From IMG/VR virus record IMGVR_UViG_3300049460_000128, positions 232,595 to 296,594 of that record: DNA of 64,000 bases. One strand, 5' to 3'. A program made the position numbers and the translations under genes. The notes below the pieces were generated by a model, which saw only the letters and a list, made by a program, of their open reading frames with translations, was not told the origin of the DNA and did not search any database. This DNA comes from a virus. Shown piece by piece: positions 1 through 64,000 of the stretch. Each line of letters opens with the position of its first letter. Within the stretch, counting starts at the first letter, position 1.

Positions 1-1576
1 CAGAGATCTCGCCTTCCAGCAGAGTTACTTTGCCATCAACATACGCCAGCAGCGACGAATTCAGTGCAGTGTCAGCAGCCTTGTAAGCTGTGTCCATTGC
101 CTTGAGAGCAACGTCAAGAGCGGTCAGGGAGCTAACAACCGAAGTAGCCGAATTCAGGTAGTTGGTACCTGTGAATGTGGCAAACGTACCGTCAGTGTTC
201 AGACCAACAGCGCCTTCAATTGCATCAACTTCATCTTGCAGGGCCGTGATCGAACCCGAACCCAGAGCAGCCAGTGCATCCGATACCGATTTGATCTGTG
301 CATCCAACAGGAAGTCCGCACCTTTCAGTGTGGTAGCGCTGTTGATGTAGTTCGAAGTGGTTTCAGCTACATAAGCACCAGCAGCCGACAGACCAGCACC
401 TGCTTGCGTAGCATCCAGTTCACCCTGAACAGCAGTGATTGCAGCGCCACGAGCAGTAACTTCAGCCGACAGGTCAGTACGCAGAGCGGTGATTTCGGTA
501 GTCAGAGCATCCGAAACCTTAACACCAGTTGCACTCATCGACAACGACGAACCATCCAGTTTCAGAGTCAGAGTCGAATCAGCACCAACTTCATCTGGTG
601 TGAAGTGCAGACCACCAGTGCTCGATACTTGTACATCCAGACGGTTACCGTTTTTCAACAGACCCAGACCAGCAACGATCTGACCGGTACCAGTGAACTG
701 GACCCATGCAGTACCGTTGAATACCCAACCTTGTTGGTCAGCATCGTCAAACAGTGCCCAGCTTGTGCTTGGAGTTTGACCACCGTCAAAATCAGCACCG
801 TCGAAGGTGTAGATCTTGTTGTCAGCGTCAACCAGAACGCGATCGCCAGCAACCGAAGTCAGGGCATCACGTGCAGCAATGTCAGCAACCTTAGCGGTTA
901 CTGGAGCTTGCCAGGTCAGACCACCAGCAACGGAGTCAACGTAGTTCTTGGTAGCAGCGCCGAGTGGCAGTGTAGGGTCAGCATTCAGAATCAATGCGCC
1001 AGTCAGTGTGCCACCAGTCAGGTTCAGTTTCAGTGCTTCAGCGGCAGTTGCACGAGCAACTTCAGCAGCCAGTGCATCGGATACGCCAGTTACAGCAGTT
1101 GCGCGGTCAGCGATTTCGCCGGTCAGAGCAGCACCGACAGCTTCCAGAGCTTCTTTGAACGAGGTCTTACCGAATGCAGCAGAACCAGCAGCGAACGCAA
1201 CCAGAGTACCATCAGTACCCAGACCAACAGCGGTCTCGATAGCATTTACTTCAGTTTGCAGAGCAGTCGTGTTAGCGGCAGCTTGAGCAACAGCATCAGC
1301 AACAGCAGCGGTCAGCTGGCTGAAGTTGATTGCGTCACCATTTGCAGTACCATTTGCCACGTTAGTGACTTTGTTGGCACCCATGTCGATCGTTGCAGTA
1401 GCACCAACGGTCAGACCTGCAATCGTTGCGTTACCCGCATTGATTGGAGCAGCGGCTGAGCCAGCTGCATTTTTGAAAGTGAAAACATTTGTGTCGTTGA
1501 TCAGACGTGGACCAGCTTTACCAAACTGAACGTCTGTTGCTACACCAACGAGACCAAAATTCTTAATATTAGCCAT
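1..1576 (-). CDS. Tail fibre protein, 3' end outside window
   Basis: Large structural protein of which 525 residues are visible; it continues past the left edge. It starts MANIKNFGLVG at 1576 behind a good ribosome site (AAGGAGTTAAAG). The body is built of low-complexity Ala/Thr/Val stretches and fibre modules: one LPLGAATKNYVD module near residues 190-215, a GLTWQAPV segment followed by a DRVLVDADNKIYTFDG block, and repeats of the form LQ(T/D)EV(N/D)AIE.AVGLNTDGT. These modules are typical of phage fibre shafts and fibre-associated proteins. A late promoter lies 48 nt upstream. Part of the coding DNA is 62/71 identical to a stretch of the 1296-residue fibre gene at 15491-19381. Fibre role is confident; the exact position in the virion is unknown. 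Confidence 0.8.
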   Translation of the reverse strand, partial: MANIKNFGLVGVATDVQFGKAGPRLINDTNVFTFKNAAGSAAAPINAGNATIAGLTVGATATIDMGANKVTNVANGTANGDAINFSQLTAAVADAVAQAAANTTALQTEVNAIETAVGLGTDGTLVAFAAGSAAFGKTSFKEALEAVGAALTGEIADRATAVTGVSDALAAEVARATAAEALKLNLTGGTLTGALILNADPTLPLGAATKNYVDSVAGGLTWQAPVTAKVADIAARDALTSVAGDRVLVDADNKIYTFDGADFDGGQTPSTSWALFDDADQQGWVFNGTAWVQFTGTGQIVAGLGLLKNGNRLDVQVSSTGGLHFTPDEVGADSTLTLKLDGSSLSMSATGVKVSDALTTEITALRTDLSAEVTARGAAITAVQGELDATQAGAGLSAAGAYVAETTSNYINSATTLKGADFLLDAQIKSVSDALAALGSGSITALQDEVDAIEGAVGLNTDGTFATFTGTNYLNSATSVVSSLTALDVALKAMDTAYKAADTALNSSLLAYVDGKVTLLEGEIS

Positions 1577-1623
1577 CTTTAACTCCTTGTTATGATTTAA
1601 ATCCCCGAGTGGGTTTTCGTGGA

Positions 1624-1631
1624 TATTTATA
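1624..1631 (-). promoter_or_regulatory. T4-type late promoter TATAAATA
   Basis: Perfect match to the T4 late consensus on the minus strand, 48 nt before the fibre start codon at 1576. In T4 this element is read by sigma gp55 with gp33 and the gp45 clamp. Confidence 0.75.
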
Positions 1632-1663
1632 TGAACCTAGGCGCCAATTTAACTCTGTGTTAA

Positions 1664-3658
1664 TCACAGATATGAAACAATGACTTTCGCCGCGCCTGTT
1701 GATGAACCAGCGGAGTCAAGATGTACAAATAATTCACCATCCTCATCACCTTCGTAGATGTAAGTGGTGTTGGCTTCGTACGAACCAATGTTTGAAAGAT
1801 CAGTATTGTCGCTAGTGATAACCTCGTCTGGGGTTGAGGCTGTACCAACACTGATAGTTGCTTGTGAGTTGAATGGAGTAGTCACCACAACAGTCACGTT
1901 CACGATTCGAGTACCTGACGAGACATTACCCAAAGAGACGACTGCCGAGTCTTTGGTGACGTCTACCGTCATTGTGCTGGCATCGGTCTTCGCTGAATCG
2001 TAGTTGGCAATCATGGTCCAAGTTGCACCAGTGCGAACATAGAGTTCCCATTCACCAGTCGTATTGCCATTTTGAACATAGACTTGATCACCAGAACGTG
2101 GGCTCGCGATTGCATTCAAGGCTGTGAGATTTGCAACAATCTGCCCGCTGCTGGTAGCAGTCATAGTTTTGTCCACAACCAAAGCCAAAGGCAACGAGCC
2201 GTTTGCGGCACTTTGAATGCCCGCGTCAATAGTGAATTGACCTGAAACATCCGTAACTGTGATTGCTCCGCCATCTGCGCGAATCAATTTCAAACGAGTT
2301 GTCGCCGCTGCTGGATTATTTTCCGGCACACCCAACATATCCGTGACCGTCTTGTCCTCGCCTGAAGTGGTTGTAGGTGTGACGTTTACGAAGTTGATAT
2401 CAAGTCCTTCTGATTGCGTAAAGACAACAAAACCGGTATTGGAATCAAATGATGCATAGACGCCATGGATTGCAGTTTGCTCATTAACCGATCGAATAAC
2501 ATCCCACCAACCAACTTGCCCAGAAGTACCAAAACTGATACTAGGGAGTGATACAATGGTTGATACTCCATTGATAGTGAATTGCATATTAGTGGTAGGA
2601 GTCGATGTTGGATACGCTACTGTACCAGATACGATAGTGCTTGGCGACCCCATAGATGCCGTGACACCATGATTTGCCGTTGTCGAATTGATGGCAGATA
2701 TGATGCTTGACGCATCAACCGTTGTATCACCTACAAAAGGAATTACATGATTATTCAGCTTAATGATGTTGCCAGGATATGTAACGGGCGTGTCAATTGA
2801 TCCAACCGTAAATGCTTTAACAGCATTGGTCATCTTGATGTAAAGGGCATTATTTCCACCTGTAATCACAGCACGGTCCCCGGTCACAGGATCAATGCCC
2901 AAAAGGTCACCTGCCACACCTGGTAGTCCAGGTTCAAGATCATCAATGATCTTTGTGCTTGGCGACAGATAAAAATAATGCGGCCCTGGTCCTACTGCCA
3001 ATACGGTACCGGCAATGTAGATGTCGTCACTTGTAGCATTGACGAATTTACCCGTGACGTTGTCAATACGTACCACTTGCCCTTCAGCAAATCCATGATT
3101 CAATTGGAAGAAACGGTTCTCTACAGTTGGATTGAACACACGAAAACGCGATTCAATTTGACTGGTGATCGTCAAGTCGATACCAACTGGTAATGGATTC
3201 AACACTGGCAACCCGTCATCGCCAAGTTCAAAAAATACCAAATTATTATTGGAAGCAAATGCTCCAGTACCTGTCTGTGATGCATCAGCGAACGTGTTAT
3301 AACGATCGACGTCTTCAACGATGCATTGGATTGACGTATCACTAAGGCTAATTATTGATACAATACGCACGGCCCGTGGCTCTGTGACGGAAAACACCCA
3401 CATTCCAGGTGTGATGTCCAAGCCCGTGTATGTATTTGGCACACGAGTCAGGTGACTGCTGTGTGCTGCTGAAAAAACATCGGCCGTTAAAATCCAACGA
3501 ACTGGAGCACCGATTACGCCTTGCCACCATTGATCACCAAAGCCATCGTCATACAGCCAACTCTCCAAACCCACAATAGTTTGCCCATAGCCAGTAATGA
3601 CCTTGCTGGGCAAATATTTGCGAATTGAGCTACTTGTTAAATTATTCTGAATTGCCAT
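1664..3658 (-). CDS. Virion structural protein, fibre-like
   Basis: 664 residues. The N-terminus (about 1-110) is rich in aromatic residues with a DQWWQGVIG segment and looks like a globular attachment domain. The rest is beta-rich Gly/Thr/Val/Ile sequence with repeats such as IISAINSTTANHGVTAS and VNEQTAIHGVYAS, which resemble the insertion motifs of flagellin and fibre proteins. The start codon overlaps the stop of the upstream gene (TAATG), so it is probably translated by coupling within the fibre operon. No enzymatic motif was seen. Placement among fibre genes and composition support a virion role; no specific family is recognised. Confidence 0.65.
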   Translation of the reverse strand: MAIQNNLTSSSIRKYLPSKVITGYGQTIVGLESWLYDDGFGDQWWQGVIGAPVRWILTADVFSAAHSSHLTRVPNTYTGLDITPGMWVFSVTEPRAVRIVSIISLSDTSIQCIVEDVDRYNTFADASQTGTGAFASNNNLVFFELGDDGLPVLNPLPVGIDLTITSQIESRFRVFNPTVENRFFQLNHGFAEGQVVRIDNVTGKFVNATSDDIYIAGTVLAVGPGPHYFYLSPSTKIIDDLEPGLPGVAGDLLGIDPVTGDRAVITGGNNALYIKMTNAVKAFTVGSIDTPVTYPGNIIKLNNHVIPFVGDTTVDASSIISAINSTTANHGVTASMGSPSTIVSGTVAYPTSTPTTNMQFTINGVSTIVSLPSISFGTSGQVGWWDVIRSVNEQTAIHGVYASFDSNTGFVVFTQSEGLDINFVNVTPTTTSGEDKTVTDMLGVPENNPAAATTRLKLIRADGGAITVTDVSGQFTIDAGIQSAANGSLPLALVVDKTMTATSSGQIVANLTALNAIASPRSGDQVYVQNGNTTGEWELYVRTGATWTMIANYDSAKTDASTMTVDVTKDSAVVSLGNVSSGTRIVNVTVVVTTPFNSQATISVGTASTPDEVITSDNTDLSNIGSYEANTTYIYEGDEDGELFVHLDSAGSSTGAAKVIVSYL

Positions 3659-4359
3659 TAGAAGGTCACCACAATTTGAACAAAACCGTTGGCAATGGTC
3701 GCCATTGTTGAGACCAATTGATACTGGAAAGTTGTGGTGTTCAAGGCCGTCGTACCAGAGGTCGCCATCTTGACAACACCGGTTGCGGCTGTATTACCAC
3801 CTGAAACATAGACATAGAGTGGATTAGAAGTTGACGTAGTACCAACCCAGAAATTGACTGATTTTGGTGGACGACCAACGTTGTGCGTAATGGTCGTAAC
3901 GCCACTAGCAACGGATACAGACCAACCAGATGGCAAATTAGTTGTCAGCGTGGTTGCGGCATCAGCACCATTGGTTGTAGTATTACCGGCATTCATTTGG
4001 GAAGTGAAAATAAACACACCTGGGGCGATACTGTTCGCAGGATTGGCACCACCGCCACCTGATGCTGCATCGAGCGTAACGGTGGTACCGTTGTCAGTAA
4101 CAGTCATGTTGGTGCCAGCAACCAGCTTCTTGAATTCGAAATTACTACCAGTCTTTTGATTGAACACACCCACGCCAGTTGCACCAACGTTCGATGCCGT
4201 TTCAGCACCAATTTCAACAATGGAATCAGAGCCATTATTCTTCTTCATGAACAGCTTACCATCATTGGTATTCATTGCCAACTCACCCAATGCCAAGTCG
4301 GTTGTCAGTGGAATCTTTGATGCTACCGCGCTACGTTTAATCTTAATCACTTGTGCCAT
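3658..4359 (-). CDS. Small tail fibre protein
   Basis: 233 residues. The N-terminus carries the fibre entry motif IKRS-(10)-TDLALGELAMNTNDGKLFMKK, shared with the proteins at 4429-5718 and 15491-19381. This block is common at the start of phage fibre and fibre-adaptor proteins and probably marks a conserved attachment domain. The middle (about 110-125) is Gly/Ala-rich; the C-terminal 120 residues are Thr/Val-rich beta sequence containing a TTITHNVGRPPKSVNFWVG segment. Strong GGAGG ribosome site before the ATG at 4359. Fourth member of a five-gene fibre cluster, reading from 7939 down. Confidence 0.7.
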   Translation of the reverse strand: MAQVIKIKRSAVASKIPLTTDLALGELAMNTNDGKLFMKKNNGSDSIVEIGAETASNVGATGVGVFNQKTGSNFEFKKLVAGTNMTVTDNGTTVTLDAASGGGGANPANSIAPGVFIFTSQMNAGNTTTNGADAATTLTTNLPSGWSVSVASGVTTITHNVGRPPKSVNFWVGTTSTSNPLYVYVSGGNTAATGVVKMATSGTTALNTTTFQYQLVSTMATIANGFVQIVVTF

Positions 4360-4375
4360 ATGGCCTCCAGAAGGT

Positions 4376-4401
4376 AAAAAGGGGAGCTATATAGCTCCCC
4401 T
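4376..4401 (-). terminator. Rho-independent terminator
   Basis: Stem AGGGGAGCTA/TAGCTCCCCT followed on the minus strand by TTTTT, just after the fibre gene at 4429-5718. Confidence 0.8.
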
Positions 4402-4428
4402 GTGGTTCAACTATATGTTCCTATTTAC

Positions 4429-5718
4429 TTAGAACGAGCCGCCATCCAAATCAGCAGCAGTCAAGTAACCAGCATCATTGGTGAATGCACTAACGACGGT
4501 TGGAGCCGTGTACGAAATTACACCCGTTGATGTGTTGTATGCCAGCGAACCAGTTACCGATATTGCTGCACGAGCGTTCGTGTCAGTGTAAGCAGCTGGG
4601 ATGGTTGGTTTGTTGGTCAAGTCAGTGTAGCTGCCCGATGTAGCTACAGTTGCCAGACCAGTGATCTTGGCAGTTGACAAAGTACCACCGATCGAACCCA
4701 AGCTCAAGTTTGCCTGGTTAACGTCAACCGAGATCGAACCACTCGAAGTGATTGGCGAACCTGAGACAGTGATCGTACCGCTCGACGACAGAGCAACACT
4801 AGTAACCGTACCAGTACCACCACCAGTAGCCAATGCGGACAGATCCAAGATACCAGTTGTCGAATTGTAGGTAGCACCTGACGAGCCAGCAGTCAAGCTG
4901 ATGGCTGCACGAGCCAAGGCGTCAGTGTATTGAGTTGGGATTACTGGTTTGTTGATCAGGTCAGTGTATGAACCCGTAGTAGCGACTGTGGTCAGAGCTG
5001 GTTTACCAGTCAACGATGCATAAGCGCCATCGAACAGTGTTGGTTTGTTGGTCAAGTCAGCATACGAACCTGATGTTGCAACGGTTGCATATGTTGGTTT
5101 GCCAGTCAATGACGCATACGTGCCATCGAATGTTGGCGTACCTGACAGATCGGAGTAAGCACCCGAGAAAGCGACCGTTGCCAGTGCCGAGGTGTTTGCC
5201 TTCAGGGCAATGCTGTTGGTAACAGTGGTTGCAAAGTTTGCATCAGCACCCAGAGCATCCGACAGTTCTTTCAGGGTATCCAGTGTGCCTGGTGCGCCGT
5301 TGACCAAAGAAGCAACCTTGGTATCAACATACGACGTTGAAGCAGCACCAGAGATGTCACTGGTGGTCAGTACAACGGCGCCAGTACGACCGGCGACGGA
5401 AGTAACAGCACCACCGGCGCCCAGTACAGCGGCGTCCAATTGACCTTTGGTGATTGCATGACTAGCCGCTGTACCATCTGGAATGGTTACTGCGGCTGTG
5501 AATGTTTTTGCACCCGTGATAGTATCATCACCGGTGATCGACACCATTGCTTTACCACCGATTGCTTCAATTGTAGTTGCAGAACCACCAGCGCCACCAG
5601 TACCTTTACCGTAGTACAGGACGCCATCAACTTCATTGAATGCCAATTCGGCATTTTGCAGGGATGCTGGAGCGCCAGCTGCACCGCTTGTACGGCGTTT
5701 AATACGAATAACTGACAT
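4429..5718 (-). CDS. Tail fibre protein with repeated shaft modules
   Basis: 429 residues. It opens with the fibre motif IRIKRRTSG..., Q-NAELAFNEVDGVLYYGKG, a variant of the entry block in the neighbouring fibre genes. A short module of the form TVATSGSY(T/A)DL(I/T)NKP is repeated about six times between residues 170 and 390. This SYxDLxNKPTxP repeat is a well-known phage fibre shaft unit. A KTFTAAVTIPDGTAASHAITKGQLDAAV stretch near residue 65-95 matches KG/KNYVD-type modules. Ribosome site AAGGAA. Ends at a strong terminator. The repeats make this gene a likely site of recombination-driven host-range change (inference). Confidence 0.75.
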   Translation of the reverse strand: MSVIRIKRRTSGAAGAPASLQNAELAFNEVDGVLYYGKGTGGAGGSATTIEAIGGKAMVSITGDDTITGAKTFTAAVTIPDGTAASHAITKGQLDAAVLGAGGAVTSVAGRTGAVVLTTSDISGAASTSYVDTKVASLVNGAPGTLDTLKELSDALGADANFATTVTNSIALKANTSALATVAFSGAYSDLSGTPTFDGTYASLTGKPTYATVATSGSYADLTNKPTLFDGAYASLTGKPALTTVATTGSYTDLINKPVIPTQYTDALARAAISLTAGSSGATYNSTTGILDLSALATGGGTGTVTSVALSSSGTITVSGSPITSSGSISVDVNQANLSLGSIGGTLSTAKITGLATVATSGSYTDLTNKPTIPAAYTDTNARAAISVTGSLAYNTSTGVISYTAPTVVSAFTNDAGYLTAADLDGGSF

Positions 5719-5809
5719 ATGAATATTCCTTCAAAAAGCGACGAACATTTCCGAGGTTGGTCGCTGGAGTTAAGTATTGTTATTTAGTCGAGATATTGAT
5801 TTATCTCGA

Positions 5810-7939
5810 TTAGAAGTTACCGCCGTCTGTCAAATCTGAAACAATCATTGTGGTGTTCCATTTTTGTGCTTCAGCATCCCAAACCAAAATAGATTGATCT
5901 GTTAAACCTGCAATCACTACATCGTCCAAACCATTCAGGAAGGTCGCCCCTGGCAAGCCATCAGCGCCAGCTGGGCCTTGTTCGCCCTGTGGACCTTGTT
6001 CACCCGGCAAGCCCTGTGGACCGATTGGACCTTGAATACCCTGTTCGCCTTGCGCACCATCAGTACCGTCTACACCGGCTGGACCAATTGGGCCAATTTC
6101 GCCAGGAACGCCTTGTGGGCCCTGAATACCCTGGTTACCAGTGTCACCCTTGTCGCCTTTAGGGCCGGTTGACGAAGTCCAGTTATAGTTGGTACCATCC
6201 CAGTGCAGATACGTATCAGCTACTGATGGAGTCGCGACTGTGGACAGATTGCCCGTGCCGTTACCAACGATCAGAGAGTTCGAGGCAAATGCCGTTACAC
6301 CAGTACCACCGTGTGCAACATTCAATGTACCACTCAGGTTGTTCAAGGTCAGGTTCGATTCAACCAGATCAATAACGAATGAACCGTTTGATGTGATTGG
6401 GCTGCCAGTTACTGACAACTTGTTCGAACCAGAAGTCAATGCCACACTTGTTACCGTGCCAGTACCGCTAGATGCCAATGCCCAAGTAAAGGCTGTGCCA
6501 TCCCATTTCAGAACACTATTGGCCAATGTCGGAGCAGCAATGAAGTTCACTGCGCTTGTACCATTACCAACCAGGATGCCATTTACGGTATGAATCGTAC
6601 GACCAGTACCACCCTTTGTTGTGCTCAACGAACCACCCAGGTTGTTCAAAGTCAGTGCTGACTCATTGACGTCGAAGTCAAATGTGCCGCTGCTTGTGAT
6701 GGTGCCACCGTTTACAATGATCTTGGAACTCAATGCGTTAGCGGTGATGCTAGTAACCGAACCCAAGCCAACTGCTGGTTTGTTCGTCAGGTCGTTGAAC
6801 GAACCCGAGAATGCAACCGTGGCAAATGTTGGTTTGCCCACGATATCGTTGTACTGACCAGTCGTTGCAACCGTGGACAAATCAGCGAGATCGGAAGCCG
6901 ACAGAGTTGCGTATTCCAAGCCGGATGCAGAGCTGTTGACACGCATGACTTGCTTGGCCGAACCGATAGTCGTCAGACCCGTACCGCCCTTAGCTGTTGG
7001 TAATACACCGCCAATGTTAGCGTGGTTCAAGTTTGATTCAACGATGTCTACCGTGAAGGTGCCAGTCGAAGTAACTGGGGAACCAGTCACAGTGACTTTG
7101 TTGGATGCAGCCGACAAGCCAACACTCGTAACCGTACCCAGAGTACGCCATACAAATGCCGAACCATTCCACATGATGGTTTGATTTGCCGCAGTCGGTG
7201 CGACAGTTGAGGTCAATGCAGAGCTACCACCAACCATCAGACCATTGGTCGTGAAGGTCGTTGCGCCAGTACCGCCTTTGCTAACTGCCAGATTACCAGA
7301 CAGGTTATTAATTGCGATGTTGGATTCAACCACATCCAAGGTCACAGTGCCCGTCGAAGTAACGGTACCATTGACAATGCTCAGACGTGACGAATTGGCT
7401 TGCAGTGTGATGCTCGTAACACCGCCGCTACCGCTACCGTTACCGTTACCATTATCAGCTGGGACGATCCATTCATAGTCCATACCATTCCAGGTAAGAA
7501 CTGCGCCTAAGTCTGAAGGAACTGCGATTGACTGAATAGCAGCAGCACCGTTACCCAACAACAGAGCATGGACGGGCAAGCCGTCTGCACCTGCACCAGT
7601 ACCACCTTTCTGCACATTCAGGATACCTTGAAGTTCGTTCAAGGTCGTGGAAATTGCACCAGTTGCCGTCAGTGTAAGGGTCTCTGCATCACCTTCGATA
7701 GAGATACCATCACCAGCTACAATTGAGCGGAATTGAAGCTTTACGTCGTGTTGGCCGTTTGAACCCGCATAGATGCCGTTGCCGATACCCAGGTTGTCAC
7801 CCAACACCGATGAGACTGTATTTGTTGCTGAATCACCAGCAGTATCCGATGATGTAGATGGGCCTGTAGTTGGGCCCGCATCAACCGGAGTATTATAGAT
7901 CGGTTTACCGTCAGTACCGATGCCGTATTGTTGTGACAT
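5810..7939 (-). CDS. Tail fibre protein with collagen-like segment
   Basis: 709 residues. Repeats of about 95-100 residues contain an NL(G/S)G(S/N/T)L..(T/A)KGGTG core and a VGNGT/VGGSSAL segment, found about five times between residues 100 and 570. A Gly-X-Y collagen-like tract of roughly 25 triplets lies near residues 585-670 ([19 protein letters not shown] and on). A short C-terminal domain ends with [15 protein letters not shown], whose DLTDGG/DLDGGSF ending is shared with the gene at 4429-5718. Collagen-like tracts are common rigid stalks in phage fibres. Ribosome site TGGAGAA. A role in receptor binding or the fibre stalk is likely; the receptor is unknown. Confidence 0.8.
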
Positions 7940-7959
7940 ACAAATTCTCCAGAAATATC

Positions 7960-8373
7960 TTAATTATTAATTAGCACTCGGTCAACCTGACCAAGGAGGC
8001 CCGCCAGTACATTTGCTTCTGTTCCAGGAATGGACAGATCACGATCTACTCGCACGCGGATCCATGTAAAATTTCCAATTATGTTCATGCCAACCGTACC
8101 AGTATCACCCGTAATACCAGTAGGGTTTACGGGATCTTTAGGATAATTCAAAGAAGGACTGCCCTGAATGATGATCGGAAACCAATCAAATTCTGTCGGA
8201 TCGTTGGCAATACTGGCTTCAAACCAAACACGCCCAGTAAAATTCAACAGGTAGATGGATACAGTATGGAGACCATCCGTATAGCCATACCAACCATCAG
8301 CACGAATTTTATCACCCGTGACCGCTAGCTGACCCATAGTATTACTTAACATTACGATGCTAGTTTTGCTCAT
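7960..8373 (-). CDS. Small virion-associated protein, unknown fold
   Basis: 137 residues. I place the start at the second Met ([11 protein letters not shown]) because AAGGA sits 6 nt upstream of it, while the first ATG at 8394 has no ribosome site. The sequence is beta-rich with several Trp residues and a [26 protein letters not shown] segment typical of small phage structural domains. First gene of the fibre operon, 23 nt behind a late promoter. It may be a fibre-associated or decoration protein (inference from position); no family recognised. Confidence 0.6.
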
Positions 8374-8395
8374 GATAGATCCTTGGATTTTCATC

Positions 8396-8403
8396 TATTT
8401 ATT
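8396..8403 (-). promoter_or_regulatory. T4-type late promoter AATAAATA
   Basis: One mismatch to TATAAATA on the minus strand, 23 nt before the start codon at 8373; it heads the fibre operon. Confidence 0.6.
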
Positions 8404-8405
8404 AT

Positions 8406-8433
8406 TTGAGGACCAGAATTAAAGCAGTATCAT
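8406..8433 (+). promoter_or_regulatory. Sigma70-type promoter, leaderless type
   Basis: TTGAGG (8406-8411), 16 nt, TATCAT (8428-8433). The ATG at 8440 follows 6 nt after the -10 box, so the mRNA probably starts at or next to the start codon. Confidence 0.5.
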
Positions 8434-8439
8434 CCACTC

Positions 8440-9123
8440 ATGACCTCATTACACACATTCGCAGCATGGCGCAATGATCCCATTTGCAAATCATTTGAAT
8501 ATCTGGACACCCTGCTGGATGGACTCAACTATGTGATTGCTGGTGGCTCGGTTAGAAAATTATTCCTGCACGAGCCCATTGAAGACTCAGACATTGATGT
8601 CTGGTTTTATGACGAAGAGTCGTTGACTACAGCTAAGAATCGCCTGATGGATATCATGCGCCCAAATATCCATCACAATGTCAATCTACCGTGGAGTAAG
8701 CCATTCTTCAATACGTTTAGCCTGTGTTCACATTCAGAATTTGGCTATACGCTCGTGTATGAAGATGTAATTGGTTTGACTACGGGAACAACAGTTCAAT
8801 TGCTACGCAAGCAATCAACCAATAATGGCATTGACGGTGTGATTGGAGTCTTCGACTATACGATCTGCCAGTTTGGATACTCGAAAGGAACGATCTATGC
8901 TACACAGGCAGCGATGGCTGATCATCAGGCAGGCATACTACGCCTCAATGAAAAATACGATCCCAAGGTCTGCTATGACCGCGCCTTGAAGTATATTGGG
9001 AAGGGTTATACGCCAACAAGAGACCTGTTCGACAAACTGTTTCTGCATGACCGTCAAACTTTGACGCACAGCTCAATCGATATTGAAAATTTGAACTATA
9101 CGGATATATTCAAACGTGTCTAA
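8440..9123 (+). CDS. Nucleotidyltransferase-fold protein
   Basis: 227 residues. Residues 33-55 carry the Pol-beta-type nucleotidyltransferase signature: GGS at 35-37, then D51-I-D53 followed by VWF, as in polyA-polymerase/CCA-adding and minimal nucleotidyltransferases. The first metal-binding pair is therefore present; the third acidic residue is not obvious. The remainder matches no domain I recognise. Many T4-superfamily phages carry similar orphan nucleotidyltransferases. Substrate unknown (tRNA, RNA end or protein are possible). No ribosome site; the -10 box ends 6 nt upstream, implying leaderless translation. Overlaps the next gene by 8 nt. Confidence 0.7.
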   Translation: MTSLHTFAAWRNDPICKSFEYLDTLLDGLNYVIAGGSVRKLFLHEPIEDSDIDVWFYDEESLTTAKNRLMDIMRPNIHHNVNLPWSKPFFNTFSLCSHSEFGYTLVYEDVIGLTTGTTVQLLRKQSTNNGIDGVIGVFDYTICQFGYSKGTIYATQAAMADHQAGILRLNEKYDPKVCYDRALKYIGKGYTPTRDLFDKLFLHDRQTLTHSSIDIENLNYTDIFKRV

Positions 9124-9511
9124 ATTCAACGACCTTGACGTCTCATTGGTGATGAGCAAGCTGAGTTCCGGAATTGCATACACTCAGGTAAAAACTACGC
9201 GAAAGAACTGGCAAATTGTTGTAGTGGCCGGAGTACCAATTGAATTCCGTCAACTGTGCATTCTCATGCTGTCTTGGGCAAGTGGTAATTTTAGAGATGA
9301 GTTACGAAATCAATTCCATGACGACACCATGGCAATGTGGAGAGACATCAAATGGCTTCCTGGCAAGAAAGTCAAAGATGACGAGTGGGACTTGCCGTTT
9401 TTCTGTATGAAGGCATTGAAAGCAGCATCGAGTGATACTGCTGCCGAACTTGATCTGCTGCCACTTGCACAGCAGATCAGTCGAGAACTACACGAAGCAG
9501 TTACTCTTTAG
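9116..9511 (+). CDS. Unknown protein, partner of nucleotidyltransferase gene
   Basis: 131 residues, GTG start at 9116 inside the last codons of the upstream gene, so translation is probably coupled. No recognised motif; mixed alpha/beta composition with Trp at 32, 54, 71 and 76. The tight overlap suggests it works with the nucleotidyltransferase-fold protein (inference only). Its 3' end overlaps the convergent gene at 9501-9680 by 11 nt. Confidence 0.55.
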   Translation: MSKFNDLDVSLVMSKLSSGIAYTQVKTTRKNWQIVVVAGVPIEFRQLCILMLSWASGNFRDELRNQFHDDTMAMWRDIKWLPGKKVKDDEWDLPFFCMKALKAASSDTAAELDLLPLAQQISRELHEAVTL

Positions 9512-9680
9512 AGACTTCCACTACAGCGCCAGTACCAGCAACCAGTTCACCAACAATTGCTTCCAATTGTTCGCATACTTCAACGGGGGTGGCGTGGTCC
9601 TCTGCTACGAAATCTTCCGGGTTGCCCTTTACTACTTTGCTGATAGTGACTTTGATGGTTTCGGTGTGAATGAATGCCAT
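9501..9680 (-). CDS. Small protein, unknown
   Basis: 59 residues (MAFIHTETIKVTISKVVKG...). I use the internal Met at 9680 because AAGGAGTATTATC precedes it; an upstream in-frame ATG at 9719 lacks a site. Composition suggests two beta strands, one acidic helix and a Gly-rich turn. A late-type promoter lies 26 nt upstream, so probably a late gene. Function unknown. Confidence 0.6.
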   Translation of the reverse strand: MAFIHTETIKVTISKVVKGNPEDFVAEDHATPVEVCEQLEAIVGELVAGTGAVVEVSKE

Positions 9681-9705
9681 GATAATACTCCTTGAGTTAA
9701 AGTAG

Positions 9706-9713
9706 TATTTATC
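9706..9713 (-). promoter_or_regulatory. T4-type late promoter GATAAATA
   Basis: One mismatch to TATAAATA, 26 nt before the start at 9680. Confidence 0.5.
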
Positions 9714-9724
9714 TTTCATGTAAA

Positions 9725-9748
9725 GAAAAAGCCGGGTTGCCCCGGCTT
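9725..9748 (-). terminator. Rho-independent terminator
   Basis: AAAGCCGGG/CCCGGCTTT stem; the minus strand continues TTTTTC. Ends the transcript of the gene at 9753-10163. Confidence 0.75.
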
Positions 9749-9752
9749 TCGC

Positions 9753-10163
9753 TTATTCCTCGGAGTATTCCAAGTCATCTTCGTCTTCGTCTTCGTCTTC
9801 GTCTGATTCATATACCACATCAGCTTCTGGACGAACTTTTGGCTTACGGCCACGGCGTTTAGGTGCGTCGTTATTCATGCCATCTGCCCTGATACCATGA
9901 ATCAATCCCAATGCGGCTGGATCCAGGCCTTCAATTTTCTTCAGACCCAAGTAGTCAGTTTCAACTACCTCCATGGCATCGTTGGTCAATTCAATAATGG
10001 TATTGAATGCAAACGGGTGAGTATAAAAACGCTTGACCTTAAATGTACCTTTGGCTTTTACCAACTTTCCTTTCTCATTTTCTTTGTCATATTGGGCTTC
10101 AACGGTCATTCCCGGAGTGATCAGTTTCAGTTCGAGAAGGCGGCGAAAGAGTGCTGGGTGCAT
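9753..10163 (-). CDS. Unknown protein with AT-hook-like motif and acidic tail
   Basis: 136 residues. Residues 1-95 look like a small beta domain (PGMTVEAQYDKENEK, KVKRFYTHPFAFNTIIEL). A basic KRRGRKPKVRP stretch near residues 102-112 resembles an AT-hook (RGRKP), a minor-groove DNA-binding motif. The last 25 residues are almost entirely Asp/Glu, encoded by a GTCTTC-type microsatellite. A basic hook plus acidic tail suggests a DNA or nucleoid interaction (inference). The leader contains repeated AACAATA and only a weak AAAGG site. Confidence 0.6.
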   Translation of the reverse strand: MHPALFRRLLELKLITPGMTVEAQYDKENEKGKLVKAKGTFKVKRFYTHPFAFNTIIELTNDAMEVVETDYLGLKKIEGLDPAALGLIHGIRADGMNNDAPKRRGRKPKVRPEADVVYESDEDEDEDEDDLEYSEE

Positions 10164-10836
10164 GAATGGTACCTTTGTTATTGTTATTATTTTTGGTATG
10201 CACTACTGGTTCAACTATGATTGCACGAGCAACATTTTTGATAATTCCAGAATACGTCAATTTTGTCATAAGCACGTCATCCTCGTGTTTCAAATAACAG
10301 ATGAGGGATGCACTTGACGATCGTAGTTTAACACGACTGGCGTCGTTTTCGTCAGCCAAGGTGGCAACACACCACTGTATTACTTCAGCGGTTGTTTGCT
10401 TGCCAAGATTTGTCTGAAATGTGACCTTCCATTCATACTCGTTATGAAACCAATGTGAACGATACACAACAAAGCCATTCGATCGCAAAACGTCAATCTG
10501 ATCCTCAACACTTGGTTGCATGATCTCAGATATATGATAGCGACACGTGATCTCAGCCACCTTACAAAAGTGGTCAAAGTCAGTTTTTTCCGCGAAGTAG
10601 AATTTCCAAGAACTACGGCGCCCCTTTGTGAGCTTGAACCGTTCCTCGGTATCTGGGCATGCAGCCATAAGAGCGTCAAGTGACTTCTTTGACATGCGCC
10701 CTACACGGTAATCCATTTGATCCCTGAAAACCCAAGACCCACCAGGATTATGAATGGCAACCACATAGGCGTACTTCCCCCACATGATTTTAGGCAGAGT
10801 CGAATACTTGACCCTGTGCTTTGATGCTAACGACAT
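10099..10836 (-). CDS. Unknown protein, 245 aa
   Basis: No recognised family. The N-terminal half holds WGKYAYVVAIHNPGG and a FKLTKGRRSSWKFYFAEKTDFDHF segment; the second half has a similar WFHNEYEWKVTFQTNLGK segment, which may indicate a duplicated alpha/beta unit (strand, basic turn, aromatic strand, helix). The last 30 residues run out of frame over the leader and first codons of the gene at 9753-10163, a 65 nt overlap, and are probably disordered. There is no ribosome site before the ATG; the leader is CATAACAATAAAAACCA. Confidence 0.6.
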   Translation of the reverse strand: MSLASKHRVKYSTLPKIMWGKYAYVVAIHNPGGSWVFRDQMDYRVGRMSKKSLDALMAACPDTEERFKLTKGRRSSWKFYFAEKTDFDHFCKVAEITCRYHISEIMQPSVEDQIDVLRSNGFVVYRSHWFHNEYEWKVTFQTNLGKQTTAEVIQWCVATLADENDASRVKLRSSSASLICYLKHEDDVLMTKLTYSGIIKNVARAIIVEPVVHTKNNNNNKGTIHAPSTLSPPSRTETDHSGNDR

Positions 10837-10879
10837 TGGTTTTTATTGTTATGAATGTTTGGCACTACGATGTTACGGC

Positions 10880-10910
10880 AACAGGGGATCAGCCTCGCCA
10901 ATCCCCTGTT
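10880..10910. other. Hairpin after clpA-like gene
   Basis: Perfect 10 bp inverted repeat AACAGGGGAT/ATCCCCTGTT with an 11 nt loop. The T-run (TTTTT) follows on the plus strand, so it is not a textbook terminator for the minus-strand clpA transcript. It may stabilise that mRNA 3' end or stop antisense transcription. Confidence 0.5.
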
Positions 10911-10915
10911 TTTCG

Positions 10916-13222
10916 TTAAGCCGCTACCGCGACTGATTTGAAGCTGTCCAGCTTAATCTCGCCGTTTTCCAACACGACATTCACAACCGAACCTTGGCCC
11001 AATTGATCGAAGATCATAGCTTTACTGAGCGGCTTCTTGACCTTGTCTTGAATCAGACGGTCAAGTGGGCGGGCGCCCATCGCCGGATCGTAGCCCTTGT
11101 CGGCCAGATAACCCAGTGCTTCGTCGCTGAAGTTCAGCGTGATGCCTTTTTGACCAACTTTGTCCACCACCACTTTGATGAACTTATTGACAATTTTCAG
11201 CATGTTGGTGCGGCCCAAAGCTTTGAAGCGCACGATTGCATCCAGACGATTGCGGAACTCTGGAGAGAACAAACGATTCACCACATCCTTGTCTTCGTCT
11301 GCGCGATCCTGCATTGCAAAACCCAACGGAGCCTTGGCTGCATCACTAGCACCCGCGTTACTGGTCATGATGACAATAACTTGATTGAATGGTACCATCT
11401 TACCAGCACTATTCGTCAGCTCGCCGTGATCAAACACTTGCAGGAACAAGTTGAAGATATCCGGATGCGCCTTTTCAACTTCGTCGAGCAGCAGCACGCA
11501 GCTTGGCGTCTTTTCAATCGCATTCACGAGCAAGCCATTGCCAGCACCGCCTTCGCCGTAACCCACGTAGCCAGGAGCCGCGCCGATCAGTTTGGCAACC
11601 GAGTGTTTTTCCATGTATTCGCTCATATCGAAGCGAACGATTGGCAATGACAGCGATTCAGCCAAGATCTTGGCGGTTTCAGTTTTACCGACACCAGTAG
11701 GGCCAGTGAACAGGTATGCGCCGGCGGTCTTGTTGTCGTCACGCAGACCAGCACGAGCAACAATCACGCCGTCATTCAGGGTTTCCAGTGCGCCATCTTG
11801 ACCCATTACACCAGCTTGCAACTTGCTTTGCAGCTTCAGCAGAACTTCGCGCTCATCGCCGTCGATGTTTTCAACTGGGATATGGGCTACTTTGCTGACT
11901 TCCACCTGGATGAGTTCCGAGGTGATGACCGTGGCTTTGTCAGCGTCCTTGACACGTTGGCGCGAACCAGCAGCATCCAGAATGTTGATAGCTTTGTCAG
12001 GCAGTTTCTGGCTTGGCATGAAACGAGCAGTCAGGTCAACTGCTTTATCCAGGGCTTCGTCCGTAAAGGTGACGCCGTGGAAAGCTTCGTACGATGCACG
12101 CAGACCACGCAGGATCAGTTTGCAATTTTCAATCGAAGGCTCGTTGACGTCCAGCTTGTGGAAGCGGCGCATCAGGGCGCGATCTTTCTCGAAATACTTG
12201 CGGTATTCTTCGTAAGTGGTCGAGCCGATGCAACGCAGTTTGCCTTTTGCCAAAGCCGGTTTCAGCAGATTGGCAACGTCCATGCCGCCCTGATTACTAC
12301 CCGCACCAGCACCCATGATCATGTGGATCTCGTCGATGAACAGGATTGGATCTTCGATGAACGACAGCGCTTGCAGGACGTGTTTCATGCGCTCTTCGAA
12401 GTCACCGCGGAACTTTGTGCCGGCGATCAGGTTGCCGATTTCCAGACTGTACACGACACTGTCGCGGATGATCGATGGGACTTTGCCCTGGACAATCATG
12501 TGGGCCAGACCTTCAGCAATGGCGGTCTTACCAACACCAGGATCGCCGACCATGATGACGTTATTGGAGCGACGACGTGCAGTGATCTGGATGATTTCTG
12601 CAACTTCGTTTTCACGGCCGATAACAGGATCGATGTCGCCGTTTGCTGCTACTTCGTTGAGGTTGATCGTGTACTTGGCCAGGAACGCGACAGCTTCGTC
12701 TTTGTTCGTGATGTCTTTTTGGCGCACTTCGCCGTCAGGACCACGCTGGACGTTTGGTTGACCTTGTGGGCTTGCTTCTTGTTCGCTGGCACCGAAGTAT
12801 TCTTTCAGACTCAGCGGATCGAGGCCGATCTTGTGCAGGAAGTGGGCGGCATGACTGTCGTCTTGTTCGGCCACACCCAGCAGCAAGTCAGCAGCGGTTG
12901 CTTGTTTGCGCTTGGTGAACATCGCATGGGCAACGACGTGTTGAACAGTGTTGCCCAACGTTTCGGTTTGGCGAACTTGCCAATTGGCAGGGGCTTGGGG
13001 AATGAATGGACCTTCCATGTAGTCGGTCAGGATACCACGCAGGTCATCTTGATCGATTTGGAAAGATTCGAAGATCGTTTTTACTTCTTGTTCTTCGATC
13101 AATGCAAACAGCAAGTGTTCTTGTGTTACGTATTCGTGGTCATACTTCCGTGCAAGCTCAAATGCTGCGCGCACGATGCGTATCGCCTCGGCGTTGTCAA
13201 ACTCCGTGGATTTATTGCTCAT
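10916..13222 (-). CDS. clpA: ClpA-type AAA+ protein unfoldase
   Basis: 768 residues, close to E. coli ClpA (758). An N-terminal Clp-N domain with two repeats covers about residues 1-145. First AAA+ module: Walker A G226-DPGVGKT-233 and Walker B LFIDE at 294-298. Second AAA+ module: Walker A G507-PTGVGKT-514 and Walker B LLLDE at 577-581, followed by the D2-small domain. There is no ClpB/Hsp104 coiled-coil M insert, so it is ClpA-like and not a disaggregase. The ClpP-docking tripeptide, IGL in ClpA, is replaced by LGF at 633-635, compatible with hydrophobic-pocket binding to ClpP. No clpP is visible in the window, so it may use host ClpP. Ribosome site TAAGGAA. Confidence 0.92.
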   Translation of the reverse strand: MSNKSTEFDNAEAIRIVRAAFELARKYDHEYVTQEHLLFALIEEQEVKTIFESFQIDQDDLRGILTDYMEGPFIPQAPANWQVRQTETLGNTVQHVVAHAMFTKRKQATAADLLLGVAEQDDSHAAHFLHKIGLDPLSLKEYFGASEQEASPQGQPNVQRGPDGEVRQKDITNKDEAVAFLAKYTINLNEVAANGDIDPVIGRENEVAEIIQITARRRSNNVIMVGDPGVGKTAIAEGLAHMIVQGKVPSIIRDSVVYSLEIGNLIAGTKFRGDFEERMKHVLQALSFIEDPILFIDEIHMIMGAGAGSNQGGMDVANLLKPALAKGKLRCIGSTTYEEYRKYFEKDRALMRRFHKLDVNEPSIENCKLILRGLRASYEAFHGVTFTDEALDKAVDLTARFMPSQKLPDKAINILDAAGSRQRVKDADKATVITSELIQVEVSKVAHIPVENIDGDEREVLLKLQSKLQAGVMGQDGALETLNDGVIVARAGLRDDNKTAGAYLFTGPTGVGKTETAKILAESLSLPIVRFDMSEYMEKHSVAKLIGAAPGYVGYGEGGAGNGLLVNAIEKTPSCVLLLDEVEKAHPDIFNLFLQVFDHGELTNSAGKMVPFNQVIVIMTSNAGASDAAKAPLGFAMQDRADEDKDVVNRLFSPEFRNRLDAIVRFKALGRTNMLKIVNKFIKVVVDKVGQKGITLNFSDEALGYLADKGYDPAMGARPLDRLIQDKVKKPLSKAMIFDQLGQGSVVNVVLENGEIKLDSFKSVAVAA

Positions 13223-13256
13223 TAGTTTTCCTTATGCTGGCCCGTTTTGCTTCTCT

Positions 13257-13676
13257 TCACCTGCCATTCTTGCGATATTGCAGATTGGCTTGGTATATAC
13301 TGTTAGCCAGTGTAACACCTGCTTGTAGTTTGTCAAGGCAGAATTTGCCATTTCCTAAAAAAATGGCATGATGGATTTGGTCACGATATGGCGTCAGTTC
13401 GCGCTGAATGAGCGACACAATTGCTTGACGGTCGCTGTGACGAACAAAGTAGCCAGATTGGGATTTAGTTTCGAGACCATACAGCTCGCCATTTATCTCC
13501 TCAACACGCTGGTCGAGATCATGTTCGGCATCGATGCAAGTTTGAGCACCGCGTTGCGATTGGCGAACAACACCGTCATTTACACCCTGGGCAATGGGAA
13601 TGCCAGCTTCGTTGTACTGTTGCGCCCATACAACTTCTGGCAATGCCAGGGCTAACAGCAAAATGACAGATTTCAT
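13257..13676 (-). CDS. Secreted/periplasmic small protein
   Basis: 139 residues. It starts MKSVILLLALALPEVVWAQQ, a classical Sec signal peptide with predicted cleavage after VWA. The start is taken at 13676 (CTGGAG upstream) and not at the ATG 39 nt earlier. The mature part is about 120 residues, Gln/Asp/Arg-rich and helical, with Cys residues in QTCIDAEHDLDQ and KFCLDKL that could form a disulphide. Located between clpA and dnaJ and upstream of the spanin-like genes in the same direction; a periplasmic role late in infection is possible. No family recognised. Confidence 0.65.
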   Translation of the reverse strand: MKSVILLLALALPEVVWAQQYNEAGIPIAQGVNDGVVRQSQRGAQTCIDAEHDLDQRVEEINGELYGLETKSQSGYFVRHSDRQAIVSLIQRELTPYRDQIHHAIFLGNGKFCLDKLQAGVTLANSIYQANLQYRKNGR

Positions 13677-13730
13677 TTGTGTGCTCCAGTATATCGTAAT
13701 ACCACATTGTTGCACACAAATGAATAAAAA

Positions 13731-14663
13731 TCAACTACTTAATGAGTCGCGAATGTCAACAAGTTCAAGTATCTGAGCATCAGTCAATTGCATGATATCT
13801 GGAACCACTGACACAAACTCAATAAACATGTCACCACGACGGCTAGCATGTTGGATGTTCATGCCATGATTTGGAATACGAATTTTGGAATGGGGCTGAG
13901 TGCCGGCACGAACTTGAACGAGCAGCTTCTTACCATCAATGGTCGGTACAGTAAGTTCAGTACCAATCATCAAATCCAAGACATTGATTTTTTGCAAGAA
14001 TGTAATCGTGCTATCTTCACGCAAAAACTGTTCATGCTTAGTAACATGGATGGTCACATACAAGTCGCTGATCTTCACATTGGCATGTTGCCGCCAACCA
14101 CCACCCTTACAACGAACTTGTTGACCGTCGTTAATACCAGGCGGAATGGTAACTTGCACCGTGATTGGTGTGAGATTGGACGTATTGTAGAACCGTGATG
14201 ACGCCGATGGCTTTGGAACATACGTGACATTACTGACAATGCCCGTATGTGCTTCTTCCAACGTAATATTAACGTCAACGAACTGGTCAGGATTTACCTT
14301 GTTACCCCAGTCGCTATAGTCATCTTGCGGGTAGGCTTTGCTATGACGACGCAGCAGTTCATCAATATCGTCAAAGTCGCCGCGCTTGGACTCCCAGGCT
14401 TCCTTGAAGTAGTCGGCCGAATCCCAGGAACGAGTACTGGCACGTGGTCTCGTGCTGCGATCATATGTATCACGCTTATCTGGGTCAGTCAAGACCTCAT
14501 ATGACTCTTTGATTTGTTTGAACTTATCTTCTGCGCCTGCATCCGAATTGCGATCCGGATGGTATTTCATGGCGAGCTTGCGATATGCTTTTTTGATTTC
14601 ATCCTCGGTTGCCGTTTTGGCTACACCGAGGATTTCGTAGTGATCATTTTTTTGTTGTGTCAT
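13731..14663 (-). CDS. dnaJ: DnaJ/CbpA-like J-domain co-chaperone
   Basis: 310 residues from [14 protein letters not shown]. The J domain occupies residues 6-72, with the HPD motif at 35-37 that activates DnaK ATPase, and YDRST at its end. There is no Gly/Phe-rich linker and no CxxCxGxG zinc repeats. Residues 125-300 form the two beta-barrel client-binding domains ([31 protein letters not shown]), so the layout is that of class B proteins such as CbpA. It probably directs host DnaK to phage clients. The start overlaps the o-spanin-like gene by 20 nt. Confidence 0.9.
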
Positions 14664-15030
14664 TCTGATCTTTCGGGGTGGTATCACGACGAAGGTTGAT
14701 AACACCTGTTGTATATTGGATCACAGATTTCTGCTCCAAAATATACCGTTGCATTTCGTCAAGGTTGCCAGTCAAATTTTGGAGATTGTCTTGGTCCAGT
14801 GAGTATAGCACGATGGTTGCCGTCTTGTCTGTTAGCAGCTTTTCTAATTCTGGTCTAGTCAAAATAACCCAATTAACTGGCTTCAAAACCATAGGCTGTG
14901 CGGTTGGGATTGACGCAATGTCACCAATTGGCTGTGGGACAATCACAACTTCTGGCTTCTTGGTCTCCCACAATGCACATCCACTAAGACCGAACAGCAA
15001 TATGAATATGGCTAGAATTTTACTTACCAT
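14644..15030 (-). CDS. Lipoprotein, probable outer-membrane spanin subunit
   Basis: 128 residues. [22 protein letters not shown] is a lipoprotein signal with lipobox LSGC, giving a lipidated Cys near residue 18. The mature part has a Pro-rich N-terminus ([11 protein letters not shown]) and a [22 protein letters not shown] segment also known from small phage lipoproteins. It overlaps the 3' end of an i-spanin-like gene by 11 nt, the usual Rz/Rz1-type arrangement. Two-component spanins join inner and outer membrane and complete lysis in Gram-negative hosts. Assignment rests on topology and gene order. Confidence 0.6.
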
Positions 15031-15457
15031 TTTGAACACCCTTCGTGGCAGTATTGAGCTTGTCAAAGTAATCATTGAACGACTTGTTCAATTGATTTTG
15101 CGAGTCCTTAACGTTAGACGTAACTTGTGTTTTGAACTTAGACGAATTGACCACATTCGACAACGCATTGGCATTGGCGCGAATGTTCGTCAACTGAACG
15201 TTGAAGGTGTCATTCAGCTCTTTGATGCTCTTGATGTCAGACGCCAATACTTCATTTGCTGCTTTGATCTGTGTGTTTTGTTCTTGCAAACTGGCAATGA
15301 TGGCCTTGTTGGATTCAACGGTGGCTTTCATATTTTCCAGATATGAATACAAGAAAAATACGCCGCCAAGAATCAATCCAATACCAATAATCCAAGGCAA
15401 AAACTGCTTCAGATATTTGCCTATTGTGTTTGATGCAAACCATTCAAGTAGAAACAT
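15020..15457 (-). CDS. Probable inner-membrane spanin subunit
   Basis: 145 residues. One N-terminal membrane segment (about residues 18-40, FLPWIIGIGLILGGVFFLYSY) is followed by a periplasmic coiled-coil-like region of about 100 residues rich in Asn, Gln, Lys and Ser (KATVESNKAIIASLQEQ, IKAANEVLASDIKSIKELND). This N-in, C-out layout with a long helix matches Rz-type i-spanins. The downstream lipoprotein gene starts within its last codons. No endolysin or holin is recognised nearby. Alternative: an unrelated structural membrane protein. Confidence 0.6.
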   Translation of the reverse strand: MFLLEWFASNTIGKYLKQFLPWIIGIGLILGGVFFLYSYLENMKATVESNKAIIASLQEQNTQIKAANEVLASDIKSIKELNDTFNVQLTNIRANANALSNVVNSSKFKTQVTSNVKDSQNQLNKSFNDYFDKLNTATKGVQNGK

Positions 15458-15490
15458 ATAAACCTCTTGGGGAGCGAACTCCCCCGTAAA

Positions 15491-18400
15491 TTAAGCGTAA
15501 ACGCCAGTCATGGTGTACCATTGGCTAGTGGTGGTGGCAACAAACATCAGACGAGCGTTCGGGCCCAGCGAATAGGCGGCATTCAAGCCCAGTGCATCAA
15601 TTGCGACACTCGCCGACGGGAACACACTGATTGTCACCCCGGTAGTATTGATCAAGATACACGTCTGACCTGCGACTGGTACTGGCAATACTACCGCCTG
15701 CGCGGTACCAGCAGTCGCAGTAGAAATTACTGTGATCTGATTGGTGATGCTTGCTCCATTACCCTGTGTACTACCAGCAGCCGCCAAACTTGGTGATACC
15801 GAACTGATAACAAAACGTCCTGTCACATTACCAGTCGCAGTAATGTTTGTGGTGGACGTAATAGCACCGGCAACATTCAATGACGTCAATGTGCCAACCG
15901 AGGTAATTGCTGGTTGAGCTGCATTGGTGACCGTCTGTGCGCTGGTGGCGGTGGCAGCATTGCCAGTTGTGTTACCTGATGCATCTATGTTGAGGGCGAC
16001 GATCTTTGCCAACACACCACTAGCAGTAATACCATTCCATACGTTCACTTGCGTGATAGCACCAGATGCTCCCCGGTAGTTCATATTCAACTGCCCGCCA
16101 GCGAAGCCATTAGCCAGTGTCATCTCATTGGTATTGTCAACGTTCTTATAGCCCGTCAGATTGCCCGTCAGATTGCCCGTAAATGATGGCGCGGTAACAA
16201 TACCAGGGACAGTCAACGCACCAGCATCAGTCACCGTCAAAATAGGGGTCGAGTACGCGTCGTTGAGAACTTGGAAGTTGCCATTTTGTGAGCGGACATA
16301 TTTGATTGGAGTTGTCGCACCATTACCAACCAGTTTGATATTGGCTCCGTTTGCACCGGTGTCAGTGATCAATATTGAGGTTGATGAACCTGATGTAGTT
16401 ACATTCAAATTGCCCGTCAATGTGCCACCAGTAAGCGGCAGTTTTGTGGCATCAGCAACAGTTATATTCGCGGTACCGTCAAATGCGACACCATTTATAG
16501 TACGAGCAGTTTGAAGCTTGGTTGCAGTTGCCGCATTGCCCGATGTGTTACCTTGGGATATCGCATTAGTTACAAATGCCGTAGTTGCAATTAGCTGTGA
16601 GTTATCAGATGGTGGCTGAGTTCCGGCTGTCCACAAACCACTCAAATTCATTGTCGTGTCTGAAATTTGCTGGATCGATGCCATTGCAACACCAGCCCCG
16701 TAGGTGCTAGTGCTAGTCAGGAACGAAATTGGTTGAGTAACCGCCGTATTACTGGCTGGTTTCAAGGCAATACCATACTGAGTTCCATTCCCCGTGTAAT
16801 TGATAGTCACACCCGAGCTGACACCCGTATATGCGCCAGTTGCACCATTGAGGTAAGCAAGACCAGTACTCTGAAGGTTGGTTGCACTAAGGGTACCGCT
16901 TACGGTAGCACCTAAGGTGGTAGTTTGGAATCGTTGACTACCTGCAACGAATGATGTGAATGTACCATCAGGAGCAACCGTAACTCTTGAGGTATTGCCA
17001 ACCATATCAAAAAGAATCAAGTTAGTTCCACCTGCGGAGCCATCAACACCTACAGCCCAACCCAGAACACCAGTATCACGGTAGAATTTAATTTGACCAT
17101 TGCCGCCAACACTAGCAGTTGGATTACCAGCAAACACATGACCAGTTGCATTGACTGAGGTCGCTGACGTAATGGCTCCAGATACAGTCAATGGGCCAGT
17201 CATAGCATCGCCTGCCTTATTGACTGGTGTAAAACCCAACGCACTAGTGATATCACTCGGAATCACGGAAGTCGTCCCCGTCACACGGCCGTAACCGTCA
17301 GTATTCAATTTACGGAACAAGCCAGTACCTGAGTCAGTAACCAGAGCTAAATCCAGTCCGCCAACACTTGATACAATACGGGTTGCAGAAGCCGACAGTG
17401 CCGAAATAGTAGATCCGGTTTTAGTCAAACCATTGCCAGCAATGACTTGGCCCAAGCCCGTAAATTGAGCAAAGGTGAGTGAGGTTGTACCAAGAACAAT
17501 CGCACCATCAGTAGTCAAAACCCAACCTGTGTCGCCATTCGTTGTACCTTGTTCAATGAAGCAATACAATCCAGCAGACACTTCTTGACCAGGTGTATTA
17601 TCTGCGTCCAATGAACGAGCCCACGCACCAGCAGCGACCACGTAGATACCGTTTTGGGTAGCCGTAGTTTGATCTTTAACCAGCACACGATCGCCGGCCA
17701 CAACCGCAACACCGTCAATAGTTTGAGTTCCGGTCAATGCGATATTCGTTGTAGTTGCAACCTTAACCGATGCTTTGAAATCAAGTCCGGTCGTAATGTT
17801 ATCAACATATTGTTTGGTGGCATAATGCGTAGCATTCGTTGGATCAATACCAGTCACAGCATTATTGAAAGTCCAAGTTCCGGCAATAGTTTCGTTGTCT
17901 GCTACGCGAGCCAGCAAACCACCATTCGTAATCTGAGTTTCAACAATAGTCAGAGCAGCTTGATGCTGTGTGACATTCGATGCGGCGATACGAGCATCAG
18001 CAAAGGTACCAGAGGTCACTTGTGACGTAGCAATATCAATTGGAGTCGCACTTACTGCGGTGATCAAACCTTTAGCATTCGCGGTCAAAATTACCGTGTT
18101 GGCTGCCGCACCAAATGAGCCCACATTAGAATTGACGGTTGCCAATGTCAGCGCACTGGATACATCAGCGGAACCATCAACAGCAGCGAGTGTGGCAGTT
18201 GCATCACCAGTGATCGACAAGGAACGGGCATTGGTCCACTTCAATGCAGACGCCACTGATCCACCCGTAGCAGTTGATACGGCATTTGATACGAATGCCG
18301 TAGTAGCCAACTGAGTAGTATTGGTACCAGAAGCGGCGGTTGGTGCAATAGGGATACCAGTCAATGCCGGCGAGGCCAATGGCGCAGCACCTGATACATC

Positions 18401-19381
18401 AGCAACCGCCAAGACTACATTGCCATTACGTCCAGCAACCGTTTGCACAGGAGCAGCAGCCGAAGCACGGGCATTCGTGTAATAGAGGTTAGTGCCTTCG
18501 GCCAAATTGGTGGTCGACTTGGCAGCAAATGCGGCATCAAAACGGGCCTGAGTGTAGTACAAGTTAGACGTACCTTCAGCAGTCACATCAGTCGTGAAGC
18601 TGATGTCGTGGGTGCCATCAAACGGTGTGCTATTGATGTTACGGGCAGTGGTCAATTTGTTAGCTGAACTTGCAGTACCACCAGAAATCTGAGTGTCAAC
18701 ATAGTTCTTGGTAGCAGCACCCAGTGGTAGTACAGGGTCAGCATTCAGAATTAATGCACCTGTCATCGTGTCGCCAGTCTTATTCATGGCATTTACGACA
18801 TCGGACAAATTGATAACCACATTGCCGGTACGGCCAGCAACAGTTTGCACAGGAGCAGCCGCAGATGCGCGTGCATTCGTGTAATACAGATTCGTACCTT
18901 CAGTCAAATTAGTGGTCGACTTAGCAGCAAATGCGGTATTGAAACGCGCTTGAGTATAGTAGAGGTTTGAACCTTCCGTAAGATCATTGGTGGTCTTCGC
19001 ACCCAATGCAGCATCGAAACGTGCTTGAGTATAATAGAGGTTCGTACCTTCAAACAAGTTGGTGGTAGTCTTATTACCGAACGCAGAGTCAAAGCGTCCT
19101 TGGGTGTAATACAGATTACTTTCTTCCAAGACACTGTTGGTCCCAAATGAAATATCCTGAGTGCCATCGAAGACCACACCATTGATTTTACGCCCAGTCA
19201 TCAACTTTACTGCTGTGGCGGCATCTTTACCAATTTCCAAAATGCTTTCAACAGTAAGGACACTACGTTTCATGAACATCTTACCATCGGTAGTGTTCAA
19301 TTGCAGTTCACCGATGGACAGGTCGGTGGTAGCTGGTACGAAACCAGCAACATCAGAGCGTTTAATTAGAATTTTTGCCAT
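15491..19381 (-). CDS. Giant tail fibre protein
   Basis: 1296 residues, the largest gene in the window. I take the start at MAKILIKRSDVAGF (19381; TTAAGGATCG upstream). Residues 1-45 are the shared fibre entry block (TTDLSIGELQLNTTDGKMFMKR). Six NLYYT(Q/N)(A/G)R units follow between about residues 85 and 320. Further modules are ATKNYVDTQISGG, ATKQYVDNITTGLDFKAS with its DRVLVKDQTTATQNGIYVVAAGAW block, IAGNGLTKTGSTISA, and several KLPLTGGTLTGNL or KAGDAMTGPLTVSG units. These are hallmark modules of long fibres. The C-terminal 200 residues (from about 1100) are likely the receptor-binding tip. It is transcribed from its own late promoter. Confidence 0.85.
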   Translation of the reverse strand: MAKILIKRSDVAGFVPATTDLSIGELQLNTTDGKMFMKRSVLTVESILEIGKDAATAVKLMTGRKINGVVFDGTQDISFGTNSVLEESNLYYTQGRFDSAFGNKTTTNLFEGTNLYYTQARFDAALGAKTTNDLTEGSNLYYTQARFNTAFAAKSTTNLTEGTNLYYTNARASAAAPVQTVAGRTGNVVINLSDVVNAMNKTGDTMTGALILNADPVLPLGAATKNYVDTQISGGTASSANKLTTARNINSTPFDGTHDISFTTDVTAEGTSNLYYTQARFDAAFAAKSTTNLAEGTNLYYTNARASAAAPVQTVAGRNGNVVLAVADVSGAAPLASPALTGIPIAPTAASGTNTTQLATTAFVSNAVSTATGGSVASALKWTNARSLSITGDATATLAAVDGSADVSSALTLATVNSNVGSFGAAANTVILTANAKGLITAVSATPIDIATSQVTSGTFADARIAASNVTQHQAALTIVETQITNGGLLARVADNETIAGTWTFNNAVTGIDPTNATHYATKQYVDNITTGLDFKASVKVATTTNIALTGTQTIDGVAVVAGDRVLVKDQTTATQNGIYVVAAGAWARSLDADNTPGQEVSAGLYCFIEQGTTNGDTGWVLTTDGAIVLGTTSLTFAQFTGLGQVIAGNGLTKTGSTISALSASATRIVSSVGGLDLALVTDSGTGLFRKLNTDGYGRVTGTTSVIPSDITSALGFTPVNKAGDAMTGPLTVSGAITSATSVNATGHVFAGNPTASVGGNGQIKFYRDTGVLGWAVGVDGSAGGTNLILFDMVGNTSRVTVAPDGTFTSFVAGSQRFQTTTLGATVSGTLSATNLQSTGLAYLNGATGAYTGVSSGVTINYTGNGTQYGIALKPASNTAVTQPISFLTSTSTYGAGVAMASIQQISDTTMNLSGLWTAGTQPPSDNSQLIATTAFVTNAISQGNTSGNAATATKLQTARTINGVAFDGTANITVADATKLPLTGGTLTGNLNVTTSGSSTSILITDTGANGANIKLVGNGATTPIKYVRSQNGNFQVLNDAYSTPILTVTDAGALTVPGIVTAPSFTGNLTGNLTGYKNVDNTNEMTLANGFAGGQLNMNYRGASGAITQVNVWNGITASGVLAKIVALNIDASGNTTGNAATATSAQTVTNAAQPAITSVGTLTSLNVAGAITSTTNITATGNVTGRFVISSVSPSLAAAGSTQGNGASITNQITVISTATAGTAQAVVLPVPVAGQTCILINTTGVTISVFPSASVAIDALGLNAAYSLGPNARLMFVATTTSQWYTMTGVYA

Positions 19382-19428
19382 ATCGATCCTTAAGACAAGT
19401 GGCGAGCTGAAGCCCACCGTGTACACGT

Positions 19429-19436
19429 TATTTATG
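19429..19436 (-). promoter_or_regulatory. T4-type late promoter CATAAATA
   Basis: One mismatch to TATAAATA, 48 nt before the start at 19381, the same spacing as for the fibre gene at 1576. Confidence 0.6.
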
Positions 19437-19562
19437 TCACGTATACGGCCATCAACTAAAAGTGAATTTATTGTATGAAAAACACTTGTAAGTGAAATCT
19501 AATGGCTATACCATTTGTTCGCTGTCAACACTGAATTTTCATTTTATTCATTTGGAGAAGAT

Positions 19563-20642
19563 ATGACCGAAGCCACTACCTCGGAATTGATCGAGCTGGT
19601 AATCAGTTTCGACACCACGGGTTCCATGTATCCATGTCTGGCCGAAGTGCGCCGTCGTGTTGACGAGACCGTCAAACGCCTGTTCGCCGAAATCCCTAAC
19701 CTGCGCATCGGCATCGTTGCCCATGGCGACTATTGCGACGCCGACATCTACGTCACCAAACACCTGCAACTGACCAACGATCCGAACGCTGTTTCCTACT
19801 TCGTGAAGAACGTCGAACGCACCGGCGGCGGCGACTTCCCAGAGTGCTACGAGCTGGTACTCCACGAAGTTGCCAACAAAATGGCATGGACTCCTGGTTC
19901 CAAGCGCGTCCTGGCAATGATCGGTGACGCAACGCCGCACCCGAAAGCCCACAACCCAGGCAAGCTGGACTGGAAAGAAGAACTGAATCGTGTGATCGAC
20001 CAGGGTGTCGTGGTTCACGGCGTTCAAGCAATGAACGTCCACAGCTCCTCGTCCTTCTACCGCGAACTGGCCGACCGCAGCGGCGGCGCCCACCTGAACC
20101 TGAATCAGTTCAACGAAGCCACTGAAATGCTGCTGGCCATGGCCTACCACCAACAAGGTCCTGAAGCGTTCCAGAAATACGAAGAAGAAATCGTGACCAA
20201 GAAGAAAATGACCCGCAGTCTGTCGGGCATCTTCGACAAACTCTCGCGTCGCGATACCACCAGTGGCCGTTACCGCACCATCGATGCCCGTGCCGTTGAC
20301 GCCGGCCGCTTCCAACAGATCGAAGTCGATGCCGACCAACCGATCAAGGACGTGGTTGCAAGCAATGGCCTGGTGTTCAAGACCGGCCGTGGCTTCTACG
20401 AATTCACCAAGCGTGAAACCATCCAGGCCAAGAAAGAAGTCGTTATCCTGGACAAGGAAACCGGCGACATGTACCAGGGCGCCGCGGCGCGCGAAGTGCT
20501 GGGTCTGCCAATCGGCGAAAGCACCGACATTTCGCCGACCTTCGACAAGGCCAAGTACACGGTGTTCGTTCAGTCCACGTCGAACAACCGCAAACTGATC
20601 GGCGGTACGACGTTCCTGTACGAAGTCGACTCGGCCGTGTAA
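19563..20642 (+). CDS. VWA-domain protein
   Basis: 359 residues. Start at MTEATTSELIEL with GGAGAAG upstream. Residues 9-200 form a von Willebrand factor A domain: the MIDAS begins D17-T-T-G-S21, with the distal metal ligand region at TGGGDFPE (about 99-106) and AMIGDATPHP. It resembles the alpha-kinase-associated and eukaryotic-like VWA groups more than integrin-type ones (from memory). The C-terminal 140 residues are Lys-rich and show no kinase motif. GC-rich, codon-optimised sequence (CTG, AAG, ATC) unlike its neighbours suggests high expression or recent acquisition. Single-gene unit ended by a strong terminator. Probably a metal-dependent protein-binding scaffold; partner unknown. Confidence 0.8.
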   Translation: MTEATTSELIELVISFDTTGSMYPCLAEVRRRVDETVKRLFAEIPNLRIGIVAHGDYCDADIYVTKHLQLTNDPNAVSYFVKNVERTGGGDFPECYELVLHEVANKMAWTPGSKRVLAMIGDATPHPKAHNPGKLDWKEELNRVIDQGVVVHGVQAMNVHSSSSFYRELADRSGGAHLNLNQFNEATEMLLAMAYHQQGPEAFQKYEEEIVTKKKMTRSLSGIFDKLSRRDTTSGRYRTIDARAVDAGRFQQIEVDADQPIKDVVASNGLVFKTGRGFYEFTKRETIQAKKEVVILDKETGDMYQGAAAREVLGLPIGESTDISPTFDKAKYTVFVQSTSNNRKLIGGTTFLYEVDSAV

Positions 20643-20656
20643 CCCACGTCGATCTC

Positions 20657-20684
20657 AAAAGCCCAGGACATCCTGGGCTTTTTT
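20657..20684 (+). terminator. Rho-independent terminator
   Basis: AAAAGCCCAGGA/TCCTGGGCTTTTTT hairpin directly after the VWA gene. Confidence 0.85.
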
Positions 20685-20697
20685 ACGACTGTTGATA

Positions 20698-20725
20698 TTG
20701 ATTCATAGCGCCATGGTTGTATCAT
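20698..20725 (+). promoter_or_regulatory. Sigma70-type promoter, leaderless type
   Basis: TTGATT (20698-20703), 16 nt, TATCAT (20720-20725). The ATG at 20731 follows 5 nt later. A TTCAT half-site overlaps the spacer start. Confidence 0.65.
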
Positions 20726-20730
20726 GAGGC

Positions 20731-20991
20731 ATGATTACATTTGAACTACTTAATTGGCCTGAAACATCAGAACTGGATGAAGCTTTGGACTATCTCAATA
20801 TCACGGCATATTGGGTTTCAGGTTTTGAAGATTTTGGTGGTTATCAAATGAGTACTCGATATGTCTGGATCGAATATATTCGTTTCGCAAATGACAGTGA
20901 TGCGGCCCTGTTTGTTCTAACATATGGTGATAAATACCAGCCACAAAAAACCGATCGTGAGATCAAACATGGAATCACCCCATACTACTAA
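20731..20991 (+). CDS. DAxLF-motif small protein (member 1)
   Basis: 86 residues. Belongs to a lineage of about twenty small proteins in this window that share a C-terminal signature; here FANDSDAALFVLTYGD (about residues 60-75). The preceding YVWIEYIRF looks like a beta strand and the signature like a helix. No known domain recognised. No ribosome site; probably translated from a leaderless mRNA. The stop shares one base with the next start (TAATG), and the next gene is also a family member. Confidence 0.7.
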   Translation: MITFELLNWPETSELDEALDYLNITAYWVSGFEDFGGYQMSTRYVWIEYIRFANDSDAALFVLTYGDKYQPQKTDREIKHGITPYY

Positions 20992-21263
20992 TGACAACAT
21001 TCAAAGTTTATCACGAACTAGACGTGCGCCGCTGGCGAAAAGACGAAGTAGAACAACAAGTCGGTAATGCACTGGAATTCAATTCATATAAGGTCTATAT
21101 CGATGAATTGGCTGGCTGCTATATGGCTATCACTATGATTCAATTTAGTGATGAAGATGATGCCGTAATGTTCCGCTTAAAGTATGGCGATACCTGGAAT
21201 GCATCAGCCATGTTGGCCTCAGAGTTCCGTGAAGGTCACAAAAGGTCATACGTGGGAGGCTAA
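20991..21263 (+). CDS. DAxLF-motif small protein (member 2)
   Basis: 90 residues. Signature FSDEDDAVMFRLKYGD at about 60-75, followed by 15 basic/aromatic residues. The preceding strand is CYMAITMIQF. It is one of the members closest to the consensus. Translationally coupled to member 1 by a one-base overlap. Function unknown. Confidence 0.7.
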   Translation: MTTFKVYHELDVRRWRKDEVEQQVGNALEFNSYKVYIDELAGCYMAITMIQFSDEDDAVMFRLKYGDTWNASAMLASEFREGHKRSYVGG

Positions 21264-21317
21264 TGTTCATTTGTCCAAAAAGTTGATAAATACAATATCA
21301 ACCTCGAGGACACTTCC

Positions 21318-21527
21318 ATGAAGCTTTTCGCTATATCGGCCCTGTGTGCTTTGATTCTCATAAGTATCATCGTACTGTCTGGCTGCGCTCAATCAATCAT
21401 CCCAACCCCAACTCCATTCACCACCGGCGAAGAAGTCCAACCAGTTAAGGGTTGCTTGATGCTGCGTGAAGAAGTTGAAAAGTACAATGCCAAGCATCCT
21501 CAATCACCCAAGAAGGCGGATTGCTAA
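21318..21527 (+). CDS. Small lipoprotein
   Basis: 69 residues. Signal MKLFAISALCALILISIIVLSGC with lipobox VLSGC, so the mature protein is about 46 residues anchored by Cys23, Pro/Thr-rich at first (SIIPTPTPFTTGEEVQPVKG), ending KKADC. GAGGACAC ribosome site. Its stop overlaps the ATG of the transglutaminase-like peptidase gene, so the two are co-translated and may act together in the envelope (inference). Confidence 0.7.
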   Translation: MKLFAISALCALILISIIVLSGCAQSIIPTPTPFTTGEEVQPVKGCLMLREEVEKYNAKHPQSPKKADC

Positions 21528-21913
21528 TGGACATTATTCACGACACCTTGGCTGAGATTCATAAACGAGTCTACGGCCATTTCACTTACCAGACAGATCT
21601 GGAACAATACGGCGTGCTGGAAAAGTGGGTTATGCCCACTGATACATTCCAGGATTTCAAGGGCGACTGTGAAGATTTTGCCCTTGCTTGCCGTAAACTC
21701 TGCACCGCATCCACCAACCCATTGCTGCCAACCCGTTTGGTGGTTTGTACTATTGATGGCGAAGGGCATTGCGTTCTGGAATGCCAGGGCTGGATCATGT
21801 GCTGCAATCAGAAGACTCTCATGAGCCGCGATCAGTTGGCAAAAGAAGGTTACGAATGGCTGTATATCAGTGGCTTCCATCCCAACGATGCTTGGCACAA
21901 AATTACAGGTTGA
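21527..21913 (+). CDS. Transglutaminase-like cysteine peptidase (BTLCP type)
   Basis: 128 residues. Residues 44-57 read FKGDCEDFALACRK, the catalytic-Cys signature of bacterial transglutaminase-like cysteine peptidases (C48 in GDCEDF), with the probable His at H81 in GEGHCVLEC. A Trp at 34 and the LVVCT strand fit the family. BTLCP proteins act as periplasmic or cytoplasmic proteases in bacteria (LapG is one) and short forms are common in phages. I start at ATG 21527 (TAATG with the lipoprotein gene) and not at the in-frame TTG two codons earlier. No signal peptide. Substrate unknown. Confidence 0.75.
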   Translation: MDIIHDTLAEIHKRVYGHFTYQTDLEQYGVLEKWVMPTDTFQDFKGDCEDFALACRKLCTASTNPLLPTRLVVCTIDGEGHCVLECQGWIMCCNQKTLMSRDQLAKEGYEWLYISGFHPNDAWHKITG

Positions 21914-21938
21914 TTTTTGTTCATTTGTCAACTATAAT
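21910..21938 (+). promoter_or_regulatory. Sigma70-type promoter
   Basis: TTGATT (21910-21915), 17 nt containing TTCATTTG, perfect TATAAT (21933-21938). Drives the gene at 21966. Confidence 0.75.
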
Positions 21939-21965
21939 TCACATATTAGGTCAACAGGAGTGCAT

Positions 21966-22088
21966 ATGAACAACGAACAAATTGTTTATCCGAAATACGG
22001 TAATGCCATTGACAACATGCTGTGCGTCTATGGTGGTGCAACCCTGGTGGCCATCTGCATGACGATCTATACGTTAATTCATGTATAA
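21966..22088 (+). CDS. Tiny membrane protein
   Basis: 40 residues (MNNEQIVYPKYGNAIDNMLC...). One membrane segment spans about residues 18-38 (MLCVYGGATLVAICMTIYTLI). CAGGAG ribosome site 6 nt upstream and a strong promoter. Overlaps the next gene by 8 nt. Function unknown. Confidence 0.6.
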   Translation: MNNEQIVYPKYGNAIDNMLCVYGGATLVAICMTIYTLIHV

Positions 22089-22302
22089 CATTTGGCAACG
22101 CGAATACGAGTTTGCCATTCAGGTAAAACTCCCAACTGAATCACGCACAACAAGTCATACGGATTGGTTGCGTGAAAATGTTGGTCATGAAAATCTTGAT
22201 TGGGCCTATGGCTTCGTCACAGCCACACTGGATGTTATCGTCTATCAATTCTACTTCCGCGACGAAGGCGACTTAGCTCGTTTCAAGCTGGCAATGTTGT
22301 AA
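22081..22302 (+). CDS. DAxLF-motif small protein (member 3)
   Basis: 73 residues. Divergent signature FRDEGDLARFKLAML at the extreme C-terminus, preceded by the strand LDVIVYQFYF. The conserved Ala is shifted one position. The start lies inside the upstream membrane-protein gene. Confidence 0.6.
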   Translation: MYNIWQREYEFAIQVKLPTESRTTSHTDWLRENVGHENLDWAYGFVTATLDVIVYQFYFRDEGDLARFKLAML

Positions 22303-22394
22303 TCAAAATAATATTGATCCAGATACGTAATACGTGCCTAATATTACGGTGGTGTGGCTACATCCCGCAGTCATACCTTTCCATTAGAGGACGT

Positions 22395-22589
22395 ATGACT
22401 AAAAATATCAAACTCGTTGTGATAGCTGTTCTGGCTATCCTCTTTATCTGGGCAGGCTTCTCAATCAAGGAAGCTTGGACTCATGTATCCACACAAGCGG
22501 AACAAAGCACCATGCTGATGTGGACTGTGGGTTGGCTGTTGTCGCCAGCTGCCACCGCTGCCTTGTTGAAAATCCTTACAGACGAATAA
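22395..22589 (+). CDS. Small membrane protein
   Basis: 64 residues. One clear membrane segment (about 6-24, LVVIAVLAILFIWAGFSI) and a second hydrophobic stretch near 42-58 (MWTVGWLLSPAATAALL). GAGGACGT ribosome site. No family recognised. Confidence 0.6.
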   Translation: MTKNIKLVVIAVLAILFIWAGFSIKEAWTHVSTQAEQSTMLMWTVGWLLSPAATAALLKILTDE

Positions 22590-22631
22590 TCGTGCTACAA
22601 TACGGTTTTGAGCAATTGCGAAAGGATGAGT

Positions 22632-23009
22632 ATGACCTGGAATGCAGAGCAATACCTGAAAGGTCAGCACATACGGCAATTGCTTCAACTCCGCAATGCT
22701 TGCCATAAGTTCAATGGCTACTACGATATCTGCGACCATAGCGGTTGTGTGGTGACTATCGATCAAGTATTGGCGGAACTCAACACGCGGCCACACTTGG
22801 CACGTGGTAAAGAAGCTAAACTGTTGCGGCGGCTCATGGCAGAAAATCGCATGACTGACGAGCAAGTGCGGGCAATTCCAAAATTCGCGACCATGTTGGC
22901 ACAAGCGCAACCACGTCGTGTTGTATCGGCCGAAACATACAATCAGTACAAAATGGCTGCTCCTGAATGCTGGGTGACCAAAAAGATGATTGTATTGCCT
23001 AAGCCATGA
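22632..23009 (+). CDS. Unknown protein, 125 aa
   Basis: Starts MTWNAEQYLKGQH; AAAGGA sits upstream of this ATG, which decides it over the earlier in-frame TTG. Basic and mostly helical. DICDHSGC resembles half of a metal site (Cys-x2-His-x2-Cys) but no second pair is obvious. Ends in the ATGA overlap with the next gene, a DAxLF family member. Confidence 0.55.
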   Translation: MTWNAEQYLKGQHIRQLLQLRNACHKFNGYYDICDHSGCVVTIDQVLAELNTRPHLARGKEAKLLRRLMAENRMTDEQVRAIPKFATMLAQAQPRRVVSAETYNQYKMAAPECWVTKKMIVLPKP

Positions 23010-23293
23010 GCCGCATGGTTTATTTCGCAGATGGTGCCCCGATGGAACCAGCCTGGCGTCATTTACCGTTCTTTGACATAGCCGTTCATTCGATCAATGA
23101 TAAGTTGAATATTGATGAATACAAGGAAATGATCGACTTCCTTGGCACCACGTCTAGTAGGACGTTGAGATTCCAGATACCTGGTGATATTTGGAATATT
23201 GATGTGATTCGTTATTTCTTTGATGATGACGAAAGCAAGGCTGTATTCCGGTTAAAGTATTACCAGCTTGAATACGTGACTCTTCCACCATAA
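23006..23293 (+). CDS. DAxLF-motif small protein (member 4)
   Basis: 95 residues. Signature FDDDESKAVFRLKYYQ, with Ala displaced by one, preceded by WNIDVIRYF. The N-terminal half has FFDIAVHSINDKLNIDEYKEM. ATGA coupling to the upstream gene. Confidence 0.6.
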   Translation: MSRMVYFADGAPMEPAWRHLPFFDIAVHSINDKLNIDEYKEMIDFLGTTSSRTLRFQIPGDIWNIDVIRYFFDDDESKAVFRLKYYQLEYVTLPP

Positions 23294-23298
23294 ATAGC

Positions 23299-23327
23299 TT
23301 GACGATGTGGTAAAGTAATACTATACT
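23299..23327 (+). promoter_or_regulatory. Sigma70-type promoter for tRNA pair
   Basis: TTGACG (23299-23304), 17 nt, TATACT (23322-23327), ending 14 nt before the first tRNA. Confidence 0.7.
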
Positions 23328-23341
23328 GTCTTGCAACATTT

Positions 23342-23420
<79 letters not shown>

Positions 23421-23423
23421 TTT

Positions 23424-23498
23424 GGACCGTTAGCTCAGGGGCAGAGCGCAGAACTCATAATTCTAGGGTCACTGGTTCGAAACCAGTACGGTTCACCA
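23424..23498 (+). tRNA. tRNA with CAU anticodon, Met-like
   Basis: Acceptor GGACCGT/ACGGTTC, D stem GCTC/GAGC, anticodon loop CTCATAA (CAT), T arm ACTGG-TTCGAAA-CCAGT, encoded CCA. The top pair of the anticodon stem (C27-A43) is mismatched. GGGTCAC in the variable region resembles elongator tRNA-Met. It lacks the C1-A72 mismatch and GGG/CCC stem of initiators. Only 3 nt separate it from the first tRNA, so the two are one transcript. Confidence 0.82.
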
Positions 23499-23505
23499 TT
23501 CCATA

Positions 23506-23850
23506 TCATCCAACATTAAATTGTTGGACATTTCCCGTAATATTATCAACACTCCACGCACTTCCATCCAGATCTTCAACATCTGTGATCGTCACCCCAT
23601 TCGCATCGGCTGACTGTTTAATGGTCGTCAAGGCCTTGACCAAAACGTCATGGGTCAGTTGACCGTTTGAACTTACTGCCACACTAAAGACTGTTGTGCC
23701 ACTTGCTGTTTGCGTAGTGGTAAATTGTCCCGGTGCTGGCTTGGCATCATGCCCTTCTTTCCAACGAGCTTGTTTGAGTGCGGCCTTGACATTGTCGACG
23801 TATTGCTCAGGTGATAAATTTTCTGCTTCGATGAGTTCGTGATATCGCAT
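23506..23850 (-). CDS. Unknown late protein, isolated on minus strand
   Basis: 114 residues (MRYHELIEAENLSPEQYVDN...). TGGAG ribosome site and a late promoter 21 nt upstream. The N-terminal 35 residues are helical, the middle is a Thr/Ser-rich hairpin (FTTTQTASGTTVFSVAVSS) and the C-terminal part reads like a small beta domain. It is the only minus-strand gene between 19.4 and 54.3 kb, so possibly a virion protein expressed late (inference). A much longer frame continues upstream on this strand but is antisense to the ATPase gene and lacks support. Confidence 0.65.
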   Translation of the reverse strand: MRYHELIEAENLSPEQYVDNVKAALKQARWKEGHDAKPAPGQFTTTQTASGTTVFSVAVSSNGQLTHDVLVKALTTIKQSADANGVTITDVEDLDGSAWSVDNITGNVQQFNVG

Positions 23851-23870
23851 ATAGTCTCCAGATCTTTTGA

Positions 23871-23878
23871 TATTTATT
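23871..23878 (-). promoter_or_regulatory. T4-type late promoter AATAAATA
   Basis: One mismatch to TATAAATA, 21 nt before the start at 23850. Confidence 0.55.
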
Positions 23879-23902
23879 GTCAGTAAGTTGAAAAATGCCA
23901 GT

Positions 23903-23931
23903 TTGGCATAATCAACTTTACACGCTATAGT
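23903..23931 (+). promoter_or_regulatory. Sigma70-type promoter with palindrome at -35
   Basis: TTGGCA (23903-23908), 17 nt, TATAGT (23926-23931). ATGCCA-GTT-TGGCAT (23895-23909) overlaps the -35 box and could be an operator. Confidence 0.6.
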
Positions 23932-23973
23932 TTGATCTGGCAACAACGCCATGCAACTACAAACAACAACAAC

Positions 23974-25071
23974 ATGTCTAAAGTATTTTTGGAAAAAGGC
24001 CCGATCTATACCGTGGCCGATCGCGAGAGCATGACTTATCTGGACAAACTGCCTAGCGGCAATTTCCTGATCAAGTTCTCCCCATTCATGGGTGGTTACT
24101 ACTTCGAGAAGATTGAATCCTTCACGATGGACCACAAAGTGTATGGCAATACCAATCGTCATGCTGATCGCATCCTGGCAACCTTCAAGGATCGTCCGGC
24201 AAGTACTGGCGTGCTGTTGAGCGGCGAAAAAGGTTCGGGCAAAACTCTGCTGGCAAAACGCATCTCCATGGATGCAGCAGCGGCAGAAGACGTGCCAACC
24301 CTGATCATCAACACCCCGCTGCACGGTGACGAGTTCAATCAGTTCATCCAAGAACTGAAACAACCAGCAATCCTGCTGTTCGACGAGTTCGAGAAAGTGT
24401 ACGATCGCGAACAACAAGACAGCATCCTGACCCTGCTGGACGGCGTTTTCGCATCCAAGAAGCTGTTCGTGATGACCTGCAACGAAGTGCATCGCATCAA
24501 CGACTACATGCGTAACCGCCCAGGTCGTATCTTCTACGCCATCAACTTCGAAGGTCTGGACGCCGCATTCATCCGTGAATACTGCGAAGACAATCTGGCT
24601 AACAAAGCCAACATCGAATCGGTGTGCCGTGCTGCTGTGATGTTCGATCGCTTCAACTTCGACATCCTGAAAGCACTCGTGGAAGAGATGAATCGCTACA
24701 ACGAGACCGCCAGCGAAGCACTGGAACTCCTGAACGCGAAACCATACGGCGACGCCCAAGTGTTCGACATTGACATGAACGTGCGTGGCACTCAGATCCC
24801 TGCCAAATACCTGTATCCTGAACAGATCCACGGTATGCCTCTGCAACACGACGAACTGGATATCGATATCAATCACTATCCAATGACCCAAGCAGAGCAG
24901 GACGACGACGACACCACGGAAAGCGCATTCGACGGCGAACAGAAGTTCAACCAGAACAACCTGGTATCGCATGACATGGTCAAAGGCGTGTACGTGTACA
25001 ACAACGGCGAATCGGTCATGACCTTGACCCGCCGCGTGAACGTGAAGAACGACTTCCGTCGCTTCCTGTAA
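23974..25071 (+). CDS. AAA+ ATPase
   Basis: 365 residues. Walker A G84-EKGSGKT-91, Walker B ILLFDEFEK at 133-141, sensor 1 in FVMTCNE and a probable arginine finger in RNRPGR. One AAA+ module covers about residues 55-240; the C-terminal 120 residues are acidic with a disordered DDDDTTESAFDGEQ stretch and end in a basic RRVNVKNDFRRFL. Related single-module ATPases occur in T4-superfamily phages without an agreed role. There is no ribosome site; the leader is CAAC/ACAAC repeats (23938-23973). Single-gene unit. Remodelling of a protein or nucleoprotein complex is likely; the target is unknown. Confidence 0.85.
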   Translation: MSKVFLEKGPIYTVADRESMTYLDKLPSGNFLIKFSPFMGGYYFEKIESFTMDHKVYGNTNRHADRILATFKDRPASTGVLLSGEKGSGKTLLAKRISMDAAAAEDVPTLIINTPLHGDEFNQFIQELKQPAILLFDEFEKVYDREQQDSILTLLDGVFASKKLFVMTCNEVHRINDYMRNRPGRIFYAINFEGLDAAFIREYCEDNLANKANIESVCRAAVMFDRFNFDILKALVEEMNRYNETASEALELLNAKPYGDAQVFDIDMNVRGTQIPAKYLYPEQIHGMPLQHDELDIDINHYPMTQAEQDDDDTTESAFDGEQKFNQNNLVSHDMVKGVYVYNNGESVMTLTRRVNVKNDFRRFL

Positions 25072-25090
25072 CTAGCAAGGTTGTAGTAAG

Positions 25091-25143
25091 ACAACATTCA
25101 TCTTTAGTTCAACATTGACTTTAGATGAATGTTGTAGTAATAT
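25091..25143 (+). promoter_or_regulatory. Promoter with 13 bp inverted-repeat operator
   Basis: TTGACT (25115-25120), 17 nt, TAATAT (25138-25143). ACAACATTCATCT (25091-25103) and its perfect inverse (25123-25135) straddle the -35 box. TTGTAGTAA is also directly repeated at 25081 and 25132. Confidence 0.7.
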
Positions 25144-25173
25144 GGCTTCTAGTGTTATACCTAGGAGACAAAA

Positions 25174-25473
25174 GTGAGCGAGTTTTATCTGCGTACCGGC
25201 CGTGAATGTTTTGTTATCATGCCATCTGGCATCGCTCATCAGTGGCAATTACGGGAAAATTGCTCGTTTACAGACGATGACCTGATGTTTATACCAGGGC
25301 AACGTGAACTGTTCAATCCCCGCTTCAAACGCCTGCCTTGCATCCAGCAAGCACGCGCCAAACAAATGAACCAACACGACTATTATACTGTCTTCCTCCG
25401 TGAAGCACGTCATTCGGGTGAAACGTATTTGCTCGCCGTACACTTGACGGAAAACGATACTGACGACGATTGA
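25174..25473 (+). CDS. Unknown protein, 99 aa
   Basis: GTG start with TAGGAGACAAAA upstream. Alternating beta strands (ECFVIMPSGIAHQWQLRE, ETYLLAVHLTE) with a basic middle (FNPRFKRLPCIQQARAKQ) and an acidic end. No family recognised. Its promoter carries the strongest inverted repeat in the region, so it is probably under tight control. Confidence 0.55.
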   Translation: MSEFYLRTGRECFVIMPSGIAHQWQLRENCSFTDDDLMFIPGQRELFNPRFKRLPCIQQARAKQMNQHDYYTVFLREARHSGETYLLAVHLTENDTDDD

Positions 25474-25507
25474 TTGCTGTATAATGGTGCTTTATTGGAG
25501 TCTATAA

Positions 25508-25855
25508 ATGCCTCATAAACAAGTAGCTGCGGATTTGGCAAAAGCGAAATCACTCAATCTCGTGGACATCGATCGCTGGAGCGAAGGGATGGACCACCAT
25601 CCTATGTCTGAACGCAGCATCCGCTTCATAGCTGCTGAAGGCACCATGGACATTAGTGTGGGTGGCGACGGCGATGACGGTGAAACAATGATGTTCGTCC
25701 TGGATGCTTTCTGGGAAAGTAAGCCCGACATTAAAGTGTCACCAGACGTCATAAGCCGTCACCTGGCAGCAGCAAATCTGAAAGATGACCCCAACGTCAT
25801 TGCTGCCTTGAAAGCAATATTCCTTGAAGTTGACCTAACCTTGGTAGTCGAATGA
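25508..25855 (+). CDS. Unknown protein at head of the small-protein array
   Basis: 115 residues. TTGGAG ribosome site, TATAAT at 25480-25485. Acidic, with a GGDGDDGETMMFVLDAF segment. No family recognised. The stop overlaps the next start (ATGATCG), so it leads the coupled run of DAxLF-motif genes. Confidence 0.55.
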   Translation: MPHKQVAADLAKAKSLNLVDIDRWSEGMDHHPMSERSIRFIAAEGTMDISVGGDGDDGETMMFVLDAFWESKPDIKVSPDVISRHLAAANLKDDPNVIAALKAIFLEVDLTLVVE

Positions 25856-26097
25856 TCGTCGCATTCCGACTGCGATTCCCCAAGCCAACTGACACAGTTG
25901 ATATTCAGACGGATATGAACAAATGGTTGGAAGAGATTAGCGGCCTTAATACATTCGATCGGTGGCACTGGAACCCTCTCGGGATTACTCAACCACAATT
26001 CCGCGACTGGGAACTGCAAATTCCAGACGAAGAAATTTCGGTTACATTCAAAATTCGATGGTCTGAATACGTGACTGATAGTCGGAGCATAAAATGA
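25852..26097 (+). CDS. DAxLF-motif small protein (member 5, divergent)
   Basis: 81 residues. Signature degenerate but alignable: IPDEEISVTFKIRWSE, preceded by the strand FRDWELQ. The N-terminal strand MIVAFRLRFPKP and a WLEEISG helix fit the family outline. ATGA overlaps at both ends. Confidence 0.55.
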   Translation: MIVAFRLRFPKPTDTVDIQTDMNKWLEEISGLNTFDRWHWNPLGITQPQFRDWELQIPDEEISVTFKIRWSEYVTDSRSIK

Positions 26098-26306
26098 TCA
26101 CTCATCCCGCAGCACCAGACTGGTTTTCCTGCACACTTGATGCCAAACATCTACCCGCTATCCACGCTTGGATGACCGAACATCAAACCAATGAACTGTC
26201 GGTTCATCTTATGAAAACCGACAAGCAGGTATTCGTTTTCTTTAAAGACGAAGCATTGGCAGCAGTATTCAAACTGGCGTTCATTGATCACATCCTACCA
26301 GAATAG
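26094..26306 (+). CDS. DAxLF-motif small protein (member 6)
   Basis: 70 residues, among the shortest. Signature FKDEALAAVFKLAFID preceded by KQVFVF. Coupled to member 5 by ATGA. Confidence 0.62.
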   Translation: MITHPAAPDWFSCTLDAKHLPAIHAWMTEHQTNELSVHLMKTDKQVFVFFKDEALAAVFKLAFIDHILPE

Positions 26307-26310
26307 CATA

Positions 26311-26339
26311 TTGCTAGAGTGTAAATAAGGCTTTACACT
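26311..26339 (+). promoter_or_regulatory. Sigma70-type promoter
   Basis: TTGCTA (26311-26316), 17 nt, TACACT (26334-26339). The ATG at 26348 follows 8 nt later, close to leaderless. Confidence 0.45.
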
Positions 26340-26347
26340 TTAATACT

Positions 26348-26563
26348 ATGATACCCCTTTGTACCTATATCCTACTCTCACTCGTAAGCTTCATTTATCT
26401 ACTGGTCAAATATAACAGCTGGTTTCTCAACATCTTCCGCAAGTGGAATAAACAGAACGCCAAGTTTATTCTCATGGTTGCAACTTTCATCTACATAATA
26501 TCGCCAGTCGTATCTGTGATTGAAATCACAAACGCTATCTGGCAATATCAGAAATCCCTATAA
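26348..26563 (+). CDS. Two-span membrane protein
   Basis: 71 residues. Membrane segments at about 4-24 (LCTYILLSLVSFIYLLVKY) and 40-62 (KFILMVATFIYIISPVVSVI), linked by a basic loop (FRKWNKQNAK), so probably both termini face the same side. No ribosome site. Sits inside the DAxLF gene run. Holin-like topology is possible but position argues against it. Confidence 0.55.
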   Translation: MIPLCTYILLSLVSFIYLLVKYNSWFLNIFRKWNKQNAKFILMVATFIYIISPVVSVIEITNAIWQYQKSL

Positions 26564-26592
26564 GGAACTTGAAGTCATGTTAAAGTGGCTTC

Positions 26593-26880
26593 ATGACCAA
26601 AATCCCACTCCATATTGTACCATTTGATATTCATGCGAAAGCTATGGGTAAGAAGCATGACGACATGCTCAAATGGATTAGCTGGCCACACAACCTGGAC
26701 CCGCAATATGTGCTTGAGGTTAAACATTATGGATTCAACCTCTCCGATTTGTTTCCACAAATGAAGCAAATTGCCGACTGGATGACTTGCAACCAAATGA
26801 CTCATTGGCCCATGTATGGCCGGCATCGCATTTACCTAATGGAACAAGACGTAGTCCAATTGAAACTAACATGGTTATAA
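26593..26880 (+). CDS. DAxLF-motif small protein (member 7, divergent)
   Basis: 95 residues. Signature shortened: LMEQDVVQLKLTWL, at the very C-terminus after RHRIY. TAAAGT lies 6 nt before the ATG. The next member starts within its last ten bases. Confidence 0.55.
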   Translation: MTKIPLHIVPFDIHAKAMGKKHDDMLKWISWPHNLDPQYVLEVKHYGFNLSDLFPQMKQIADWMTCNQMTHWPMYGRHRIYLMEQDVVQLKLTWL

Positions 26881-27158
26881 CTTTCACTACACACACGGAG
26901 TTCACCCAAGAATTGAGGTGGTGGGATGCTGTGAAGAACAGGCACGATGCCTTTATACCCAAAGTAATAGCTGAATTCTCATTTGAAGACTACGAGACCT
27001 ATTTCAACTCTGGGAAACGTCCCACACAATGGCTTCACGATAATAATCGCCCATATTGCATGTATCGCACCCCAGATCCTAATTTTGTGGGCACCGGTAC
27101 GGTTCAAGTTTATCTAGCAAGTGAAGACGATGCAGTTATGTGGAGATTGACCCTGTGA
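26871..27158 (+). CDS. DAxLF-motif small protein (member 8)
   Basis: 95 residues. Signature LASEDDAVMWRLTL at the C-terminus, preceded by GTVQVY. Trp replaces Phe. Starts 10 nt before the stop of member 7. Confidence 0.62.
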   Translation: MVITFTTHTEFTQELRWWDAVKNRHDAFIPKVIAEFSFEDYETYFNSGKRPTQWLHDNNRPYCMYRTPDPNFVGTGTVQVYLASEDDAVMWRLTL

Positions 27159-27451
27159 TCCAGTATAAGACCATACGTGAACACAAACGTGGCTGGAATA
27201 TGACTACTCATTCATTCTGGGCAGGAAGCGTCACCCCACGTCACCATATGCGTTTTAAACCTCGCCTGATAGTCTTTATCGAACACAAGACGTTTAATGA
27301 CGAGCGGTCACTTCCAAGTCACCATGACGTATTCAGCACAATAGTGAGACTGGGTATTACCTTCGCTATCTACCATAACAGCGATCATAACATCACACTG
27401 TTGATGAATGACGAAGCTGAGATCGCAACACTGCGACTGGCATTGGCATGA
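27155..27451 (+). CDS. DAxLF-motif small protein (member 9, divergent)
   Basis: 98 residues. I choose the GTG at 27155 (GTGA overlap with the previous stop) over an in-frame GTG 15 nt earlier, because four-base overlaps are the rule in this array. Signature LMNDEAEIATLRLALA after HNITL. Basic N-terminal half. Confidence 0.52.
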   Translation: MIQYKTIREHKRGWNMTTHSFWAGSVTPRHHMRFKPRLIVFIEHKTFNDERSLPSHHDVFSTIVRLGITFAIYHNSDHNITLLMNDEAEIATLRLALA

Positions 27452-27717
27452 GTATAAAATTCTACACAGGCGATGAATTCAGAGCCCGGAAAGCATTCCA
27501 AACAATAATGATTGCTGGCGGGTATGGTGCGATAAACTATAACGAAATCAAGTTTATGATCGTCATAGCAGTAATCCGCAACATACCGCAAACAATGCAA
27601 GATTTCTTATCTGAACACAATATCGCATTCTCACATTTTCCCACTTACATGGGCTTCCACTTCATTGCCATCAATAATGAAGATGACTTTGCATTCACAA
27701 AATTAACATGGATATAG
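27448..27717 (+). CDS. DAxLF-motif small protein (member 10)
   Basis: 89 residues. Signature INNEDDFAFTKLTWI at the C-terminus, preceded by GFHFIA. ATGA overlap upstream. AT-rich with ATA and AGA codons. Confidence 0.58.
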   Translation: MSIKFYTGDEFRARKAFQTIMIAGGYGAINYNEIKFMIVIAVIRNIPQTMQDFLSEHNIAFSHFPTYMGFHFIAINNEDDFAFTKLTWI

Positions 27718-27989
27718 AATACTGGCCCGGCGCTGAATTTAAAACACAATTGCAACATAGATGGACTATCGCCACTTATCACCCAAATCAGGTTATACAC
27801 CCAACTGATTTCGTGATCGCATATCCATATGATCGCCTAACGGTCAGAACACCAAATGACCTTATGGAGTTCAAAGACCTGTTGGATGAACATCAGATCG
27901 AATACAACTTCCTATTCACCCCATCGAAAGTGGCATACTTCATAATCAACTCAGAAGACACTATGGCTATGATCAAACTCATATGCTGA
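27708..27989 (+). CDS. DAxLF-motif small protein (member 11)
   Basis: 93 residues. Signature INSEDTMAMIKLIC at the C-terminus, preceded by KVAYFI. FKDLLDEHQIEYNFLF before it parallels MQDFLSEHNIAFSHFP in member 10, so these two are close paralogues. Starts 10 nt inside member 10. Confidence 0.58.
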   Translation: MDIEYWPGAEFKTQLQHRWTIATYHPNQVIHPTDFVIAYPYDRLTVRTPNDLMEFKDLLDEHQIEYNFLFTPSKVAYFIINSEDTMAMIKLIC

Positions 27990-28276
27990 TTCAAATCCAT
28001 AAAAGCAACGATATATTGGAACGGCATAAAATAAATTGCTCCATGATGTATCAAATCATGCAAGAGTTTAATTACCCAATCTGCATGACATTCACTCTCT
28101 CCTACGACGCACCATTAGACGCTGCCCTAAACATGAGCGTAGTACGAACCAAAATCCATGAACTGGCAACAACACTGACAGATCAACCAACTCCTATCTT
28201 CACCATACTGCTACGGCAATCCGTGATCTTCCTCCCAGACGAAGAAACAGCAACCATCCTTAGACTCATGTGTTGA
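27983..28276 (+). CDS. DAxLF-motif small protein (member 12)
   Basis: 97 residues. Signature LPDEETATILRLMC at the C-terminus, preceded by LRQSVIF. Overlaps member 11 by 7 nt and ends the array. Both end in -C after the Leu, supporting recent duplication. Confidence 0.57.
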   Translation: MLIQIHKSNDILERHKINCSMMYQIMQEFNYPICMTFTLSYDAPLDAALNMSVVRTKIHELATTLTDQPTPIFTILLRQSVIFLPDEETATILRLMC

Positions 28277-28301
28277 CTTCAAATGAATATCAGTGTATCA
28301 T
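28273..28301 (+). promoter_or_regulatory. Sigma70-type promoter
   Basis: TTGACT (28273-28278), 17 nt containing AAATGAAT, TATCAT (28296-28301). It overlaps the last codon of the array. Confidence 0.72.
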
Positions 28302-28326
28302 GTGGTTAATGACATAGGAGAATGCA

Positions 28327-28965
28327 ATGAAAAACCAAGCACAAACACTCATGGATGAAATCAACGATCTGAAGTCCAGCCTGGTATATGATCGCAATGC
28401 CATTCAAACCCTCCTGGCAAAAACTGCCCTGGATGCCTCCCGTCTGAAACAGGCCGAAGAAGAACTCAATCACCTCAAATACGCTAACCTGGATTACTCC
28501 CAAGTACCATGGGCCGAACTCCTAAACGTGGACGCCGGCGGCAATACGAACAAAGAACTCAAACATCATATCAACAATATGATGGAAGGTAAGATGGGCA
28601 TCCAATGCTCCTCCTACAACGTACACACCCTCCAAACCGCACCACAAATCTATATCAACTACCCAGATGTCTCCACACACTACAAAGAACTCCTGGTACG
28701 TGTTCTCGATATCCTGGCCAAAAATCTGAAACCAACCGAAACTCGAGCACGCTTCAACAAAGAACCACAACTGGGTCAAATGATCTCCATCCTGGACCCA
28801 TCCTGCGGTGAATACGGCTCCAAACACGCTTTCCACAAAGACGGAACCTGGTATATCATCTACAACCGCACCATGGAAGCCGGCTTCCCTACCTACCCCA
28901 CCACACAAGCACTCGTAGACTACCTCTGCGAATACTTGAGCCACAACAAAGAAGACCAAGAGTAA
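28327..28965 (+). CDS. Coiled-coil protein, paralogue of 30211-30972
   Basis: 212 residues. Residues 1-55 form a coiled coil (MDEINDLKSSLVYDRNAIQ, KQAEEELNHLKYA). Then VPWAELLN, a FNKEPQLGQMISILDP segment and an HKDGTWYIIYNR strand pair followed by a C-terminal helix (TQALVDYLCEYL). The protein at 30211-30972 has the same order of elements: VDWKALFAP, VRDDGQYAIWEI, STLREALQHIQDGL. The two are paralogues of unknown function. Strong promoter, AGGAGAATGCA ribosome site, CTC/CTG-rich codons, so probably well expressed. Confidence 0.6.
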   Translation: MKNQAQTLMDEINDLKSSLVYDRNAIQTLLAKTALDASRLKQAEEELNHLKYANLDYSQVPWAELLNVDAGGNTNKELKHHINNMMEGKMGIQCSSYNVHTLQTAPQIYINYPDVSTHYKELLVRVLDILAKNLKPTETRARFNKEPQLGQMISILDPSCGEYGSKHAFHKDGTWYIIYNRTMEAGFPTYPTTQALVDYLCEYLSHNKEDQE

Positions 28966-29046
28966 ACAACCACAATAACAATATCATACCACCATAATGA
29001 TTCCAACTATCAAGATATAGAAAAGATCATTAATCATATTCTTGAC

Positions 29047-29127
29047 GAAATATGTCAGAAACAACGATCTCGATGTCGTAAACTCCAGGTAGGTATTTTG
29101 AAACTTGATCGATTTCTGACATATTTC
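29047..29127. other. Long imperfect hairpin, possible structured RNA
   Basis: GAAATATGTCAGAAA (29047-29061) and its perfect inverse (29113-29127) form 15 bp. After a small internal bulge, CGATC (29065-29069) pairs with GATCG (29107-29111). The enclosed loop is 37 nt. It lies in a 211 nt gene-free stretch before the phosphoesterase gene. There is no T-run, so it is not a standard terminator; a small RNA, mRNA-stabilising element or protein site are options. Confidence 0.55.
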
Positions 29128-29165
29128 CTCAAAAACCTAAGAATCAACTGGTGTCAAATCTGTGT

Positions 29166-29171
29166 TATAAT
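29166..29171 (+). promoter_or_regulatory. -10 box, leaderless type
   Basis: Perfect TATAAT ending 5 nt before the ATG at 29177. No convincing -35 box. Confidence 0.5.
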
Positions 29172-29176
29172 GGCAC

Positions 29177-29941
29177 ATGATTATTCAATTCTTCTCCGAC
29201 CTGCACACCGAAGACGGTGACCTCCCATATGAACCAGCCCCATGCGATGTCATCGTGATTACCGGTGACCTTGGCGTTGGGCGTGGCACTCTTGACTGGG
29301 TGGATCGCCACATGGCTGATGTCAAACAACCTATCCTAGTGGTCCCAGGCAATCATGATCCATACTATGGCCGGCTAGATGACCGGTTGGCTATGTTTGA
29401 GACCGAGTTCGCCCGGATGGGTGTAGACTTCCTGTACAACAAATCTGTCACGATTGGCGATACGTTGTTCCTGGGGACCACACTCTGGACGGATTTCAAC
29501 CTCCATGGGCAACAGTACAACAAGATGCTGATTGCTCACCAGCAGATGTTTGACTATCAGGTAATCGATGGCGACGGCCCAAATGACAAGATAACGGCCG
29601 ACGACATTTTGGCTGAACACAAGAAAGCAATCGAGTTCTTGGAGCGTGAGTTATCCGCTCGTACACCCGGTCAGAAAACTGCCGTATTGACGCACCATGC
29701 CCCTTCTGCTTTGAGTTTGGGGGATGATCACGATAATCGTTTTGCTCCCTACTACGCATCACACCTTGATGAGTTGATCTTGCGTCATCAACCAGAGTTG
29801 TGGATTCATGGCCATACGCATCGCAAGTTGCAGTATTTTATTGGCGAGGAAACCCTGGTAATGTGCAACGCCAGGGGTCGTAAAGGCCATCCAAAGTCGT
29901 GGAACAAAGAATTTGATATGCGTATGACGGTTAAAATATGA
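29177..29941 (+). CDS. Calcineurin-like metallophosphoesterase
   Basis: 254 residues. All metal-binding motifs are present: D8-L-H10, G30-D31, GNHD at 58-61, a THHAP motif near 170 and GHTHR near 213. This is the binuclear metallophosphoesterase fold, whose members cleave phosphomonoesters or diesters, including nucleotides and nucleic acids. Substrate cannot be told from sequence; it could act on a host signalling nucleotide (inference). No ribosome site, so likely leaderless. ATGA overlap with the next DAxLF gene. Confidence 0.85.
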   Translation: MIIQFFSDLHTEDGDLPYEPAPCDVIVITGDLGVGRGTLDWVDRHMADVKQPILVVPGNHDPYYGRLDDRLAMFETEFARMGVDFLYNKSVTIGDTLFLGTTLWTDFNLHGQQYNKMLIAHQQMFDYQVIDGDGPNDKITADDILAEHKKAIEFLERELSARTPGQKTAVLTHHAPSALSLGDDHDNRFAPYYASHLDELILRHQPELWIHGHTHRKLQYFIGEETLVMCNARGRKGHPKSWNKEFDMRMTVKI

Positions 29942-30201
29942 TCATCGGCACTTGGGCGGACCATCCGGTTCATCTTAAAGAGCTGGTTAATAATAGGTTG
30001 CCATCTATGGAATGGGGCCTTCCCAAGTGGGTGGTTTGTAGTTACAATCGCGCCCAAGACATTGAATTCTTGAACAAATGCACGGACTGGCAACAGTGGA
30101 TAGAAGACCAGAATATTTGCGCGTATATTTGTTTGGTATCGTGTGCTATAGTTTTCATGAATGACGAGGATGTGGCACTATTTCGTTTAACTTGGTTATA
30201 A
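29938..30201 (+). CDS. DAxLF-motif small protein (member 13)
   Basis: 87 residues. Signature FMNDEDVALFRLTWL at the C-terminus, preceded by LVSCAIV. Coupled by ATGA to the metallophosphoesterase, so the two may be a functional pair. Confidence 0.66.
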   Translation: MIIGTWADHPVHLKELVNNRLPSMEWGLPKWVVCSYNRAQDIEFLNKCTDWQQWIEDQNICAYICLVSCAIVFMNDEDVALFRLTWL

Positions 30202-30210
30202 GGATGGAAC

Positions 30211-30972
30211 ATGGATTATCAGAGTCTCACCGAAAAGCAATTGCAAGCCGAGAGTATTAAGATCGGAAAGAAAATCAGGTCACTCCATGCCAAACTGGAA
30301 GCGTACCAGAAAAAAATTGATGATGAAATTGAAGCATTGTCGTGCGACAATGTGGAGATCAATCGCATCATCAGCACTCGCAATCACAAGCCTGAAGTCA
30401 TCGCCGGCGTGGACTGGAAGGCATTGTTCGCGCCAGTCGCTGACATTGAGGCGACGACTGATTGGCAGCGCGAAGTACCAATGCCTGGTGAAGTCGACCG
30501 TATCCTGGCATTGTACCAAATTTCACCTGGTGAGATCCGCCATGTGTCGGCAGATCACTACAACGGCGCCACCGGTCAGCCACAGCTGAAGCTGCAATTC
30601 GATCACGAGTCGGCAGCCAAGCTGGACATCTACGCCGAGTTGCTCCAGCAGATCATTCCGCACATCGCCTCGGAAGAAGCTTATCGTTACTTCCCAGCCG
30701 GTGTGCAAATCGAAATCGAATCCCCACGCGACCTGGATGATCGTCGCCCGGACGGTGCCCCGGATGCCACCTTTATGTTGTTCGTGCGTGATGATGGGCA
30801 GTATGCGATCTGGGAGATCGAAACCAGCTGCCACGAATGTGGTGTGTATTCAACCCTTCGCGAAGCCTTGCAGCATATCCAGGACGGCTTGGCGTTCGAT
30901 GGTTCCGAAAACGATTACGACTGGGAACCGTTCAACATCGACGAATTCAAAGAAGAACACGGCGTGAAATGA
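30211..30972 (+). CDS. Coiled-coil protein, paralogue of 28327-28965
   Basis: 253 residues. N-terminal coiled coil (about 5-60), then VDWKALFAP, a long acidic middle (LDIYAELLQQIIPHI), the strand pair FMLFVRDDGQYAIWEIET and a C-terminal helix. Same order as the 212-residue protein upstream. AAGGATGG ribosome site; GC-rich codons. ATGA coupling to the following DAxLF gene. Function unknown. Confidence 0.6.
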   Translation: MDYQSLTEKQLQAESIKIGKKIRSLHAKLEAYQKKIDDEIEALSCDNVEINRIISTRNHKPEVIAGVDWKALFAPVADIEATTDWQREVPMPGEVDRILALYQISPGEIRHVSADHYNGATGQPQLKLQFDHESAAKLDIYAELLQQIIPHIASEEAYRYFPAGVQIEIESPRDLDDRRPDGAPDATFMLFVRDDGQYAIWEIETSCHECGVYSTLREALQHIQDGLAFDGSENDYDWEPFNIDEFKEEHGVK

Positions 30973-31217
30973 TCTATCATCGTTCGCAACGAGCACCTGG
31001 CAAGCAAACCATCATCTGGGACATAGCAGAAGAACAGTATGGTGCTGAATTGATAGCCGTGGTTGATCGGGCACGTGGTACGACGGAAGAGCAAAAAGCC
31101 TGGATGAAATCTGTTGGCATAAAGAAAGCTGATTACCACCAGATGAATGTGCTTATCCACTTTTTTGCTCGTGAGGAAGATGCGATGCTGTTCTACCTTA
31201 CTTGGGGTATCAAGTGA
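30969..31217 (+). CDS. DAxLF-motif small protein (member 14)
   Basis: 82 residues. Signature FAREEDAMLFYLTWGIK, preceded by MNVLIHF. The N-terminal IWDIAEEQYGAELIAVV-(5)-GTTEEQKAWMKS matches member 15, so the two are a tandem duplication. ATGA at its start, GTGA at its end. Confidence 0.68.
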   Translation: MIYHRSQRAPGKQTIIWDIAEEQYGAELIAVVDRARGTTEEQKAWMKSVGIKKADYHQMNVLIHFFAREEDAMLFYLTWGIK

Positions 31218-31477
31218 GTGACATACGGTCATCAGTCCTTCGTCCTTTTAGTGGGCCCGCCAGGGCGTCAAGTTGGTATGAAATTGAACAACGATATGGC
31301 AAAGAATTTGTCGTTGCATGGTGGCCCACTAAAGGAACAACTGAAGAACGTCTGTGTTGGTTGGACGAGCTGATGCCAGGTAAGTATGGTGTGTTTAGTA
31401 CCGTTATGTCGTCGTATACCTTCTTTGTCTCAGAGGAAGATGCAGTGCTGTTCGCTCTAACGTGGTGTGGTGGTTGA
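31214..31477 (+). CDS. DAxLF-motif small protein (member 15)
   Basis: 87 residues, GTG start in a GTGA overlap. Signature FVSEEDAVLFALTWCGG. WYEIEQRYGKEFVVAWW-(4)-GTTEERLCWLDEL parallels member 14 along its whole length. Confidence 0.68.
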   Translation: MSDIRSSVLRPFSGPARASSWYEIEQRYGKEFVVAWWPTKGTTEERLCWLDELMPGKYGVFSTVMSSYTFFVSEEDAVLFALTWCGG

Positions 31478-31522
31478 TTGTTGTAAAAAGGCAACCAACT
31501 ATCGTGTTTCAACTATTTGACA

Positions 31523-31568
31523 CAAATGAACAAAAAGTAGTTGATTAATTTTCATTTGAGCGTAAAAT
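31523..31568 (+). promoter_or_regulatory. Promoter with inverted TTCATTTG repeat
   Basis: TTGATT (31541-31546), 16 nt, TAAAAT (31563-31568). CAAATGAA (31523-31530) and TTCATTTG (31551-31558) flank the -35 box. Confidence 0.7.
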
Positions 31569-31637
31569 GTGAAACATGATGCAGCGGAAAACAAACAAAC
31601 GCTGCAACGACAAACAACCACACTGAAAGGAAACATC

Positions 31638-32033
31638 ATGAAAGTAGAAATCCTGGGCCTGGCACATGCAACGTTCAACGGCACCCGCGGCGAAGCTGGT
31701 GGTGCTCCTTCCAAAGACAGCATCTTCGGTCTGGCGCTGGTACAAGGCAACGTCGTGACCTTCGGTGGTCGCCGTGGCGGCACACTGCGCTTCAAGACCT
31801 ACAAGAAGCCAGAACTGGAAGCGCAGAAAGAACGATTCGCGGCCAAGCTGACCGGCAACCCATTCGGCAAAAACATCGATGCCCGTTACAGCGTCGTGAC
31901 CGACGACGTAAAAGCTGAACTGCTGGGTGCGGACTTCGACACCGAAGTAGTTGGTCGTGGCTTCTACAAAGCGATGTCGGCCAAGAAGCTGAACACCTAC
32001 AGCCGTAAGCCAAAAGCAACTGCTGCGGCCTAA
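31638..32033 (+). CDS. WGR-like small protein A
   Basis: 131 residues. One of three paralogues (with 32532-32927 and 39381-39746). Shared outline: KVEILGLAH-(4)-GTRGEAGGAPSKDSIFG, VVTFGGRRGGTLRFKTYKK, then NPFGKNIDARYSVVTDD and a basic tail. The middle F-GGRRGG-(3)-FKT stretch resembles the WGR domain core (WGR-x-G), known from PARPs and bacterial nucleic-acid-binding proteins; in paralogue C it reads FWGRRNG. GC-rich optimised codons, a long leader and AAAGGAAACATC ribosome site imply very high early expression. A DNA-binding or host-takeover role is inference. Confidence 0.62.
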   Translation: MKVEILGLAHATFNGTRGEAGGAPSKDSIFGLALVQGNVVTFGGRRGGTLRFKTYKKPELEAQKERFAAKLTGNPFGKNIDARYSVVTDDVKAELLGADFDTEVVGRGFYKAMSAKKLNTYSRKPKATAAA

Positions 32034-32047
32034 TACGGTCAACACAC

Positions 32048-32073
32048 AAAAAAGCGGCCTCAGGCCGCTTTTT
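32048..32073 (+). terminator. Rho-independent terminator
   Basis: AAAAAGCGGCCT/AGGCCGCTTTTT hairpin 15 nt after WGR-like gene A. Confidence 0.85.
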
Positions 32074-32088
32074 GCATTTGGAGTAACT

Positions 32089-32373
32089 ATGCCAGCAACT
32101 GAATATTTGGCCTGGATGGAACAGTCCAGCAGGGATAATCCCCTATACAAGCATGCTATCGAGCAGGGCTGGAGACCAGGCCCCAAGAATGTTGAATGGT
32201 CGGCCAGCGTGGTTTGCGAGCCACCTCAGTTTGTTGACAACAAGGGAATGTTCACGGTCTATAGAGACTGGATCAAGCGTAATGACTTCACGGCCCAGTA
32301 TGAACATTCTACTTGTACCTGGTATTTTGAACGTGAAGATGAGGCTTTACTCTTTACAATCACTTTCGGGTAG
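32089..32373 (+). CDS. DAxLF-motif small protein (member 16)
   Basis: 94 residues. Signature FEREDEALLFTITFG at the C-terminus, preceded by STCTWY. TTGGAGTAACT ribosome site right after a terminator, so expressed by read-through. Confidence 0.64.
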   Translation: MPATEYLAWMEQSSRDNPLYKHAIEQGWRPGPKNVEWSASVVCEPPQFVDNKGMFTVYRDWIKRNDFTAQYEHSTCTWYFEREDEALLFTITFG

Positions 32374-32448
32374 ACTGCCACTCATCTGTTGTTGGTTTAC
32401 AACAGGTGGTACAAAATGATTAGAATTCAATAAGAAATCATATTTCGC

Positions 32449-32476
32449 TTGATTGTGAAACCAACCAGTGTAAAAT
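32449..32476 (+). promoter_or_regulatory. Sigma70-type promoter
   Basis: TTGATT (32449-32454), 16 nt, TAAAAT (32471-32476). The downstream AATGTGATACATGATG nearly repeats the sequence after the promoter at 31563. Confidence 0.68.
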
Positions 32477-32531
32477 GTGATACATGATGTAGAAACAAAT
32501 TGACTTTAAATCTCTAAACAAGGAGTACGAC

Positions 32532-32927
32532 ATGGCAGCAAAAGTTGAACTGCAAGCACTGGGCCACTGCACTTTCAAAGGCACCCGCGGCGAATCCGGC
32601 GGCGCACCATCCAAAAACAGCCTGTGGGGCGTGGCCTTCATCGGCGGTACGCTGGTAACCTTCGGTGGCCGTGTCGGCGGCAACATGCGTTTCAAGACGC
32701 ACAAGAAAGCTGACCTGCCAGCCGTGATGGACACCTTCACCAACGGCAAGCTGACCGGCTTCCCATTCGGCAAGAAAATCGACGCCCGCTACAGCGACGT
32801 GACCGACAAGGCCGCCGAGTGGATCCCTGACCTGGAAAAAACCCTGGGCGGCCAATACTACGCCGCGGTGAAAAACCTGAAGGTCAACACTCGCGCCACC
32901 GCCAAGAAGGCCAAAGAAGCCGCGTAA
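32532..32927 (+). CDS. WGR-like small protein B
   Basis: 131 residues. Very close to paralogue A: GTRGESGGAPSKNSLWG, LVTFGGRVGGNMRFKTHKK, FPFGKKIDARYSDVTDK, ending in an Ala/Lys-rich basic tail (RATAKKAKEAA) that could contact nucleic acid or membrane. Ribosome site AAGGAGTACGAC. Own promoter and terminator; strongly optimised codons. Confidence 0.62.
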   Translation: MAAKVELQALGHCTFKGTRGESGGAPSKNSLWGVAFIGGTLVTFGGRVGGNMRFKTHKKADLPAVMDTFTNGKLTGFPFGKKIDARYSDVTDKAAEWIPDLEKTLGGQYYAAVKNLKVNTRATAKKAKEAA

Positions 32928-32949
32928 GTGAACGCCGGCGCCAACGAAG

Positions 32950-32974
32950 AAAGCCAGCCCTGCTGGCTTTTTTT
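32950..32974 (+). terminator. Rho-independent terminator
   Basis: AAAGCCAGC/GCTGGCTTTTTTT hairpin after WGR-like gene B. Confidence 0.85.
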
Positions 32975-33010
32975 GTGACGATTTTCGGTAAAATGGTTGA
33001 CCTTTTAACG

Positions 33011-33039
33011 TTGACTATTTGCCATAATGAATGTATTCT
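33011..33039 (+). promoter_or_regulatory. Sigma70-type promoter of pspA cassette
   Basis: TTGACT (33011-33016), 17 nt, TATTCT (33034-33039). Confidence 0.68.
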
Positions 33040-33078
33040 GCGATAACTGGCTTAGCCATACTTAACTAGGAGATTCAA

Positions 33079-33756
33079 ATGACCGGACTGTTGAACCGTA
33101 TTGTTACCGCCGTAACTGGCAAAGCCCACGACCTCGTCGATGCTGCTGAAGATGCAGGCAGCATCGCACGCCAAACTGTCCGCGATATCAGCAATGACAT
33201 CGACAAGGCCAATGAAGCCCGAGTGACCGCCCAAACCGAATACAACGCCCTGCAACACCACCGCGACGAAGCGCAGAAGAAAGTCGACGAATACACGGGC
33301 TACGCCAACGACGCGGTTGCAGCCGGCGACGACAGCCTGGCTACCGAAGCGCTGACCAAGCTGGACACCTTCGAAGCCAAGGTGAAAGAATTCCAGGTGC
33401 AGATGGACGCGTTCAAGCCGACTCTGGATGGCATCGCATCCAAAATCCACGACCTGGAAAAACGCCGCGACCAAATGCAAAACCAAACGACCATGATCGA
33501 AGCACGCGACGCCGTCGCCGACGCACGTATCAACGTCGCAAACGTGATGTCCGGCCTGGGCGAAGGTGCCAACGCTGGCAAGACCTTCGACCGCATCTCC
33601 GAAGCAACCTCGCGCAAGGAAGCTGAAGCAGCAGCACGCGAGCAAATCGCTGCTGAGAAGAGCCCAGAAAGCGATGCTGACAAGTTCGCTGCACTGAAGA
33701 CCAAAGTCGGCGTGGCTGACCGCCTGGCCGCTCTGAAAGCTGCACAAGGCAAGTAA
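33079..33756 (+). CDS. pspA: PspA/IM30-family membrane-stress protein
   Basis: 225 residues, near the 222 of E. coli PspA. The layout is that of PspA/Vipp1: a short amphipathic start (MTGLLNRIVTAVTGKAHDLVD) followed by a nearly continuous Ala/Glu/Lys-rich coiled coil to about residue 190, then a flexible end (AALKTKVGVADRLAALKAAQGK). These proteins are bacterial ESCRT-III relatives that polymerise on the inner membrane to repair leaks and hold proton-motive force. First gene of a three-gene unit whose next two products are membrane proteins. TAGGAG ribosome site; GC-rich codons. Confidence 0.82.
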   Translation: MTGLLNRIVTAVTGKAHDLVDAAEDAGSIARQTVRDISNDIDKANEARVTAQTEYNALQHHRDEAQKKVDEYTGYANDAVAAGDDSLATEALTKLDTFEAKVKEFQVQMDAFKPTLDGIASKIHDLEKRRDQMQNQTTMIEARDAVADARINVANVMSGLGEGANAGKTFDRISEATSRKEAEAAAREQIAAEKSPESDADKFAALKTKVGVADRLAALKAAQGK

Positions 33757-33798
33757 TCGCAACGGGCGGTTCATCGCCGCCCCATAATAAGGAAGAAC

Positions 33799-35187
33799 AT
33801 GAAAAATACCGCCCGTTTTGTTGCCGTAATCTTCACCATGGTGCTCAGCTTCAGTGCCATGGCGAAAGGTCAGTTCGATGAAGCCCAACGCGCCATGATG
33901 GACAGTCAATGGGGCCGAGCAGAACAACTGCTGAAAGCCTACCAGGAAAAAGACTACAACAACGGCAAAGGTCACTACCTGCTCGCCCAGGTATACGAAC
34001 AAACGCGCCGTTATGCGGAAGCACAAGATCAACTGGACATCGCCAAGAAAGTTGCACCAGACGGCCGCTGGGCAAAAGCCGACCAAGCTGACGCAATGGC
34101 AAATCGCCTGAGCGTTAAACTGGCAGCAAACAACCCGCAACCGCGTACTCAGCCGCGTGAACGTACTCGCGTAGCCGACGAGCCACGTGTGGCCTATACG
34201 CCGCCAGCACGTCAAACGCCAGTCGCGAACACTACCCCAGCACCAACCACTAATGTGGCGCCGCAACAAAGCAGTGGCGGTCATGGCTTCATGATCTTCC
34301 TGGTCTTCCTGTTGGTCGCTGCCGGTGGCGGTCTTGGTATCTATTACTACCTGGGACGTCGTACTGAAAAAGAAGCTGAAGAGCGTCTCGATGCTGGCCG
34401 TCGTGCCCTGCAAGCAACTGCGGTTGACATGCAAGCCCGTGTGACCGCTATCCGCGATGCACTGAAATTCCAGAACAAAGCTGGTAGTGAACTTGGCTTG
34501 TCGATCGACGGCATTGCATCCAGCCTGAACACCAACGCAAATGCTCTGCGTGACCGTGCGATCGACTCCAACACGCTGAGCCGGGCACGTTCGAATCTGG
34601 ACACTCTGGAAGCTCAACTGTCGCGTGCTGAAGGTCGTCTGGCTCGCAAAGACTTCGACGCCGCGAAAGCTGCTCCAGCACCAACTCCTGCTCCTGAACC
34701 CGTCCGTGCTGCTCCTGCACCAACCCCTGCGCCGTATCAACCAACGTCCACGACTCCACCGTCGCCGCGCTACGCTGCACCGACTCCTGCACCGGCTCCT
34801 GTCCACCAGCCGCAGGTTGTTCACCATCATCACGAAACGATCGTGCATGACAACAGTTCGTCAGACCTGCTGACCGCTGTGGTGATCGCTGACGCAATGT
34901 CGAATAGCCGTCATGAAGATGAGCGTCGTCGTGAACGTGAGCGCGAATACGAACGTGATCGTCAACGCGAGCGTGACCGCGAAGAAGAACGTCGTGCAGA
35001 ACAACGTCGCGAAGATCAACGCCAACGTGATCGTGAAGAGCGCGAAGAACAAAATCGCCGTGATCGCCAAGATGAAGAAGATCGTCGCAGCAGCCGTTCT
35101 GCTCCCGCGATGGACTTCGGCGGCGACGACGACAGCGGCAGCTCGTCGAGCAGCCCAAGCATGGATATGGGCGGCGACGACGACTGA
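33799..35187 (+). CDS. Secreted/membrane scaffold with TPR-like, TM and charged tail
   Basis: 462 residues. Signal peptide (about 1-22, cleavage after SAMA); two TPR-like helices (RAEQLLKAYQEKDYNNGKGHY, AEAQDQLDIAKKV) at 30-100; Pro/Thr linker; one membrane segment at about 162-182 (GFMIFLVFLLVAAGGGLGIY); a helical region 190-290; a Pro/Ala spacer with a VHHHHETIVHD motif; a 70-residue Arg/Glu repeat; and an Asp/Ser/Gly-rich tail (two MDxGGDDD units). The N-terminal part is thus periplasmic and the charged tail cytoplasmic, where it could meet PspA. AAGGAAGAAC ribosome site; one-base overlap with the next gene. Confidence 0.7.
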   Translation: MKNTARFVAVIFTMVLSFSAMAKGQFDEAQRAMMDSQWGRAEQLLKAYQEKDYNNGKGHYLLAQVYEQTRRYAEAQDQLDIAKKVAPDGRWAKADQADAMANRLSVKLAANNPQPRTQPRERTRVADEPRVAYTPPARQTPVANTTPAPTTNVAPQQSSGGHGFMIFLVFLLVAAGGGLGIYYYLGRRTEKEAEERLDAGRRALQATAVDMQARVTAIRDALKFQNKAGSELGLSIDGIASSLNTNANALRDRAIDSNTLSRARSNLDTLEAQLSRAEGRLARKDFDAAKAAPAPTPAPEPVRAAPAPTPAPYQPTSTTPPSPRYAAPTPAPAPVHQPQVVHHHHETIVHDNSSSDLLTAVVIADAMSNSRHEDERRREREREYERDRQRERDREEERRAEQRREDQRQRDREEREEQNRRDRQDEEDRRSSRSAPAMDFGGDDDSGSSSSSPSMDMGGDDD

Positions 35188-35660
35188 TGGAAGAACTCAA
35201 CTATAAGCGTTCGTCTTGGCACTACTGGCTTGCCACTAAACTCGGCCCCATGCAACGCTGGGACGATGCAACAGATTTCTGCACCTACGTTCGTGCAGTG
35301 GTGGTCGGTATGCTGATGTTTTGCCTGCTGTCTTGCTTGGGCCTTGGTCTGCTGTATTGTTTCGGCGATTGGCTGGGTTGGATCTCGGCAATGATCAAAG
35401 CTGGCCATATTATCTGGCTGTCCGGTAAAGATCCATCTGGTGCAATGATCTTCAATGTTGTATTGGGTGTTTGCGCCGGTATCGGCGGCTTTGGTGGTGG
35501 TATGTATTGGCGTGAACAAGCCAACCACAGAAAAGCAGAGCGTATCTGGCAAGCAAAACAGGAACTTGGTGCCAACTATGTTCCTCCGGAGCCAAGCTTC
35601 ATTGGTCATGCTTGGAAACGGTTCAAAGACAAGACCTGCTACAAAGTCAAATTCAATTGA
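35187..35660 (+). CDS. Membrane protein of pspA cassette
   Basis: 157 residues. Two membrane segments, about 35-60 (AVVVGMLMFCLLSCLGLGLLYCF) and 88-108 (MIFNVVLGVCAGIGGFGGGMYW), with a basic cytoplasmic C-terminus. ATG overlaps the previous stop by one base (TGATG). Third gene of the unit, followed by a terminator. Possibly the membrane anchor for the PspA-like protein (inference). Confidence 0.65.
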   Translation: MEELNYKRSSWHYWLATKLGPMQRWDDATDFCTYVRAVVVGMLMFCLLSCLGLGLLYCFGDWLGWISAMIKAGHIIWLSGKDPSGAMIFNVVLGVCAGIGGFGGGMYWREQANHRKAERIWQAKQELGANYVPPEPSFIGHAWKRFKDKTCYKVKFN

Positions 35661-35689
35661 AAAAAGCCCGGGACGTCCCGGGCTTTTTT
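35661..35689 (+). terminator. Rho-independent terminator
   Basis: AAAAGCCCGGGA/TCCCGGGCTTTTTT hairpin ending the pspA cassette. Confidence 0.88.
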
Positions 35690-35690
35690 G

Positions 35691-35719
35691 TTGATGAAAA
35701 TTTCATATGGCTGTATAAT
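35691..35719 (+). promoter_or_regulatory. Sigma70-type promoter
   Basis: TTGATG (35691-35696), 17 nt with TTCATATG, TATAAT (35714-35719). Confidence 0.7.
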
Positions 35720-35740
35720 GTGAACCAAAGGAGGTTCATC

Positions 35741-36070
35741 ATGTTCAATCTCGATATTTTCAATCTACCAAAGCAGTACACGGACTTGGAAAAGCGCCTA
35801 GCCGCTGCTCGTAATCTGGGCAATTGTCAGGGCTACATCACCGGCCACAACGGTGCTGAAGCATGCTGGGCCCTAGCCATCGAATACAAGATCGGCATCA
35901 AACACTTCCCAGACAACACTGGCATCGAAGTAAGTTACTGGAAAGATGGTTGGATTGTTCGCGAACATTTGTTCACCGACTTCGAACATCCAGAACTGGC
36001 CATTCGTTATGCTGTCTGCGAACTGGTCTGCCACAAACTCGAAAATAAACAGGACGACATGTATGGTTAA
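35741..36070 (+). CDS. Unknown protein, 109 aa
   Basis: Very strong AAAGGAGGTTCATC ribosome site decides the start. Helical N-terminus (KQYTDLEKRLAAARNLGN), then a beta region with Trp residues (EVSYWKDGWIVREH). No family recognised. Overlaps the next gene by 8 nt. Confidence 0.58.
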   Translation: MFNLDIFNLPKQYTDLEKRLAAARNLGNCQGYITGHNGAEACWALAIEYKIGIKHFPDNTGIEVSYWKDGWIVREHLFTDFEHPELAIRYAVCELVCHKLENKQDDMYG

Positions 36071-36413
36071 GAAAATCGGCAAGTACGACATTCCATTCGA
36101 CGCTGATGGTAACCAGATGCACTATGCAGAACATGGTTGGGACGGCACCTACAACCAAAGTGGTAGCTGCAACCATGTAGCCAAGTATACCATGCAGCCA
36201 AACGATCCATTCCCGGATACGCTGACCTTCAAGGGTTATCAGCGTGGTCGGTCGGCAGCATATTTCCACTTCGAGCGCGAAAATGGCAAAGGCGTGTGCG
36301 TCTTCCTGAAAGAGATGGAAGCCATGATCCCGCTTATGGTCCATGGCAAAATTACTGGCACCTTCCAGTTCATTAAACGCGGCCAAAATTACGGGTGCGC
36401 CATCGCACCATAA
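36063..36413 (+). CDS. Unknown protein, 116 aa
   Basis: MVKKIGKYDIPFDADGNQMH...; beta-rich, with FHFERENGKGVCVFLKEMEAMIPLM near the centre and ITGTFQFIKRGQNYGCAIAP at the end. Resembles a small beta-barrel domain. Coupled to the upstream gene by an 8 nt overlap. No family recognised. Confidence 0.55.
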   Translation: MVKKIGKYDIPFDADGNQMHYAEHGWDGTYNQSGSCNHVAKYTMQPNDPFPDTLTFKGYQRGRSAAYFHFERENGKGVCVFLKEMEAMIPLMVHGKITGTFQFIKRGQNYGCAIAP

Positions 36414-36414
36414 G

Positions 36415-36443
36415 TTGCAAGTTCACTGGGGTGGCACTATACT
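36415..36443 (+). promoter_or_regulatory. Sigma70-type promoter, leaderless type
   Basis: TTGCAA (36415-36420), 17 nt, TATACT (36438-36443); ATG at 36450 only 6 nt later. Confidence 0.6.
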
Positions 36444-36449
36444 GGCACT

Positions 36450-36656
36450 ATGATAAACGTACTGGTAACCACCACCTATGCTCGCTCAGAAGGAGCAGCA
36501 ATATCAACCATGTTAATTCCAGCCGCCAACTTCTACGAAGCTGAGCAAATAGCTGATAAAATAAACACGGAGGCCACAAATCGTTGGCCAAGATACGGCG
36601 GATTCGGCCAGTATGCAATAATCGTCGGTGGGCATCCACCAGAGGAAACCAAATGA
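36450..36656 (+). CDS. Unknown protein, 68 aa
   Basis: [20 protein letters not shown]...; alpha/beta, with helix [16 protein letters not shown] and a final strand QYAIIVGG. Leaderless promoter. ATGA overlap with smpB, so the two are co-translated. No family recognised. Confidence 0.55.
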
Positions 36657-37102
36657 GCATTATCGATAACAAAAAAGCATTCCACGACTACACGGTCGAA
36701 GACCGATATGAAGCTGGGCTCGTCCTCGAGGGCTGGGAAGTGACAGCCATCCGTGCCGGTCGTTCGAACATCAAAGAAGCTCACGTGGTGGCTCGTGATG
36801 GCGAACTGTTCCTGTTCAATTCCCACATCAGCCCATTGCCTAACACTAGCGGCTTTACCACCTTGCAACCAACTCGTTCGCGTAAGCTGCTGCTGAACAA
36901 GAAAGAAATCAACAAGCTACTGGGTAAGGTGTCCACTGCTGGCTATACGATCGTACCCTTGAACTTCCACTTCAAGAAGGGTCGCATCAAGTGTGAGATC
37001 GGTCTGGCAAAAGGCAAGAAGCAACACGACAAACGTGCGACGCAGAAAGACCGCGATGGTAAACGTGAAGTTGCCCAAGCGATGAAACAAAACGCAAGGT
37101 AG
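36653..37102 (+). CDS. smpB: SsrA-binding protein SmpB
   Basis: 149 residues (E. coli SmpB 160). Start at [13 protein letters not shown] in an ATGA overlap. The OB-fold hallmarks are all there: [74 protein letters not shown] and DKR, followed by a basic tail. SmpB carries tmRNA into stalled ribosomes for trans-translation; the C-terminal tail enters the mRNA channel. No tmRNA gene is found in the window, so it may use host tmRNA or one elsewhere in the phage. Confidence 0.93.
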
Positions 37103-37103
37103 C

Positions 37104-37286
37104 ATGATCGACGCAACGTTCGCCTGGTATCCAGAAATGCCAATTGCATGTGAGGGTGATGATGTCAGTGCAAGAGTCATCACCCTTCGTATACGTGTCT
37201 GCCCGATACGTATTGTAAGCGCGGAGAGGACATTGGAGCGTCGCTATGGTGGGTATGTGCAGCTTTGGAGCACGACTACAATATGA
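37104..37286 (+). CDS. Small protein, unknown
   Basis: 60 residues. Begins one base after the smpB stop and ends in an ATGA overlap with the next family member, so it is probably translated. MIDATFAWYPEM resembles the aromatic N-terminal strand of the DAxLF proteins but the signature is missing; it may be a degenerate or truncated relative. Confidence 0.45.
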   Translation: MIDATFAWYPEMPIACEGDDVSARVITLRIRVCPIRIVSAERTLERRYGGYVQLWSTTTI

Positions 37287-37615
37287 TCACCCAGGTGTTT
37301 CAAACCGTCGATGCTTTGATCGAAGAGATGGAGACTGTTCGTGGAAGCGATAAGATGTTTTCCGGAATATCAAGTGGGCAAATGGTTCACTATATGGAAA
37401 GCATTTTGGAAGGTGTTCATTCAGCTTCTTTCCCAGTAATATGTTTCTATATGGCTTGGCGTACTACTTGGTTTGGGGCTGAAGAAATAATCCCTGAATT
37501 GCCCATAGATTCGGTGGGAAGAATCGAAGCAATAAGCACTGAAGCTGGTGTTGTGGTTTGCTTCGAAGATGAAGGCGATGCTGCATTATTCAGATTGGGC
37601 TTAACTGACGATTAG
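37283..37615 (+). CDS. DAxLF-motif small protein (member 17)
   Basis: 110 residues. Signature FEDEGDAALFRLGLTDD, preceded by TEAGVVVC. Start in an ATGA overlap. Confidence 0.64.
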   Translation: MITQVFQTVDALIEEMETVRGSDKMFSGISSGQMVHYMESILEGVHSASFPVICFYMAWRTTWFGAEEIIPELPIDSVGRIEAISTEAGVVVCFEDEGDAALFRLGLTDD

Positions 37616-37640
37616 TAAATACCTGATTACCGGGTATAAG

Positions 37641-38006
37641 ATGGCTACAATAAATCTCCTCCTAAATGTGATGGCCATGCGTTCGCAATATGTTGCGTTG
37701 GAGGAGTGCCTAGACGACAAAATGAGCTGGACCACCTACGATAAACTTCTGGAAAATATTCAAGCCATCGATCAGATGATGGCTGGTTATCCGGATGATT
37801 TTCAGGCAAACATCAAACAATTCTATCACTTCGGCGATGCTTTCATGGCATTTGTTGCCACCCTTCCCTGGACACCAGTCATCGTTCAACAATTTGATAT
37901 GACCGACCCCATTGTTGAACTTGATAATCCCAACATAGTCACATTCAACACATATCGATTCTTCCGCTACGAAGACGACGCGGTGGTTTGGCGCCTATCG
38001 ATCTGA
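37641..38006 (+). CDS. DAxLF-motif small protein (member 18)
   Basis: 121 residues, the longest of the family. Signature FRYEDDAVVWRLSI at the C-terminus, preceded by VTFNTYRF. Trp replaces Phe as in member 8. Confidence 0.63.
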   Translation: MATINLLLNVMAMRSQYVALEECLDDKMSWTTYDKLLENIQAIDQMMAGYPDDFQANIKQFYHFGDAFMAFVATLPWTPVIVQQFDMTDPIVELDNPNIVTFNTYRFFRYEDDAVVWRLSI

Positions 38007-38061
38007 TGTTGTATTTTCACTAGTGTGCCAGATTCTTGTTTAAATTTTAATCAAGTCGCTG

Positions 38062-38067
38062 TATACT
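38062..38067 (+). promoter_or_regulatory. -10 box, leaderless type
   Basis: TATACT ending 6 nt before the ATG at 38074; only a weak -35 candidate (TTTAAA, 38039-38044) at 17 nt. Confidence 0.45.
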
Positions 38068-38073
38068 GGCTAT

Positions 38074-38403
38074 ATGAAACTATTCACCATTGAACCCCTG
38101 GATGTATGGCTGATGAAGCTGAAAGGCAAGGAACGCCCATTTGATGAGTATCCACGTTCAGTTCGTCGCACTCTGACTCGTATCAAACAGATGGCTTTCC
38201 AGCCTGCCATTGTGATTCGCTATAACAGCAAGTTGCAAACAAGCACTACGGTTGATATTGATTGGAACCAAGAACAAGCGGTTGCTTGGTTGTCTGCCAA
38301 TGCGTCTGGTATGTTTTTCCATGAAGTCAAGGGCAATCGTATCTATCTGGCTGACGACGATGACGCCGTCTTATTCAAACTAATTTTCTCGGAGCAAGTA
38401 TGA
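38074..38403 (+). CDS. DAxLF-motif small protein (member 19)
   Basis: 109 residues. Signature LADDDDAVLFKLIFSE, preceded by KGNRIY. No ribosome site. ATGA overlap with the next gene. Confidence 0.65.
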   Translation: MKLFTIEPLDVWLMKLKGKERPFDEYPRSVRRTLTRIKQMAFQPAIVIRYNSKLQTSTTVDIDWNQEQAVAWLSANASGMFFHEVKGNRIYLADDDDAVLFKLIFSEQV

Positions 38404-38597
38404 CAGTATTCGCACCAGAACGTATCAAAGAGTTGATGGCAAAGTACCAGGTGACTGAGCAGCAGGTCATCGATGCCTTGTCTGCCGCACAGGAGTTCAA
38501 ACAGTTCCTGGGCAACCAAGCATGTGTGGATCAGCTGGTTGAGCGTTTGCTGGCCACCAAGACTGAAGTGATGAAATTTCCCTGCTCAAAACAATAA
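38400..38597 (+). CDS. Small helical protein
   Basis: 65 residues, predicted all-helical (PERIKELMAKYQVTEQQVID, QACVDQLVERLLAT). Coupled by ATGA to member 19. No family recognised. Confidence 0.52.
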   Translation: MTVFAPERIKELMAKYQVTEQQVIDALSAAQEFKQFLGNQACVDQLVERLLATKTEVMKFPCSKQ

Positions 38598-38618
38598 CGA
38601 AAAATTATTAAAAAGTGC

Positions 38619-38660
38619 TTGGCAAAAACGCCAGACTGGCAATATACTTTGTATACAAGG
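38619..38660 (+). promoter_or_regulatory. Promoter with two palindromes
   Basis: TTGGCA (38619-38624), 18 nt, TATACT (38643-38648). GCCAGACTGGC (38630-38640) lies in the spacer and CTTTGTATACAAGG (38647-38660) covers the -10 end and start site. Confidence 0.6.
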
Positions 38661-38703
38661 TGGCAACAAGGGTTACCGCCAGAATAGCCAGAAGGAAATA
38701 GTA

Positions 38704-39264
38704 ATGAGCCAAGCACCAGTTGTTAACGCACAAGTTATCAATGCAATCGAGGTTTTGACCAACAGTGGCCACCTGACCATGCAAGAGCAAGTGGACATCT
38801 ACAAGAAGATGTTGTTGAATCAAAATGGTGTGTCTGCCATGTTGCCAGTTTCGGCGCCCGCTGTGACGGCACCAACTATCCCGGTTGTCACTAGTGTGAC
38901 CGCAAATCAACAAACGGCGACGACGGCAAACGGCAATAAGTCGGTCTCCTACACTCGCAAGTGCCCAAGCCATACCGAAATTACCAATGCCTTGGCTAAG
39001 TTGCGATTGGGCGTTGATGGACTGGAAGTAGCCCGCGACCTCGGCACGTCTGACACGTATGTCGTCAATCTGTGCAAAGAAAATGGCTTGCAGTATGTAA
39101 CACGCTATGGCAAAACCCGGCGACACCTGACCGACGACGACAAAGCAAAAATCAACGCCATGCTGGATCAAGGCTATTCGGTGGTCCAGATTCAAATCGC
39201 CCTCGATATCTCGGCAGGCCCGATCTCTCGGTATCGTATTGTGCCGACCGCCCGCAAGAAGTAA
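38704..39264 (+). CDS. Helix-turn-helix DNA-binding regulator
   Basis: 186 residues. N-terminal helices (1-40), a Val/Thr/Pro linker (45-80), then two HTH-like units: ITNALAKLRLGVDGLEVARDLGTSDTYVVNLCKENG (about 93-128) and LTDDDKAKINAMLDQGYSVVQIQIALDISAGPISRY (about 140-178), both of the resolvase/sigma-region-4 type. No catalytic domain. It is a single-gene unit whose promoter contains two palindromes, suggesting autoregulation; it is a candidate regulator of the early promoters. AGAAGGAAATAGTA ribosome site. Confidence 0.65.
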   Translation: MSQAPVVNAQVINAIEVLTNSGHLTMQEQVDIYKKMLLNQNGVSAMLPVSAPAVTAPTIPVVTSVTANQQTATTANGNKSVSYTRKCPSHTEITNALAKLRLGVDGLEVARDLGTSDTYVVNLCKENGLQYVTRYGKTRRHLTDDDKAKINAMLDQGYSVVQIQIALDISAGPISRYRIVPTARKK

Positions 39265-39293
39265 GTTGATTGTCAAATAGTTGAAAATTCCGC

Positions 39294-39322
39294 TTGACAC
39301 CATGTTCATTTGAACTTATACT
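39294..39322 (+). promoter_or_regulatory. Strong sigma70-type promoter with palindromic spacer
   Basis: Perfect TTGACA (39294-39299), 17 nt, TATACT (39317-39322). GTTCATTTGAAC (39304-39315) fills the spacer. Confidence 0.78.
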
Positions 39323-39380
39323 GTGAAACATGGTGCTGCGGAATAAGCAGCAAAGACAAACAACTGAAAGGAAGCAAATC

Positions 39381-39746
39381 ATGTCCAAAGTCGAAATCCT
39401 GAAATTCGCTCACTTCTACAACGAAGGCGCACGTGGTGCTCGTGGCGGCGCTGCCCAGAACGACAAGATCTGGGGCCTGGCTAAAGTTGACAACAAACTG
39501 GTTCGCTTCTGGGGTCGTCGCAACGGCGTGATCAAGTTCAAAACTCACCTGCTGGGTCAACTGGGCGCTCTGAACGAAGAATACGGCCTGAAAACTGGTG
39601 GCCGCGCCGACGGTGGCGACATCTACGACGGCGTCAAGCCAAGCAACACTGCACTGATCGGCTCGCTGGTGCCAAACCTGGCGCAAAAGATCACCAGCCA
39701 CTTCTACAGCGCGATGAGCACTGGCAAGCTGAACACCAAGCACTAA
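39381..39746 (+). CDS. WGR-like small protein C
   Basis: 121 residues. Third paralogue: KVEILKFAHFYNEGARGARGGAAQ, KIWGLAKVDNKLVRFWGRRNGVIKFKTH, C-terminal FYSAMSTGKLNTKH. This copy keeps a true WGR triplet (FWGRRNG), which supports the WGR-like assignment for A and B. Same leader type (GAAAGGAAGCAAATC) and codon optimisation, and the best promoter of the window. Confidence 0.64.
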   Translation: MSKVEILKFAHFYNEGARGARGGAAQNDKIWGLAKVDNKLVRFWGRRNGVIKFKTHLLGQLGALNEEYGLKTGGRADGGDIYDGVKPSNTALIGSLVPNLAQKITSHFYSAMSTGKLNTKH

Positions 39747-39751
39747 TCAAC

Positions 39752-39777
39752 AAAGCCCGGACTAGCCGGGCTTTTTT
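39752..39777 (+). terminator. Rho-independent terminator
   Basis: AAAGCCCGGACTAGCCGGGCTTTTTT hairpin after WGR-like gene C. Confidence 0.85.
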
Positions 39778-39788
39778 GGGAGTATCGA

Positions 39789-39935
39789 ATGAATACTGCA
39801 CAAACTGCATACAAGCAAGGATATTATGCGTATCCAGCTTGGGAGAAAAATCCACACATCTCGGGGACGGTTGAAGCCTGGATGTGGGATATCGGCCACC
39901 ATGAAGCATGGTGTGGCCTTTCTGTTTCGCTGTAA
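39789..39935 (+). CDS. RMF-like small protein
   Basis: 48 residues. GGGAG ribosome site 7 nt upstream. AYKQGYYAYPAWEKNPHISG and WMWDIGHHEAW recall the ribosome modulation factor/CrpP pattern (AxxxGxxAxxxxxxxNPY...W..G..EA), a small family that binds ribosomes or other partners in bacteria and is common in phages. The similarity is short and judged by eye. A tiny basic protein of this type could inactivate host ribosomes (inference). Confidence 0.45.
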   Translation: MNTAQTAYKQGYYAYPAWEKNPHISGTVEAWMWDIGHHEAWCGLSVSL

Positions 39936-39949
39936 TGGCCGGAGGTTAT

Positions 39950-40150
39950 ATGAAAATTGCAATGGCTCGCACTAACGATGACCGCTACGAAGCTGATAAT
40001 GGATTCGTTCTGGCTCGCGAATATGGCAAAACTCCAAATGGCAATCCAATGGGCGGCCGCTGGGTGCTGCGTGATGATAAACGCAATATGGTTGATTTTG
40101 ACCAGTACAGTAACGACATTGCAGAACGCCACAATTTGCGTTTGCACTAA
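39950..40150 (+). CDS. Small protein, unknown
   Basis: 66 residues (MKIAMARTNDDRYEADNG...). CGGAGGTTAT ribosome site. Beta-rich with GGRWVLRDDKRNMVDFDQY. Followed by a terminator. No family recognised. Confidence 0.55.
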   Translation: MKIAMARTNDDRYEADNGFVLAREYGKTPNGNPMGGRWVLRDDKRNMVDFDQYSNDIAERHNLRLH

Positions 40151-40167
40151 GCCACGTCTGTTACAAT

Positions 40168-40194
40168 AAAAGCCTGGCAGGTGCCAGGCTTTTT
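40168..40194 (+). terminator. Rho-independent terminator
   Basis: AAAAGCCTGGCA/TGCCAGGCTTTTT hairpin. Confidence 0.85.
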
Positions 40195-40209
40195 GTTATT
40201 GGAGCTTCA

Positions 40210-40365
40210 ATGAAACTAACTTTTTGGCAAAGCGTCGCCCTTGATATTGGCTCATGTTTGGCTATGATTGCCGTGCTGTATTATGCCGACTCACCATGGT
40301 GGGTATACCTTGCTGTATTGGTATTTGGTACCTGTCAACGTATGGACGCACAGGGTGGCCTATGA
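40210..40365 (+). CDS. Tiny membrane protein
   Basis: 51 residues (MKLTFWQSVALDIGSCLAMI...). Two hydrophobic stretches (about 8-24 and 29-43). TTGGAGCTTCA ribosome site. ATGA overlap with the next gene. Confidence 0.55.
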   Translation: MKLTFWQSVALDIGSCLAMIAVLYYADSPWWVYLAVLVFGTCQRMDAQGGL

Positions 40366-40637
40366 GTAACGTAATTCCAGGCTATCAAGCCAATCTGTAT
40401 GCGCGCTGGCACGACACTGATCCCTATGACGCATTCGGTCGCGAGATCACACCAGGTATGATCATCCTTAAACCTGATTCCAGCAATCAGCCGCCTGAAC
40501 TGCTGAAGGTCACTCATCGTAAAGGTGATGCCATCTATGTGGAAGGCAAACGTGCAAAGATTGCACTGCCAGGTCGTTGCATTATCGTTACCGAGAGTAT
40601 TCCGGAATTCGTGAATATCCCCCCAGAAGAGGATTGA
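40362..40637 (+). CDS. Unknown protein, 91 aa
   Basis: MSNVIPGYQANLYARWHDTD...; a small beta domain with REITPGMIILKPDSS and KVTHRKGDAIYVEGKRAKIALPGRC, which suggests an SH3-like or OB-like barrel. ATGA coupling with the membrane protein. No family recognised. Confidence 0.52.
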   Translation: MSNVIPGYQANLYARWHDTDPYDAFGREITPGMIILKPDSSNQPPELLKVTHRKGDAIYVEGKRAKIALPGRCIIVTESIPEFVNIPPEED

Positions 40638-40672
40638 CCTCAAGCACATATGAATGTAGTATTGTTCATATG
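40634..40672 (+). promoter_or_regulatory. Promoter with inverted repeat around -10
   Basis: TTGACC (40634-40639), 17 nt, TAGTAT (40657-40662). CATATGAA (40647-40654) and TTCATATG (40665-40672) flank the -10 box. Confidence 0.7.
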
Positions 40673-40689
40673 ACAACACAAGGATTTGT

Positions 40690-41172
40690 ATGAACATCGA
40701 ACGCTTATTGGTAATCCTGCATAATATTGCACCGCAACTGAATGCCAAGTGTGTGGGTAATATGGTAGCCGGTGATTTTGAAACTCAGCTGGCAGACGGC
40801 GGGGTTATCAATTTCGTCAATGACGAAAAAGGTTGGACTCTGGCTGGCCCAGTCGGTATTGGTTTCAGCAGCGGAATTACGATCGAGAACCTCAAAACCG
40901 AAACTGATCTGGTGAAGGCGATCAAGCGGTCGTATATTCCGCAGATGCACGTCTACAACCTCAAGCATGGCTATCCAATCAGCTTGCCAACTGAAACGGG
41001 TAATTTCTACTGGGACTTTCTCTACTATGCGTCCTGGGCTCTGTATGGCCTGAACGGCGCGGCCCGTCAAGCATTTGCTCATACCATCCTGTTGTTCCTG
41101 GACGTCTACAACAAAGATTTCCAGAAGACAGCTCGTGGTTATTTTGAACGCTTCAAACTGGAAATCGAATGA
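40690..41172 (+). CDS. Unknown protein, 160 aa
   Basis: CAAGGATTTGT ribosome site. N-terminal half alpha/beta (LLVILHNIAPQLNAK, GVINFVNDEKGWTLAG); C-terminal half helical with aromatic residues (NFYWDFLYYASWALYGLNG). No family recognised. ATGA overlap with the HTH gene. Confidence 0.55.
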   Translation: MNIERLLVILHNIAPQLNAKCVGNMVAGDFETQLADGGVINFVNDEKGWTLAGPVGIGFSSGITIENLKTETDLVKAIKRSYIPQMHVYNLKHGYPISLPTETGNFYWDFLYYASWALYGLNGAARQAFAHTILLFLDVYNKDFQKTARGYFERFKLEIE

Positions 41173-41552
41173 TGACCGTCGGCCACATTATCAACAACGG
41201 GATATCGTCACAGAACCTGACATTATCTGACGTGGCCAAGAAAGCTGGTTTCGTTAGTGCCCGTGTTCTGGAACTCATCAGTCAAGACATATGCGTCTTA
41301 CCCATGAACATGCTTGTTCCGCTTGCAGATGCGATAAACGTCGATCCTGCGACTATCTACCGTCAGGCAATGCAACAATATCGGCCGAAAGAGTGGACGA
41401 TCCTGGAGCTGACACTCGCTTGCCATGAAATCACAGCTCAGAATCTCAAGCATGTCGAAACCCTCCGGAAGCTGGGTGGTAATGTTGATGCGCTATCGGA
41501 GGTTGACTACGAGCGCTATAAGTTCGCCAGAAGTCACCTCAATAAGAAGTAA
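41169..41552 (+). CDS. XRE-like helix-turn-helix protein
   Basis: 127 residues. Residues 14-66 form a lambda-repressor-like HTH: LTLSDVAKKAGFVSARVLELI-(13)-LVPLADAINVDPATIYRQA. The second half is helical. Start at ATG 41169 in an ATGA overlap. Small XRE proteins are common early regulators in phages; targets unknown. It is the second DNA-binding protein in this region and a candidate reader of the promoter inverted repeats. Confidence 0.66.
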   Translation: MMTVGHIINNGISSQNLTLSDVAKKAGFVSARVLELISQDICVLPMNMLVPLADAINVDPATIYRQAMQQYRPKEWTILELTLACHEITAQNLKHVETLRKLGGNVDALSEVDYERYKFARSHLNKK

Positions 41553-41559
41553 AGTTGTG

Positions 41560-41609
41560 TTGATCTGGCGTTCATTTACATGTAGAATTCATTTATCGTA
41601 AATGAACGC
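41560..41609 (+). promoter_or_regulatory. Promoter with 12 bp inverted repeat around -10
   Basis: TTGATC (41560-41565), 17 nt, TAGAAT (41583-41588). GCGTTCATTTAC (41568-41579) and its perfect inverse (41598-41609) enclose the -10 box. Confidence 0.75.
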
Positions 41610-41619
41610 TGGAGCAAAT

Positions 41620-41988
41620 ATGTCTCGTACTACTCCCAAAAAGGTCATTGAACTGATCGAGCGTCACCAGTCGCGTCAAGACTGGATTCAAGAACAAATT
41701 GACATTCGTCGCAATCCGAATATTTCCCGCGACAACATCATCTACCAGCCCGAGCATGGCCCCGAACACTTCGAGGCAATGGCTGTAGGGCAGAACACGA
41801 TGCTGGAAGACGTCCTGCACGTCAATAACTGCTACCATGGTTATAACAACGTCGGGCGCTGGGAGCATATCCCCAACCCCAACGTAGGCACACAACCGGA
41901 CAAACCAACTATCCGCCGTCGTGATATCGGCGGCCAAGTACGGGCAGCTGACAAGGCTGACTGGCGTCGCATGTACTACATCAAATAA
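41620..41988 (+). CDS. Unknown protein, 122 aa
   Basis: MSRTTPKKVIELIERHQSRQ...; GGAGCAAAT ribosome site favours this Met over one 18 nt earlier, which lies inside the operator repeat. Hydrophilic, rich in His, Asn and Arg; NNCYHGYNNVGRWEH in the middle; basic end. No family recognised. Confidence 0.55.
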   Translation: MSRTTPKKVIELIERHQSRQDWIQEQIDIRRNPNISRDNIIYQPEHGPEHFEAMAVGQNTMLEDVLHVNNCYHGYNNVGRWEHIPNPNVGTQPDKPTIRRRDIGGQVRAADKADWRRMYYIK

Positions 41989-41997
41989 GGAGATAGC

Positions 41998-42264
41998 ATG
42001 ACGCGTAAAGTAATTCACCTGGGCCATCATATTTGGTTCGTCGTACACCTGGATCTGGCAGGCAAAATCGAAGCTCTTGAAGAACATGATTGGCGAGAAG
42101 GTGGCGGCATCGAGCCGCCCAAGGGCGAGACCTACGATCAACTGTTTGAACGACGATTCAAGAATCGCTGGGGTGGGACTGAAACTCAACGCAATGAGCT
42201 GTTTGGTAAAGCACTTGCGTTCCTGAAAACCGCCGAAGAACACGTCAACCTGGTAGATAACTAA
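41998..42264 (+). CDS. Unknown protein, 88 aa
   Basis: AAGGAGATAGC ribosome site. HLGHHIWFVVHLDLAGKIEALEEHDWREGG at the N-terminus, helical end (RNELFGKALAFLKTAEEH). Shares one base with the next gene (TAATG). No family recognised. Confidence 0.53.
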   Translation: MTRKVIHLGHHIWFVVHLDLAGKIEALEEHDWREGGGIEPPKGETYDQLFERRFKNRWGGTETQRNELFGKALAFLKTAEEHVNLVDN

Positions 42265-42656
42265 TGGCCCAACGCACCCCCGAAGAACTCGATGAAATGA
42301 TCGATGCCTTGGATGTCATGCAGGGCATGTTGCGTGACCCGCATAAGATCATCAACGGCACGGCCGAACCACTGACCGACAAAGATCCATCCGTCTGCTA
42401 TGCGATCAGCTCGTCACTGTGCCACGTGCTGGATCAACGTGCCAAGGCTCTCGGCATCCCAGATACTTTCCAGAAGGCAATCGACGTCTGGGAGTTTGAA
42501 GTCAACAATGCGGTGGGCTTCATGCTGGAAAACTTCCACCTGGAGATGATCATCATGAGCTTGAATACGCTGGAGAATCAATACAAGCTCGAAATCCGCA
42601 CCATCCAGCAGCCAAACGTGGTCAAACTGCTGGAATTAATCAACTCCTTCTACTGA
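42264..42656 (+). CDS. Unknown helical protein, 130 aa
   Basis: MAQRTPEELDEMIDALDVMQ...; nearly all-helical. LENFHLEMIIMSLNTLENQYKLE suggests a helical bundle. Coupled to the previous gene. No family recognised. Confidence 0.53.
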   Translation: MAQRTPEELDEMIDALDVMQGMLRDPHKIINGTAEPLTDKDPSVCYAISSSLCHVLDQRAKALGIPDTFQKAIDVWEFEVNNAVGFMLENFHLEMIIMSLNTLENQYKLEIRTIQQPNVVKLLELINSFY

Positions 42657-42667
42657 TCAACAGGGAG

Positions 42668-42696
42668 TTGATTAATTGTTCATGTGGCGTTACACT
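42668..42696 (+). promoter_or_regulatory. Sigma70-type promoter
   Basis: TTGATT (42668-42673), 17 nt with GTTCATGTGG, TACACT (42691-42696). ATCAAC-AGGGA-GTTGAT (42655-42671) overlaps the -35 box. Confidence 0.62.
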
Positions 42697-42725
42697 ATGA
42701 TCATCATAACGGTATAAGGTCATCC

Positions 42726-43247
42726 ATGTACGACAAGATTAAAGCTGGTGCCTACAATAACACCGCCCACTATCCATCCAAGATAGAGTACGATAAGTTT
42801 TACGTCTACCACAGCGGTGAAGTTATCCACAACGGCATTGTGATCTGGGACGAAGACGAGCGTGATGCCAAGCGTGCTGAATGGCGAGCGGCTGGCTACG
42901 TGATCGAACAAAAGGTCGACTGGGATGCCATGAACGCCCAGCGTGACGTATATCAGGCTGAAGAGCGGCGCCTGCTGGCCCAGTTCCAGGCTGATATCAC
43001 GGCGCACTTCGGGCTGACTGACCATCCAAAAGCTGCCATGCTGTTTGATAAAGCATGGGCACGCGGCCATGGAAACGGTTTCGCAGAAGTGTACAGTGTC
43101 TACGAGGACCTGAAAGATCTTCTGGTCACTGCTGACCGGACAGCGGCCCGCCGTAAAATGTTTTCGGCGTACAGCCAATGCCTAATTGCCGGTGAAAACA
43201 TGACAGTTGATGAAATTGCCAATAAACTTCTAGATGCGGCGCAATGA
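42726..43247 (+). CDS. Unknown protein, paralogue of 43523-43930
   Basis: 173 residues. Elements shared with the downstream paralogue: KFYVYHSGEVIHNG / VYFVYNKGTVIANG, RAEWRAAGYVIEQKVDWD / KRGWKDAGFLVDVQKVAD, EERRLLAQFQADI / ENQRLMDEFRNDV, TDHPKAAMLFD / VGHPKVEKIWT and VYEDLKDLL / FFEDLAELV. So a beta-hairpin domain followed by a long helical region. Function unknown. AAGGTCATCC ribosome site. Confidence 0.58.
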   Translation: MYDKIKAGAYNNTAHYPSKIEYDKFYVYHSGEVIHNGIVIWDEDERDAKRAEWRAAGYVIEQKVDWDAMNAQRDVYQAEERRLLAQFQADITAHFGLTDHPKAAMLFDKAWARGHGNGFAEVYSVYEDLKDLLVTADRTAARRKMFSAYSQCLIAGENMTVDEIANKLLDAAQ

Positions 43248-43441
43248 ACAAAGAAACCAAACTAGTGGTCAAGGCCGCAATTAAACGTGGCTGGGTGTTC
43301 AAACATGGTAAGAAACACCACAGTCTAACTTACAAGAACGGCCGAAAGGTTTCGGTGAGTGGATCACCATCGTGCCGACATTCGTACAAAAACCTCGACA
43401 GTGACATTCGAGCCATCGAGCAAGATTTGTCATGTGCGTAG
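43244..43441 (+). CDS. HicA-like small basic protein, no HicB partner
   Basis: 65 residues. KRGWVFKHGKKHHSLTYKNGRKVSVSGSPSCRHSYKNLDSDIRA follows the HicA/YcfA pattern: a helix, then GKKHHxL-(5)-GRKVxVxGSPS and a final helix. HicA toxins have a dsRNA-binding-like fold and use the central His to cleave mRNA; H24/H25 are candidates here. The gene overlaps the stop of the preceding gene (ATGA), and I see no HicB-like antitoxin beside it. It could be a free mRNA-cutting effector or a binder that has lost activity. Confidence 0.55.
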   Translation: MNKETKLVVKAAIKRGWVFKHGKKHHSLTYKNGRKVSVSGSPSCRHSYKNLDSDIRAIEQDLSCA

Positions 43442-43445
43442 TTTG

Positions 43446-43491
43446 CAGATGAAAATAATTGCTTGACTTTAGTTCATCTGTTCTGTATCAT
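43446..43491 (+). promoter_or_regulatory. Promoter with inverted repeat around -35
   Basis: TTGACT (43463-43468), 17 nt, TATCAT (43486-43491). CAGATGAA (43446-43453) and TTCATCTG (43473-43480) flank the -35 box, the same geometry as at 31523-31558. Confidence 0.74.
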
Positions 43492-43522
43492 CTTTTACAA
43501 GATAAACGAACTGGAGAAAAAG

Positions 43523-43930
43523 ATGACTGAAACTGTCCGCGACAAACTGGCTCGCGAAGCTTACAAGAACAACCTGCCATATCCGCGTGCTGCCGATATG
43601 AGCGTATACTTCGTCTACAACAAAGGCACCGTGATCGCCAACGGCCTGCCAGCAGCTGAAGTTACCGACGAGATGAAGCGTGGCTGGAAAGACGCCGGCT
43701 TCCTGGTCGACGTGCAAAAGGTCGCTGACGATAAGCTGAAAGAAGCCCGTCGTGCCCATGGTGCTGAAAATCAGCGTCTGATGGACGAATTCCGCAACGA
43801 TGTGGAACGTGAAAACGACATGGTCGGCCATCCGAAGGTGGAAAAAATCTGGACCCTGGTTAGCAACGAACGTTCCAGCCTGAACGAAAAGGTCGACTTC
43901 TTCGAAGATCTGGCCGAACTGGTCAAATAA
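43523..43930 (+). CDS. Unknown protein, paralogue of 42726-43247
   Basis: 135 residues. Same hairpin plus helical plan as the upstream paralogue but shorter at the C-terminus. CTGGAGAAAAAG ribosome site, a strong promoter and GC-rich codons suggest good expression. Function unknown. Confidence 0.58.
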   Translation: MTETVRDKLAREAYKNNLPYPRAADMSVYFVYNKGTVIANGLPAAEVTDEMKRGWKDAGFLVDVQKVADDKLKEARRAHGAENQRLMDEFRNDVERENDMVGHPKVEKIWTLVSNERSSLNEKVDFFEDLAELVK

Positions 43931-43940
43931 GGAGAACAGC

Positions 43941-44174
43941 ATGACCAAAGAAATTGAAAAGCTGCGTAAACGACTGATCAAGGATTACAAGGCCGAGCAC
44001 GCCGAAGCGTTGAAGTGGAAACGGCAAGGTCAGGCAGAGGTCAGCGCAACGACAGCCGGAAGCGAACTGGCGGTGGGGCGCGAGAAAGTGCCCATCGACG
44101 AGTACATCAAGATGTGGCAAGATGGCCTGACCGCACTCGAAGGTGGTGCGGATCCAGAGAAATACAATTACTAA
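43941..44174 (+). CDS. Small helical protein, unknown
   Basis: 77 residues. Very basic helical start (TKEIEKLRKRLIKDYKAEHA), then a flexible Thr/Ala part and a second helix (DEYIKMWQDGLTALEGG). AAGGAGAACAGC ribosome site. No family recognised. Confidence 0.53.
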   Translation: MTKEIEKLRKRLIKDYKAEHAEALKWKRQGQAEVSATTAGSELAVGREKVPIDEYIKMWQDGLTALEGGADPEKYNY

Positions 44175-44179
44175 CACGA

Positions 44180-44212
44180 TGGTCAAGTGAACAAAACACT
44201 TGACCATTTTTC
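44180..44212 (+). terminator. Terminator overlapping the next promoter
   Basis: ATGGTCAAGTG/CACTTGACCAT, 11 bp with a 7 nt loop, followed by TTTT. The second arm contains the -35 box of the promoter at 44201-44229. Confidence 0.72.
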
Positions 44213-44229
44213 ATTTGGCCCGTAGAATA
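44201..44229 (+). promoter_or_regulatory. Sigma70-type promoter
   Basis: TTGACC (44201-44206) inside the terminator stem, 17 nt with TTCATTTG, TAGAAT (44224-44229). Confidence 0.68.
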
Positions 44230-44258
44230 CTGACATCGACAACATGAAAGACAACATC

Positions 44259-44669
44259 ATGCCAAAGCCAAATGCCGTCACCCCAGAACAACTGTTCCCG
44301 ATACTGCTCAGCAACTGGGAAGTCATCCATGCTGAATTTAAGCATATCAAACCATTCACGTTCGGCGACGTCGTGGATTTCCTGGCAGGCGAACCTGGTG
44401 CTGTAATTGATGAAGATCGTTACAGCTATGGTTACACGCGCAGCAATCAAGTCAAACAAGCTATCTCGGCTATTGGCGCGCGGTTGGTCGATAAAAAGCT
44501 GGCCGATGCTGAAACCACGGCCGTATATAAAGCACTGTGGGCCATGGAAAGTTCGTGCAAGTGCAAATACTGCACCAAGCCGTTCAAGTTTGCCTTCATG
44601 ATGGGCAATAACAACGGTGTGTGCCCAAAACCTCGTTGCACGTTGCAGAATATGCGTGACTCTATCTAG
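44259..44669 (+). CDS. Unknown protein with zinc-knuckle-like Cys cluster
   Basis: 136 residues from MPKPNAVTPEQLF. The ATG at 44244 is only about 8 nt from the expected start site, so I prefer the second Met with AAAGA upstream. The C-terminal CKCKYCTKPFKFAFMMGNNNGVCPKPRC arrangement (CxxC ... CxxxxC) could bind zinc. N-terminal helices include FTFGDVVDFLAGEPGAV. No family recognised. Confidence 0.55.
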   Translation: MPKPNAVTPEQLFPILLSNWEVIHAEFKHIKPFTFGDVVDFLAGEPGAVIDEDRYSYGYTRSNQVKQAISAIGARLVDKKLADAETTAVYKALWAMESSCKCKYCTKPFKFAFMMGNNNGVCPKPRCTLQNMRDSI

Positions 44670-44680
44670 GCAAATGGTGT

Positions 44681-44686
44681 TATAAT
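44681..44686 (+). promoter_or_regulatory. -10 box, leaderless type
   Basis: Perfect TATAAT ending 7 nt before the ATG at 44694. Confidence 0.5.
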
Positions 44687-44693
44687 GGTCGGT

Positions 44694-45170
44694 ATGAAAA
44701 CCGACCTGCACATCCTGCCCCATGAAGTCGAGCCCAGCATACTGGCTCGTCTCATAGAGCCACATAGCAAAGAACGTCCAGGCATTCCCTTTGCCTGGAT
44801 GCTCAGTTATGGTGCCCGGGAAGCTCGACAGAATATTCGTTACTTTGAAAATGGCGTGCGTCACTGTGCGTTGGAGTTTCCCATCCGGGTATTCTTCAGC
44901 AAATGGTCGCACGCCATTGTCATAACATTCGTGCCCCTTGAAGCCATTCGGGAACCGCATATTCTGGAATGGTATGTGACCTTCTACGAGGTTCCAGTTG
45001 AGGAAGCAAAGACACGTCTGGAAACATGGCCTGAATGGCCGCATGATGGGCGCAACGAGATGGCAGTGCGAACCGAAATCCTTACTGCTGAAGGCGGTAT
45101 TCAAAAGATGCTCGACGACTCCGAAAGGGTGTTGGCCGAGCGTGGCATTGACATTCCAAGTAAATGGTGA
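44694..45170 (+). CDS. Unknown protein, 158 aa
   Basis: MKTDLHILPHEVEPSILARL...; I start here because an ATG at 44685 overlaps the -10 box. Alpha/beta with HAIVITFVPLEAIREPHILEWYVTFYEV in the centre. No family recognised. Next gene starts 3 nt after the stop. Confidence 0.53.
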   Translation: MKTDLHILPHEVEPSILARLIEPHSKERPGIPFAWMLSYGAREARQNIRYFENGVRHCALEFPIRVFFSKWSHAIVITFVPLEAIREPHILEWYVTFYEVPVEEAKTRLETWPEWPHDGRNEMAVRTEILTAEGGIQKMLDDSERVLAERGIDIPSKW

Positions 45171-45173
45171 AAA

Positions 45174-45632
45174 ATGACTGTACGTGAAGATATTCTGGCG
45201 GGTAAGTATGTGCCTAACCTGCCGCTGAAAGACGCACCAGTGACCGTTGGTGACTGGCAATTCGCACAGATTGCACGCATCGACGTCTATCCGGTTGGCT
45301 ACGATCCGTTTGCAAAAGATGAACCCGGCAAGCCAAAAATCGTGCGCCTCAAGCCCACGTATGAATGGTACCTGGACCTCATCACGCCAGACAAAGGAGT
45401 GGTGCGCCAGCGCATCGATGTTAAAGATCGCCAAGAAGCCGAAGCAATGCTGAGTGCTGAAGTTGAGCGTATCGAAGATCAGCTGTACGACGACCTCGCG
45501 GATGAATACCACGTCACACATGGCACTCTGGGCCTGTTGTACGGCATGGCAAAAAGCCTCCGCTTGAAAGGATTGATTGCTGTGGCCGACGAGTGGACGC
45601 GCTTGTTCCCTTTGACCCAAGTCAATAACTAG
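45174..45632 (+). CDS. Unknown protein, 152 aa
   Basis: MTVREDILAGKYVPNLPLKD...; the N-terminal half is beta-rich (WQFAQIARIDVYPVGYD, YEWYLDLITPDKGVVRQRI), the second half helical (EAEAMLSAEVERIEDQLYDDLADEY). Weak ribosome site, probably coupled to the preceding gene. No family recognised. Confidence 0.52.
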   Translation: MTVREDILAGKYVPNLPLKDAPVTVGDWQFAQIARIDVYPVGYDPFAKDEPGKPKIVRLKPTYEWYLDLITPDKGVVRQRIDVKDRQEAEAMLSAEVERIEDQLYDDLADEYHVTHGTLGLLYGMAKSLRLKGLIAVADEWTRLFPLTQVNN

Positions 45633-45639
45633 GAATAAC

Positions 45640-46047
45640 ATGATAGAACTTCGTGCAGATGGTTCAATTCCAGGGCCAGACAAATATGGGCGCGTCTATC
45701 AAATCGTCAACCTGATGACTGGTGAGATAGGCTACAACATGTGGAGCAGCGACTTGCCTGAGGGTGATCCAGATCGTGTTGCTGGCATCCAGAGCTATCC
45801 AACCTTCAAGAAATGGGCCAGTGATATTCTTCCTGTTGACGATGCCGACGCATTGGTAGAAAAGCTCAACCGGGGCCCTGCTGAATATGTGAACACTCCG
45901 CATACCTTGATGGTGGCTCGTGTCCGTGCTCGTCTGCAAACTGGCAATGTTGGAGACATAGACGGCGTTTCAATCATCGACGACATGAAGGAAATGTTGC
46001 TCGATATAAATGGCAGGGGAGCACGGCCTCCGTTGTCTGGCTGGTAA
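45640..46047 (+). CDS. Unknown protein, 135 aa
   Basis: MIELRADGSIPGPDKYGRVY...; alpha/beta, with YPTFKKWASDILPVDDADALVEKLN and a C-terminal helix (VSIIDDMKEMLLDI). TAGGAATAAC ribosome site. No family recognised. Confidence 0.52.
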   Translation: MIELRADGSIPGPDKYGRVYQIVNLMTGEIGYNMWSSDLPEGDPDRVAGIQSYPTFKKWASDILPVDDADALVEKLNRGPAEYVNTPHTLMVARVRARLQTGNVGDIDGVSIIDDMKEMLLDINGRGARPPLSGW

Positions 46048-46060
46048 GTCAAAGCCTATA

Positions 46061-46089
46061 TTGCATCAACTTACCATACCGTCTAAACT
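46061..46089 (+). promoter_or_regulatory. Sigma70-type promoter of galU, leaderless type
   Basis: TTGCAT (46061-46066), 17 nt, TAAACT (46084-46089); ATG at 46096 6 nt later. Confidence 0.58.
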
Positions 46090-46095
46090 GGCGGT

Positions 46096-47001
46096 ATGAA
46101 TACTCCAATCCGAAAAGCCGTCTTCCCCGTTGCGGGCTTGGGAAGTCGGTTCCTCCCCGCAACAAAAGCACAACCCAAAGAAATGCTTCCCATCGTGGAC
46201 AAGCCTTTGATCCAATATGCGGTCGAAGAAGCTGTTGCGAGTGGCATTACCGAACTCATCTTCGTTACTGGACGAAACAAACGTGCAATCGAGGATCACT
46301 TCGATACTGCATATGAACTGGAAGACACACTTCAGAACAACAACAAAACTGAATTGCTGGCTTTGGTTCAAGACATTCTGCCATCAAACGTCAACTGCGT
46401 CTTTATCCGTCAACCAAAGCCTCTGGGCCTAGGCCACGCTGTCTTGTGTGCAAAAAGCCTCGTGGGTACTGACCCGTTCGTGGTCATGCTGGCTGACGAT
46501 TTTATGACGACTGAAGGCGATACTGCACCAGTGCTCAAGCAGATGATTGATGCCTATCAGGTGAACGGCAACAGTCAAATCGCCGTTCAGACCGTACCCT
46601 GGGCCAATACTCGTCAATATGGTATTGTGACCACCAGCAAAGATGCTGGGCAAATGGAGTTGATCATTCCAGGTTCAAGTATTCCAATGATTGGTATTGT
46701 GGAAAAACCACATCCAAAAGTGGCTCCAAGTAACTTGGCTGTTGTTGGACGCTATGTGTTTGATAATGCAATCATGGGCTATCTGAAAAATCTTCCACCA
46801 CCATTTAACGGCGAAGTGCAGCTCACCGATGCAATCTCGGAGATGCTTCGTTTACATCAAGTTGAGGCATTCAACTTTGTGGGTAAGCGGTTCGACTGTG
46901 GTAGTAAGTTGGGCTATCTGGAAGCAACCGTGGAGATGGGCTTGCGTCACCCAGAGCTGGGCGCTGCCTTTGCCCAATATCTCAAGGGGATTCAGGTATG
47001 A
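46096..47001 (+). CDS. galU: UTP-glucose-1-phosphate uridylyltransferase
   Basis: 301 residues, the normal bacterial GalU length. Signature [20 protein letters not shown] at 14-33 (nucleotide loop with the conserved Arg and Lys), [13 protein letters not shown], the metal-binding Asp in VMLADD, the GIVEKP uridine-site motif and the VGRYVF strand. Makes UDP-glucose from UTP and glucose-1-phosphate. In a phage it could feed DNA-base glucosylation, as T4 does with UDP-glucose, or change host surface sugars; no glucosyltransferase is visible in the window. Leaderless promoter; ATGA overlap with a small gene. Confidence 0.93.
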
Positions 47002-47171
47002 GGTATTCGATCACCCTACATGTGGAAGTTGAATCAAAGTCAATCGATAAAGCATACAAATATGCTGATGCCATTTGCGATGCAGTCTTGGAGACAGAGG
47101 ACGATAAGAATGGCTCAGTCGCGAGTGTTACTATTGGCGATGCTGAAGAAGTGGAAGATGACGAAGTATGA
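46998..47171 (+). CDS. Small acidic protein, unknown
   Basis: 57 residues ([20 protein letters not shown]...). Overlaps galU by ATGA and the next gene by ATGA, which supports real translation. Reads as strand, helix, strand ([24 protein letters not shown]) with an acidic end. No family recognised. Confidence 0.55.
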
Positions 47172-47416
47172 CCTTCAGAAATAATCCAGTGCCAGCTCAT
47201 TGGATTGCTAAGCCAGATAGAACAGCCGCTCAAGAAACTCGTGATCGTGCTGTACAGGCTGCAACTATCAATAAGCTGAAAGAAATTGGCAGGATGACTG
47301 GTGGCGAAAAAGAACTCGCGATTGCTACCCTCCAACGGTTGTTTGGCAAAGTAGGCGAAAAAGTTTCAGTTGATTTTTATAAGTTCATCAACTATAATGA
47401 TCAATCAACAACTTGA
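47168..47416 (+). CDS. Unknown protein, 82 aa
   Basis: [20 protein letters not shown]...; helical and basic (ETRDRAVQAATINKLKEIG, ELAIATLQRLFGKVGEKV). ATGA start. A promoter overlaps its 3' end. No family recognised. Confidence 0.53.
   Translation: MTFRNNPVPAHWIAKPDRTAAQETRDRAVQAATINKLKEIGRMTGGEKELAIATLQRLFGKVGEKVSVDFYKFINYNDQSTT
47370..47398 (+). promoter_or_regulatory. Sigma70-type promoter
   Basis: TTGATT (47370-47375), 17 nt with GTTCATC, TATAAT (47393-47398), inside the end of the preceding gene. Confidence 0.68.
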
Positions 47417-47425
47417 AAGGTAATC

Positions 47426-47671
47426 ATGTTCCCCGATGTCGTTTTAGTTGTAGGTGACGATGACCAACGAACGGTTGAACTTATCACCCGTAAAATCCTG
47501 CCTGAACACCAAATCTTACTGATTGGTTCAGGCAGTTACAATAGTATGGCCAGCGAAGCACTGATTGCGGCGGTTGAGTCATTCGACATTTACCAGTTGC
47601 AAAAGTCTGCTGTACCAGAATACGGTCACTACCGGGTAAACTTCCGCACCGGCAAGCCACTCCGTTACTAA
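47426..47671 (+). CDS. Unknown protein, 81 aa
   Basis: MFPDVVLVVGDDDQRTVELI...; Rossmann-like order of strand, helix, strand (VVLVVGD, ELITRKIL, QILLIGSGSYN), as in small response-regulator or nucleotide-binding folds, but too short to name. GAAAGGTAATC ribosome site. Confidence 0.53.
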   Translation: MFPDVVLVVGDDDQRTVELITRKILPEHQILLIGSGSYNSMASEALIAAVESFDIYQLQKSAVPEYGHYRVNFRTGKPLRY

Positions 47672-47687
47672 TTCGTTCATCTTTTAC

Positions 47688-47716
47688 TTGATTCATGTTT
47701 CAAATGAATCTATAAT
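47688..47716 (+). promoter_or_regulatory. Promoter with inverted repeat in spacer
   Basis: TTGATT (47688-47693), 17 nt, TATAAT (47711-47716). GATTCAT (47690-47696) and ATGAATC (47704-47710) are inverted within it. Confidence 0.76.
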
Positions 47717-47748
47717 TGGAACAAGTTAAACGAAACGGAGCAAACAAA

Positions 47749-48393
47749 ATGCCAGCAACCACCAACCGCGTAGTAGAATCCAGCGTTGTAGATTTTACCA
47801 ACTCCAGCAACGCAAAATGGCGTGACCTGGGTAAAGCTACTGTTCTGAGCATCAAGTCTGCGCGTGTTTGGATGCACTATGAAGTGTGCCCACAAGCTGG
47901 CGAGTATGCAAACAAGATCATCACGCTCCGCATTCGTATGCCAGGCACTATCGACACCCGCTGCGAACTGATCACCGGTAAGTCGAAAACTAACTTCGCC
48001 AAGGCCGTCGAAGTCAAGGTCAAGAAGATCGAAAAGAAAAACAAGGCCATCGAAGCCCTCGACATCAAAGACGTCAACCCTGGCGACATCGTTAGCGTAA
48101 AGAACAAACTGAAGGGCACCTCGTATGACTTCAAAGTATACGAGATCGACTACAATCAATGCCGCCTGAAAGGCTGGGCAACCACGTTCTCGCAGTGGGA
48201 CGTTGGCTCCAAAATGGGCTGGGTGTCGTTTAACCACGATTCCGTTGAGATTACCATGAAGACCCGCAAAGCTTTCAAGGTCGAAGGCGATCCCCTGTAC
48301 GAACGTCACAAAGAAAAATCCGGCCGTGTCGGCGAAAAACGCGCAGCCACCCGCCAACGCCGTGCAACTCTGCGTTCCATTTACGGTTTCTAA
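47749..48393 (+). CDS. Unknown basic protein, 214 aa
   Basis: MPATTNRVVESSVVDFTNSS...; Lys-rich helix near 85-105 (AVEVKVKKIEKKNKAIEAL), a possible KOW/SH3-like segment (NPGDIVSVKNKLKGTSYDFKVYEIDY) and a very basic end (RVGEKRAATRQRRATLRS). Overall charge suggests nucleic-acid or ribosome binding (inference). Strong promoter and ACGGAGCAAACAAA ribosome site. Confidence 0.55.
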   Translation: MPATTNRVVESSVVDFTNSSNAKWRDLGKATVLSIKSARVWMHYEVCPQAGEYANKIITLRIRMPGTIDTRCELITGKSKTNFAKAVEVKVKKIEKKNKAIEALDIKDVNPGDIVSVKNKLKGTSYDFKVYEIDYNQCRLKGWATTFSQWDVGSKMGWVSFNHDSVEITMKTRKAFKVEGDPLYERHKEKSGRVGEKRAATRQRRATLRSIYGF

Positions 48394-48416
48394 TTAACCA
48401 CCTGAAAGGATTTTCC

Positions 48417-48776
48417 ATGCTGTATGTACTGATCATCTGTGTTGCCATTAACCTGTACTCGTTTCATATGGTGGAACTGACCAATGCTGCATCGGTTGTG
48501 CTGCGCTTCATGCTGGGTGGTGTGGTGTTCTGTGCTCTGTTGTTGGCAAACGCCGAGGCAAGCAAGCCGGTCGCCACGATCAATTCATCGGCAGTGCCAT
48601 ACATGGACGCCTATATGGCACTGGTCATGTTGCTGGTGGTCGCGGCAACGACCACGCCTAGCTATAATCCAGAACGTACGAAAATTCTGGTAGGTAAGAT
48701 GGTTATGTCCGTTCTGATCGTAATTCTGGGTTACAACGCATTGATCGGGTTCGGCATCGTCACACTGCACTACTAA
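48417..48776 (+). CDS. Multi-span membrane protein
   Basis: 119 residues with about four membrane segments (LYVLIICVAINLYSF, VVLRFMLGGVVFCALLLAN, AYMALVMLLVVAA, MVMSVLIVILGYNALIGFGI). GAAAGGATTTTCC ribosome site, 23 nt after the preceding gene and co-transcribed with it. Terminator follows. No family recognised. Confidence 0.6.
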   Translation: MLYVLIICVAINLYSFHMVELTNAASVVLRFMLGGVVFCALLLANAEASKPVATINSSAVPYMDAYMALVMLLVVAATTTPSYNPERTKILVGKMVMSVLIVILGYNALIGFGIVTLHY

Positions 48777-48794
48777 CACGTTTCTGCTCCTAAC

Positions 48795-48822
48795 AAATGG
48801 CACCCATCGTGGTGCCATTTTT
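48795..48822 (+). terminator. Rho-independent terminator
   Basis: AAATGGCACC/GGTGCCATTTTT hairpin. Confidence 0.82.
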
Positions 48823-48903
48823 CATGTTTGACAATTTTTAATTTTTGTCTTTCAACTATTGTCGCTAATCTTGTGGTTTTACAACTACCCATAAGAGTAG
48901 CAG

Positions 48904-51090
48904 ATGATCCTGAACCAAAACAATCGTAACATTGAACGTGGTGGCATTCGTGTCGAACGCGAGGCAACCATTGTCGCAGATGCAGTGGCATTCAAAGTTC
49001 TGTCTGACATGCTGTATCCTGACAAACCACTCGCAATCATCCGCGAGCTGATGTGCAATGCGTACGATTCTCATACGGCTGCTGGTAAGCCCGATGAGCC
49101 TGTTCATATCCACTTGCCTAACGTTATGGAGCCATATCTGAGCATCCGTGACTTCGGCTTGGGTCTGAGCTTCCGTGACGCCTGCGTGCTTATGCTGACG
49201 TACTTCAAAAGTACCAAGCGTGAAGACAATAAAGTGACTGGTGCATTGGGTCTGGGTTCCAAAACACCATTCAGCTATGTGGACTCCTACACTGTGACCA
49301 CTCGCTTCAACGGTCGCAAGTTTACCTTCAATGCGTTCATCAACGAAAACGGCAATCCAGCAATGGCGCTGTTGGCACGTGAACGCACGACTGAAGGTAA
49401 TGGCCTGGAAATTATGGTGCCAGTTCGTCGCTCAGATTTCCATGTGTTTGAAGATCGTGCCCGCACTGTTCTGGAATGGTTCCGTGTGCCACCGGTAGTG
49501 AGCGGCAACAAAGATTTCAAGATCAATCGTACTGAATACGAACTGTTTGGTTCGACTTGGAAAATCGGCAAGCAACAAGGCTACTGGGGCTATAATGGCA
49601 CCGCCTATGCAATCCAGGGCAACATCGCATATCCGATCAATCCGGCGAGTATGCCAACCCTGCCCGCAGGCTATGCTGAACTGCTGCGCATGCCGATCTA
49701 CATGGAGTTTCCGATTGGTCAAATCAGCTTCACGGCTGGTCGCGACGCAATCTCGTATGACAAAGCAACGGTTGCAAACCTCATTGCTGGTCTGGATGTT
49801 GTGGTCAAGGAATTGCCAGAACAGTCGCAGGTCAAGTTTGATGCATGCAAGACTAAATGGGAAGCCCATGCTCTGTATGGCGAACTGATCAACGATAGCA
49901 TGAGTGGTTCGATCATTCGTGTTCTGAATCAGCACAAGAAGCTGTCGTTCAAATGGGGCGGTGAAGAGATCAAGACCTCGACGGTTACGATCACGATGAA
50001 GTCATATAAAGATCCAGTTATCACCGCACTGTGGGGTGGTGGTTCGCGCTCGAAGCGTTATGCCAATACTGATCCGATCAATATCACGGCTAACGCCAAG
50101 ACTGTCTTCTACATTGACGACATGTCAAAGGGCGCAGTCACCCGCATGCGTTCGTGGCGCTATGCCAACAACCCATCGTATGACCTGTATCTGCTTGGCA
50201 CTGATACGAAAGAAGTTGATGTAAAGCGTGTGGCCATTGATGCAATGCTGGAAGAACTGGGCAATCCTCCGTTTATCCTGGCTAGCACTTTGCCACCGAA
50301 AAAACGTAATCCGGCCAATCTGCTGAGCAAGAAGACCAACAAGGTTCTGACTGTTGATAGCAAGAGCTATTACAACAACAATTTCTCAGAGTCAACTGAC
50401 GACATTGATATTGAAGAGGGTGGTTACTATGTGCCAGTTTCGCGTCAAAAAGTAATCGACGACAAAGGGGTGGCATATACGAATTTCAGCGCAATGATTC
50501 GTCAAGCAGCGATCATGAAACTGATTCCAGAAGGTACTGAAATTGTGGCCGTTAACCCGTCCCAATTGAAGAAGTTTACCGATAATGAAGATTGGGTGAA
50601 TGCGGTTGATCACATCAAAGAAGCATTTATCGCTGACATGAAAACCAACAATGTCCTTGACGCAATTGCCGCTGCGACTGATTACCAGACATTGCGTTAC
50701 ACCAATGCCAACTACTACTACAATGCGCTGAATGGCGTATCGGTACTGGTGCAGAAGATGGCAAATGATCATCCACTGCGGGTGTTTGTTGATCAATGCA
50801 CGATGCAAGTTAAATCCAGCAAGGTGACTGATGTTAGCACCATGATGACCATGAGTAACTGGTTGAACTTGCAACTGGATGTTAATGGCGGCACGGCCAA
50901 GTATAAGTTCACGGCCGAATGGGATAAAATTCAAGCTCAGTATCCAATGCTGCGCCTGATCAATTATCCGGATGCCAACAACATTAAGACGGCTCTTAAA
51001 TACGTTCAGGATATGGATCGCTTGGCAGAACTGGAAAAACCAGCTGTTACGGTGGTCACTATCCAGAAAGCACCAGCGACTCAACCTTAA
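48904..51090 (+). CDS. rIIA: RIIA-like GHKL ATPase
   Basis: 728 residues (T4 RIIA is 725). N-terminal GHKL ATPase domain: N box IIRELMCNAYDSH around E48-N52, G1 box IRDFGLGL at 81-88, G2 box GALGLGSKTPF at 113-123. The long C-terminal part is specific to RIIA proteins. T4 RIIA associates with membranes and, with RIIB, protects the infected cell against the lambda Rex exclusion system. The rIIB-like gene follows after 57 nt, as in T4. No clear promoter is seen; the region after the terminator is AT-rich. Confidence 0.85.
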   Translation: MILNQNNRNIERGGIRVEREATIVADAVAFKVLSDMLYPDKPLAIIRELMCNAYDSHTAAGKPDEPVHIHLPNVMEPYLSIRDFGLGLSFRDACVLMLTYFKSTKREDNKVTGALGLGSKTPFSYVDSYTVTTRFNGRKFTFNAFINENGNPAMALLARERTTEGNGLEIMVPVRRSDFHVFEDRARTVLEWFRVPPVVSGNKDFKINRTEYELFGSTWKIGKQQGYWGYNGTAYAIQGNIAYPINPASMPTLPAGYAELLRMPIYMEFPIGQISFTAGRDAISYDKATVANLIAGLDVVVKELPEQSQVKFDACKTKWEAHALYGELINDSMSGSIIRVLNQHKKLSFKWGGEEIKTSTVTITMKSYKDPVITALWGGGSRSKRYANTDPINITANAKTVFYIDDMSKGAVTRMRSWRYANNPSYDLYLLGTDTKEVDVKRVAIDAMLEELGNPPFILASTLPPKKRNPANLLSKKTNKVLTVDSKSYYNNNFSESTDDIDIEEGGYYVPVSRQKVIDDKGVAYTNFSAMIRQAAIMKLIPEGTEIVAVNPSQLKKFTDNEDWVNAVDHIKEAFIADMKTNNVLDAIAAATDYQTLRYTNANYYYNALNGVSVLVQKMANDHPLRVFVDQCTMQVKSSKVTDVSTMMTMSNWLNLQLDVNGGTAKYKFTAEWDKIQAQYPMLRLINYPDANNIKTALKYVQDMDRLAELEKPAVTVVTIQKAPATQP

Positions 51091-51147
51091 TTAGCAATCT
51101 ACACCATTGCTCTGTACCATTTACAACAACAATAACAAGGACACATT

Positions 51148-52446
51148 ATGGCAATTACAGCACGACTGATTACTGAATCATCGATCACCCTCATCATGAA
51201 CGGTAAGCAATACATCCTTACCGAAGACAATCACCAGCATTACACTGAACTGCGCAATGCACTGAAGAAAAACGACATTCCAACCATCGAACGTCTGATT
51301 GACCTGCCAAAGCAAATCAATCACTACGGCAATGGCAAAATCACCGTGGTTGATGGCGTGGTAATGTACAACGGCGATGAGCTGCACAACAGCTTGACCC
51401 GTCGTCTGCTTCGCCAGATGGACGAAGGCTTCGAGGTAACCTCCCTGATTAACTTCCTGGAGAACCTGATGAAGAATCCATCCATGGTTGCCCGTAAGGA
51501 ACTGTACGATTGGCTGGAAGAAAACAACAACCCAATCACCGAAGACGGCTGCTTCATCGCGTTCAAGAACGTGCAGAAGAACTACATGGACCACTACACG
51601 GGTACCATCCGCAATGCGATTGGTGATACTCCGAAAATGGATCGCGCATCAGTTGATGACAATCGTCACAACACTTGCTCGGCCGGTCTGCACTTTGCAT
51701 CCGAAAGCTACCTGCCACATTACACTGGTGGCGGCGAGAACAACCGCACCATGATTCTGAAAGTGAATCCAGCTGATGTCGTGTCAATCCCGGTTGACTA
51801 CAACCACGCGAAAGGTCGTTGCTGGACTTATGAAGTAATCGGCGAACTGGACGATGATGGCTTCCAGAAGTTCTACAAAACTGCGGTTCACGGTGCAACT
51901 CCAAATGCCCGCGAAGATGACCTGGTGGACGAGGTAGAAGAAGAAGTCGTGGCAGCACCAGTCAATGCGGCTGTAACGCCTGATCGTGTGTACATTGTTC
52001 GCAGCTACAACGACTATACCAATGGGGCCAACGTCACCAAGGTCGATGCTGAAGTTTACGAAGAAGGCAAGCGTGTAACTCTGGCTGCTGCCCGTAGCCT
52101 CGCCGAGTCCGTGATGGCACAAGAAGATGTTGATCGCGTGCGTATCATCGACTCGATCACTCAGGACACCATCCTGGTCTTCGAATATGAAGAAGTGACG
52201 GATGAAGTTGTTGAAGTTGCTGAAGCACCAAAAGCTGCTTGGCCTATGCCAACGGCTAAGCCAGCAGTGGCCCCAGCGAAAGCACCAGTCAAGGCAGCAA
52301 ATCCATTCGAAGGTCTGACCTTCACCAAGACGCAAGTGTGCGCGATCCTGGGCGTGGATATGGTTACTCTGGATGAAATGCTTGAAGATGGTACCAAAGT
52401 TGAGCGTGTTGTCCGTGGCGGCAAAGGCTTCGTAGTCATCAAGTAA
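51148..52446 (+). CDS. rIIB: RIIB-like protein
   Basis: 432 residues, longer than T4 RIIB (312). The central block is characteristic of RIIB-like proteins: GCFIAFKNVQKNYMDHYTG, MDRASVDDNRHNTCSAGLHF and YLPHY (about residues 130-195). The C-terminal 170 residues add an acidic linker, an LAAARSLAESVMAQEDVDRVRI segment and a Pro/Ala linker, then a final HTH-like FTKTQVCAILGVDMVTLDEML domain. Leader has ACAACAACAATAACAAGGAC. Works with RIIA in superinfection or exclusion control; the mechanism is unknown. Confidence 0.82.
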   Translation: MAITARLITESSITLIMNGKQYILTEDNHQHYTELRNALKKNDIPTIERLIDLPKQINHYGNGKITVVDGVVMYNGDELHNSLTRRLLRQMDEGFEVTSLINFLENLMKNPSMVARKELYDWLEENNNPITEDGCFIAFKNVQKNYMDHYTGTIRNAIGDTPKMDRASVDDNRHNTCSAGLHFASESYLPHYTGGGENNRTMILKVNPADVVSIPVDYNHAKGRCWTYEVIGELDDDGFQKFYKTAVHGATPNAREDDLVDEVEEEVVAAPVNAAVTPDRVYIVRSYNDYTNGANVTKVDAEVYEEGKRVTLAAARSLAESVMAQEDVDRVRIIDSITQDTILVFEYEEVTDEVVEVAEAPKAAWPMPTAKPAVAPAKAPVKAANPFEGLTFTKTQVCAILGVDMVTLDEMLEDGTKVERVVRGGKGFVVIK

Positions 52447-52460
52447 TTGATGATCATAGC

Positions 52461-52488
52461 AAAAAGGCCAGCATTGCTGGCCTTTTTT
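52461..52488 (+). terminator. Rho-independent terminator
   Basis: AAAAAGGCCAGC/GCTGGCCTTTTTT hairpin after rIIB. Confidence 0.88.
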
Positions 52489-52522
52489 ATTGCCAGTCAC
52501 TTAGTGCATATGAAAATAATAG

Positions 52523-52572
52523 TTGACTTGTAGATGAAATAATTATATTCTTGTAACGTTAATTCATCTACA
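52523..52572 (+). promoter_or_regulatory. Promoter with 10 bp inverted repeat around -10
   Basis: TTGACT (52523-52528), 17 nt, TATTCT (52546-52551). TGTAGATGAA (52529-52538) and TTCATCTACA (52563-52572) enclose the -10 box. Confidence 0.72.
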
Positions 52573-52582
52573 GGAGCTGGAC

Positions 52583-54316
52583 ATGAACGTGTTTTCGGAT
52601 AATCTGGCTGCACCATTCGATATGGCTGATGTGGTGGTCGCATACCTGAATCAACTGGAAGTTGAATACATCTTCGGAGTTCCAGGCGGTGCCATAGAAC
52701 CCCTCTACAATGCAATAGCTCGGCAAGAAAAACGCGGTGGCGTTCGCCACGTTCTCGCCCGCCACGAAACTGGGGCGGCATTCATGGCAGAAGGCTATGC
52801 GCGTGAAACTGGCAAACTGGGCGTCTGCTGTGCAACCTCCGGACCTGGTGTTACCAACATGATTACTGGTGTCGCCAATGCCAATGCCAACCGTGTGCCC
52901 GTGTTGGCAATCACCGGCCAACCATCCCTGAAGTCGTTCGGTCGTAACGCACTTCAAGAATCGTCCTGCACTGGCATCGATGTTGTAGCAATGATGAGTC
53001 ATTGCACGCAATACAGTACGTTGATATCGCACCCTGCTCAGATCGAAAACAAGTTCATCTCCGCAGTAAGTCATTCGTTGCGTGGGGCGCGTGGTGCGTC
53101 GCATCTGTCAGTGCCCAACGACATCTTCCGCATGCCGAGCGAACATGGTTCGCCACTCTACAAGCTGGAACGCGAACGTATGGTCAGTCACCACTACGCA
53201 CCCAGTGATGTGATTAATCTGTTCCACACCATCACCAACAGTCAGAATCCAGTCGTGTTGGTGGGCGCTCATGCGGGGCCAGCCATCCCCGAGATTATGA
53301 GTTTCGTCAAGGAGAACAATATTCCCTTCGTATCGACGCCTGACGGCAAAGGGTTTGTTGATATCAACAGTCCATTGTATTGCGGGGTGGTTGGCTTCAG
53401 CGGTCATCAATCGGCAATGGAAACCGTGAATGACCCAGCGGTAGACCTCCTGATTGCGATCGGGGCCACCATTGGTGAGTTGAATACCGGTGGCTGGTCA
53501 GCTGGTATCCTGAATGAGCACCTGGTCATCATCGACGAATGTGATCAAAATCTCATGCGGGCGCCAATGGCAAAGCTCCAGATGCATGGCAATACGTCAG
53601 CAATCATGCGTGGCTTGAATACCATGATCAACCTCATGCCCATGCGCTTCCGGGGCAATACGCATGGGCCCGTGACTATTACCGACTTCGTATGTTCGGT
53701 AAGCGACGATACACCAATCAAGCCCCAACGTTTGATGCGTGAGTTGAGCAGTATGTTCCCAAGCAACACTCGCTTTTTTGCCGATAATGGCAACAGCTTC
53801 TCGTGGGCCATCCATCATCTCAATCCAGGAATAATGACCTCCAATCATTTGAGCCGTGGCTGGTTGCATGTCACCACCGAGTTTGCTTCGATGGGTTGGG
53901 CAATCGGCACTTCAGTTGGGGCAGCAATGGCCAATCCAGAGTCCCCGGTCGTCTGCATTACTGGCGATGGTTCGATGCTGATGAGTGGTCAAGAGTTGTC
54001 CACTGCGGTAGCGGAACGCATCCCGATGATCTTCGTGGTGTTAAATGACAGCACCTTGGGGATGGTATATCATGGGCAGAAGATGGGCGGTGCTGAACCC
54101 ATAGCAACTGACATCCCGGTAACGAACTTTGCCGCGATCGCACAAGCAATGGGCGCGCAAAGCTTTGTGATTAACTCGGCCGTCGACCTGGAAGCTCTGA
54201 ATATCAAGGCGTTGTTGGCGCACAATGGCCCAACATTGCTGGATGTGCGGATCGACCGTGAAGAGGTTCCGCCCATGAAAAGCCGGGTGGCGGTATTGAC
54301 TGATACAGTTGAATAA
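52583..54316 (+). CDS. Thiamine-diphosphate enzyme, acetolactate-synthase-like
   Basis: 577 residues, full length for the family (about 550-590). PYR domain with the catalytic Glu at E62 (RHETGAAFMAEGYAR), central domain with an IAIGATIGE motif, and PP domain with the metal/ThDP motif G461-DG...N488 (GDGSMLMSGQEL, then VVLND). The closest named relative by eye is the acetolactate synthase large subunit (ATSGPGVTNMITG), but sulfoacetaldehyde acetyltransferase, oxalyl-CoA decarboxylase or a benzoylformate-type decarboxylase are possible. No small regulatory subunit nearby. Isolated unit with its own operator-bearing promoter and terminator; CAGGAGCTGGAC ribosome site. An auxiliary metabolic gene. 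Confidence 0.85.
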   Translation: MNVFSDNLAAPFDMADVVVAYLNQLEVEYIFGVPGGAIEPLYNAIARQEKRGGVRHVLARHETGAAFMAEGYARETGKLGVCCATSGPGVTNMITGVANANANRVPVLAITGQPSLKSFGRNALQESSCTGIDVVAMMSHCTQYSTLISHPAQIENKFISAVSHSLRGARGASHLSVPNDIFRMPSEHGSPLYKLERERMVSHHYAPSDVINLFHTITNSQNPVVLVGAHAGPAIPEIMSFVKENNIPFVSTPDGKGFVDINSPLYCGVVGFSGHQSAMETVNDPAVDLLIAIGATIGELNTGGWSAGILNEHLVIIDECDQNLMRAPMAKLQMHGNTSAIMRGLNTMINLMPMRFRGNTHGPVTITDFVCSVSDDTPIKPQRLMRELSSMFPSNTRFFADNGNSFSWAIHHLNPGIMTSNHLSRGWLHVTTEFASMGWAIGTSVGAAMANPESPVVCITGDGSMLMSGQELSTAVAERIPMIFVVLNDSTLGMVYHGQKMGGAEPIATDIPVTNFAAIAQAMGAQSFVINSAVDLEALNIKALLAHNGPTLLDVRIDREEVPPMKSRVAVLTDTVE

Positions 54317-54321
54317 TTAGC

Positions 54322-54349
54322 AAAAAGGCCGCAGATTGCGGCCTTTTTT
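54322..54349 (+). terminator. Rho-independent terminator between convergent genes
   Basis: AAAAAGGCCGCA/TGCGGCCTTTTTT hairpin; may also serve the minus strand. Confidence 0.85.
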
Positions 54350-55277
54350 ATGAATTGATTTTCGTTAAATCTTTCAACGTCAACAAGCTAGATCGTCGAC
54401 CATCCCAAAGAATCATGGTACTCGACACCAACACGTCAACGCATTCGCCATCGGCTTTGGTGACCTTTACCAAATAGTTATGAGGTGATTCGTCACCTTG
54501 GATACGGCGATTGTGGCTGGCGGTTACCAATTCCTGATACTCGGCGGTAATGAAATTCCTCACCGGCTTGGCAATCATTTCTTCTTCCAGATACCCCAGG
54601 ATACAAGTCATTGCGGGATTGACTGCCACAACATGATGGTTGTCTACAACCATGATGCCATCAAAGCTTTGTTCGAAGATGCCACGATACCGTGACTCCT
54701 GCTCCAAGAGTAATTGCTGGACGGCCATGATCTTGGAGACGTCTTTGATCAAGAACAGAATCAAAGTTGAACCATCTTGGCGTTCAAATTGCGATACATT
54801 ACCATCAACCCAGATAGTATTGCCGTTCTTCAGTTTACCACGAATGAGTTCAATGTGATCATCATATAGCTCTGAACCATCTAAAGGTGATTGCGCGGTA
54901 AGGATGAACAGAATATCGTCCATGGAAAGCTTGCTGCCGTCTTCTCGAACAAACAGGTTACTGATACATTGGCCGATGATTTGAGATGCACTCCAGCCAA
55001 AGATAATCTCAGCAGCACGATTGAATGTAATGATGGTGCCGTCTGGTTTGCATACAATCAGGGCATCGTGCAGAAGCTTGGATGTGACTTCGATTTGTCG
55101 TATGCCGTCATCCAAGCGTCGTTTGAGTAAAGTAGTAACATCGTGCGCTGCATCAGCGGTCGACGTGGCAGCAGCCAATAAAGCTTGTTGGCTGTCACGT
55201 ACTTTAGCCATCATAGCTTCTTCGATTGTATTGTCTTCGACGGGCTTGGCCATCAAACTTTTGAACCAATTGAACAT
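54348..55277 (-). CDS. PAS-domain protein without output domain
   Basis: 309 residues. N-terminal helical part (1-60), then two PAS domains: about 65-185 (LLHDALIVCKPDGTIITFNRAAEIIFGW ... FLIKDVSKI) and about 190-305 (YRGIFEQSFDGIMVVDNHHVVAVNPAMTCILGY ... LLTLKDLTKI). No histidine kinase, GGDEF, EAL or HTH region follows, so it may sense a ligand and act by binding a host or phage partner. Follows a small membrane-protein gene by 15 nt, which may share its transcript. Confidence 0.8.
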   Translation of the reverse strand: MFNWFKSLMAKPVEDNTIEEAMMAKVRDSQQALLAAATSTADAAHDVTTLLKRRLDDGIRQIEVTSKLLHDALIVCKPDGTIITFNRAAEIIFGWSASQIIGQCISNLFVREDGSKLSMDDILFILTAQSPLDGSELYDDHIELIRGKLKNGNTIWVDGNVSQFERQDGSTLILFLIKDVSKIMAVQQLLLEQESRYRGIFEQSFDGIMVVDNHHVVAVNPAMTCILGYLEEEMIAKPVRNFITAEYQELVTASHNRRIQGDESPHNYLVKVTKADGECVDVLVSSTMILWDGRRSSLLTLKDLTKINS

Positions 55278-55292
55278 AGTATCCCCAATGAG

Positions 55293-55538
55293 TTAAAGTT
55301 TGGCTTTGATTTCGTAGAGAACGATTTTCAGGCTGGTCAGTGCATCACTGAGGGACAGGTTGCCCTTGTAGTAATCGTCAATGATTTTTTCTATCTTGGC
55401 ATCCTTCTTAGTAACTTCACCAAGCAGGCGGCGACGTTCGTAGTATAGGAAGACGATGCCAATAACAAGAATTGCGATGATGGCAGAAGGTCCACCTTCG
55501 AACAATGCAGCGACTAATTTTTCCGTTATAGCATCCAT
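55293..55538 (-). CDS. Small membrane-anchored protein
   Basis: 81 residues. One membrane segment at about 17-33 (SAIIAILVIGIVFLYYE) followed by a helical, charged tail (RRRLLGEVTKKDAKIEKIIDDYY). GGAGAATCATCC ribosome site; late promoter 24 nt upstream. Precedes the PAS-protein gene in one transcript. Confidence 0.62.
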   Translation of the reverse strand: MDAITEKLVAALFEGGPSAIIAILVIGIVFLYYERRRLLGEVTKKDAKIEKIIDDYYKGNLSLSDALTSLKIVLYEIKAKL

Positions 55539-55561
55539 GGATGATTCTCCGTATTTTCATT

Positions 55562-55569
55562 TATTTATT
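55562..55569 (-). promoter_or_regulatory. T4-type late promoter AATAAATA
   Basis: 24 nt before the start at 55538; one mismatch to TATAAATA. Confidence 0.58.
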
Positions 55570-55618
55570 GGAGAATCACGAATGTTTAACCGTTGTTTTA
55601 ATCCAGGACCATAATGAG

Positions 55619-55653
55619 AAAAGCCCGGCTCTTGGGGCAGAGCCGGGCTTTTC
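55619..55653. terminator. Bidirectional terminator-like hairpin
   Basis: AAAAGCCCGGCTCT/AGAGCCGGGCTTTT, 14 bp with a 7 nt loop, flanked by A and T tracts. It lies after the minus-strand gene at 55670-55963. Confidence 0.78.
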
Positions 55654-55669
55654 TTGAGACGTTTCGTTG

Positions 55670-55963
55670 TTACATGAAACGCAATTTGAACAGAATTGCA
55701 TCCGAGTCATTGATGAACTCGAATGCGAGACCATGATAGTAAACCGATTCTGGCTTTACATCATACACCGTTGCCATGGTGAATTGAACAATCTGGTTTT
55801 CATGCAACCAGTTCTTCAAGATCTCTACGTTGTCTTCCTTACTTTTCGGAAGCAAGCAGGTCAGTCGCTTACCACGAAACTGACTTGCAGTGCGACGCAC
55901 TTGATCGACATTAATGCGGGTGCTCAAGGCTTGACGCCAGGTACAAGCTAATTTCATTTTCAT
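55670..55963 (-). CDS. DAxLF-motif small protein (member 20)
   Basis: 97 residues. Signature FINDSDAILFKLRFM at the C-terminus, preceded by YYHGLAFE. It is the only family member on the minus strand, 17 kb away from the others, and has a basic N-terminal half. Ribosome site AAGGATTCTGC. Confidence 0.66.
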   Translation of the reverse strand: MKMKLACTWRQALSTRINVDQVRRTASQFRGKRLTCLLPKSKEDNVEILKNWLHENQIVQFTMATVYDVKPESVYYHGLAFEFINDSDAILFKLRFM

Positions 55964-56183
55964 GCAGAATCCTTCTTAATGACTACAACACTACACGAAT
56001 CATGCAGTAAATGAAATTACTCTGCTGCATTAAAACCGACCACTTCTACCGTATTACTCGGCATTATTGGCCCCATTTCTTTAGTTGCTAAAGTTTGCAC
56101 AATTTCTGCAAGCAAGCAATATAACATTGCATTTGAGCACGCCGCAATGCTTTTACTAAATTTTTTTGACGTTCAACACGACA

Positions 56184-56900
56184 TCAGGCGCCGCGTGATT
56201 TTATCAGGAGCAGCATGTTGTTTTCATCACGATATGCGGTCATATATTCACCCATACAATCAACTTGCCAAGATTCACCTAAGATATTCTTAATATTCTT
56301 ATAACTGTCTCCCAGGTACTTTTTAAAGTTGATTGGGGCCTCATTGAGTTTATTACGTGAAACAACAGTTTCCATGATTCCGTAGTCTTGAATCTCGAAA
56401 TCCAACGCACCGCACAAGCCGTTCATTTCAATGTAGTTTTCATACACATTGACCTTTGTCGTCGTATCATCTGGAAGCCAACTCTCAACCAGCTCCTTAA
56501 CCTTTTCAGCAAGCTCGAACTGAATATCGTCCAGAGCGACCAAGTGAGTGTCATCCAGACCTCGGATGCTGAACTCCCAATTTTCAATTGAAGTGAGGCT
56601 GGACAGCTCGCGGCACATCGCCGCAATATTTTCAGCTGTCTTATTGTTCATCCGCATCTCGACGAATACCATATAGTATCCGGTCTGGTCCGGGGCAGCA
56701 CTGACCTCAGTGTCAAGTAGATCCACGTGACTCTTTTGCAGGAAACGATTTACATCGTTTGCAACATCCTTACTATTGGCATAAAAGCCAATAACGATCG
56801 CAGCATCATCGATTTTACTTTCGTATTCGTCGATACTCACACGATTGTTCATCATGTGGACCAAGTCGTCTTTTCTCAAGCCTTCGTTTAACTTATTCAT
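56184..56900 (-). CDS. T4-superfamily conserved protein, unknown role
   Basis: 238 residues from MNKLNEGLRKDDLVHMMNNR. SIDEYESKIDDAAIVIGFYANSKDVANDVNRFLQKS followed by LDTEVSAAPDQTGYYMVFVEM matches, from memory, a protein conserved across T4-like and cyanomyovirus genomes without an assigned function. I use the Met at 56900 within the 8 nt overlap with the upstream gene; longer frames lack a site. Possibly virion-related. Confidence 0.6.
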   Translation of the reverse strand: MNKLNEGLRKDDLVHMMNNRVSIDEYESKIDDAAIVIGFYANSKDVANDVNRFLQKSHVDLLDTEVSAAPDQTGYYMVFVEMRMNNKTAENIAAMCRELSSLTSIENWEFSIRGLDDTHLVALDDIQFELAEKVKELVESWLPDDTTTKVNVYENYIEMNGLCGALDFEIQDYGIMETVVSRNKLNEAPINFKKYLGDSYKNIKNILGESWQVDCMGEYMTAYRDENNMLLLIKSRGA

Positions 56901-57333
56901 CGGTATACCCCGTATCATTATCGATGCCCATATCCTTTGCACCTTCCAAGTCGTCTTGGTCAACCTCGTCGTCGTAATAGTCACTGGCAGTGTTATTAAC
57001 GCCTGACAGTAGTCTGCGTGGTACTTCTAATTTGACAAGCCAAATCGGCTCTGCTGGCTTATTGGCCATAGCTTCCAGTTCACCCTTCTCAAATGACACC
57101 AGGATACCATGCTTCAACAGACGAAGTCCGGCTCGTGGGTCGGGCATTTGCTTGTGGGCATATTGAAGTGTGATAGACACCCAATATCGTTTAATGCGTG
57201 GACCGTCGATCAGTTCACCGTTGATCCAGTTCTGGAACACGTAAATGTCAAGCGAGTCCAATAGATCCTCACACTCCAGAAGAATGTCGAGAACGTGGGG
57301 AGTGTCTTCAATTGTTTCGAGATCAAGAGCCAT
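56893..57333 (-). CDS. T4-superfamily conserved protein, unknown role
   Basis: 146 residues. IYVFQNWINGELIDGPRIKRYWVSITLQYAHKQMPDPRAGLRLLKHG is a conserved block I recall from other T4-superfamily phages (form NW.DGEL..GP...RYWV). Acidic Asp/Asn-rich tail. A late promoter sits 21 nt upstream; overlaps the next gene by 8 nt. The pair is probably late and co-expressed. Confidence 0.62.
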   Translation of the reverse strand: MALDLETIEDTPHVLDILLECEDLLDSLDIYVFQNWINGELIDGPRIKRYWVSITLQYAHKQMPDPRAGLRLLKHGILVSFEKGELEAMANKPAEPIWLVKLEVPRRLLSGVNNTASDYYDDEVDQDDLEGAKDMGIDNDTGYTDE

Positions 57334-57353
57334 ATTTACACCATGTTTTTGAA

Positions 57354-57361
57354 TATTTATT
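57354..57361 (-). promoter_or_regulatory. T4-type late promoter AATAAATA
   Basis: 21 nt before the start at 57333; one mismatch to TATAAATA. Confidence 0.58.
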
Positions 57362-57365
57362 CAAA

Positions 57366-57392
57366 AGAAAAGGGGAGCATCCGCTCCCCTTC
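57366..57392 (-). terminator. Rho-independent terminator of phoH
   Basis: AAGGGGAGC/GCTCCCCTT hairpin followed on the minus strand by TTTTCTTTT. Confidence 0.8.
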
Positions 57393-57410
57393 TTTCAAGC
57401 AATGAAAAGC

Positions 57411-58211
57411 TTACTTGACGTCGTCGCCGTACAGGTCCAGGACCGCAGCTACGATTGGATGACGCTCGATGTCGCCGTTGGCAAACTTGATGACCGTAAT
57501 GCCATCAATACCATCGGATTCAGCCAAGCGATCAGTGAAGTCTTTCAGGCCGTTCTTCTCAAAACCGCGATCGTGCTGGTTGATGTCGCCAGTAACAATC
57601 ATTTTGCAACCCTGCGAAATACGGGTCAGAACCATCTTCACCTGAGATGGAGTACAGTTTTGCGATTCGTCCAGAATGACAACGCAATCCTTAAGGTTAC
57701 GACCACGCATGTAAGCGAGTGGTGCAATCTCAATTTGCTCGTCAATCAGCATTTGTTCAATTTGTTGCGGACGGTAGTATTCCTTAAACACGTCCATGAT
57801 TGGAATAACCCATGGGGCCAATTTTTCCACCAACGTACCCGGCAAGAATCCGTGTTGCTCGTCAACACTTACTGCTGGACGCGAGATGATGATCTTCTTA
57901 ATCATGCCTGCTTTGAAAGCCTTGATAGCATACTGTGTTGCCAACAAGGTTTTACCTGTACCAGCTGGTCCCATCGCGAATACAATTGACTGGTTGTTGT
58001 CAGTCAAGGCTTTGATGTATTTCTCTTGGGTCAGATTGCGTGGGATCAGGTCAACATTCTTACGCTTCGGATTTGCACGTTCGAACTCGTATTGTTCTTG
58101 TGCCATCCGGTCGTGATTCGACTGTTGCAGGAATTGATTACGATCATTACGATCTACGCGAGAATTGGACTTATCGCCAGTCCGTTTCATTCTTTCTTCT
58201 CTTTTGGCCAA
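57411..58211 (-). CDS. phoH: PhoH-family ATPase
   Basis: 266 residues. Walker A G81-PAGTGKT-88 and Walker B VILDESQN near 170-180, then ITRISQ... and VTGDINQHD, the PhoH/SF1-like sensor motif. The N-terminal 55 residues are basic and Arg/Gln-rich. PhoH is widespread in phages; related proteins are RNA helicase-like ATPases and the phage role is not settled. Confidence 0.9.
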   Translation of the reverse strand: MAKREERMKRTGDKSNSRVDRNDRNQFLQQSNHDRMAQEQYEFERANPKRKNVDLIPRNLTQEKYIKALTDNNQSIVFAMGPAGTGKTLLATQYAIKAFKAGMIKKIIISRPAVSVDEQHGFLPGTLVEKLAPWVIPIMDVFKEYYRPQQIEQMLIDEQIEIAPLAYMRGRNLKDCVVILDESQNCTPSQVKMVLTRISQGCKMIVTGDINQHDRGFEKNGLKDFTDRLAESDGIDGITVIKFANGDIERHPIVAAVLDLYGDDVK

Positions 58212-58277
58212 TTCAGCCTCCTAAAGGACGTTATGTGTCTGTGTGCCTGCTACCAAGGAAAGGTGTAGTCAGGCGGG

Positions 58278-58748
58278 TTAGTTTTTAGTTTTCACTGCCT
58301 GGCCCGCGCCATCTTTTCGCTCCGATTTGGTGAGATTGTCGAGTTCATCATTGATCATGGTATCAAGCCGTACATTAATCAGACGAAGTACCTTGTTGCC
58401 AATTTCCGCTGCTGCTGGAGATTCGGCAATTGCTTGGGTCACGTAGCCAGCTGCCATCATATAGGCTGTACGTTGAGAAGGGATTAGGATCGCACAGGCA
58501 GCCGCGATAACTGCATATGACACAAAGCGTTTGACAAAGCCCATAAACCGAGTGGCGGCGTGAAAAACTAACATTTCACCCGAGCCATCTGATTTGTTAC
58601 TCTTACTCACGGTTGCATTCGGCCCCGCATCAACCCATGCCATGAAATATACCACAGCCAATACCAGGAAGGCCACACCTGTAATGATGGCGGCAACCTT
58701 GATAGAGTCGAGGAATTGAATCAGGTAGATAATAAATGCAAGTGTCAT
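58278..58748 (-). CDS. Membrane protein, unknown
   Basis: 156 residues from MTLAFIIYLIQFLDSIKVAA (AAGGAACACAA upstream). Membrane segments near 1-14, 17-38 (VAAIITGVAFLVLAVVYFMAW) and 75-95 (FVSYAVIAAACAILI); the C-terminal part is a charged helix. Late promoter 20 nt upstream. No family recognised. Confidence 0.6.
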   Translation of the reverse strand: MTLAFIIYLIQFLDSIKVAAIITGVAFLVLAVVYFMAWVDAGPNATVSKSNKSDGSGEMLVFHAATRFMGFVKRFVSYAVIAAACAILIPSQRTAYMMAAGYVTQAIAESPAAAEIGNKVLRLINVRLDTMINDELDNLTKSERKDGAGQAVKTKN

Positions 58749-58767
58749 TTGTGTTCCTTTATAAGAG

Positions 58768-58775
58768 TATTTATT
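58768..58775 (-). promoter_or_regulatory. T4-type late promoter AATAAATA
   Basis: 20 nt before the start at 58748; one mismatch to TATAAATA. Confidence 0.55.
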
Positions 58776-58809
58776 AATCGGCAAGGTTCATCATTCCTTG
58801 CCGATTCTG

Positions 58810-59178
58810 TTAACCGCCGACGTTAATGTCTTTGATATCAGTTTGTGCTTTTTCGTAAGCCTTACGTTCCATCCAGATCGATACCGCTTCGCTGATCTGT
58901 TTCTTGTACTTGCCCATGAAGTGAGTCAGCACCTCTTCGTCAGTGGTATTGGCCTTCAAGCCATTACGAACGACCTTTGCTTCCATCACATCAATGATCA
59001 CAGTCGCATAGGTGGTATGCTTGTCCGTAACACGATCAACCACAGTCATCTCTTCCAGAGTCTGCCAACCAGCACGGTCAGCCCAACCCTTCTGTTCAGT
59101 ACGTGCGCCTGGTGCTGGGCGATAACGATTGGTAATCACCACAAATGGGCGCTTGGACAGATAATTTTTGTTGTACAT
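58810..59178 (-). CDS. Unknown protein, 122 aa
   Basis: MYNKNYLSKRPFVVITNRYR...; CAAGGAAACAT before this Met decides the start. Beta-rich N-terminal half (FVVITNRYRPAPGA, TTYATVIIDVMEAK) and a helical end (MGKYKKQISEAVSIWMERKAYEKA). Follows the clamp-loader gene. No family recognised. Confidence 0.58.
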   Translation of the reverse strand: MYNKNYLSKRPFVVITNRYRPAPGARTEQKGWADRAGWQTLEEMTVVDRVTDKHTTYATVIIDVMEAKVVRNGLKANTTDEEVLTHFMGKYKKQISEAVSIWMERKAYEKAQTDIKDINVGG

Positions 59179-59219
59179 ATGTTTCCTTGTTTTTGGGTGG
59201 CACGACGGCCACCGGTCGT

Positions 59220-60137
59220 TTAAATCATGCAGAGCTTGCACAGGGTTGCAGCCAAATTGATCTCGATGTCAGCAACCAGAGTATGGTTAACCAATCCATC
59301 ACGAATAATCAACAGGGCTTCATTTTGTTTCGATTCTTCCGCTCCCCAAACTTCCAGATTTTTGTACAGGAAACGGTAAATCTCCGTGTACTCGTCTGGA
59401 GCTGCTTGGGCAACCACCAACTTACGACCCTCAGTGAAGCGGCCAGCCTGGAACAGGGCGACCATTTCCAGCAAGTAGTCTTTACCACCAGAATCTTTGG
59501 TTTGCGGAATTGTCAGCTTGCCATCAACTACACTTTGTTGAATGAGGTTGATACTCTTACGCAAATCCGGATAAGCCATCGACACAAACACATCCAGATG
59601 CTCAACCTCAAAGGTCACATTCTCGTTGTAGAGAATCTCAGCAAGACGGACAGTGAAGTCAGTCACATCGAGTGCATCAAAATGGAAACTTTGGCAACGG
59701 CTATGAATTGGAGGAATGATTTTGTTGGCCGCGTTGACGGTGAAAATGAAGCGAACACTTTCGTGATATTGCTCCATCATACCAAGCAAAATACGCTGAG
59801 CCAGCGGCGTCATAACCTGAGCTTCGTCAAGCAATACATACTTCATATCGCCCAATGCCCAAGTGGTGCAGAAGTTCAAAATCTTGTTGGCAACCACGTC
59901 AGGGTCACGTTCGCGCGAGGCATTGATCTCCAGAATGTCACCAGTGTGAACCTTCATGAGCTTCAATACCATCTTGGCTAAACTGGTTTTACCAGTACCC
60001 TGAATACCACCAAGGATCAAATGCGGCACAGAGCCGTCTTCAATCCATTTTTCGACCTTTGCACGCTGGTTAGGGTCACGCCATACGTATTCATTCAGGG
60101 CTTGTGGGCGGTATGCTTCGGTCCAAAGTTTAGTCAT
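59220..60137 (-). CDS. Clamp loader ATPase subunit, gp44-like
   Basis: 305 residues (T4 gp44 319). Walker A GGIQGTGKT at 43-51, Walker B VLLDEAQ near 101-107, sensor 1 FIFTVNAANK and the clamp-loader SRC motif (HSRCQSF). The C-terminal 90 residues form the collar domain. It loads the sliding clamp on primer junctions; in T4 the clamp is also needed for late transcription, which fits the late promoters here. The partner gp62 and clamp gp45 are not in view. Weak ribosome site, 11 nt after the co-chaperonin stop. Confidence 0.88.
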   Translation of the reverse strand: MTKLWTEAYRPQALNEYVWRDPNQRAKVEKWIEDGSVPHLILGGIQGTGKTSLAKMVLKLMKVHTGDILEINASRERDPDVVANKILNFCTTWALGDMKYVLLDEAQVMTPLAQRILLGMMEQYHESVRFIFTVNAANKIIPPIHSRCQSFHFDALDVTDFTVRLAEILYNENVTFEVEHLDVFVSMAYPDLRKSINLIQQSVVDGKLTIPQTKDSGGKDYLLEMVALFQAGRFTEGRKLVVAQAAPDEYTEIYRFLYKNLEVWGAEESKQNEALLIIRDGLVNHTLVADIEINLAATLCKLCMI

Positions 60138-60148
60138 GTTTGTAGTTC

Positions 60149-60493
60149 TTATTGGTTAATTGGCTTGAGTTCTGATGGGAAAATTGGCGATGCAACATCG
60201 ACCGAGTCTGGATAGTCAACACGCCAGATCTTGATCAGGCCTTCGGTAGGGTGTTCAAGTTCCATACCGAAAGTCCAGCGACCATGCTTGACGAGAATCC
60301 ACTCACCAGGCTTGATATCAGTCACGTCCGGACCAACGGCATAAACCTCAGCCCAACGCGAACGAATGCCAGTATCTTTCATGTTGTCGTCGAGAATAAA
60401 AATACCACCCGCTGACTTACGGGCACCGTTTTCCAAATCTCGTACAAAAACGGTGTTGCGCAATGGCTGCAATGTGCCTTTGATTGTTGTCAT
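60149..60493 (-). CDS. GroES/gp31-like co-chaperonin
   Basis: 114 residues (T4 gp31 111, GroES 97). LQPLRNTVFVRDLENGARKSAGGIFILDDNMKDTG-(6)-AEVYAVGPDV-(3)-KPGEWILVKHGRW follows the Cpn10 fold: N-terminal strand, the mobile loop around AGGIFI that docks on GroEL, and the barrel. T4 gp31 replaces GroES to let GroEL fold the large capsid protein. TAGGAGATATAC ribosome site. Probably co-transcribed with the clamp loader. Confidence 0.87.
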   Translation of the reverse strand: MTTIKGTLQPLRNTVFVRDLENGARKSAGGIFILDDNMKDTGIRSRWAEVYAVGPDVTDIKPGEWILVKHGRWTFGMELEHPTEGLIKIWRVDYPDSVDVASPIFPSELKPINQ

Positions 60494-60580
60494 GTATATC
60501 TCCTATCTACAGTCATTGTATTTGCCAGTACGGAAGCCGTCAAAATGTAAATCAAATTATTGGGCAAATAGTTCCAATGA

Positions 60581-60606
60581 AAATGGCAAGCCGAAGCTTG
60601 CCATTC
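60581..60606 (-). terminator. Terminator-like hairpin
   Basis: AATGGCAAGC/GCTTGCCATT with a 4 nt CGAA loop; the minus strand continues TTCATT. After the gene at 60676-61014. Confidence 0.65.
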
Positions 60607-60675
60607 CATTAGTTCGATTCCTCTTACCTAGACTCTCTAGACCAGTGGTGGGTTGATCCTCTCATCGACTGTGGA

Positions 60676-61014
60676 TCATTCGTCATCAGTAACGATACGG
60701 CGCGACTTTGGAGCAACTGCCGCAGCAGCCGCCGCTTTGGCCGCGATGTCTTTTTTAGCTTCCGTTACTGCGTCAGCTGGTGACAGGAACACATCCGGTT
60801 GCAGATCTTTAAGACTTACAGTCTTGACCGCATTCGGATTCTGTTTGTGATACTCTTGGGCTACCTGTTCCTTGCGACGAATAATTGCGCCACCTGGGCC
60901 GATGATGTCTCCGCGGGCGTTCATGCTTGCATTGCCAAGAGCAATCGCATTCTCATTTTGTGCCTGGATTGCGCCGACATCAAGCGTCTTTCCTTTCATA
61001 GTTGTGATTTTCAT
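60676..61014 (-). CDS. T4-superfamily conserved small protein
   Basis: 112 residues from MKITTMKGKTLDVGAIQAQN (AAAGGAGCGATT upstream). The block ALGNASMNARGDIIGPGGAI followed by RRKEQVAQEYHKQNPNAVKTVSLKDLQPDVFLSP is recognisable from other T4-superfamily genomes (from memory), where it has no assigned role. Ala-rich helical C-terminus. Confidence 0.62.
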   Translation of the reverse strand: MKITTMKGKTLDVGAIQAQNENAIALGNASMNARGDIIGPGGAIIRRKEQVAQEYHKQNPNAVKTVSLKDLQPDVFLSPADAVTEAKKDIAAKAAAAAAVAPKSRRIVTDDE

Positions 61015-61045
61015 AATCGCTCCTTTCAATACTAACTATTTAGTA

Positions 61046-61576
61046 TTAAGATTCTTTGATGAATTCCGAGATCGGAAGATCGTACTTCAAACTGTCAATA
61101 CGATGAACACCAATCAAAAACAGGCAATATGATGCCACACTACTGCCCCGGCCGACGCCCCACATCACATTGTTGGCCTTGAGGGTCTCAACCATGTATA
61201 GGAGAAGTCGTAGAACGTCATACATGTGATATTTGGCAAACAATTGAAGTTCGGTGTCAACTCTATCAATTTGATCTTTGGTGACACATTTGGCCCGCAA
61301 CCATTGCTCAATATCAATTGACTTATACTCATCAGGCATAAGCCAGTCAGCTTGACGTTCCGCGTGATACTGTTCTGGTGCTATATCCAAAGGAGTATGT
61401 AGCACCAGTTTTTTATTCGCTTTATCAAAGACTTCGCACCAAGTATTGAACTCTTGTGTTGCCACATTATCGTCAACCAATACTTCCTGGTGGTCATGAC
61501 CTTTGTAAAACAGTTCGAGCAATCCTGACTCCATCAAGACTACTCGGCCCCACTCATCAACTCTTTGGTGTGTCAT
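61046..61576 (-). CDS. Truncated PolC/DnaE-like palm fragment
   Basis: 176 residues. MWGVGRGSSVASYCLFLIGVHRIDSLKYDLPISEF near the C-terminus matches the bacterial DNA polymerase III alpha palm (GPGRGSGAGSLVAYALxITDxDPLKYxLLFERF). The protein stops before the region holding the two catalytic Asp residues (PDFDxDF) and has no PHP, fingers or tau-binding parts, so it cannot be a polymerase. Similar short proteins exist in some T4-superfamily phages (from memory). Overlaps the upstream gene by 20 nt. It may bind nucleotides or interfere with the host replisome (inference). Confidence 0.72.
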   Translation of the reverse strand: MTHQRVDEWGRVVLMESGLLELFYKGHDHQEVLVDDNVATQEFNTWCEVFDKANKKLVLHTPLDIAPEQYHAERQADWLMPDEYKSIDIEQWLRAKCVTKDQIDRVDTELQLFAKYHMYDVLRLLLYMVETLKANNVMWGVGRGSSVASYCLFLIGVHRIDSLKYDLPISEFIKES

Positions 61577-62270
61577 CTTTACCGCCAGTGATCACTTCCG
61601 GCTTGAATGCAGGCCGCAAAACGATCGGTGTGGCAACTTCGCTTGCCTTATAGCGTTCTTCAATGAAGTTCAAATCTACGCCAATAACTGGCGGTTTGGT
61701 GAGGTCCGCATCTTCTGGAGGGATCACATCCAGAGTCGAACCGTCATTGCGCGCCCACCACGGCTGTGCATGATACCCACGATCACCAATCCATTCTTCC
61801 ATTGGCGGCAACAACATTTCGCCATAGCCCGTAAAGGTGATTTGGAGATTTTCTCGAGTGTCACTCGTTAGTTCCAGAGTACCAAAGTTAACGATGCCAT
61901 TGCCCAGTGCATTCAATTTGCAATGCAGCACGGCGGTCAAGAGGTCGTCGTCCGGTTCGTCGGGTAGAACGATAGGCACATTACCCATACGGGTGTTGCC
62001 TTCATCATCAAACATGATGTCGAGGGCAAATTCATTCTCGCGACAGAACATAACTGAGTTCGACACGATGTAATCGAACCAGAAGTGGATCTTTTCCAAC
62101 GACATCGAAATGTCGCGTTGAGATGCTTCTGGGTCAATATAAACCTCGGCGCGCAAGGTGTTTACGAATGACGTAATTACATTATTGACAATGCGAATGG
62201 TTTTAAACTTGAAACTAATAGAGGTGAAACTTTCCGGGAATTCGGCGTCGTCATCGTCATCAAAATTCAT
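61557..62270 (-). CDS. Conserved-type phage protein, unknown
   Basis: 237 residues from MNFDDDDDAEFPESFTSISF (CAGGAAGAG upstream). Acidic start, beta-rich middle (FKTIRIVNNVITSFVNTL, LDIMFDDEGNTRMGNVPIV), Pro-rich end. The central GIVNFGTLELTSDTRENLQITF may be a jelly-roll-like domain. The untranslated leader contains a 14 bp hairpin next to a perfect late promoter. No family recognised. Confidence 0.58.
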   Translation of the reverse strand: MNFDDDDDAEFPESFTSISFKFKTIRIVNNVITSFVNTLRAEVYIDPEASQRDISMSLEKIHFWFDYIVSNSVMFCRENEFALDIMFDDEGNTRMGNVPIVLPDEPDDDLLTAVLHCKLNALGNGIVNFGTLELTSDTRENLQITFTGYGEMLLPPMEEWIGDRGYHAQPWWARNDGSTLDVIPPEDADLTKPPVIGVDLNFIEERYKASEVATPIVLRPAFKPEVITGGKDDTPKS

Positions 62271-62300
62271 GTATTCTCTTCCTGAGGTTATGATATTACC

Positions 62301-62333
62301 AATTTCAGTAATGTTCTTCACATTACTGAAATT
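62301..62333 (-). other. 14 bp hairpin at late promoter / 5' leader
   Basis: AATTTCAGTAATGT (62301-62314) and its perfect inverse (62320-62333) with a TCTTC loop, abutting the TATAAATA box. It would sit at the very 5' end of the late mRNA or at the start site. Confidence 0.6.
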
Positions 62334-62340
62334 ATTTATA
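62333..62340 (-). promoter_or_regulatory. T4-type late promoter TATAAATA
   Basis: Perfect match, 63 nt before the start at 62270. Confidence 0.72.
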
Positions 62341-62348
62341 AAATCAAT

Positions 62349-62690
62349 TTACTGATCGTTGGATGTTGGTTTGCTTGTACGCTTGGGGATAAAAACAGGA
62401 TGGCTGGACTGTTTCTTATCTTCCTTCGCGGCCACATGCTTAACCGGGCGCACGGCTGTTTCAGGGTCAGTCTCCCGGACCAGACCACTTACTTGACTTG
62501 CACCTTGTTTCTTGTAGACTCGATTCATTTGCTCAAATTGCAGAGTTTCCAACAACGCCTGCAATTGATCCACCATACCAGAGTTGCCAGCATTGTAGTG
62601 AGCAAATACCAACTTACGATGAATCTCCGCAATCTTCTGGAAGATTTCGCTGTCAGTCAAGCCGTCAACATTGAGGCCTGGGAATTCCAT
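62349..62690 (-). CDS. T4-superfamily conserved small protein
   Basis: 113 residues. MEFPGLNVDGLTDSEIFQKIAEIHRKLVFAHYNAGNSGMVDQL resembles a small helical protein present in many T4-superfamily phages (from memory). C-terminal 45 residues are basic and disordered. Start lies directly after the dUTPase stop. Confidence 0.58.
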   Translation of the reverse strand: MEFPGLNVDGLTDSEIFQKIAEIHRKLVFAHYNAGNSGMVDQLQALLETLQFEQMNRVYKKQGASQVSGLVRETDPETAVRPVKHVAAKEDKKQSSHPVFIPKRTSKPTSNDQ

Positions 62691-63143
62691 TTAGGCAGTA
62701 CCGGTCGAGTTGAAGCCACCATCAGCACGTACGGTTTCAGTCTCGAAACTGTCGACCACATCAAAGGTGACTTGCACCACAGGGACAATCACCATTTGTG
62801 CAATGCGTTCAAGAGCCTTGATGGTGAATGGAACTGTGCTGCGGTTCCAGCAACTAATGAAGACTTGGCCTTGATAGTCAGAATCGATCAGACCAACAGT
62901 GTTGCCCATGATGATGCCATTTTTGTGGCCCATACCGCTACGAGGCAGGATCATACCTGCGAGGCCTGGGTCTTTAATGTAGATAGAGATGCCTGAAGGA
63001 ATCAGGATGACTTGATTTGGTTCAATTGTGAGATCTGCATCCACGCAAGCACGCAGATCGAAAGCAGCTGAACCAGGAGTACCATACGCTGGTGGTAAGT
63101 CTTTGAGGCGTTCATCAAGAACGCGGAGTTTGATTTGTGACAT
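62691..63143 (-). CDS. dut: Deoxyuridine triphosphatase (dUTPase)
   Basis: 150 residues. All trimeric dUTPase motifs present: GSAAFDLRA (1), LPRSGMG (2), GNTVGLIDSDYQGQV with the catalytic Asp (3), ERIAQMVIVPV (4) and RADGGFNSTG (5). It hydrolyses dUTP to dUMP and PPi, keeps uracil out of phage DNA and feeds dTMP synthesis. CGGAGGACTT ribosome site. Confidence 0.95.
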   Translation of the reverse strand: MSQIKLRVLDERLKDLPPAYGTPGSAAFDLRACVDADLTIEPNQVILIPSGISIYIKDPGLAGMILPRSGMGHKNGIIMGNTVGLIDSDYQGQVFISCWNRSTVPFTIKALERIAQMVIVPVVQVTFDVVDSFETETVRADGGFNSTGTA

Positions 63144-63224
63144 AAGTCCTCCGTGCCAATACGGCTATTATTGTTATGCCAGTATTGTAGAGGATCAGCC
63201 CGCAAAGCCATAATTAAAACGCTT

Positions 63225-63476
63225 TTACTTCCTGGGGCGGGGAGCCACTATAGAGAGCGCAGGGTTTGAGACCTTATGAGCTTGCCCGCAACTCGTGCAG
63301 TAGAACTCCATGCTCTTGAAAATCATATTGTGGGGATCAAGGTGCGATATGTTACCGCAAGGGCAAGTGATGCTAAACGGCCCTATATACATTTTGGGCT
63401 GCGAACCATCTACATTGTGCTCAACTAGCGGTTTGCTGGTTGGGGGAAATTTGATAACTTTCACGATGTTCTCCAC
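63225..63476 (-). CDS. Small zinc-ribbon protein
   Basis: 83 residues, GTG start (ENIVKVIKFPP). TCPCGN-(19)-YCTSCG gives a CxC...CxxC zinc-ribbon pair in residues 38-64. A late-type box ends 9 nt upstream and there is no ribosome site, so translation may be nearly leaderless; the start is uncertain. Zinc ribbons of this size often bind nucleic acid or RNA polymerase; no specific role can be given. Confidence 0.55.
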   Translation of the reverse strand: MENIVKVIKFPPTSKPLVEHNVDGSQPKMYIGPFSITCPCGNISHLDPHNMIFKSMEFYCTSCGQAHKVSNPALSIVAPRPRK

Positions 63477-63485
63477 GTTATCAAA

Positions 63486-63493
63486 TATTTATT
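63486..63493 (-). promoter_or_regulatory. T4-type late promoter AATAAATA
   Basis: 10 nt before the GTG at 63476; one mismatch to TATAAATA. Confidence 0.5.
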
Positions 63494-63858
63494 AGGTACT
63501 TTCGCGTAACAATATGCTAAGTTTAATGTTATGACAGGTAACATAAGGCAAAATGCAACCTGTAAACAACAAAAAACATTCGTTCTGTTGTGGCACCACA
63601 ACGAAATGAACAAATTTTCTAAAACTATTGACGGCGTCGAGCATTGTGTGTGCCATACATCATTTGTAACATGGCAAAATACCAAAATTTATGGTATTTC
63701 CTTAGTTCACCATAGAGCGCCATACGAACTTAATGTGAATTCTAGAATAATTCTCACGTTCAAAATGTTACAGAATTGTTACTATTAATGCATCAAGCAT
63801 TTTCGCTAAGTCCTTGAAAACATTGAAGTTTTATTGTACACGATCCATAACAAATCGC

Positions 63859-63887
63859 TTGACTATCAAATACCACAAACGTACTAT
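63859..63887 (+). promoter_or_regulatory. Sigma70-type promoter
   Basis: TTGACT (63859-63864), 17 nt, TACTAT (63882-63887), upstream of the gene starting at 63993 with a leader of about 100 nt. Confidence 0.6.
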
Positions 63888-63992
63888 TGCGATACGGTGA
63901 TGCAACAAATGAAAAGTTTTGTTGGTATCAAGTAGTAGCAGGAGCCAAGTAATACCATGTTTTGATAAACTAACCCATGTAAAGGAAATATC

Positions 63993-64000
63993 ATGCAAGT
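63993..64000 (+). CDS. Start of a plus-strand gene cut by the window edge
   Basis: ATG at 63993 preceded by AAAGGAAATATC, the same ribosome site and spacing as the WGR-like genes at 31638 and 39381. Only two codons (Met-Gln) are visible; product unknown. Confidence 0.5.

What the first reader, a model, noticed from the sequence alone, without database searches (positions are those of the whole stretch)
20731..38403. A twenty-member family of unrelated-looking small proteins sharing only a C-terminal DAxLF signature
Twenty genes (starts 20731, 20991, 22081, 23006, 25852, 26094, 26593, 26871, 27155, 27448, 27708, 27983, 29938, 30969, 31214, 32089, 37283, 37641, 38074 and, on the minus strand, 55963) encode 70-121 residue proteins ending in a beta-strand-like segment followed by [hydrophobic]-x-[DNSE]-E-x-D-A-x-[LMV]-[FW]-x-L-x-[WYF]. 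Clear examples are FSDEDDAVMFRLKYGD, FAREEDAMLFYLTWGIK, LADDDDAVLFKLIFSE and FINDSDAILFKLRFM. Several are divergent, so membership at 25852, 26593 and 27155 is tentative. N-terminal halves hardly align, which suggests a conserved docking element attached to fast-evolving bodies. Strand-plus-helix ending in F-x-x-x-x-DA resembles the end of an RRM/ferredoxin-like fold. An arsenal of host-targeting effectors or anti-defence proteins is a reasonable but unproven reading.
Basis: partly seen in the sequence, partly recalled or inferred. Interest (0 to 1): 0.92.

Follow-up and report, generated by a model that had tools for sequence, protein, structure and literature searches.

The report
Giant phages' hugely multiplied small-protein family
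A giant bacterial virus carries about 60 copies of one undescribed kind of small protein, very different in sequence but sharing one C-terminal signature, and other giant viruses carry up to about 90, so that one unknown protein family can fill about a fifth of a viral gene set.

Summary
The window is the last 64 kb of a 296.6-kb phage record. An HMM of the last ~16 residues finds 55-65 members across that genome (main array at 198-208 kb, outside the window) and none in reversed or shuffled controls. The same signature (F-x5-A-x-[LM]-F-K-L-T-W, 0-3 residues before the stop in 83%) occurs in other large IMG/VR phages (up to ~87 per genome) and in cultured Sinorhizobium phage Phosso, but not in T4, phiKZ, phage G, 121Q or several other jumbo phages; a pattern scan of 84,980 prokaryote genomes found no true member. 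No Pfam, PHROG, NCBIfam or PADLOC family covers it. The bodies are not unrelated: they carry a faint shared profile, a W-[LC] helix upstream and one likely beta-alpha-beta-beta-alpha domain. They evolve about twice as fast as neighbouring genes under purifying selection; the motif is conserved as protein, not DNA. A two-domain homologue (window 10099-10836, next to phage clpA) marks 11 of 12 array phages and none of seven others. Best reading: one fast-diverging effector family whose C-terminal helix is a constant interface. Function and partner are unproven; a Clp-adaptor role is possible but weak.

The parts
20731..20991 (+). family member, 86 aa (motif plus 21-aa tail)
   Evidence: motif HMM 7e-15
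20991..21263 (+). family member, 90 aa
   Evidence: motif HMM 4e-15
22081..22302 (+). family member, 73 aa, with WLRENVG helix
   Evidence: domain HMM 9e-8, not in training set
23006..23293 (+). marginal family member, 95 aa
   Evidence: domain HMM 0.01
25852..26097 (+). family member with degenerate motif, 81 aa
   Evidence: domain HMM 3e-5, refined 9e-8
26094..26306 (+). family member, 70 aa
   Evidence: motif HMM 1e-12
26593..26880 (+). marginal family member, 95 aa
   Evidence: E 0.01 with the clpP-linked profile only
26871..27158 (+). family member, 95 aa
   Evidence: motif HMM 1e-10
27155..27451 (+). tentative, motif-like end only
   Evidence: no HMM support
27448..27717 (+). marginal family member, 89 aa
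   Evidence: domain HMM 0.003
27708..27989 (+). marginal family member, 93 aa
   Evidence: domain HMM 0.03
27983..28276 (+). tentative, motif-like end only
   Evidence: no HMM support
29938..30201 (+). family member, 87 aa, the protein modelled by AlphaFold2
   Evidence: motif HMM 6e-15; model pLDDT 73, >90 over the C-terminal 20 aa
30969..31217 (+). family member, 82 aa
   Evidence: motif HMM 1e-15
31214..31477 (+). family member, 87 aa
   Evidence: motif HMM 1e-14
32089..32373 (+). family member, 94 aa
   Evidence: motif HMM 5e-14
37283..37615 (+). family member, 110 aa
   Evidence: motif HMM 9e-13
37641..38006 (+). family member, 121 aa
   Evidence: motif HMM 3e-10
38074..38403 (+). family member, 109 aa
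   Evidence: motif HMM 3e-14
55670..55963 (-). family member, 97 aa
   Evidence: motif HMM 2e-10
10099..10836 (-). two-domain homologue (core), 245 aa, directly downstream of clpA
   Evidence: A4/A5 profiles, single-copy orthologues in 11 of 12 array phages
10916..13222 (-). phage ClpA (context), with Clp_N domain and LGF loop
   Evidence: TIGR02639 1.5e-261; PF02861, PF07724, PF10431

Best explanation
One superfamily of small (60-120 aa) single-domain phage proteins, probably beta-alpha-beta-beta-alpha, has been multiplied by old tandem duplications into operon-like arrays of tens of genes in a set of large phages. The N-terminal two thirds diverged fast, so each paralogue probably meets a different target. 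The C-terminal strand and helix (F-x5-A-x-[LM]-F-K-L-T-W-stop) stayed constant because it is both part of the fold and a shared interface, to a common partner or to each other. Most likely these are infection-phase effectors that bind many different host proteins. Shown: one family, the motif's C-terminal position, protein-level conservation, the body's faster evolution under constraint, and the phage-restricted distribution in the searches made. Inferred: the fold, the interface, host targeting and effector function.
For: 55 hits in one genome with zero control hits. Up to 77 motif matches per record elsewhere. 233 of 280 members end 0-3 residues after the motif, 167 of them exactly 1. Bodies show a shared weak profile and W-[hydrophobic] enrichment, although only 1 pair among 54 paralogues is visible to BLAST. 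Between related phages G007 and G008, body dN is 0.30, motif 0.17 and other small genes 0.15 at similar dS; 43 of 53 family genes are retained. Codons within the motif are as mixed as in the bodies, so selection acts on the protein and there is no sign of recent gene conversion. Conserved hydrophobics surround most of the C-terminal helix (A9, F12, W16 on one face; L11, L14 and position 10 on the other), more than packing on one sheet needs. Model of window:29938-30198.
Against: No function, partner or expression time is known. The second structure job was of low confidence (55) and drew the motif as a strand. No significant fold match was found. Strict conservation could come from folding alone. 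Some large relatives and the core protein have extra residues after the motif.
Confidence: 0.45

Rival explanations
1. The motif is only the hydrophobic core and C-terminal cap of a small fold. The arrays are ordinary fast-evolving small early genes and no common partner exists.
For: The conserved residues alternate as expected for strand plus helix; the bodies share a weak profile; the model packs the C-terminal helix as part of the domain.
Against: Near-invariant identities (F, A, F, L at 89-98%) beside bodies with almost no pairwise similarity; hydrophobic residues on both faces of the helix; C-terminus fixed to within 0-3 residues in 83%.
Confidence: 0.3
2. The members are adaptors, or tagged clients, of the phage's own ClpAP protease: the constant helix docks on ClpA or ClpP and the body brings different host proteins for degradation.
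For: Every array phage tested other than G012 carries both a ClpA and a ClpP-family gene. The two-domain homologue lies directly downstream of clpA in G000, G001 and G006. A member lies directly upstream of clpP in eight phages. Two of the few members of PA5oct lie within 1.2 kb of its clpP. Phage ClpS adaptors are already reported (PMC7824862).
Against: Array-less jumbo phages also carry ClpA and ClpP. Adjacency in single genomes is not significant as a rule (chance 4-45%). In Phosso the same gene pair is kept around an acetyltransferase instead of clpP. No sequence match to ClpS.
Confidence: 0.12
3. The members are structural or assembly proteins, forming a heteromeric lattice or decorating the virion through the shared helix.
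For: Conserved interface with variable bodies; a two-domain pseudo-dimer homologue; some members sit beside tail-fibre-like genes.
Against: Copy number and identity vary strongly between phages. PA5oct members carry no mass-spectrometry flag in the record while several neighbours do, ClpP among them.
Confidence: 0.1

Closest known systems
[quoted passage not shown] phage G ~35-copy zinc-ribbon expansion (PMC7824862)
   Same: Jumbo-phage genome growth by tandem duplication of one small gene to tens of copies.
   Different: Those are described as very similar genes. Here the paralogues are almost unrecognisable outside the C-terminus, and the motif profile finds nothing in G or 121Q.
Phage-encoded ClpS adaptors (PMC7824862)
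   Same: Small phage proteins proposed to redirect ClpAP.
   Different: No sequence match; tens of divergent copies; the Clp link is by genome context only.
RRM/ferredoxin-like (beta-alpha-beta-beta-alpha-beta) and KH/ring-building beta-alpha-beta-beta-alpha folds
   Same: A similar order of secondary-structure elements and the strand-then-D/E-capped-helix ending.
   Different: No significant PDB hit (best E 0.37); the last ferredoxin strand is not predicted.

Membership tests
Any curated family (Pfam, PHROGs, NCBIfam, PADLOC) | A consistent profile match across members | tested here: not met
   121 members scanned: every hit is a single member at E >= 5e-4 in unrelated families
RRM / ferredoxin-like fold | beta-alpha-beta-beta-alpha-beta topology with structural similarity to solved members | tested here: not met
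   Model has beta-alpha-beta-beta-alpha; no Foldseek PDB match at E<=0.001
One homologous family (this proposal) | Shared C-terminal profile beyond chance | tested here: met
   55 hits against 0 control hits; 13-77 matches in nine other large records and 46 in Phosso
One homologous family (this proposal) | Homology outside the motif | tested here: met
   Held-out body HMM AUC 0.75 against shuffled and reversed bodies, 0.86 against other ORFs; weak for single sequences
One homologous family (this proposal) | The same fold in different members | tested here: inconclusive
   One reasonable model, one low-confidence model
ClpS / Clp adaptors | ClpS sequence family | tested here: not met
   No ClpS match among 121 members
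ClpS / Clp adaptors | Binding to the ClpA N-domain and delivery of substrates | not testable with these tools
   needs binding and degradation assays
Phage G / 121Q tandem arrays | Members detectable with the motif profile | tested here: not met
   0 matches in KM507819 and JN638751

The most novel reading that the evidence does not exclude
A modular phage arsenal: tens of fast-evolving bodies, each aimed at a different host protein, all plugged by one constant C-terminal helix into a single phage hub (the two-domain core protein or the phage's own ClpAP), so that one machine is redirected to many host targets.
Probability: 0.17. Interest if true: 0.95.

Novelty: new variant of a known kind. 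Interest (0 to 1): 0.72.

Why it matters
A protein family absent from the libraries searched makes up about a fifth of the gene calls in some giant phages (65 of 331 in G007 and 53 of 229 in G008), and it is present in a cultured phage (Phosso, S. meliloti). A single conserved handle shared by tens of unknown genes would allow their function to be tested together. If the handle is a docking site, it exposes a common partner through which giant phages act on many host targets.

Tried and rejected
DNA- or RNA-level element at the gene ends (recombination site, coupled start): rejected, because synonymous sites in the motif are as divergent as elsewhere (ps 0.665 against 0.668) and codons are fully mixed. 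ssrA-like degron: not supported, because the phage tmRNA tag ends in AVAA, unlike the motif. Cellular origin: a scan of 84,980 genomes with one DNA pattern gave a single hit, which is not a member. tblastn with single members in named phages found nothing at first; it lacks power for so short a motif, and profile searches were needed. The strong Clp hypothesis was lowered after adjacency statistics, array-less controls and the Phosso context. PDB sequence hits to RanBP2 (E 0.02) were taken as chance. Literature searches found no description of this family.

Full report
What was checked. The window is bases 232,595-296,594 of a 296,594-base virus record. Its replication genes place it with giant T4-like phages: the clamp-loader protein is 46% identical to that of Pseudomonas phage PA5oct and 43-44% to those of Sinorhizobium phage Phosso and Agrobacterium phage Atu_ph07.

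The family is real. A seed of twelve C-termini, iterated to a 16-position HMM, recovers 55 ORFs in the whole record at E<=5e-4. The same HMM gives nothing at E<=1 in 4,562 reversed or shuffled ORFs. Combined motif, domain and core HMMs give 65 members. They form a main array at 198.1-208.4 kb on the minus strand (35 genes, 16 neighbouring pairs overlapping by 4 nt), a second group at 216.5-219.9 kb, the window group, and a few singletons.

It is widespread among large phages but patchy. Degenerate DNA patterns in 2.9 million viral contigs pull out further arrays. Profile searches of whole records give 59 matches here and 38, 59, 13, 77, 55, 27, 56, 39 and 43 in nine other records, 46 in cultured Sinorhizobium phage Phosso and 2 in PA5oct. 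There are none in Atu_ph07, XacN1, SCTP-2, GAP32, MD-2021a and Vibrio phage 2.275, nor in T4, phiKZ, G, 121Q, RaK2, PAU, S-SSM7, CcrColossus, phiM9 and phiN3. Six further records have 5-17. One pattern scan of 84,980 prokaryote genomes gave a single chance match. In Phosso the members inspected are annotated as hypothetical proteins. None of 121 members is convincingly covered by Pfam, PHROGs, NCBIfam or PADLOC.

Anatomy. The consensus end is [FIVW]-x-F-[EDRK]-[DNST]-x-x-[DE]-A-[AVM]-[LM]-F-K-L-[TR]-[WYHF]. F3, A9, F12 and L14 are 89%, 89%, 96% and 98% conserved among 253 distinct motifs. In 167 of 280 members exactly one residue follows, and in 233 zero to three. Bodies are almost unrecognisable pairwise: among 54 paralogues in this phage, only one adjacent pair is found by BLAST. 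They are nevertheless related. HMMs trained on half of the bodies rank held-out bodies above their shuffles and reversals (AUC ~0.75) and above other ORFs (0.86), and 89% carry a W followed by a hydrophobic residue about 24 residues upstream, against 66% when shuffled. In many phages this is a clear W-[LC]-x-E-N-x-G helix.

Structure. AlphaFold2 on window:29938-30198 with 121 relatives gives beta-alpha-beta-beta-alpha, mean pLDDT 73, above 90 over the last 20 residues. A second job on an independent subfamily was poor (55) and drew the motif as a strand, so the fold is likely, not proven. Foldseek finds no significant PDB match. Against viral models, the best hits are small uncharacterised proteins of uncultured Caudovirales (probability 0.96, E 0.08). 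If the C-terminus is a helix, conserved hydrophobic residues cover two faces (angles). This is the main reason to suspect an interface besides the fold core; it is inference.

Evolution. Between the related records G007 and G008, 43 of 53 G008 family genes have reciprocal orthologues. Body dN is 0.30, motif dN 0.17, other small genes 0.15, with dS 1.66 and 1.38. The bodies therefore evolve twice as fast as neighbours yet remain under purifying selection. Synonymous sites in the motif are as divergent as in the bodies, and codon choice within the motif is as mixed as elsewhere. The conserved unit is therefore the peptide, not a DNA or RNA element, and the paralogues are old.

The two-domain homologue. 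Ten records, including this one (window 10099-10836, minus strand), encode one 205-245 aa protein made of two copies of the domain, and an eleventh (G003) a diverged version. It is missing from PA5oct, Atu_ph07, XacN1, SCTP-2, MD-2021a, GAP32 and Vibrio 2.275 and was not detected as a full protein in Phosso. Searches starting from this protein returned only records already known to have arrays. It is a candidate founder or hub. The phages share ancestry, so the association is not independent evidence of function. Short contigs with members but without the core (G010, G011, G013-G015) are fragments and were not counted.

The Clp question. The core lies directly downstream of phage clpA in G000, G001 and G006. 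A conserved member lies directly upstream of phage clpP in G000, G001, G002, G004, G005, G006, G007 and G009, and two PA5oct members lie within 1.2 kb of clpP. This suggested Clp adaptors. Three controls weaken it: ClpA and ClpP also occur in array-less jumbo phages; random placement gives such adjacency in 4-45% of trials per genome; and in Phosso the same pair of members flanks an acetyltransferase. It stays as a rival at about 0.12.

Verdict. Real, large, unnamed in the libraries searched, and phage-restricted in these searches. Effector function is the most likely reading but rests on inference.

Noticed in passing
window 36584-37102 (+); L001 6223-6647 (-): Phage-encoded SmpB (PF01668, 5e-55) and a tmRNA with predicted tag ANDSSFRQAVAA: a viral trans-translation system, together with phage ClpA and ClpP.
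   Followed up: partly
window 31569-32033, 32532-32927, 39330-39746 (+): Three paralogues of another uncharacterised 131-154 aa protein sharing a G-T/A-R-G..GGA block and a GGR/WGR-like block; no Pfam match.
   Followed up: no
L066 26148-26366 (Phosso) and the ClpP2 neighbourhoods of G002, G004, G005, G007, G008: Phage-encoded translation initiation factor IF-1 (annotated in Phosso; look-alikes by eye in the others) lies close to a second ClpP-like gene, with family members beside it.
   Followed up: no
window 10916-14705 (-): ClpA and a DnaJ-like protein form a proteostasis gene block; related phages add a peptide deformylase-like gene.
   Followed up: partly
window 46096-47001 and 52583-54316 (+): GalU-like nucleotidyltransferase and a thiamine-diphosphate (acetolactate synthase-like) enzyme, unusual metabolic genes for a phage; identified by eye only.
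   Followed up: no

Follow-up and report, generated by a model that had tools for sequence, protein, structure and literature searches.

A PspA-family gene of a jumbo phage and its TPR membrane-protein neighbor form a pair shared with Burkholderiaceae

Psp stands for phage shock protein, and a phage that itself encodes a PspA-family protein raises the question of what the virus does with it and which membrane protein it works with. We analyzed such a locus within a window of 64,000 nucleotides, bases 232595-296594 and thus the terminal part of a 296,594-base (296.6 kb) virus record. A sequence-only reading of the window had described a three-gene membrane cassette with its own promoter and terminator, in which the protein of the second gene was to serve as a dedicated membrane receptor for PspA.

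Results

The phage and its cassette

The TerL of the window phage is 62% identical to that of Sinorhizobium phage Phosso, 55% to that of Agrobacterium phage Atu_ph07, and 48% to that of the PA5oct group. The tail sheath, DNA polymerase, and rIIA/rIIB proteins have their matches in phage families characteristic of T4-type myoviruses, and by these sequence matches the record is a bacteria-infecting jumbo phage of the T4 type. Its TerL kin are T4-type jumbo phages as well, none of which, to our knowledge, is nucleus-forming. Many small and probably early genes surround the cassette, which was not found in the TerL-related phage isolates and is therefore accessory. Among the 50,697 records in the collection, no phage isolate has a close PspA. 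Single window proteins, used as queries against viral contigs, retrieved no close relatives; alignments were needed instead. The cassette occupies 33079-35660 on the + strand, where all three ORFs were confirmed in the order originally proposed. The features referred to below are as follows.

23974..25071, + strand: AAA+ ATPase of family phrog_2376, 8 kb from the cassette, 50% identical to a gene of viral contig L054
32944..32976, + strand: terminator of the upstream gene, just 5′ of the cassette (-21.1 kcal/mol, z -5.96)
33011..33039, + strand: candidate weak sigma70-like promoter, TTGACT-17-TATTCT (9/12 match)
33079..33756, + strand: PspA/IM30-family (bacterial ESCRT-III) protein, 225 aa, with a good AGGAG site (PF04012, PDB sequence matches, AlphaFold2, Foldseek)
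33799..35187, + strand: P2, 462 aa, predicted to have a signal peptide, a TPR domain, a single TM span, and, on the cytoplasmic side, a coiled segment and a disordered tail rich in Arg and Glu (TPR_19 8e-5, hydropathy, homology and synteny)
35187..35660, + strand: P3, 157 aa, membrane protein with two spans, family phrog_944 (PHROG 2.4e-18)
35660..35689, + strand: intrinsic terminator 3′ of P3 (-22.2 kcal/mol, z -5.45, T run)

The PspA and P2 genes are 42 bases apart, as had been described; the supposed one-base gap between P2 and P3 is actually a one-base overlap of the P2 stop with the P3 start (TGATG). Strong hairpin terminators, including the one claimed after P3, flank the cassette on both sides and thus make it a closed transcription unit of its own. 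The promoter is less secure, because chance alone would give about 1.3 sigma70-like 9/12 matches in the 3 kb that were scanned, and the match by itself is not strong evidence. The phage PspA gene has a GC3 of 0.67, and the genome median is 0.49. We dropped recent capture as an explanation of this unusual GC, since the neighboring vWA, AAA, and WGR-like genes are equally high in GC3, and the value is therefore not diagnostic.

The window holds several other genes of note. Two paralogues directly 5′ of the cassette (31626-32033 and 32532-32927) share a WGR-like stretch, VTFGGR.GG, and have no convincing Pfam match. Between 20.7 and 38.4 kb, 13 or more small ORFs of 70-126 aa on the + strand share a C-terminal acidic-then-hydrophobic motif, ..EDDA..F.L.W, which occurs in 1 of 66 ORFs on the opposite strand; the set resembles a large divergent paralogue array, and the one member tested had no Pfam match. 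At 36653-37102 the phage encodes full-length SmpB, which partners tmRNA in ribosome rescue (PF01668, 3e-55; above the NCBIfam SmpB cut-off), and ARAGORN found two tRNA-Met genes and no tmRNA in the window. A ClpA-like AAA+ unfoldase (10919-13222, - strand) and a DnaJ-like protein (13734-14705, - strand) are both phage-encoded. The gene at 52583-54313 specifies a thiamine-pyrophosphate enzyme resembling acetolactate synthase that scores below the cut-offs of its best listed NCBIfam matches; the gene is a possible auxiliary metabolic gene.

Gene 1 encodes a divergent PspA

By sequence and by predicted fold, the first gene encodes a genuine protein of the PspA/IM30 (bacterial ESCRT-III) family, in agreement with the sequence-only reading. 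Residues 3-225 align with positions 1-220 of Pfam model PF04012 (105.9 bits against a cut-off of 33.9, E 3e-30), and the best solved relatives in a PDB sequence search are Vipp1/PspA (3e-12). An AlphaFold2 model, built from an alignment of four relatives (pLDDT 71.6), places helices at residues 2-81, 85-159, 166-191, and 212-223. This predicted fold is that of ESCRT-III, a long helical hairpin plus later helices in the ESCRT-III helical order. The structural match whose absence was to refute the sequence-only reading was also obtained: the top 13 Foldseek matches in the PDB are all Vipp1/PspA with probability 1.00, and their modest query-normalized TM-scores of 0.46-0.57 fit a shallow alignment and helices that flex or hinge. 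The N-terminal 18-mer is amphipathic, with a hydrophobic moment of 0.48 (p = 0.02 versus shuffles; p = 0.0008-0.044 in relatives), and the AlphaFold2 model is of low confidence in this part, the helix alpha0. In NCBIfam, the protein scores 50.9 bits against the E. coli-type PspA equivalog TIGR02977 (cut-off 242.95) and 48.4 bits against the LiaH equivalog (cut-off 380). It falls so far below both cut-offs that we regard it as a divergent family member.

P2 is laid out as a membrane anchor with a cytoplasmic tail

The earlier description of the second gene product as secreted, TPR-like, and single-span holds. Hydropathy identifies a signal peptide at residues 4-22, ending in AMA, and one span at 163-181 that is followed by RR, which places the tail in the cytoplasm. 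The protein is predicted to consist of a signal peptide that looks cleavable, a TPR domain in the periplasm, a single span with basic residues at its inner face, then a helical segment and a tail that is disordered. Pfam yields weak TPR models alone (TPR_19, 8e-5), and NCBIfam has no name for P2, whose family is unnamed. The tail is long and Arg/Glu-rich, as claimed, with 25 K+R and 28 D+E among the 79 residues at 355-433. We rejected this tail as a conserved feature: bacterial P2 proteins carry a short ERD..RRR segment at the position, and the long stretch is particular to the window phage. Common to the P2 proteins compared are the signal peptide, one TM span, and the basic residues that follow it.

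A bacterial counterpart of the pair

A plasmid search pointed to Paraburkholderia fungorum, where the gene after PspA codes for a TPR protein that aligns with phage P2 at 4e-9. Among 200 Burkholderiaceae genomes surveyed, 106 contain the P2 family (E <= 1e-14), mostly over the full profile, and PspA lies directly upstream of P2 on the same strand in all 30 of the Burkholderiaceae loci retrieved. In a 399-genome phylum sample, strong P2 matches were confined to six genomes, all of them also in the Burkholderiaceae sample. Neither PspB nor PspC was detectable in 20/20 Burkholderiaceae genomes with the pair, in the same searches that detected the E. coli positive control. The paired PspA is the sole PspA in 19 of these 20; P. 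fungorum has two copies, each paired. Together with the same pairing in other phages (below), this conservation in bacteria without detectable PspB/PspC makes P2 very likely, as judged from gene neighborhoods, to be the membrane partner of PspA, and it is the best candidate for that partner in Burkholderiaceae. The PspA-P2 pair is a module of bacteria that phages share or have taken over, rather than one that they invented.

The case for homology between phage and bacterial P2 comes mostly from the TPR part, with scores no better than those of orphan TPR-TM-tail proteins. Shared tail motifs (an LLTG helix and DFG/DMG acidic repeats) are significant in viral contig L093, marginal in the window (8 of 300 shuffles were as good), and not significant in contigs L054 and L019. 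As proof of common descent, these motifs thus have the support of shuffling in part.

The pair recurs in viral contigs

Adjacent PspA and P2 genes occur in four viral contigs, in two gene orders. The window and L019, a 178-kb record with a TerL related to that of the window, have the order PspA-P2, with 27 bases between the genes in L019; L054 and L093 have P2-PspA. Recurrence in four viral contigs and in 30/30 bacterial loci excludes chance as the source of the pairing. Two further virus-labeled contigs with PspA were left out of this count, as their proteins resemble ordinary bacterial PspA: in L017 the gene sits among tgt-, yajC-, and helicase-like genes, and in L020 it lies beside a dienelactone-hydrolase-like gene, before phage genes. 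In a PspA tree with L093 left out, the phage proteins form long branches outside the sampled Burkholderiaceae clade, to whose PspAs they are about 28-40% identical, and there are two label changes. The tree is compatible with one or with several captures of PspA by phages, as it neither supports nor excludes a single phage clade. In the L019 record (G002), the large terminase gene at 133941-138231 appears to be in three pieces with two intervening stretches of ~1.3-1.4 kb, which suggests introns or similar elements.

P3 belongs to a phage membrane family. Hydropathy gives the two spans that had been proposed (38-56 and 85-103), and the protein passes the phrog_944 profile at 2.4e-18 over positions 88-227 of 235, with no Pfam match. 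In both L054 and L093, a homologue is found no more than about 4 kb from PspA. A block that recurs in L054, L093, and contig L109 runs P3, macro domain, AAA+, P2 and has a gene for a MoxR-like ATPase after it; PspA is part of the block in L054 and L093 and absent from that of L109. The phrog_2376 AAA+ homologue adjoins PspA or P2 in these three contigs. The same AAA+ family is present in 368 phage records without detectable PspA, and none was found across the 178-kb L019 record. Because the family is this common in phages without detectable PspA, we rejected it as a dedicated Vps4 for PspA. It is probably generic, and a partnership of the window AAA+ with the cassette is possible but unproven.

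P2 relatives also occur apart from PspA. Orphan TPR-TM-tail proteins are encoded in other Gammaproteobacteria (L025, 1471-2337; L028, 1483-2292), with no PspA found within roughly 1.5 kb on each side, and a P2-like gene in L091 likewise has no PspA nearby. The claim of a dedicated membrane receptor therefore survives in half: the gene neighborhoods argue for the partnership, and the relatives without PspA in L025, L028, L091, and L109 make "dedicated" too strong.

Discussion

Comparison with known systems

The PspF-PspABCDE system of E. coli likewise has a PF04012 PspA with an N-terminal amphipathic helix and a membrane partner encoded alongside. The phage cassette differs in lacking PspB/PspC, in its TPR/one-TM/tail partner, and in a PspA that reaches 51 bits against an equivalog cut-off of 243. 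In Bacillus subtilis PspA-YdjGHI and LiaIH, a PspA homologue is also accompanied by operon-encoded membrane proteins, of which YdjG/H/I recruit PspA (PMC8581546); the partner layout is different, and the phage cassette is without an SPFH protein. Nearest is the Burkholderiaceae pair, exemplified by P. fungorum loci L015 and L021, which has the same two gene families, order, and domain layout. Its proteins are ~25-28% identical to the phage ones, and its P2 is shorter, with a Gly/Asp-rich tail that lacks the Arg/Glu expansion. P3 is not part of the bacterial pair, and phrog_944 was absent from 14 control genomes.

Another mobile PspA cassette is found on the conjugative plasmids Citrobacter pK1219-2 and Serratia pJSRIV001_1, where PspA is followed by small membrane proteins that, unlike P2, have neither TPR nor signal peptide. 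These loci (L014, 5995-7699; L016, 5992-7686) encode PspA, a one-TM protein with a cytoplasmic coil (a PspB-like layout), and a multi-TM protein. A phage pspA-like gene has been reported from the huge Jug phages, predicted to infect Bacteroides/Phocaeicola, where it lies beside terD; the accessible portion of that report mentions no P2-type partner (PMC12363816). In the main texts of two large Psp surveys (PMC11237479, PMC9239133) we found no mention of Burkholderiales or of a P2-like partner, and TPR comes up once, for another protein that carries a 6TM domain. In the literature searched, we found no description of a phage PspA with a defined membrane partner, nor of P2 as a PspB/PspC-independent partner across Burkholderiaceae. 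Phages with PspA plus its own membrane partner thus seem essentially undescribed.

Possible functions of the phage pair

We consider it rather likely that the cassette is a phage-borne membrane maintenance module of the Psp type. The phage PspA gene adjoins P2, the standing neighbor of PspA in Burkholderia-type bacteria, and for this reason the virus probably carries its own equipment to keep the inner membrane of the host sealed. PspA would be made in the cytoplasm, and its amphipathic N-terminal helix would insert into the stressed inner membrane, where the protein would polymerize; in PspA, helix alpha0 remodels membranes, and PspA/Vipp1 polymers tubulate them (PMC12358876). P2 would span the inner membrane, exposing its TPR domain to the periplasm and extending its tail into the cytoplasm, the site of PspA assembly; such a layout suits an anchor or sensor in the role of PspB/PspC in E. 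coli or YdjG/H/I in Bacillus. P3 may be an accessory phage membrane protein. The binding of PspA by P2, its recruitment to the membrane, and the benefit to the phage are the steps that we infer. By that inference, the most likely function is to hold PspA at the inner membrane and so keep the proton-motive force during infection, while phage membrane proteins and membrane-targeting host defenses damage the membrane.

A narrower purpose would be counter-defense. T4 rII is classically linked to resisting the membrane-depolarizing RexAB system, and the phage PspA system might in like manner neutralize membrane-depolarizing abortive-infection effectors. The presence of rIIA and rIIB in the same window (48904-52443) is in keeping with this, as are the accessory status of the cassette and its setting among many small, probably early, genes. 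However, comparison with defense and counter-defense families returned weak coiled-coil noise alone, so that membership of the cassette in a defense system was rejected; no tie to any particular defense was found, and the idea is hard to tell from general membrane maintenance. We regard it as unlikely. That PspA rods or vesicles serve the phage directly, in virion assembly, lysis timing, or a compartment, is highly improbable. ESCRT-III is driven by AAA+ ATPases in other systems, and macro-domain and AAA+ genes share a block with PspA in L054 and L093; the tubulating activity of PspA/Vipp1 polymers is also apt (PMC12358876). But the AAA+ family is generic, lies 8 kb off in the window, and is missing from the L019 record, and P2 resembles a bacterial housekeeping partner rather than a phage-specific device. 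No finding spoke for the other roles raised in the sequence-only reading, namely a block on early lysis or on the entry of rival phages, or support of an intracellular compartment.

Many jumbo phage genes mimic host genes, and the phage PspA and P2 might mimic or poison the host pair, with a dampened stress response or mixed polymers as the outcome. The same pair is indeed the PspA system of Burkholderiaceae, but the divergence of the phage PspAs from the sampled Burkholderiaceae clade speaks against such interference, to which we give very little credence. Returning to the favored reading of membrane maintenance, we tentatively extend it, at less than even confidence, to two linked proposals: that P2 is an undescribed receptor that replaces PspB/PspC in Burkholderiaceae, and that jumbo phages have repeatedly recruited the whole pair as portable ESCRT-III repair against membrane-depolarizing defenses.

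The idea of a phage PspA-P2 pair and that of a Burkholderiaceae partner can both be tested with two genes. P2 offers a concrete candidate for what ties PspA to the membrane in a large family, comprising Burkholderia, Paraburkholderia, and their kin, in which PspB and PspC were not found.
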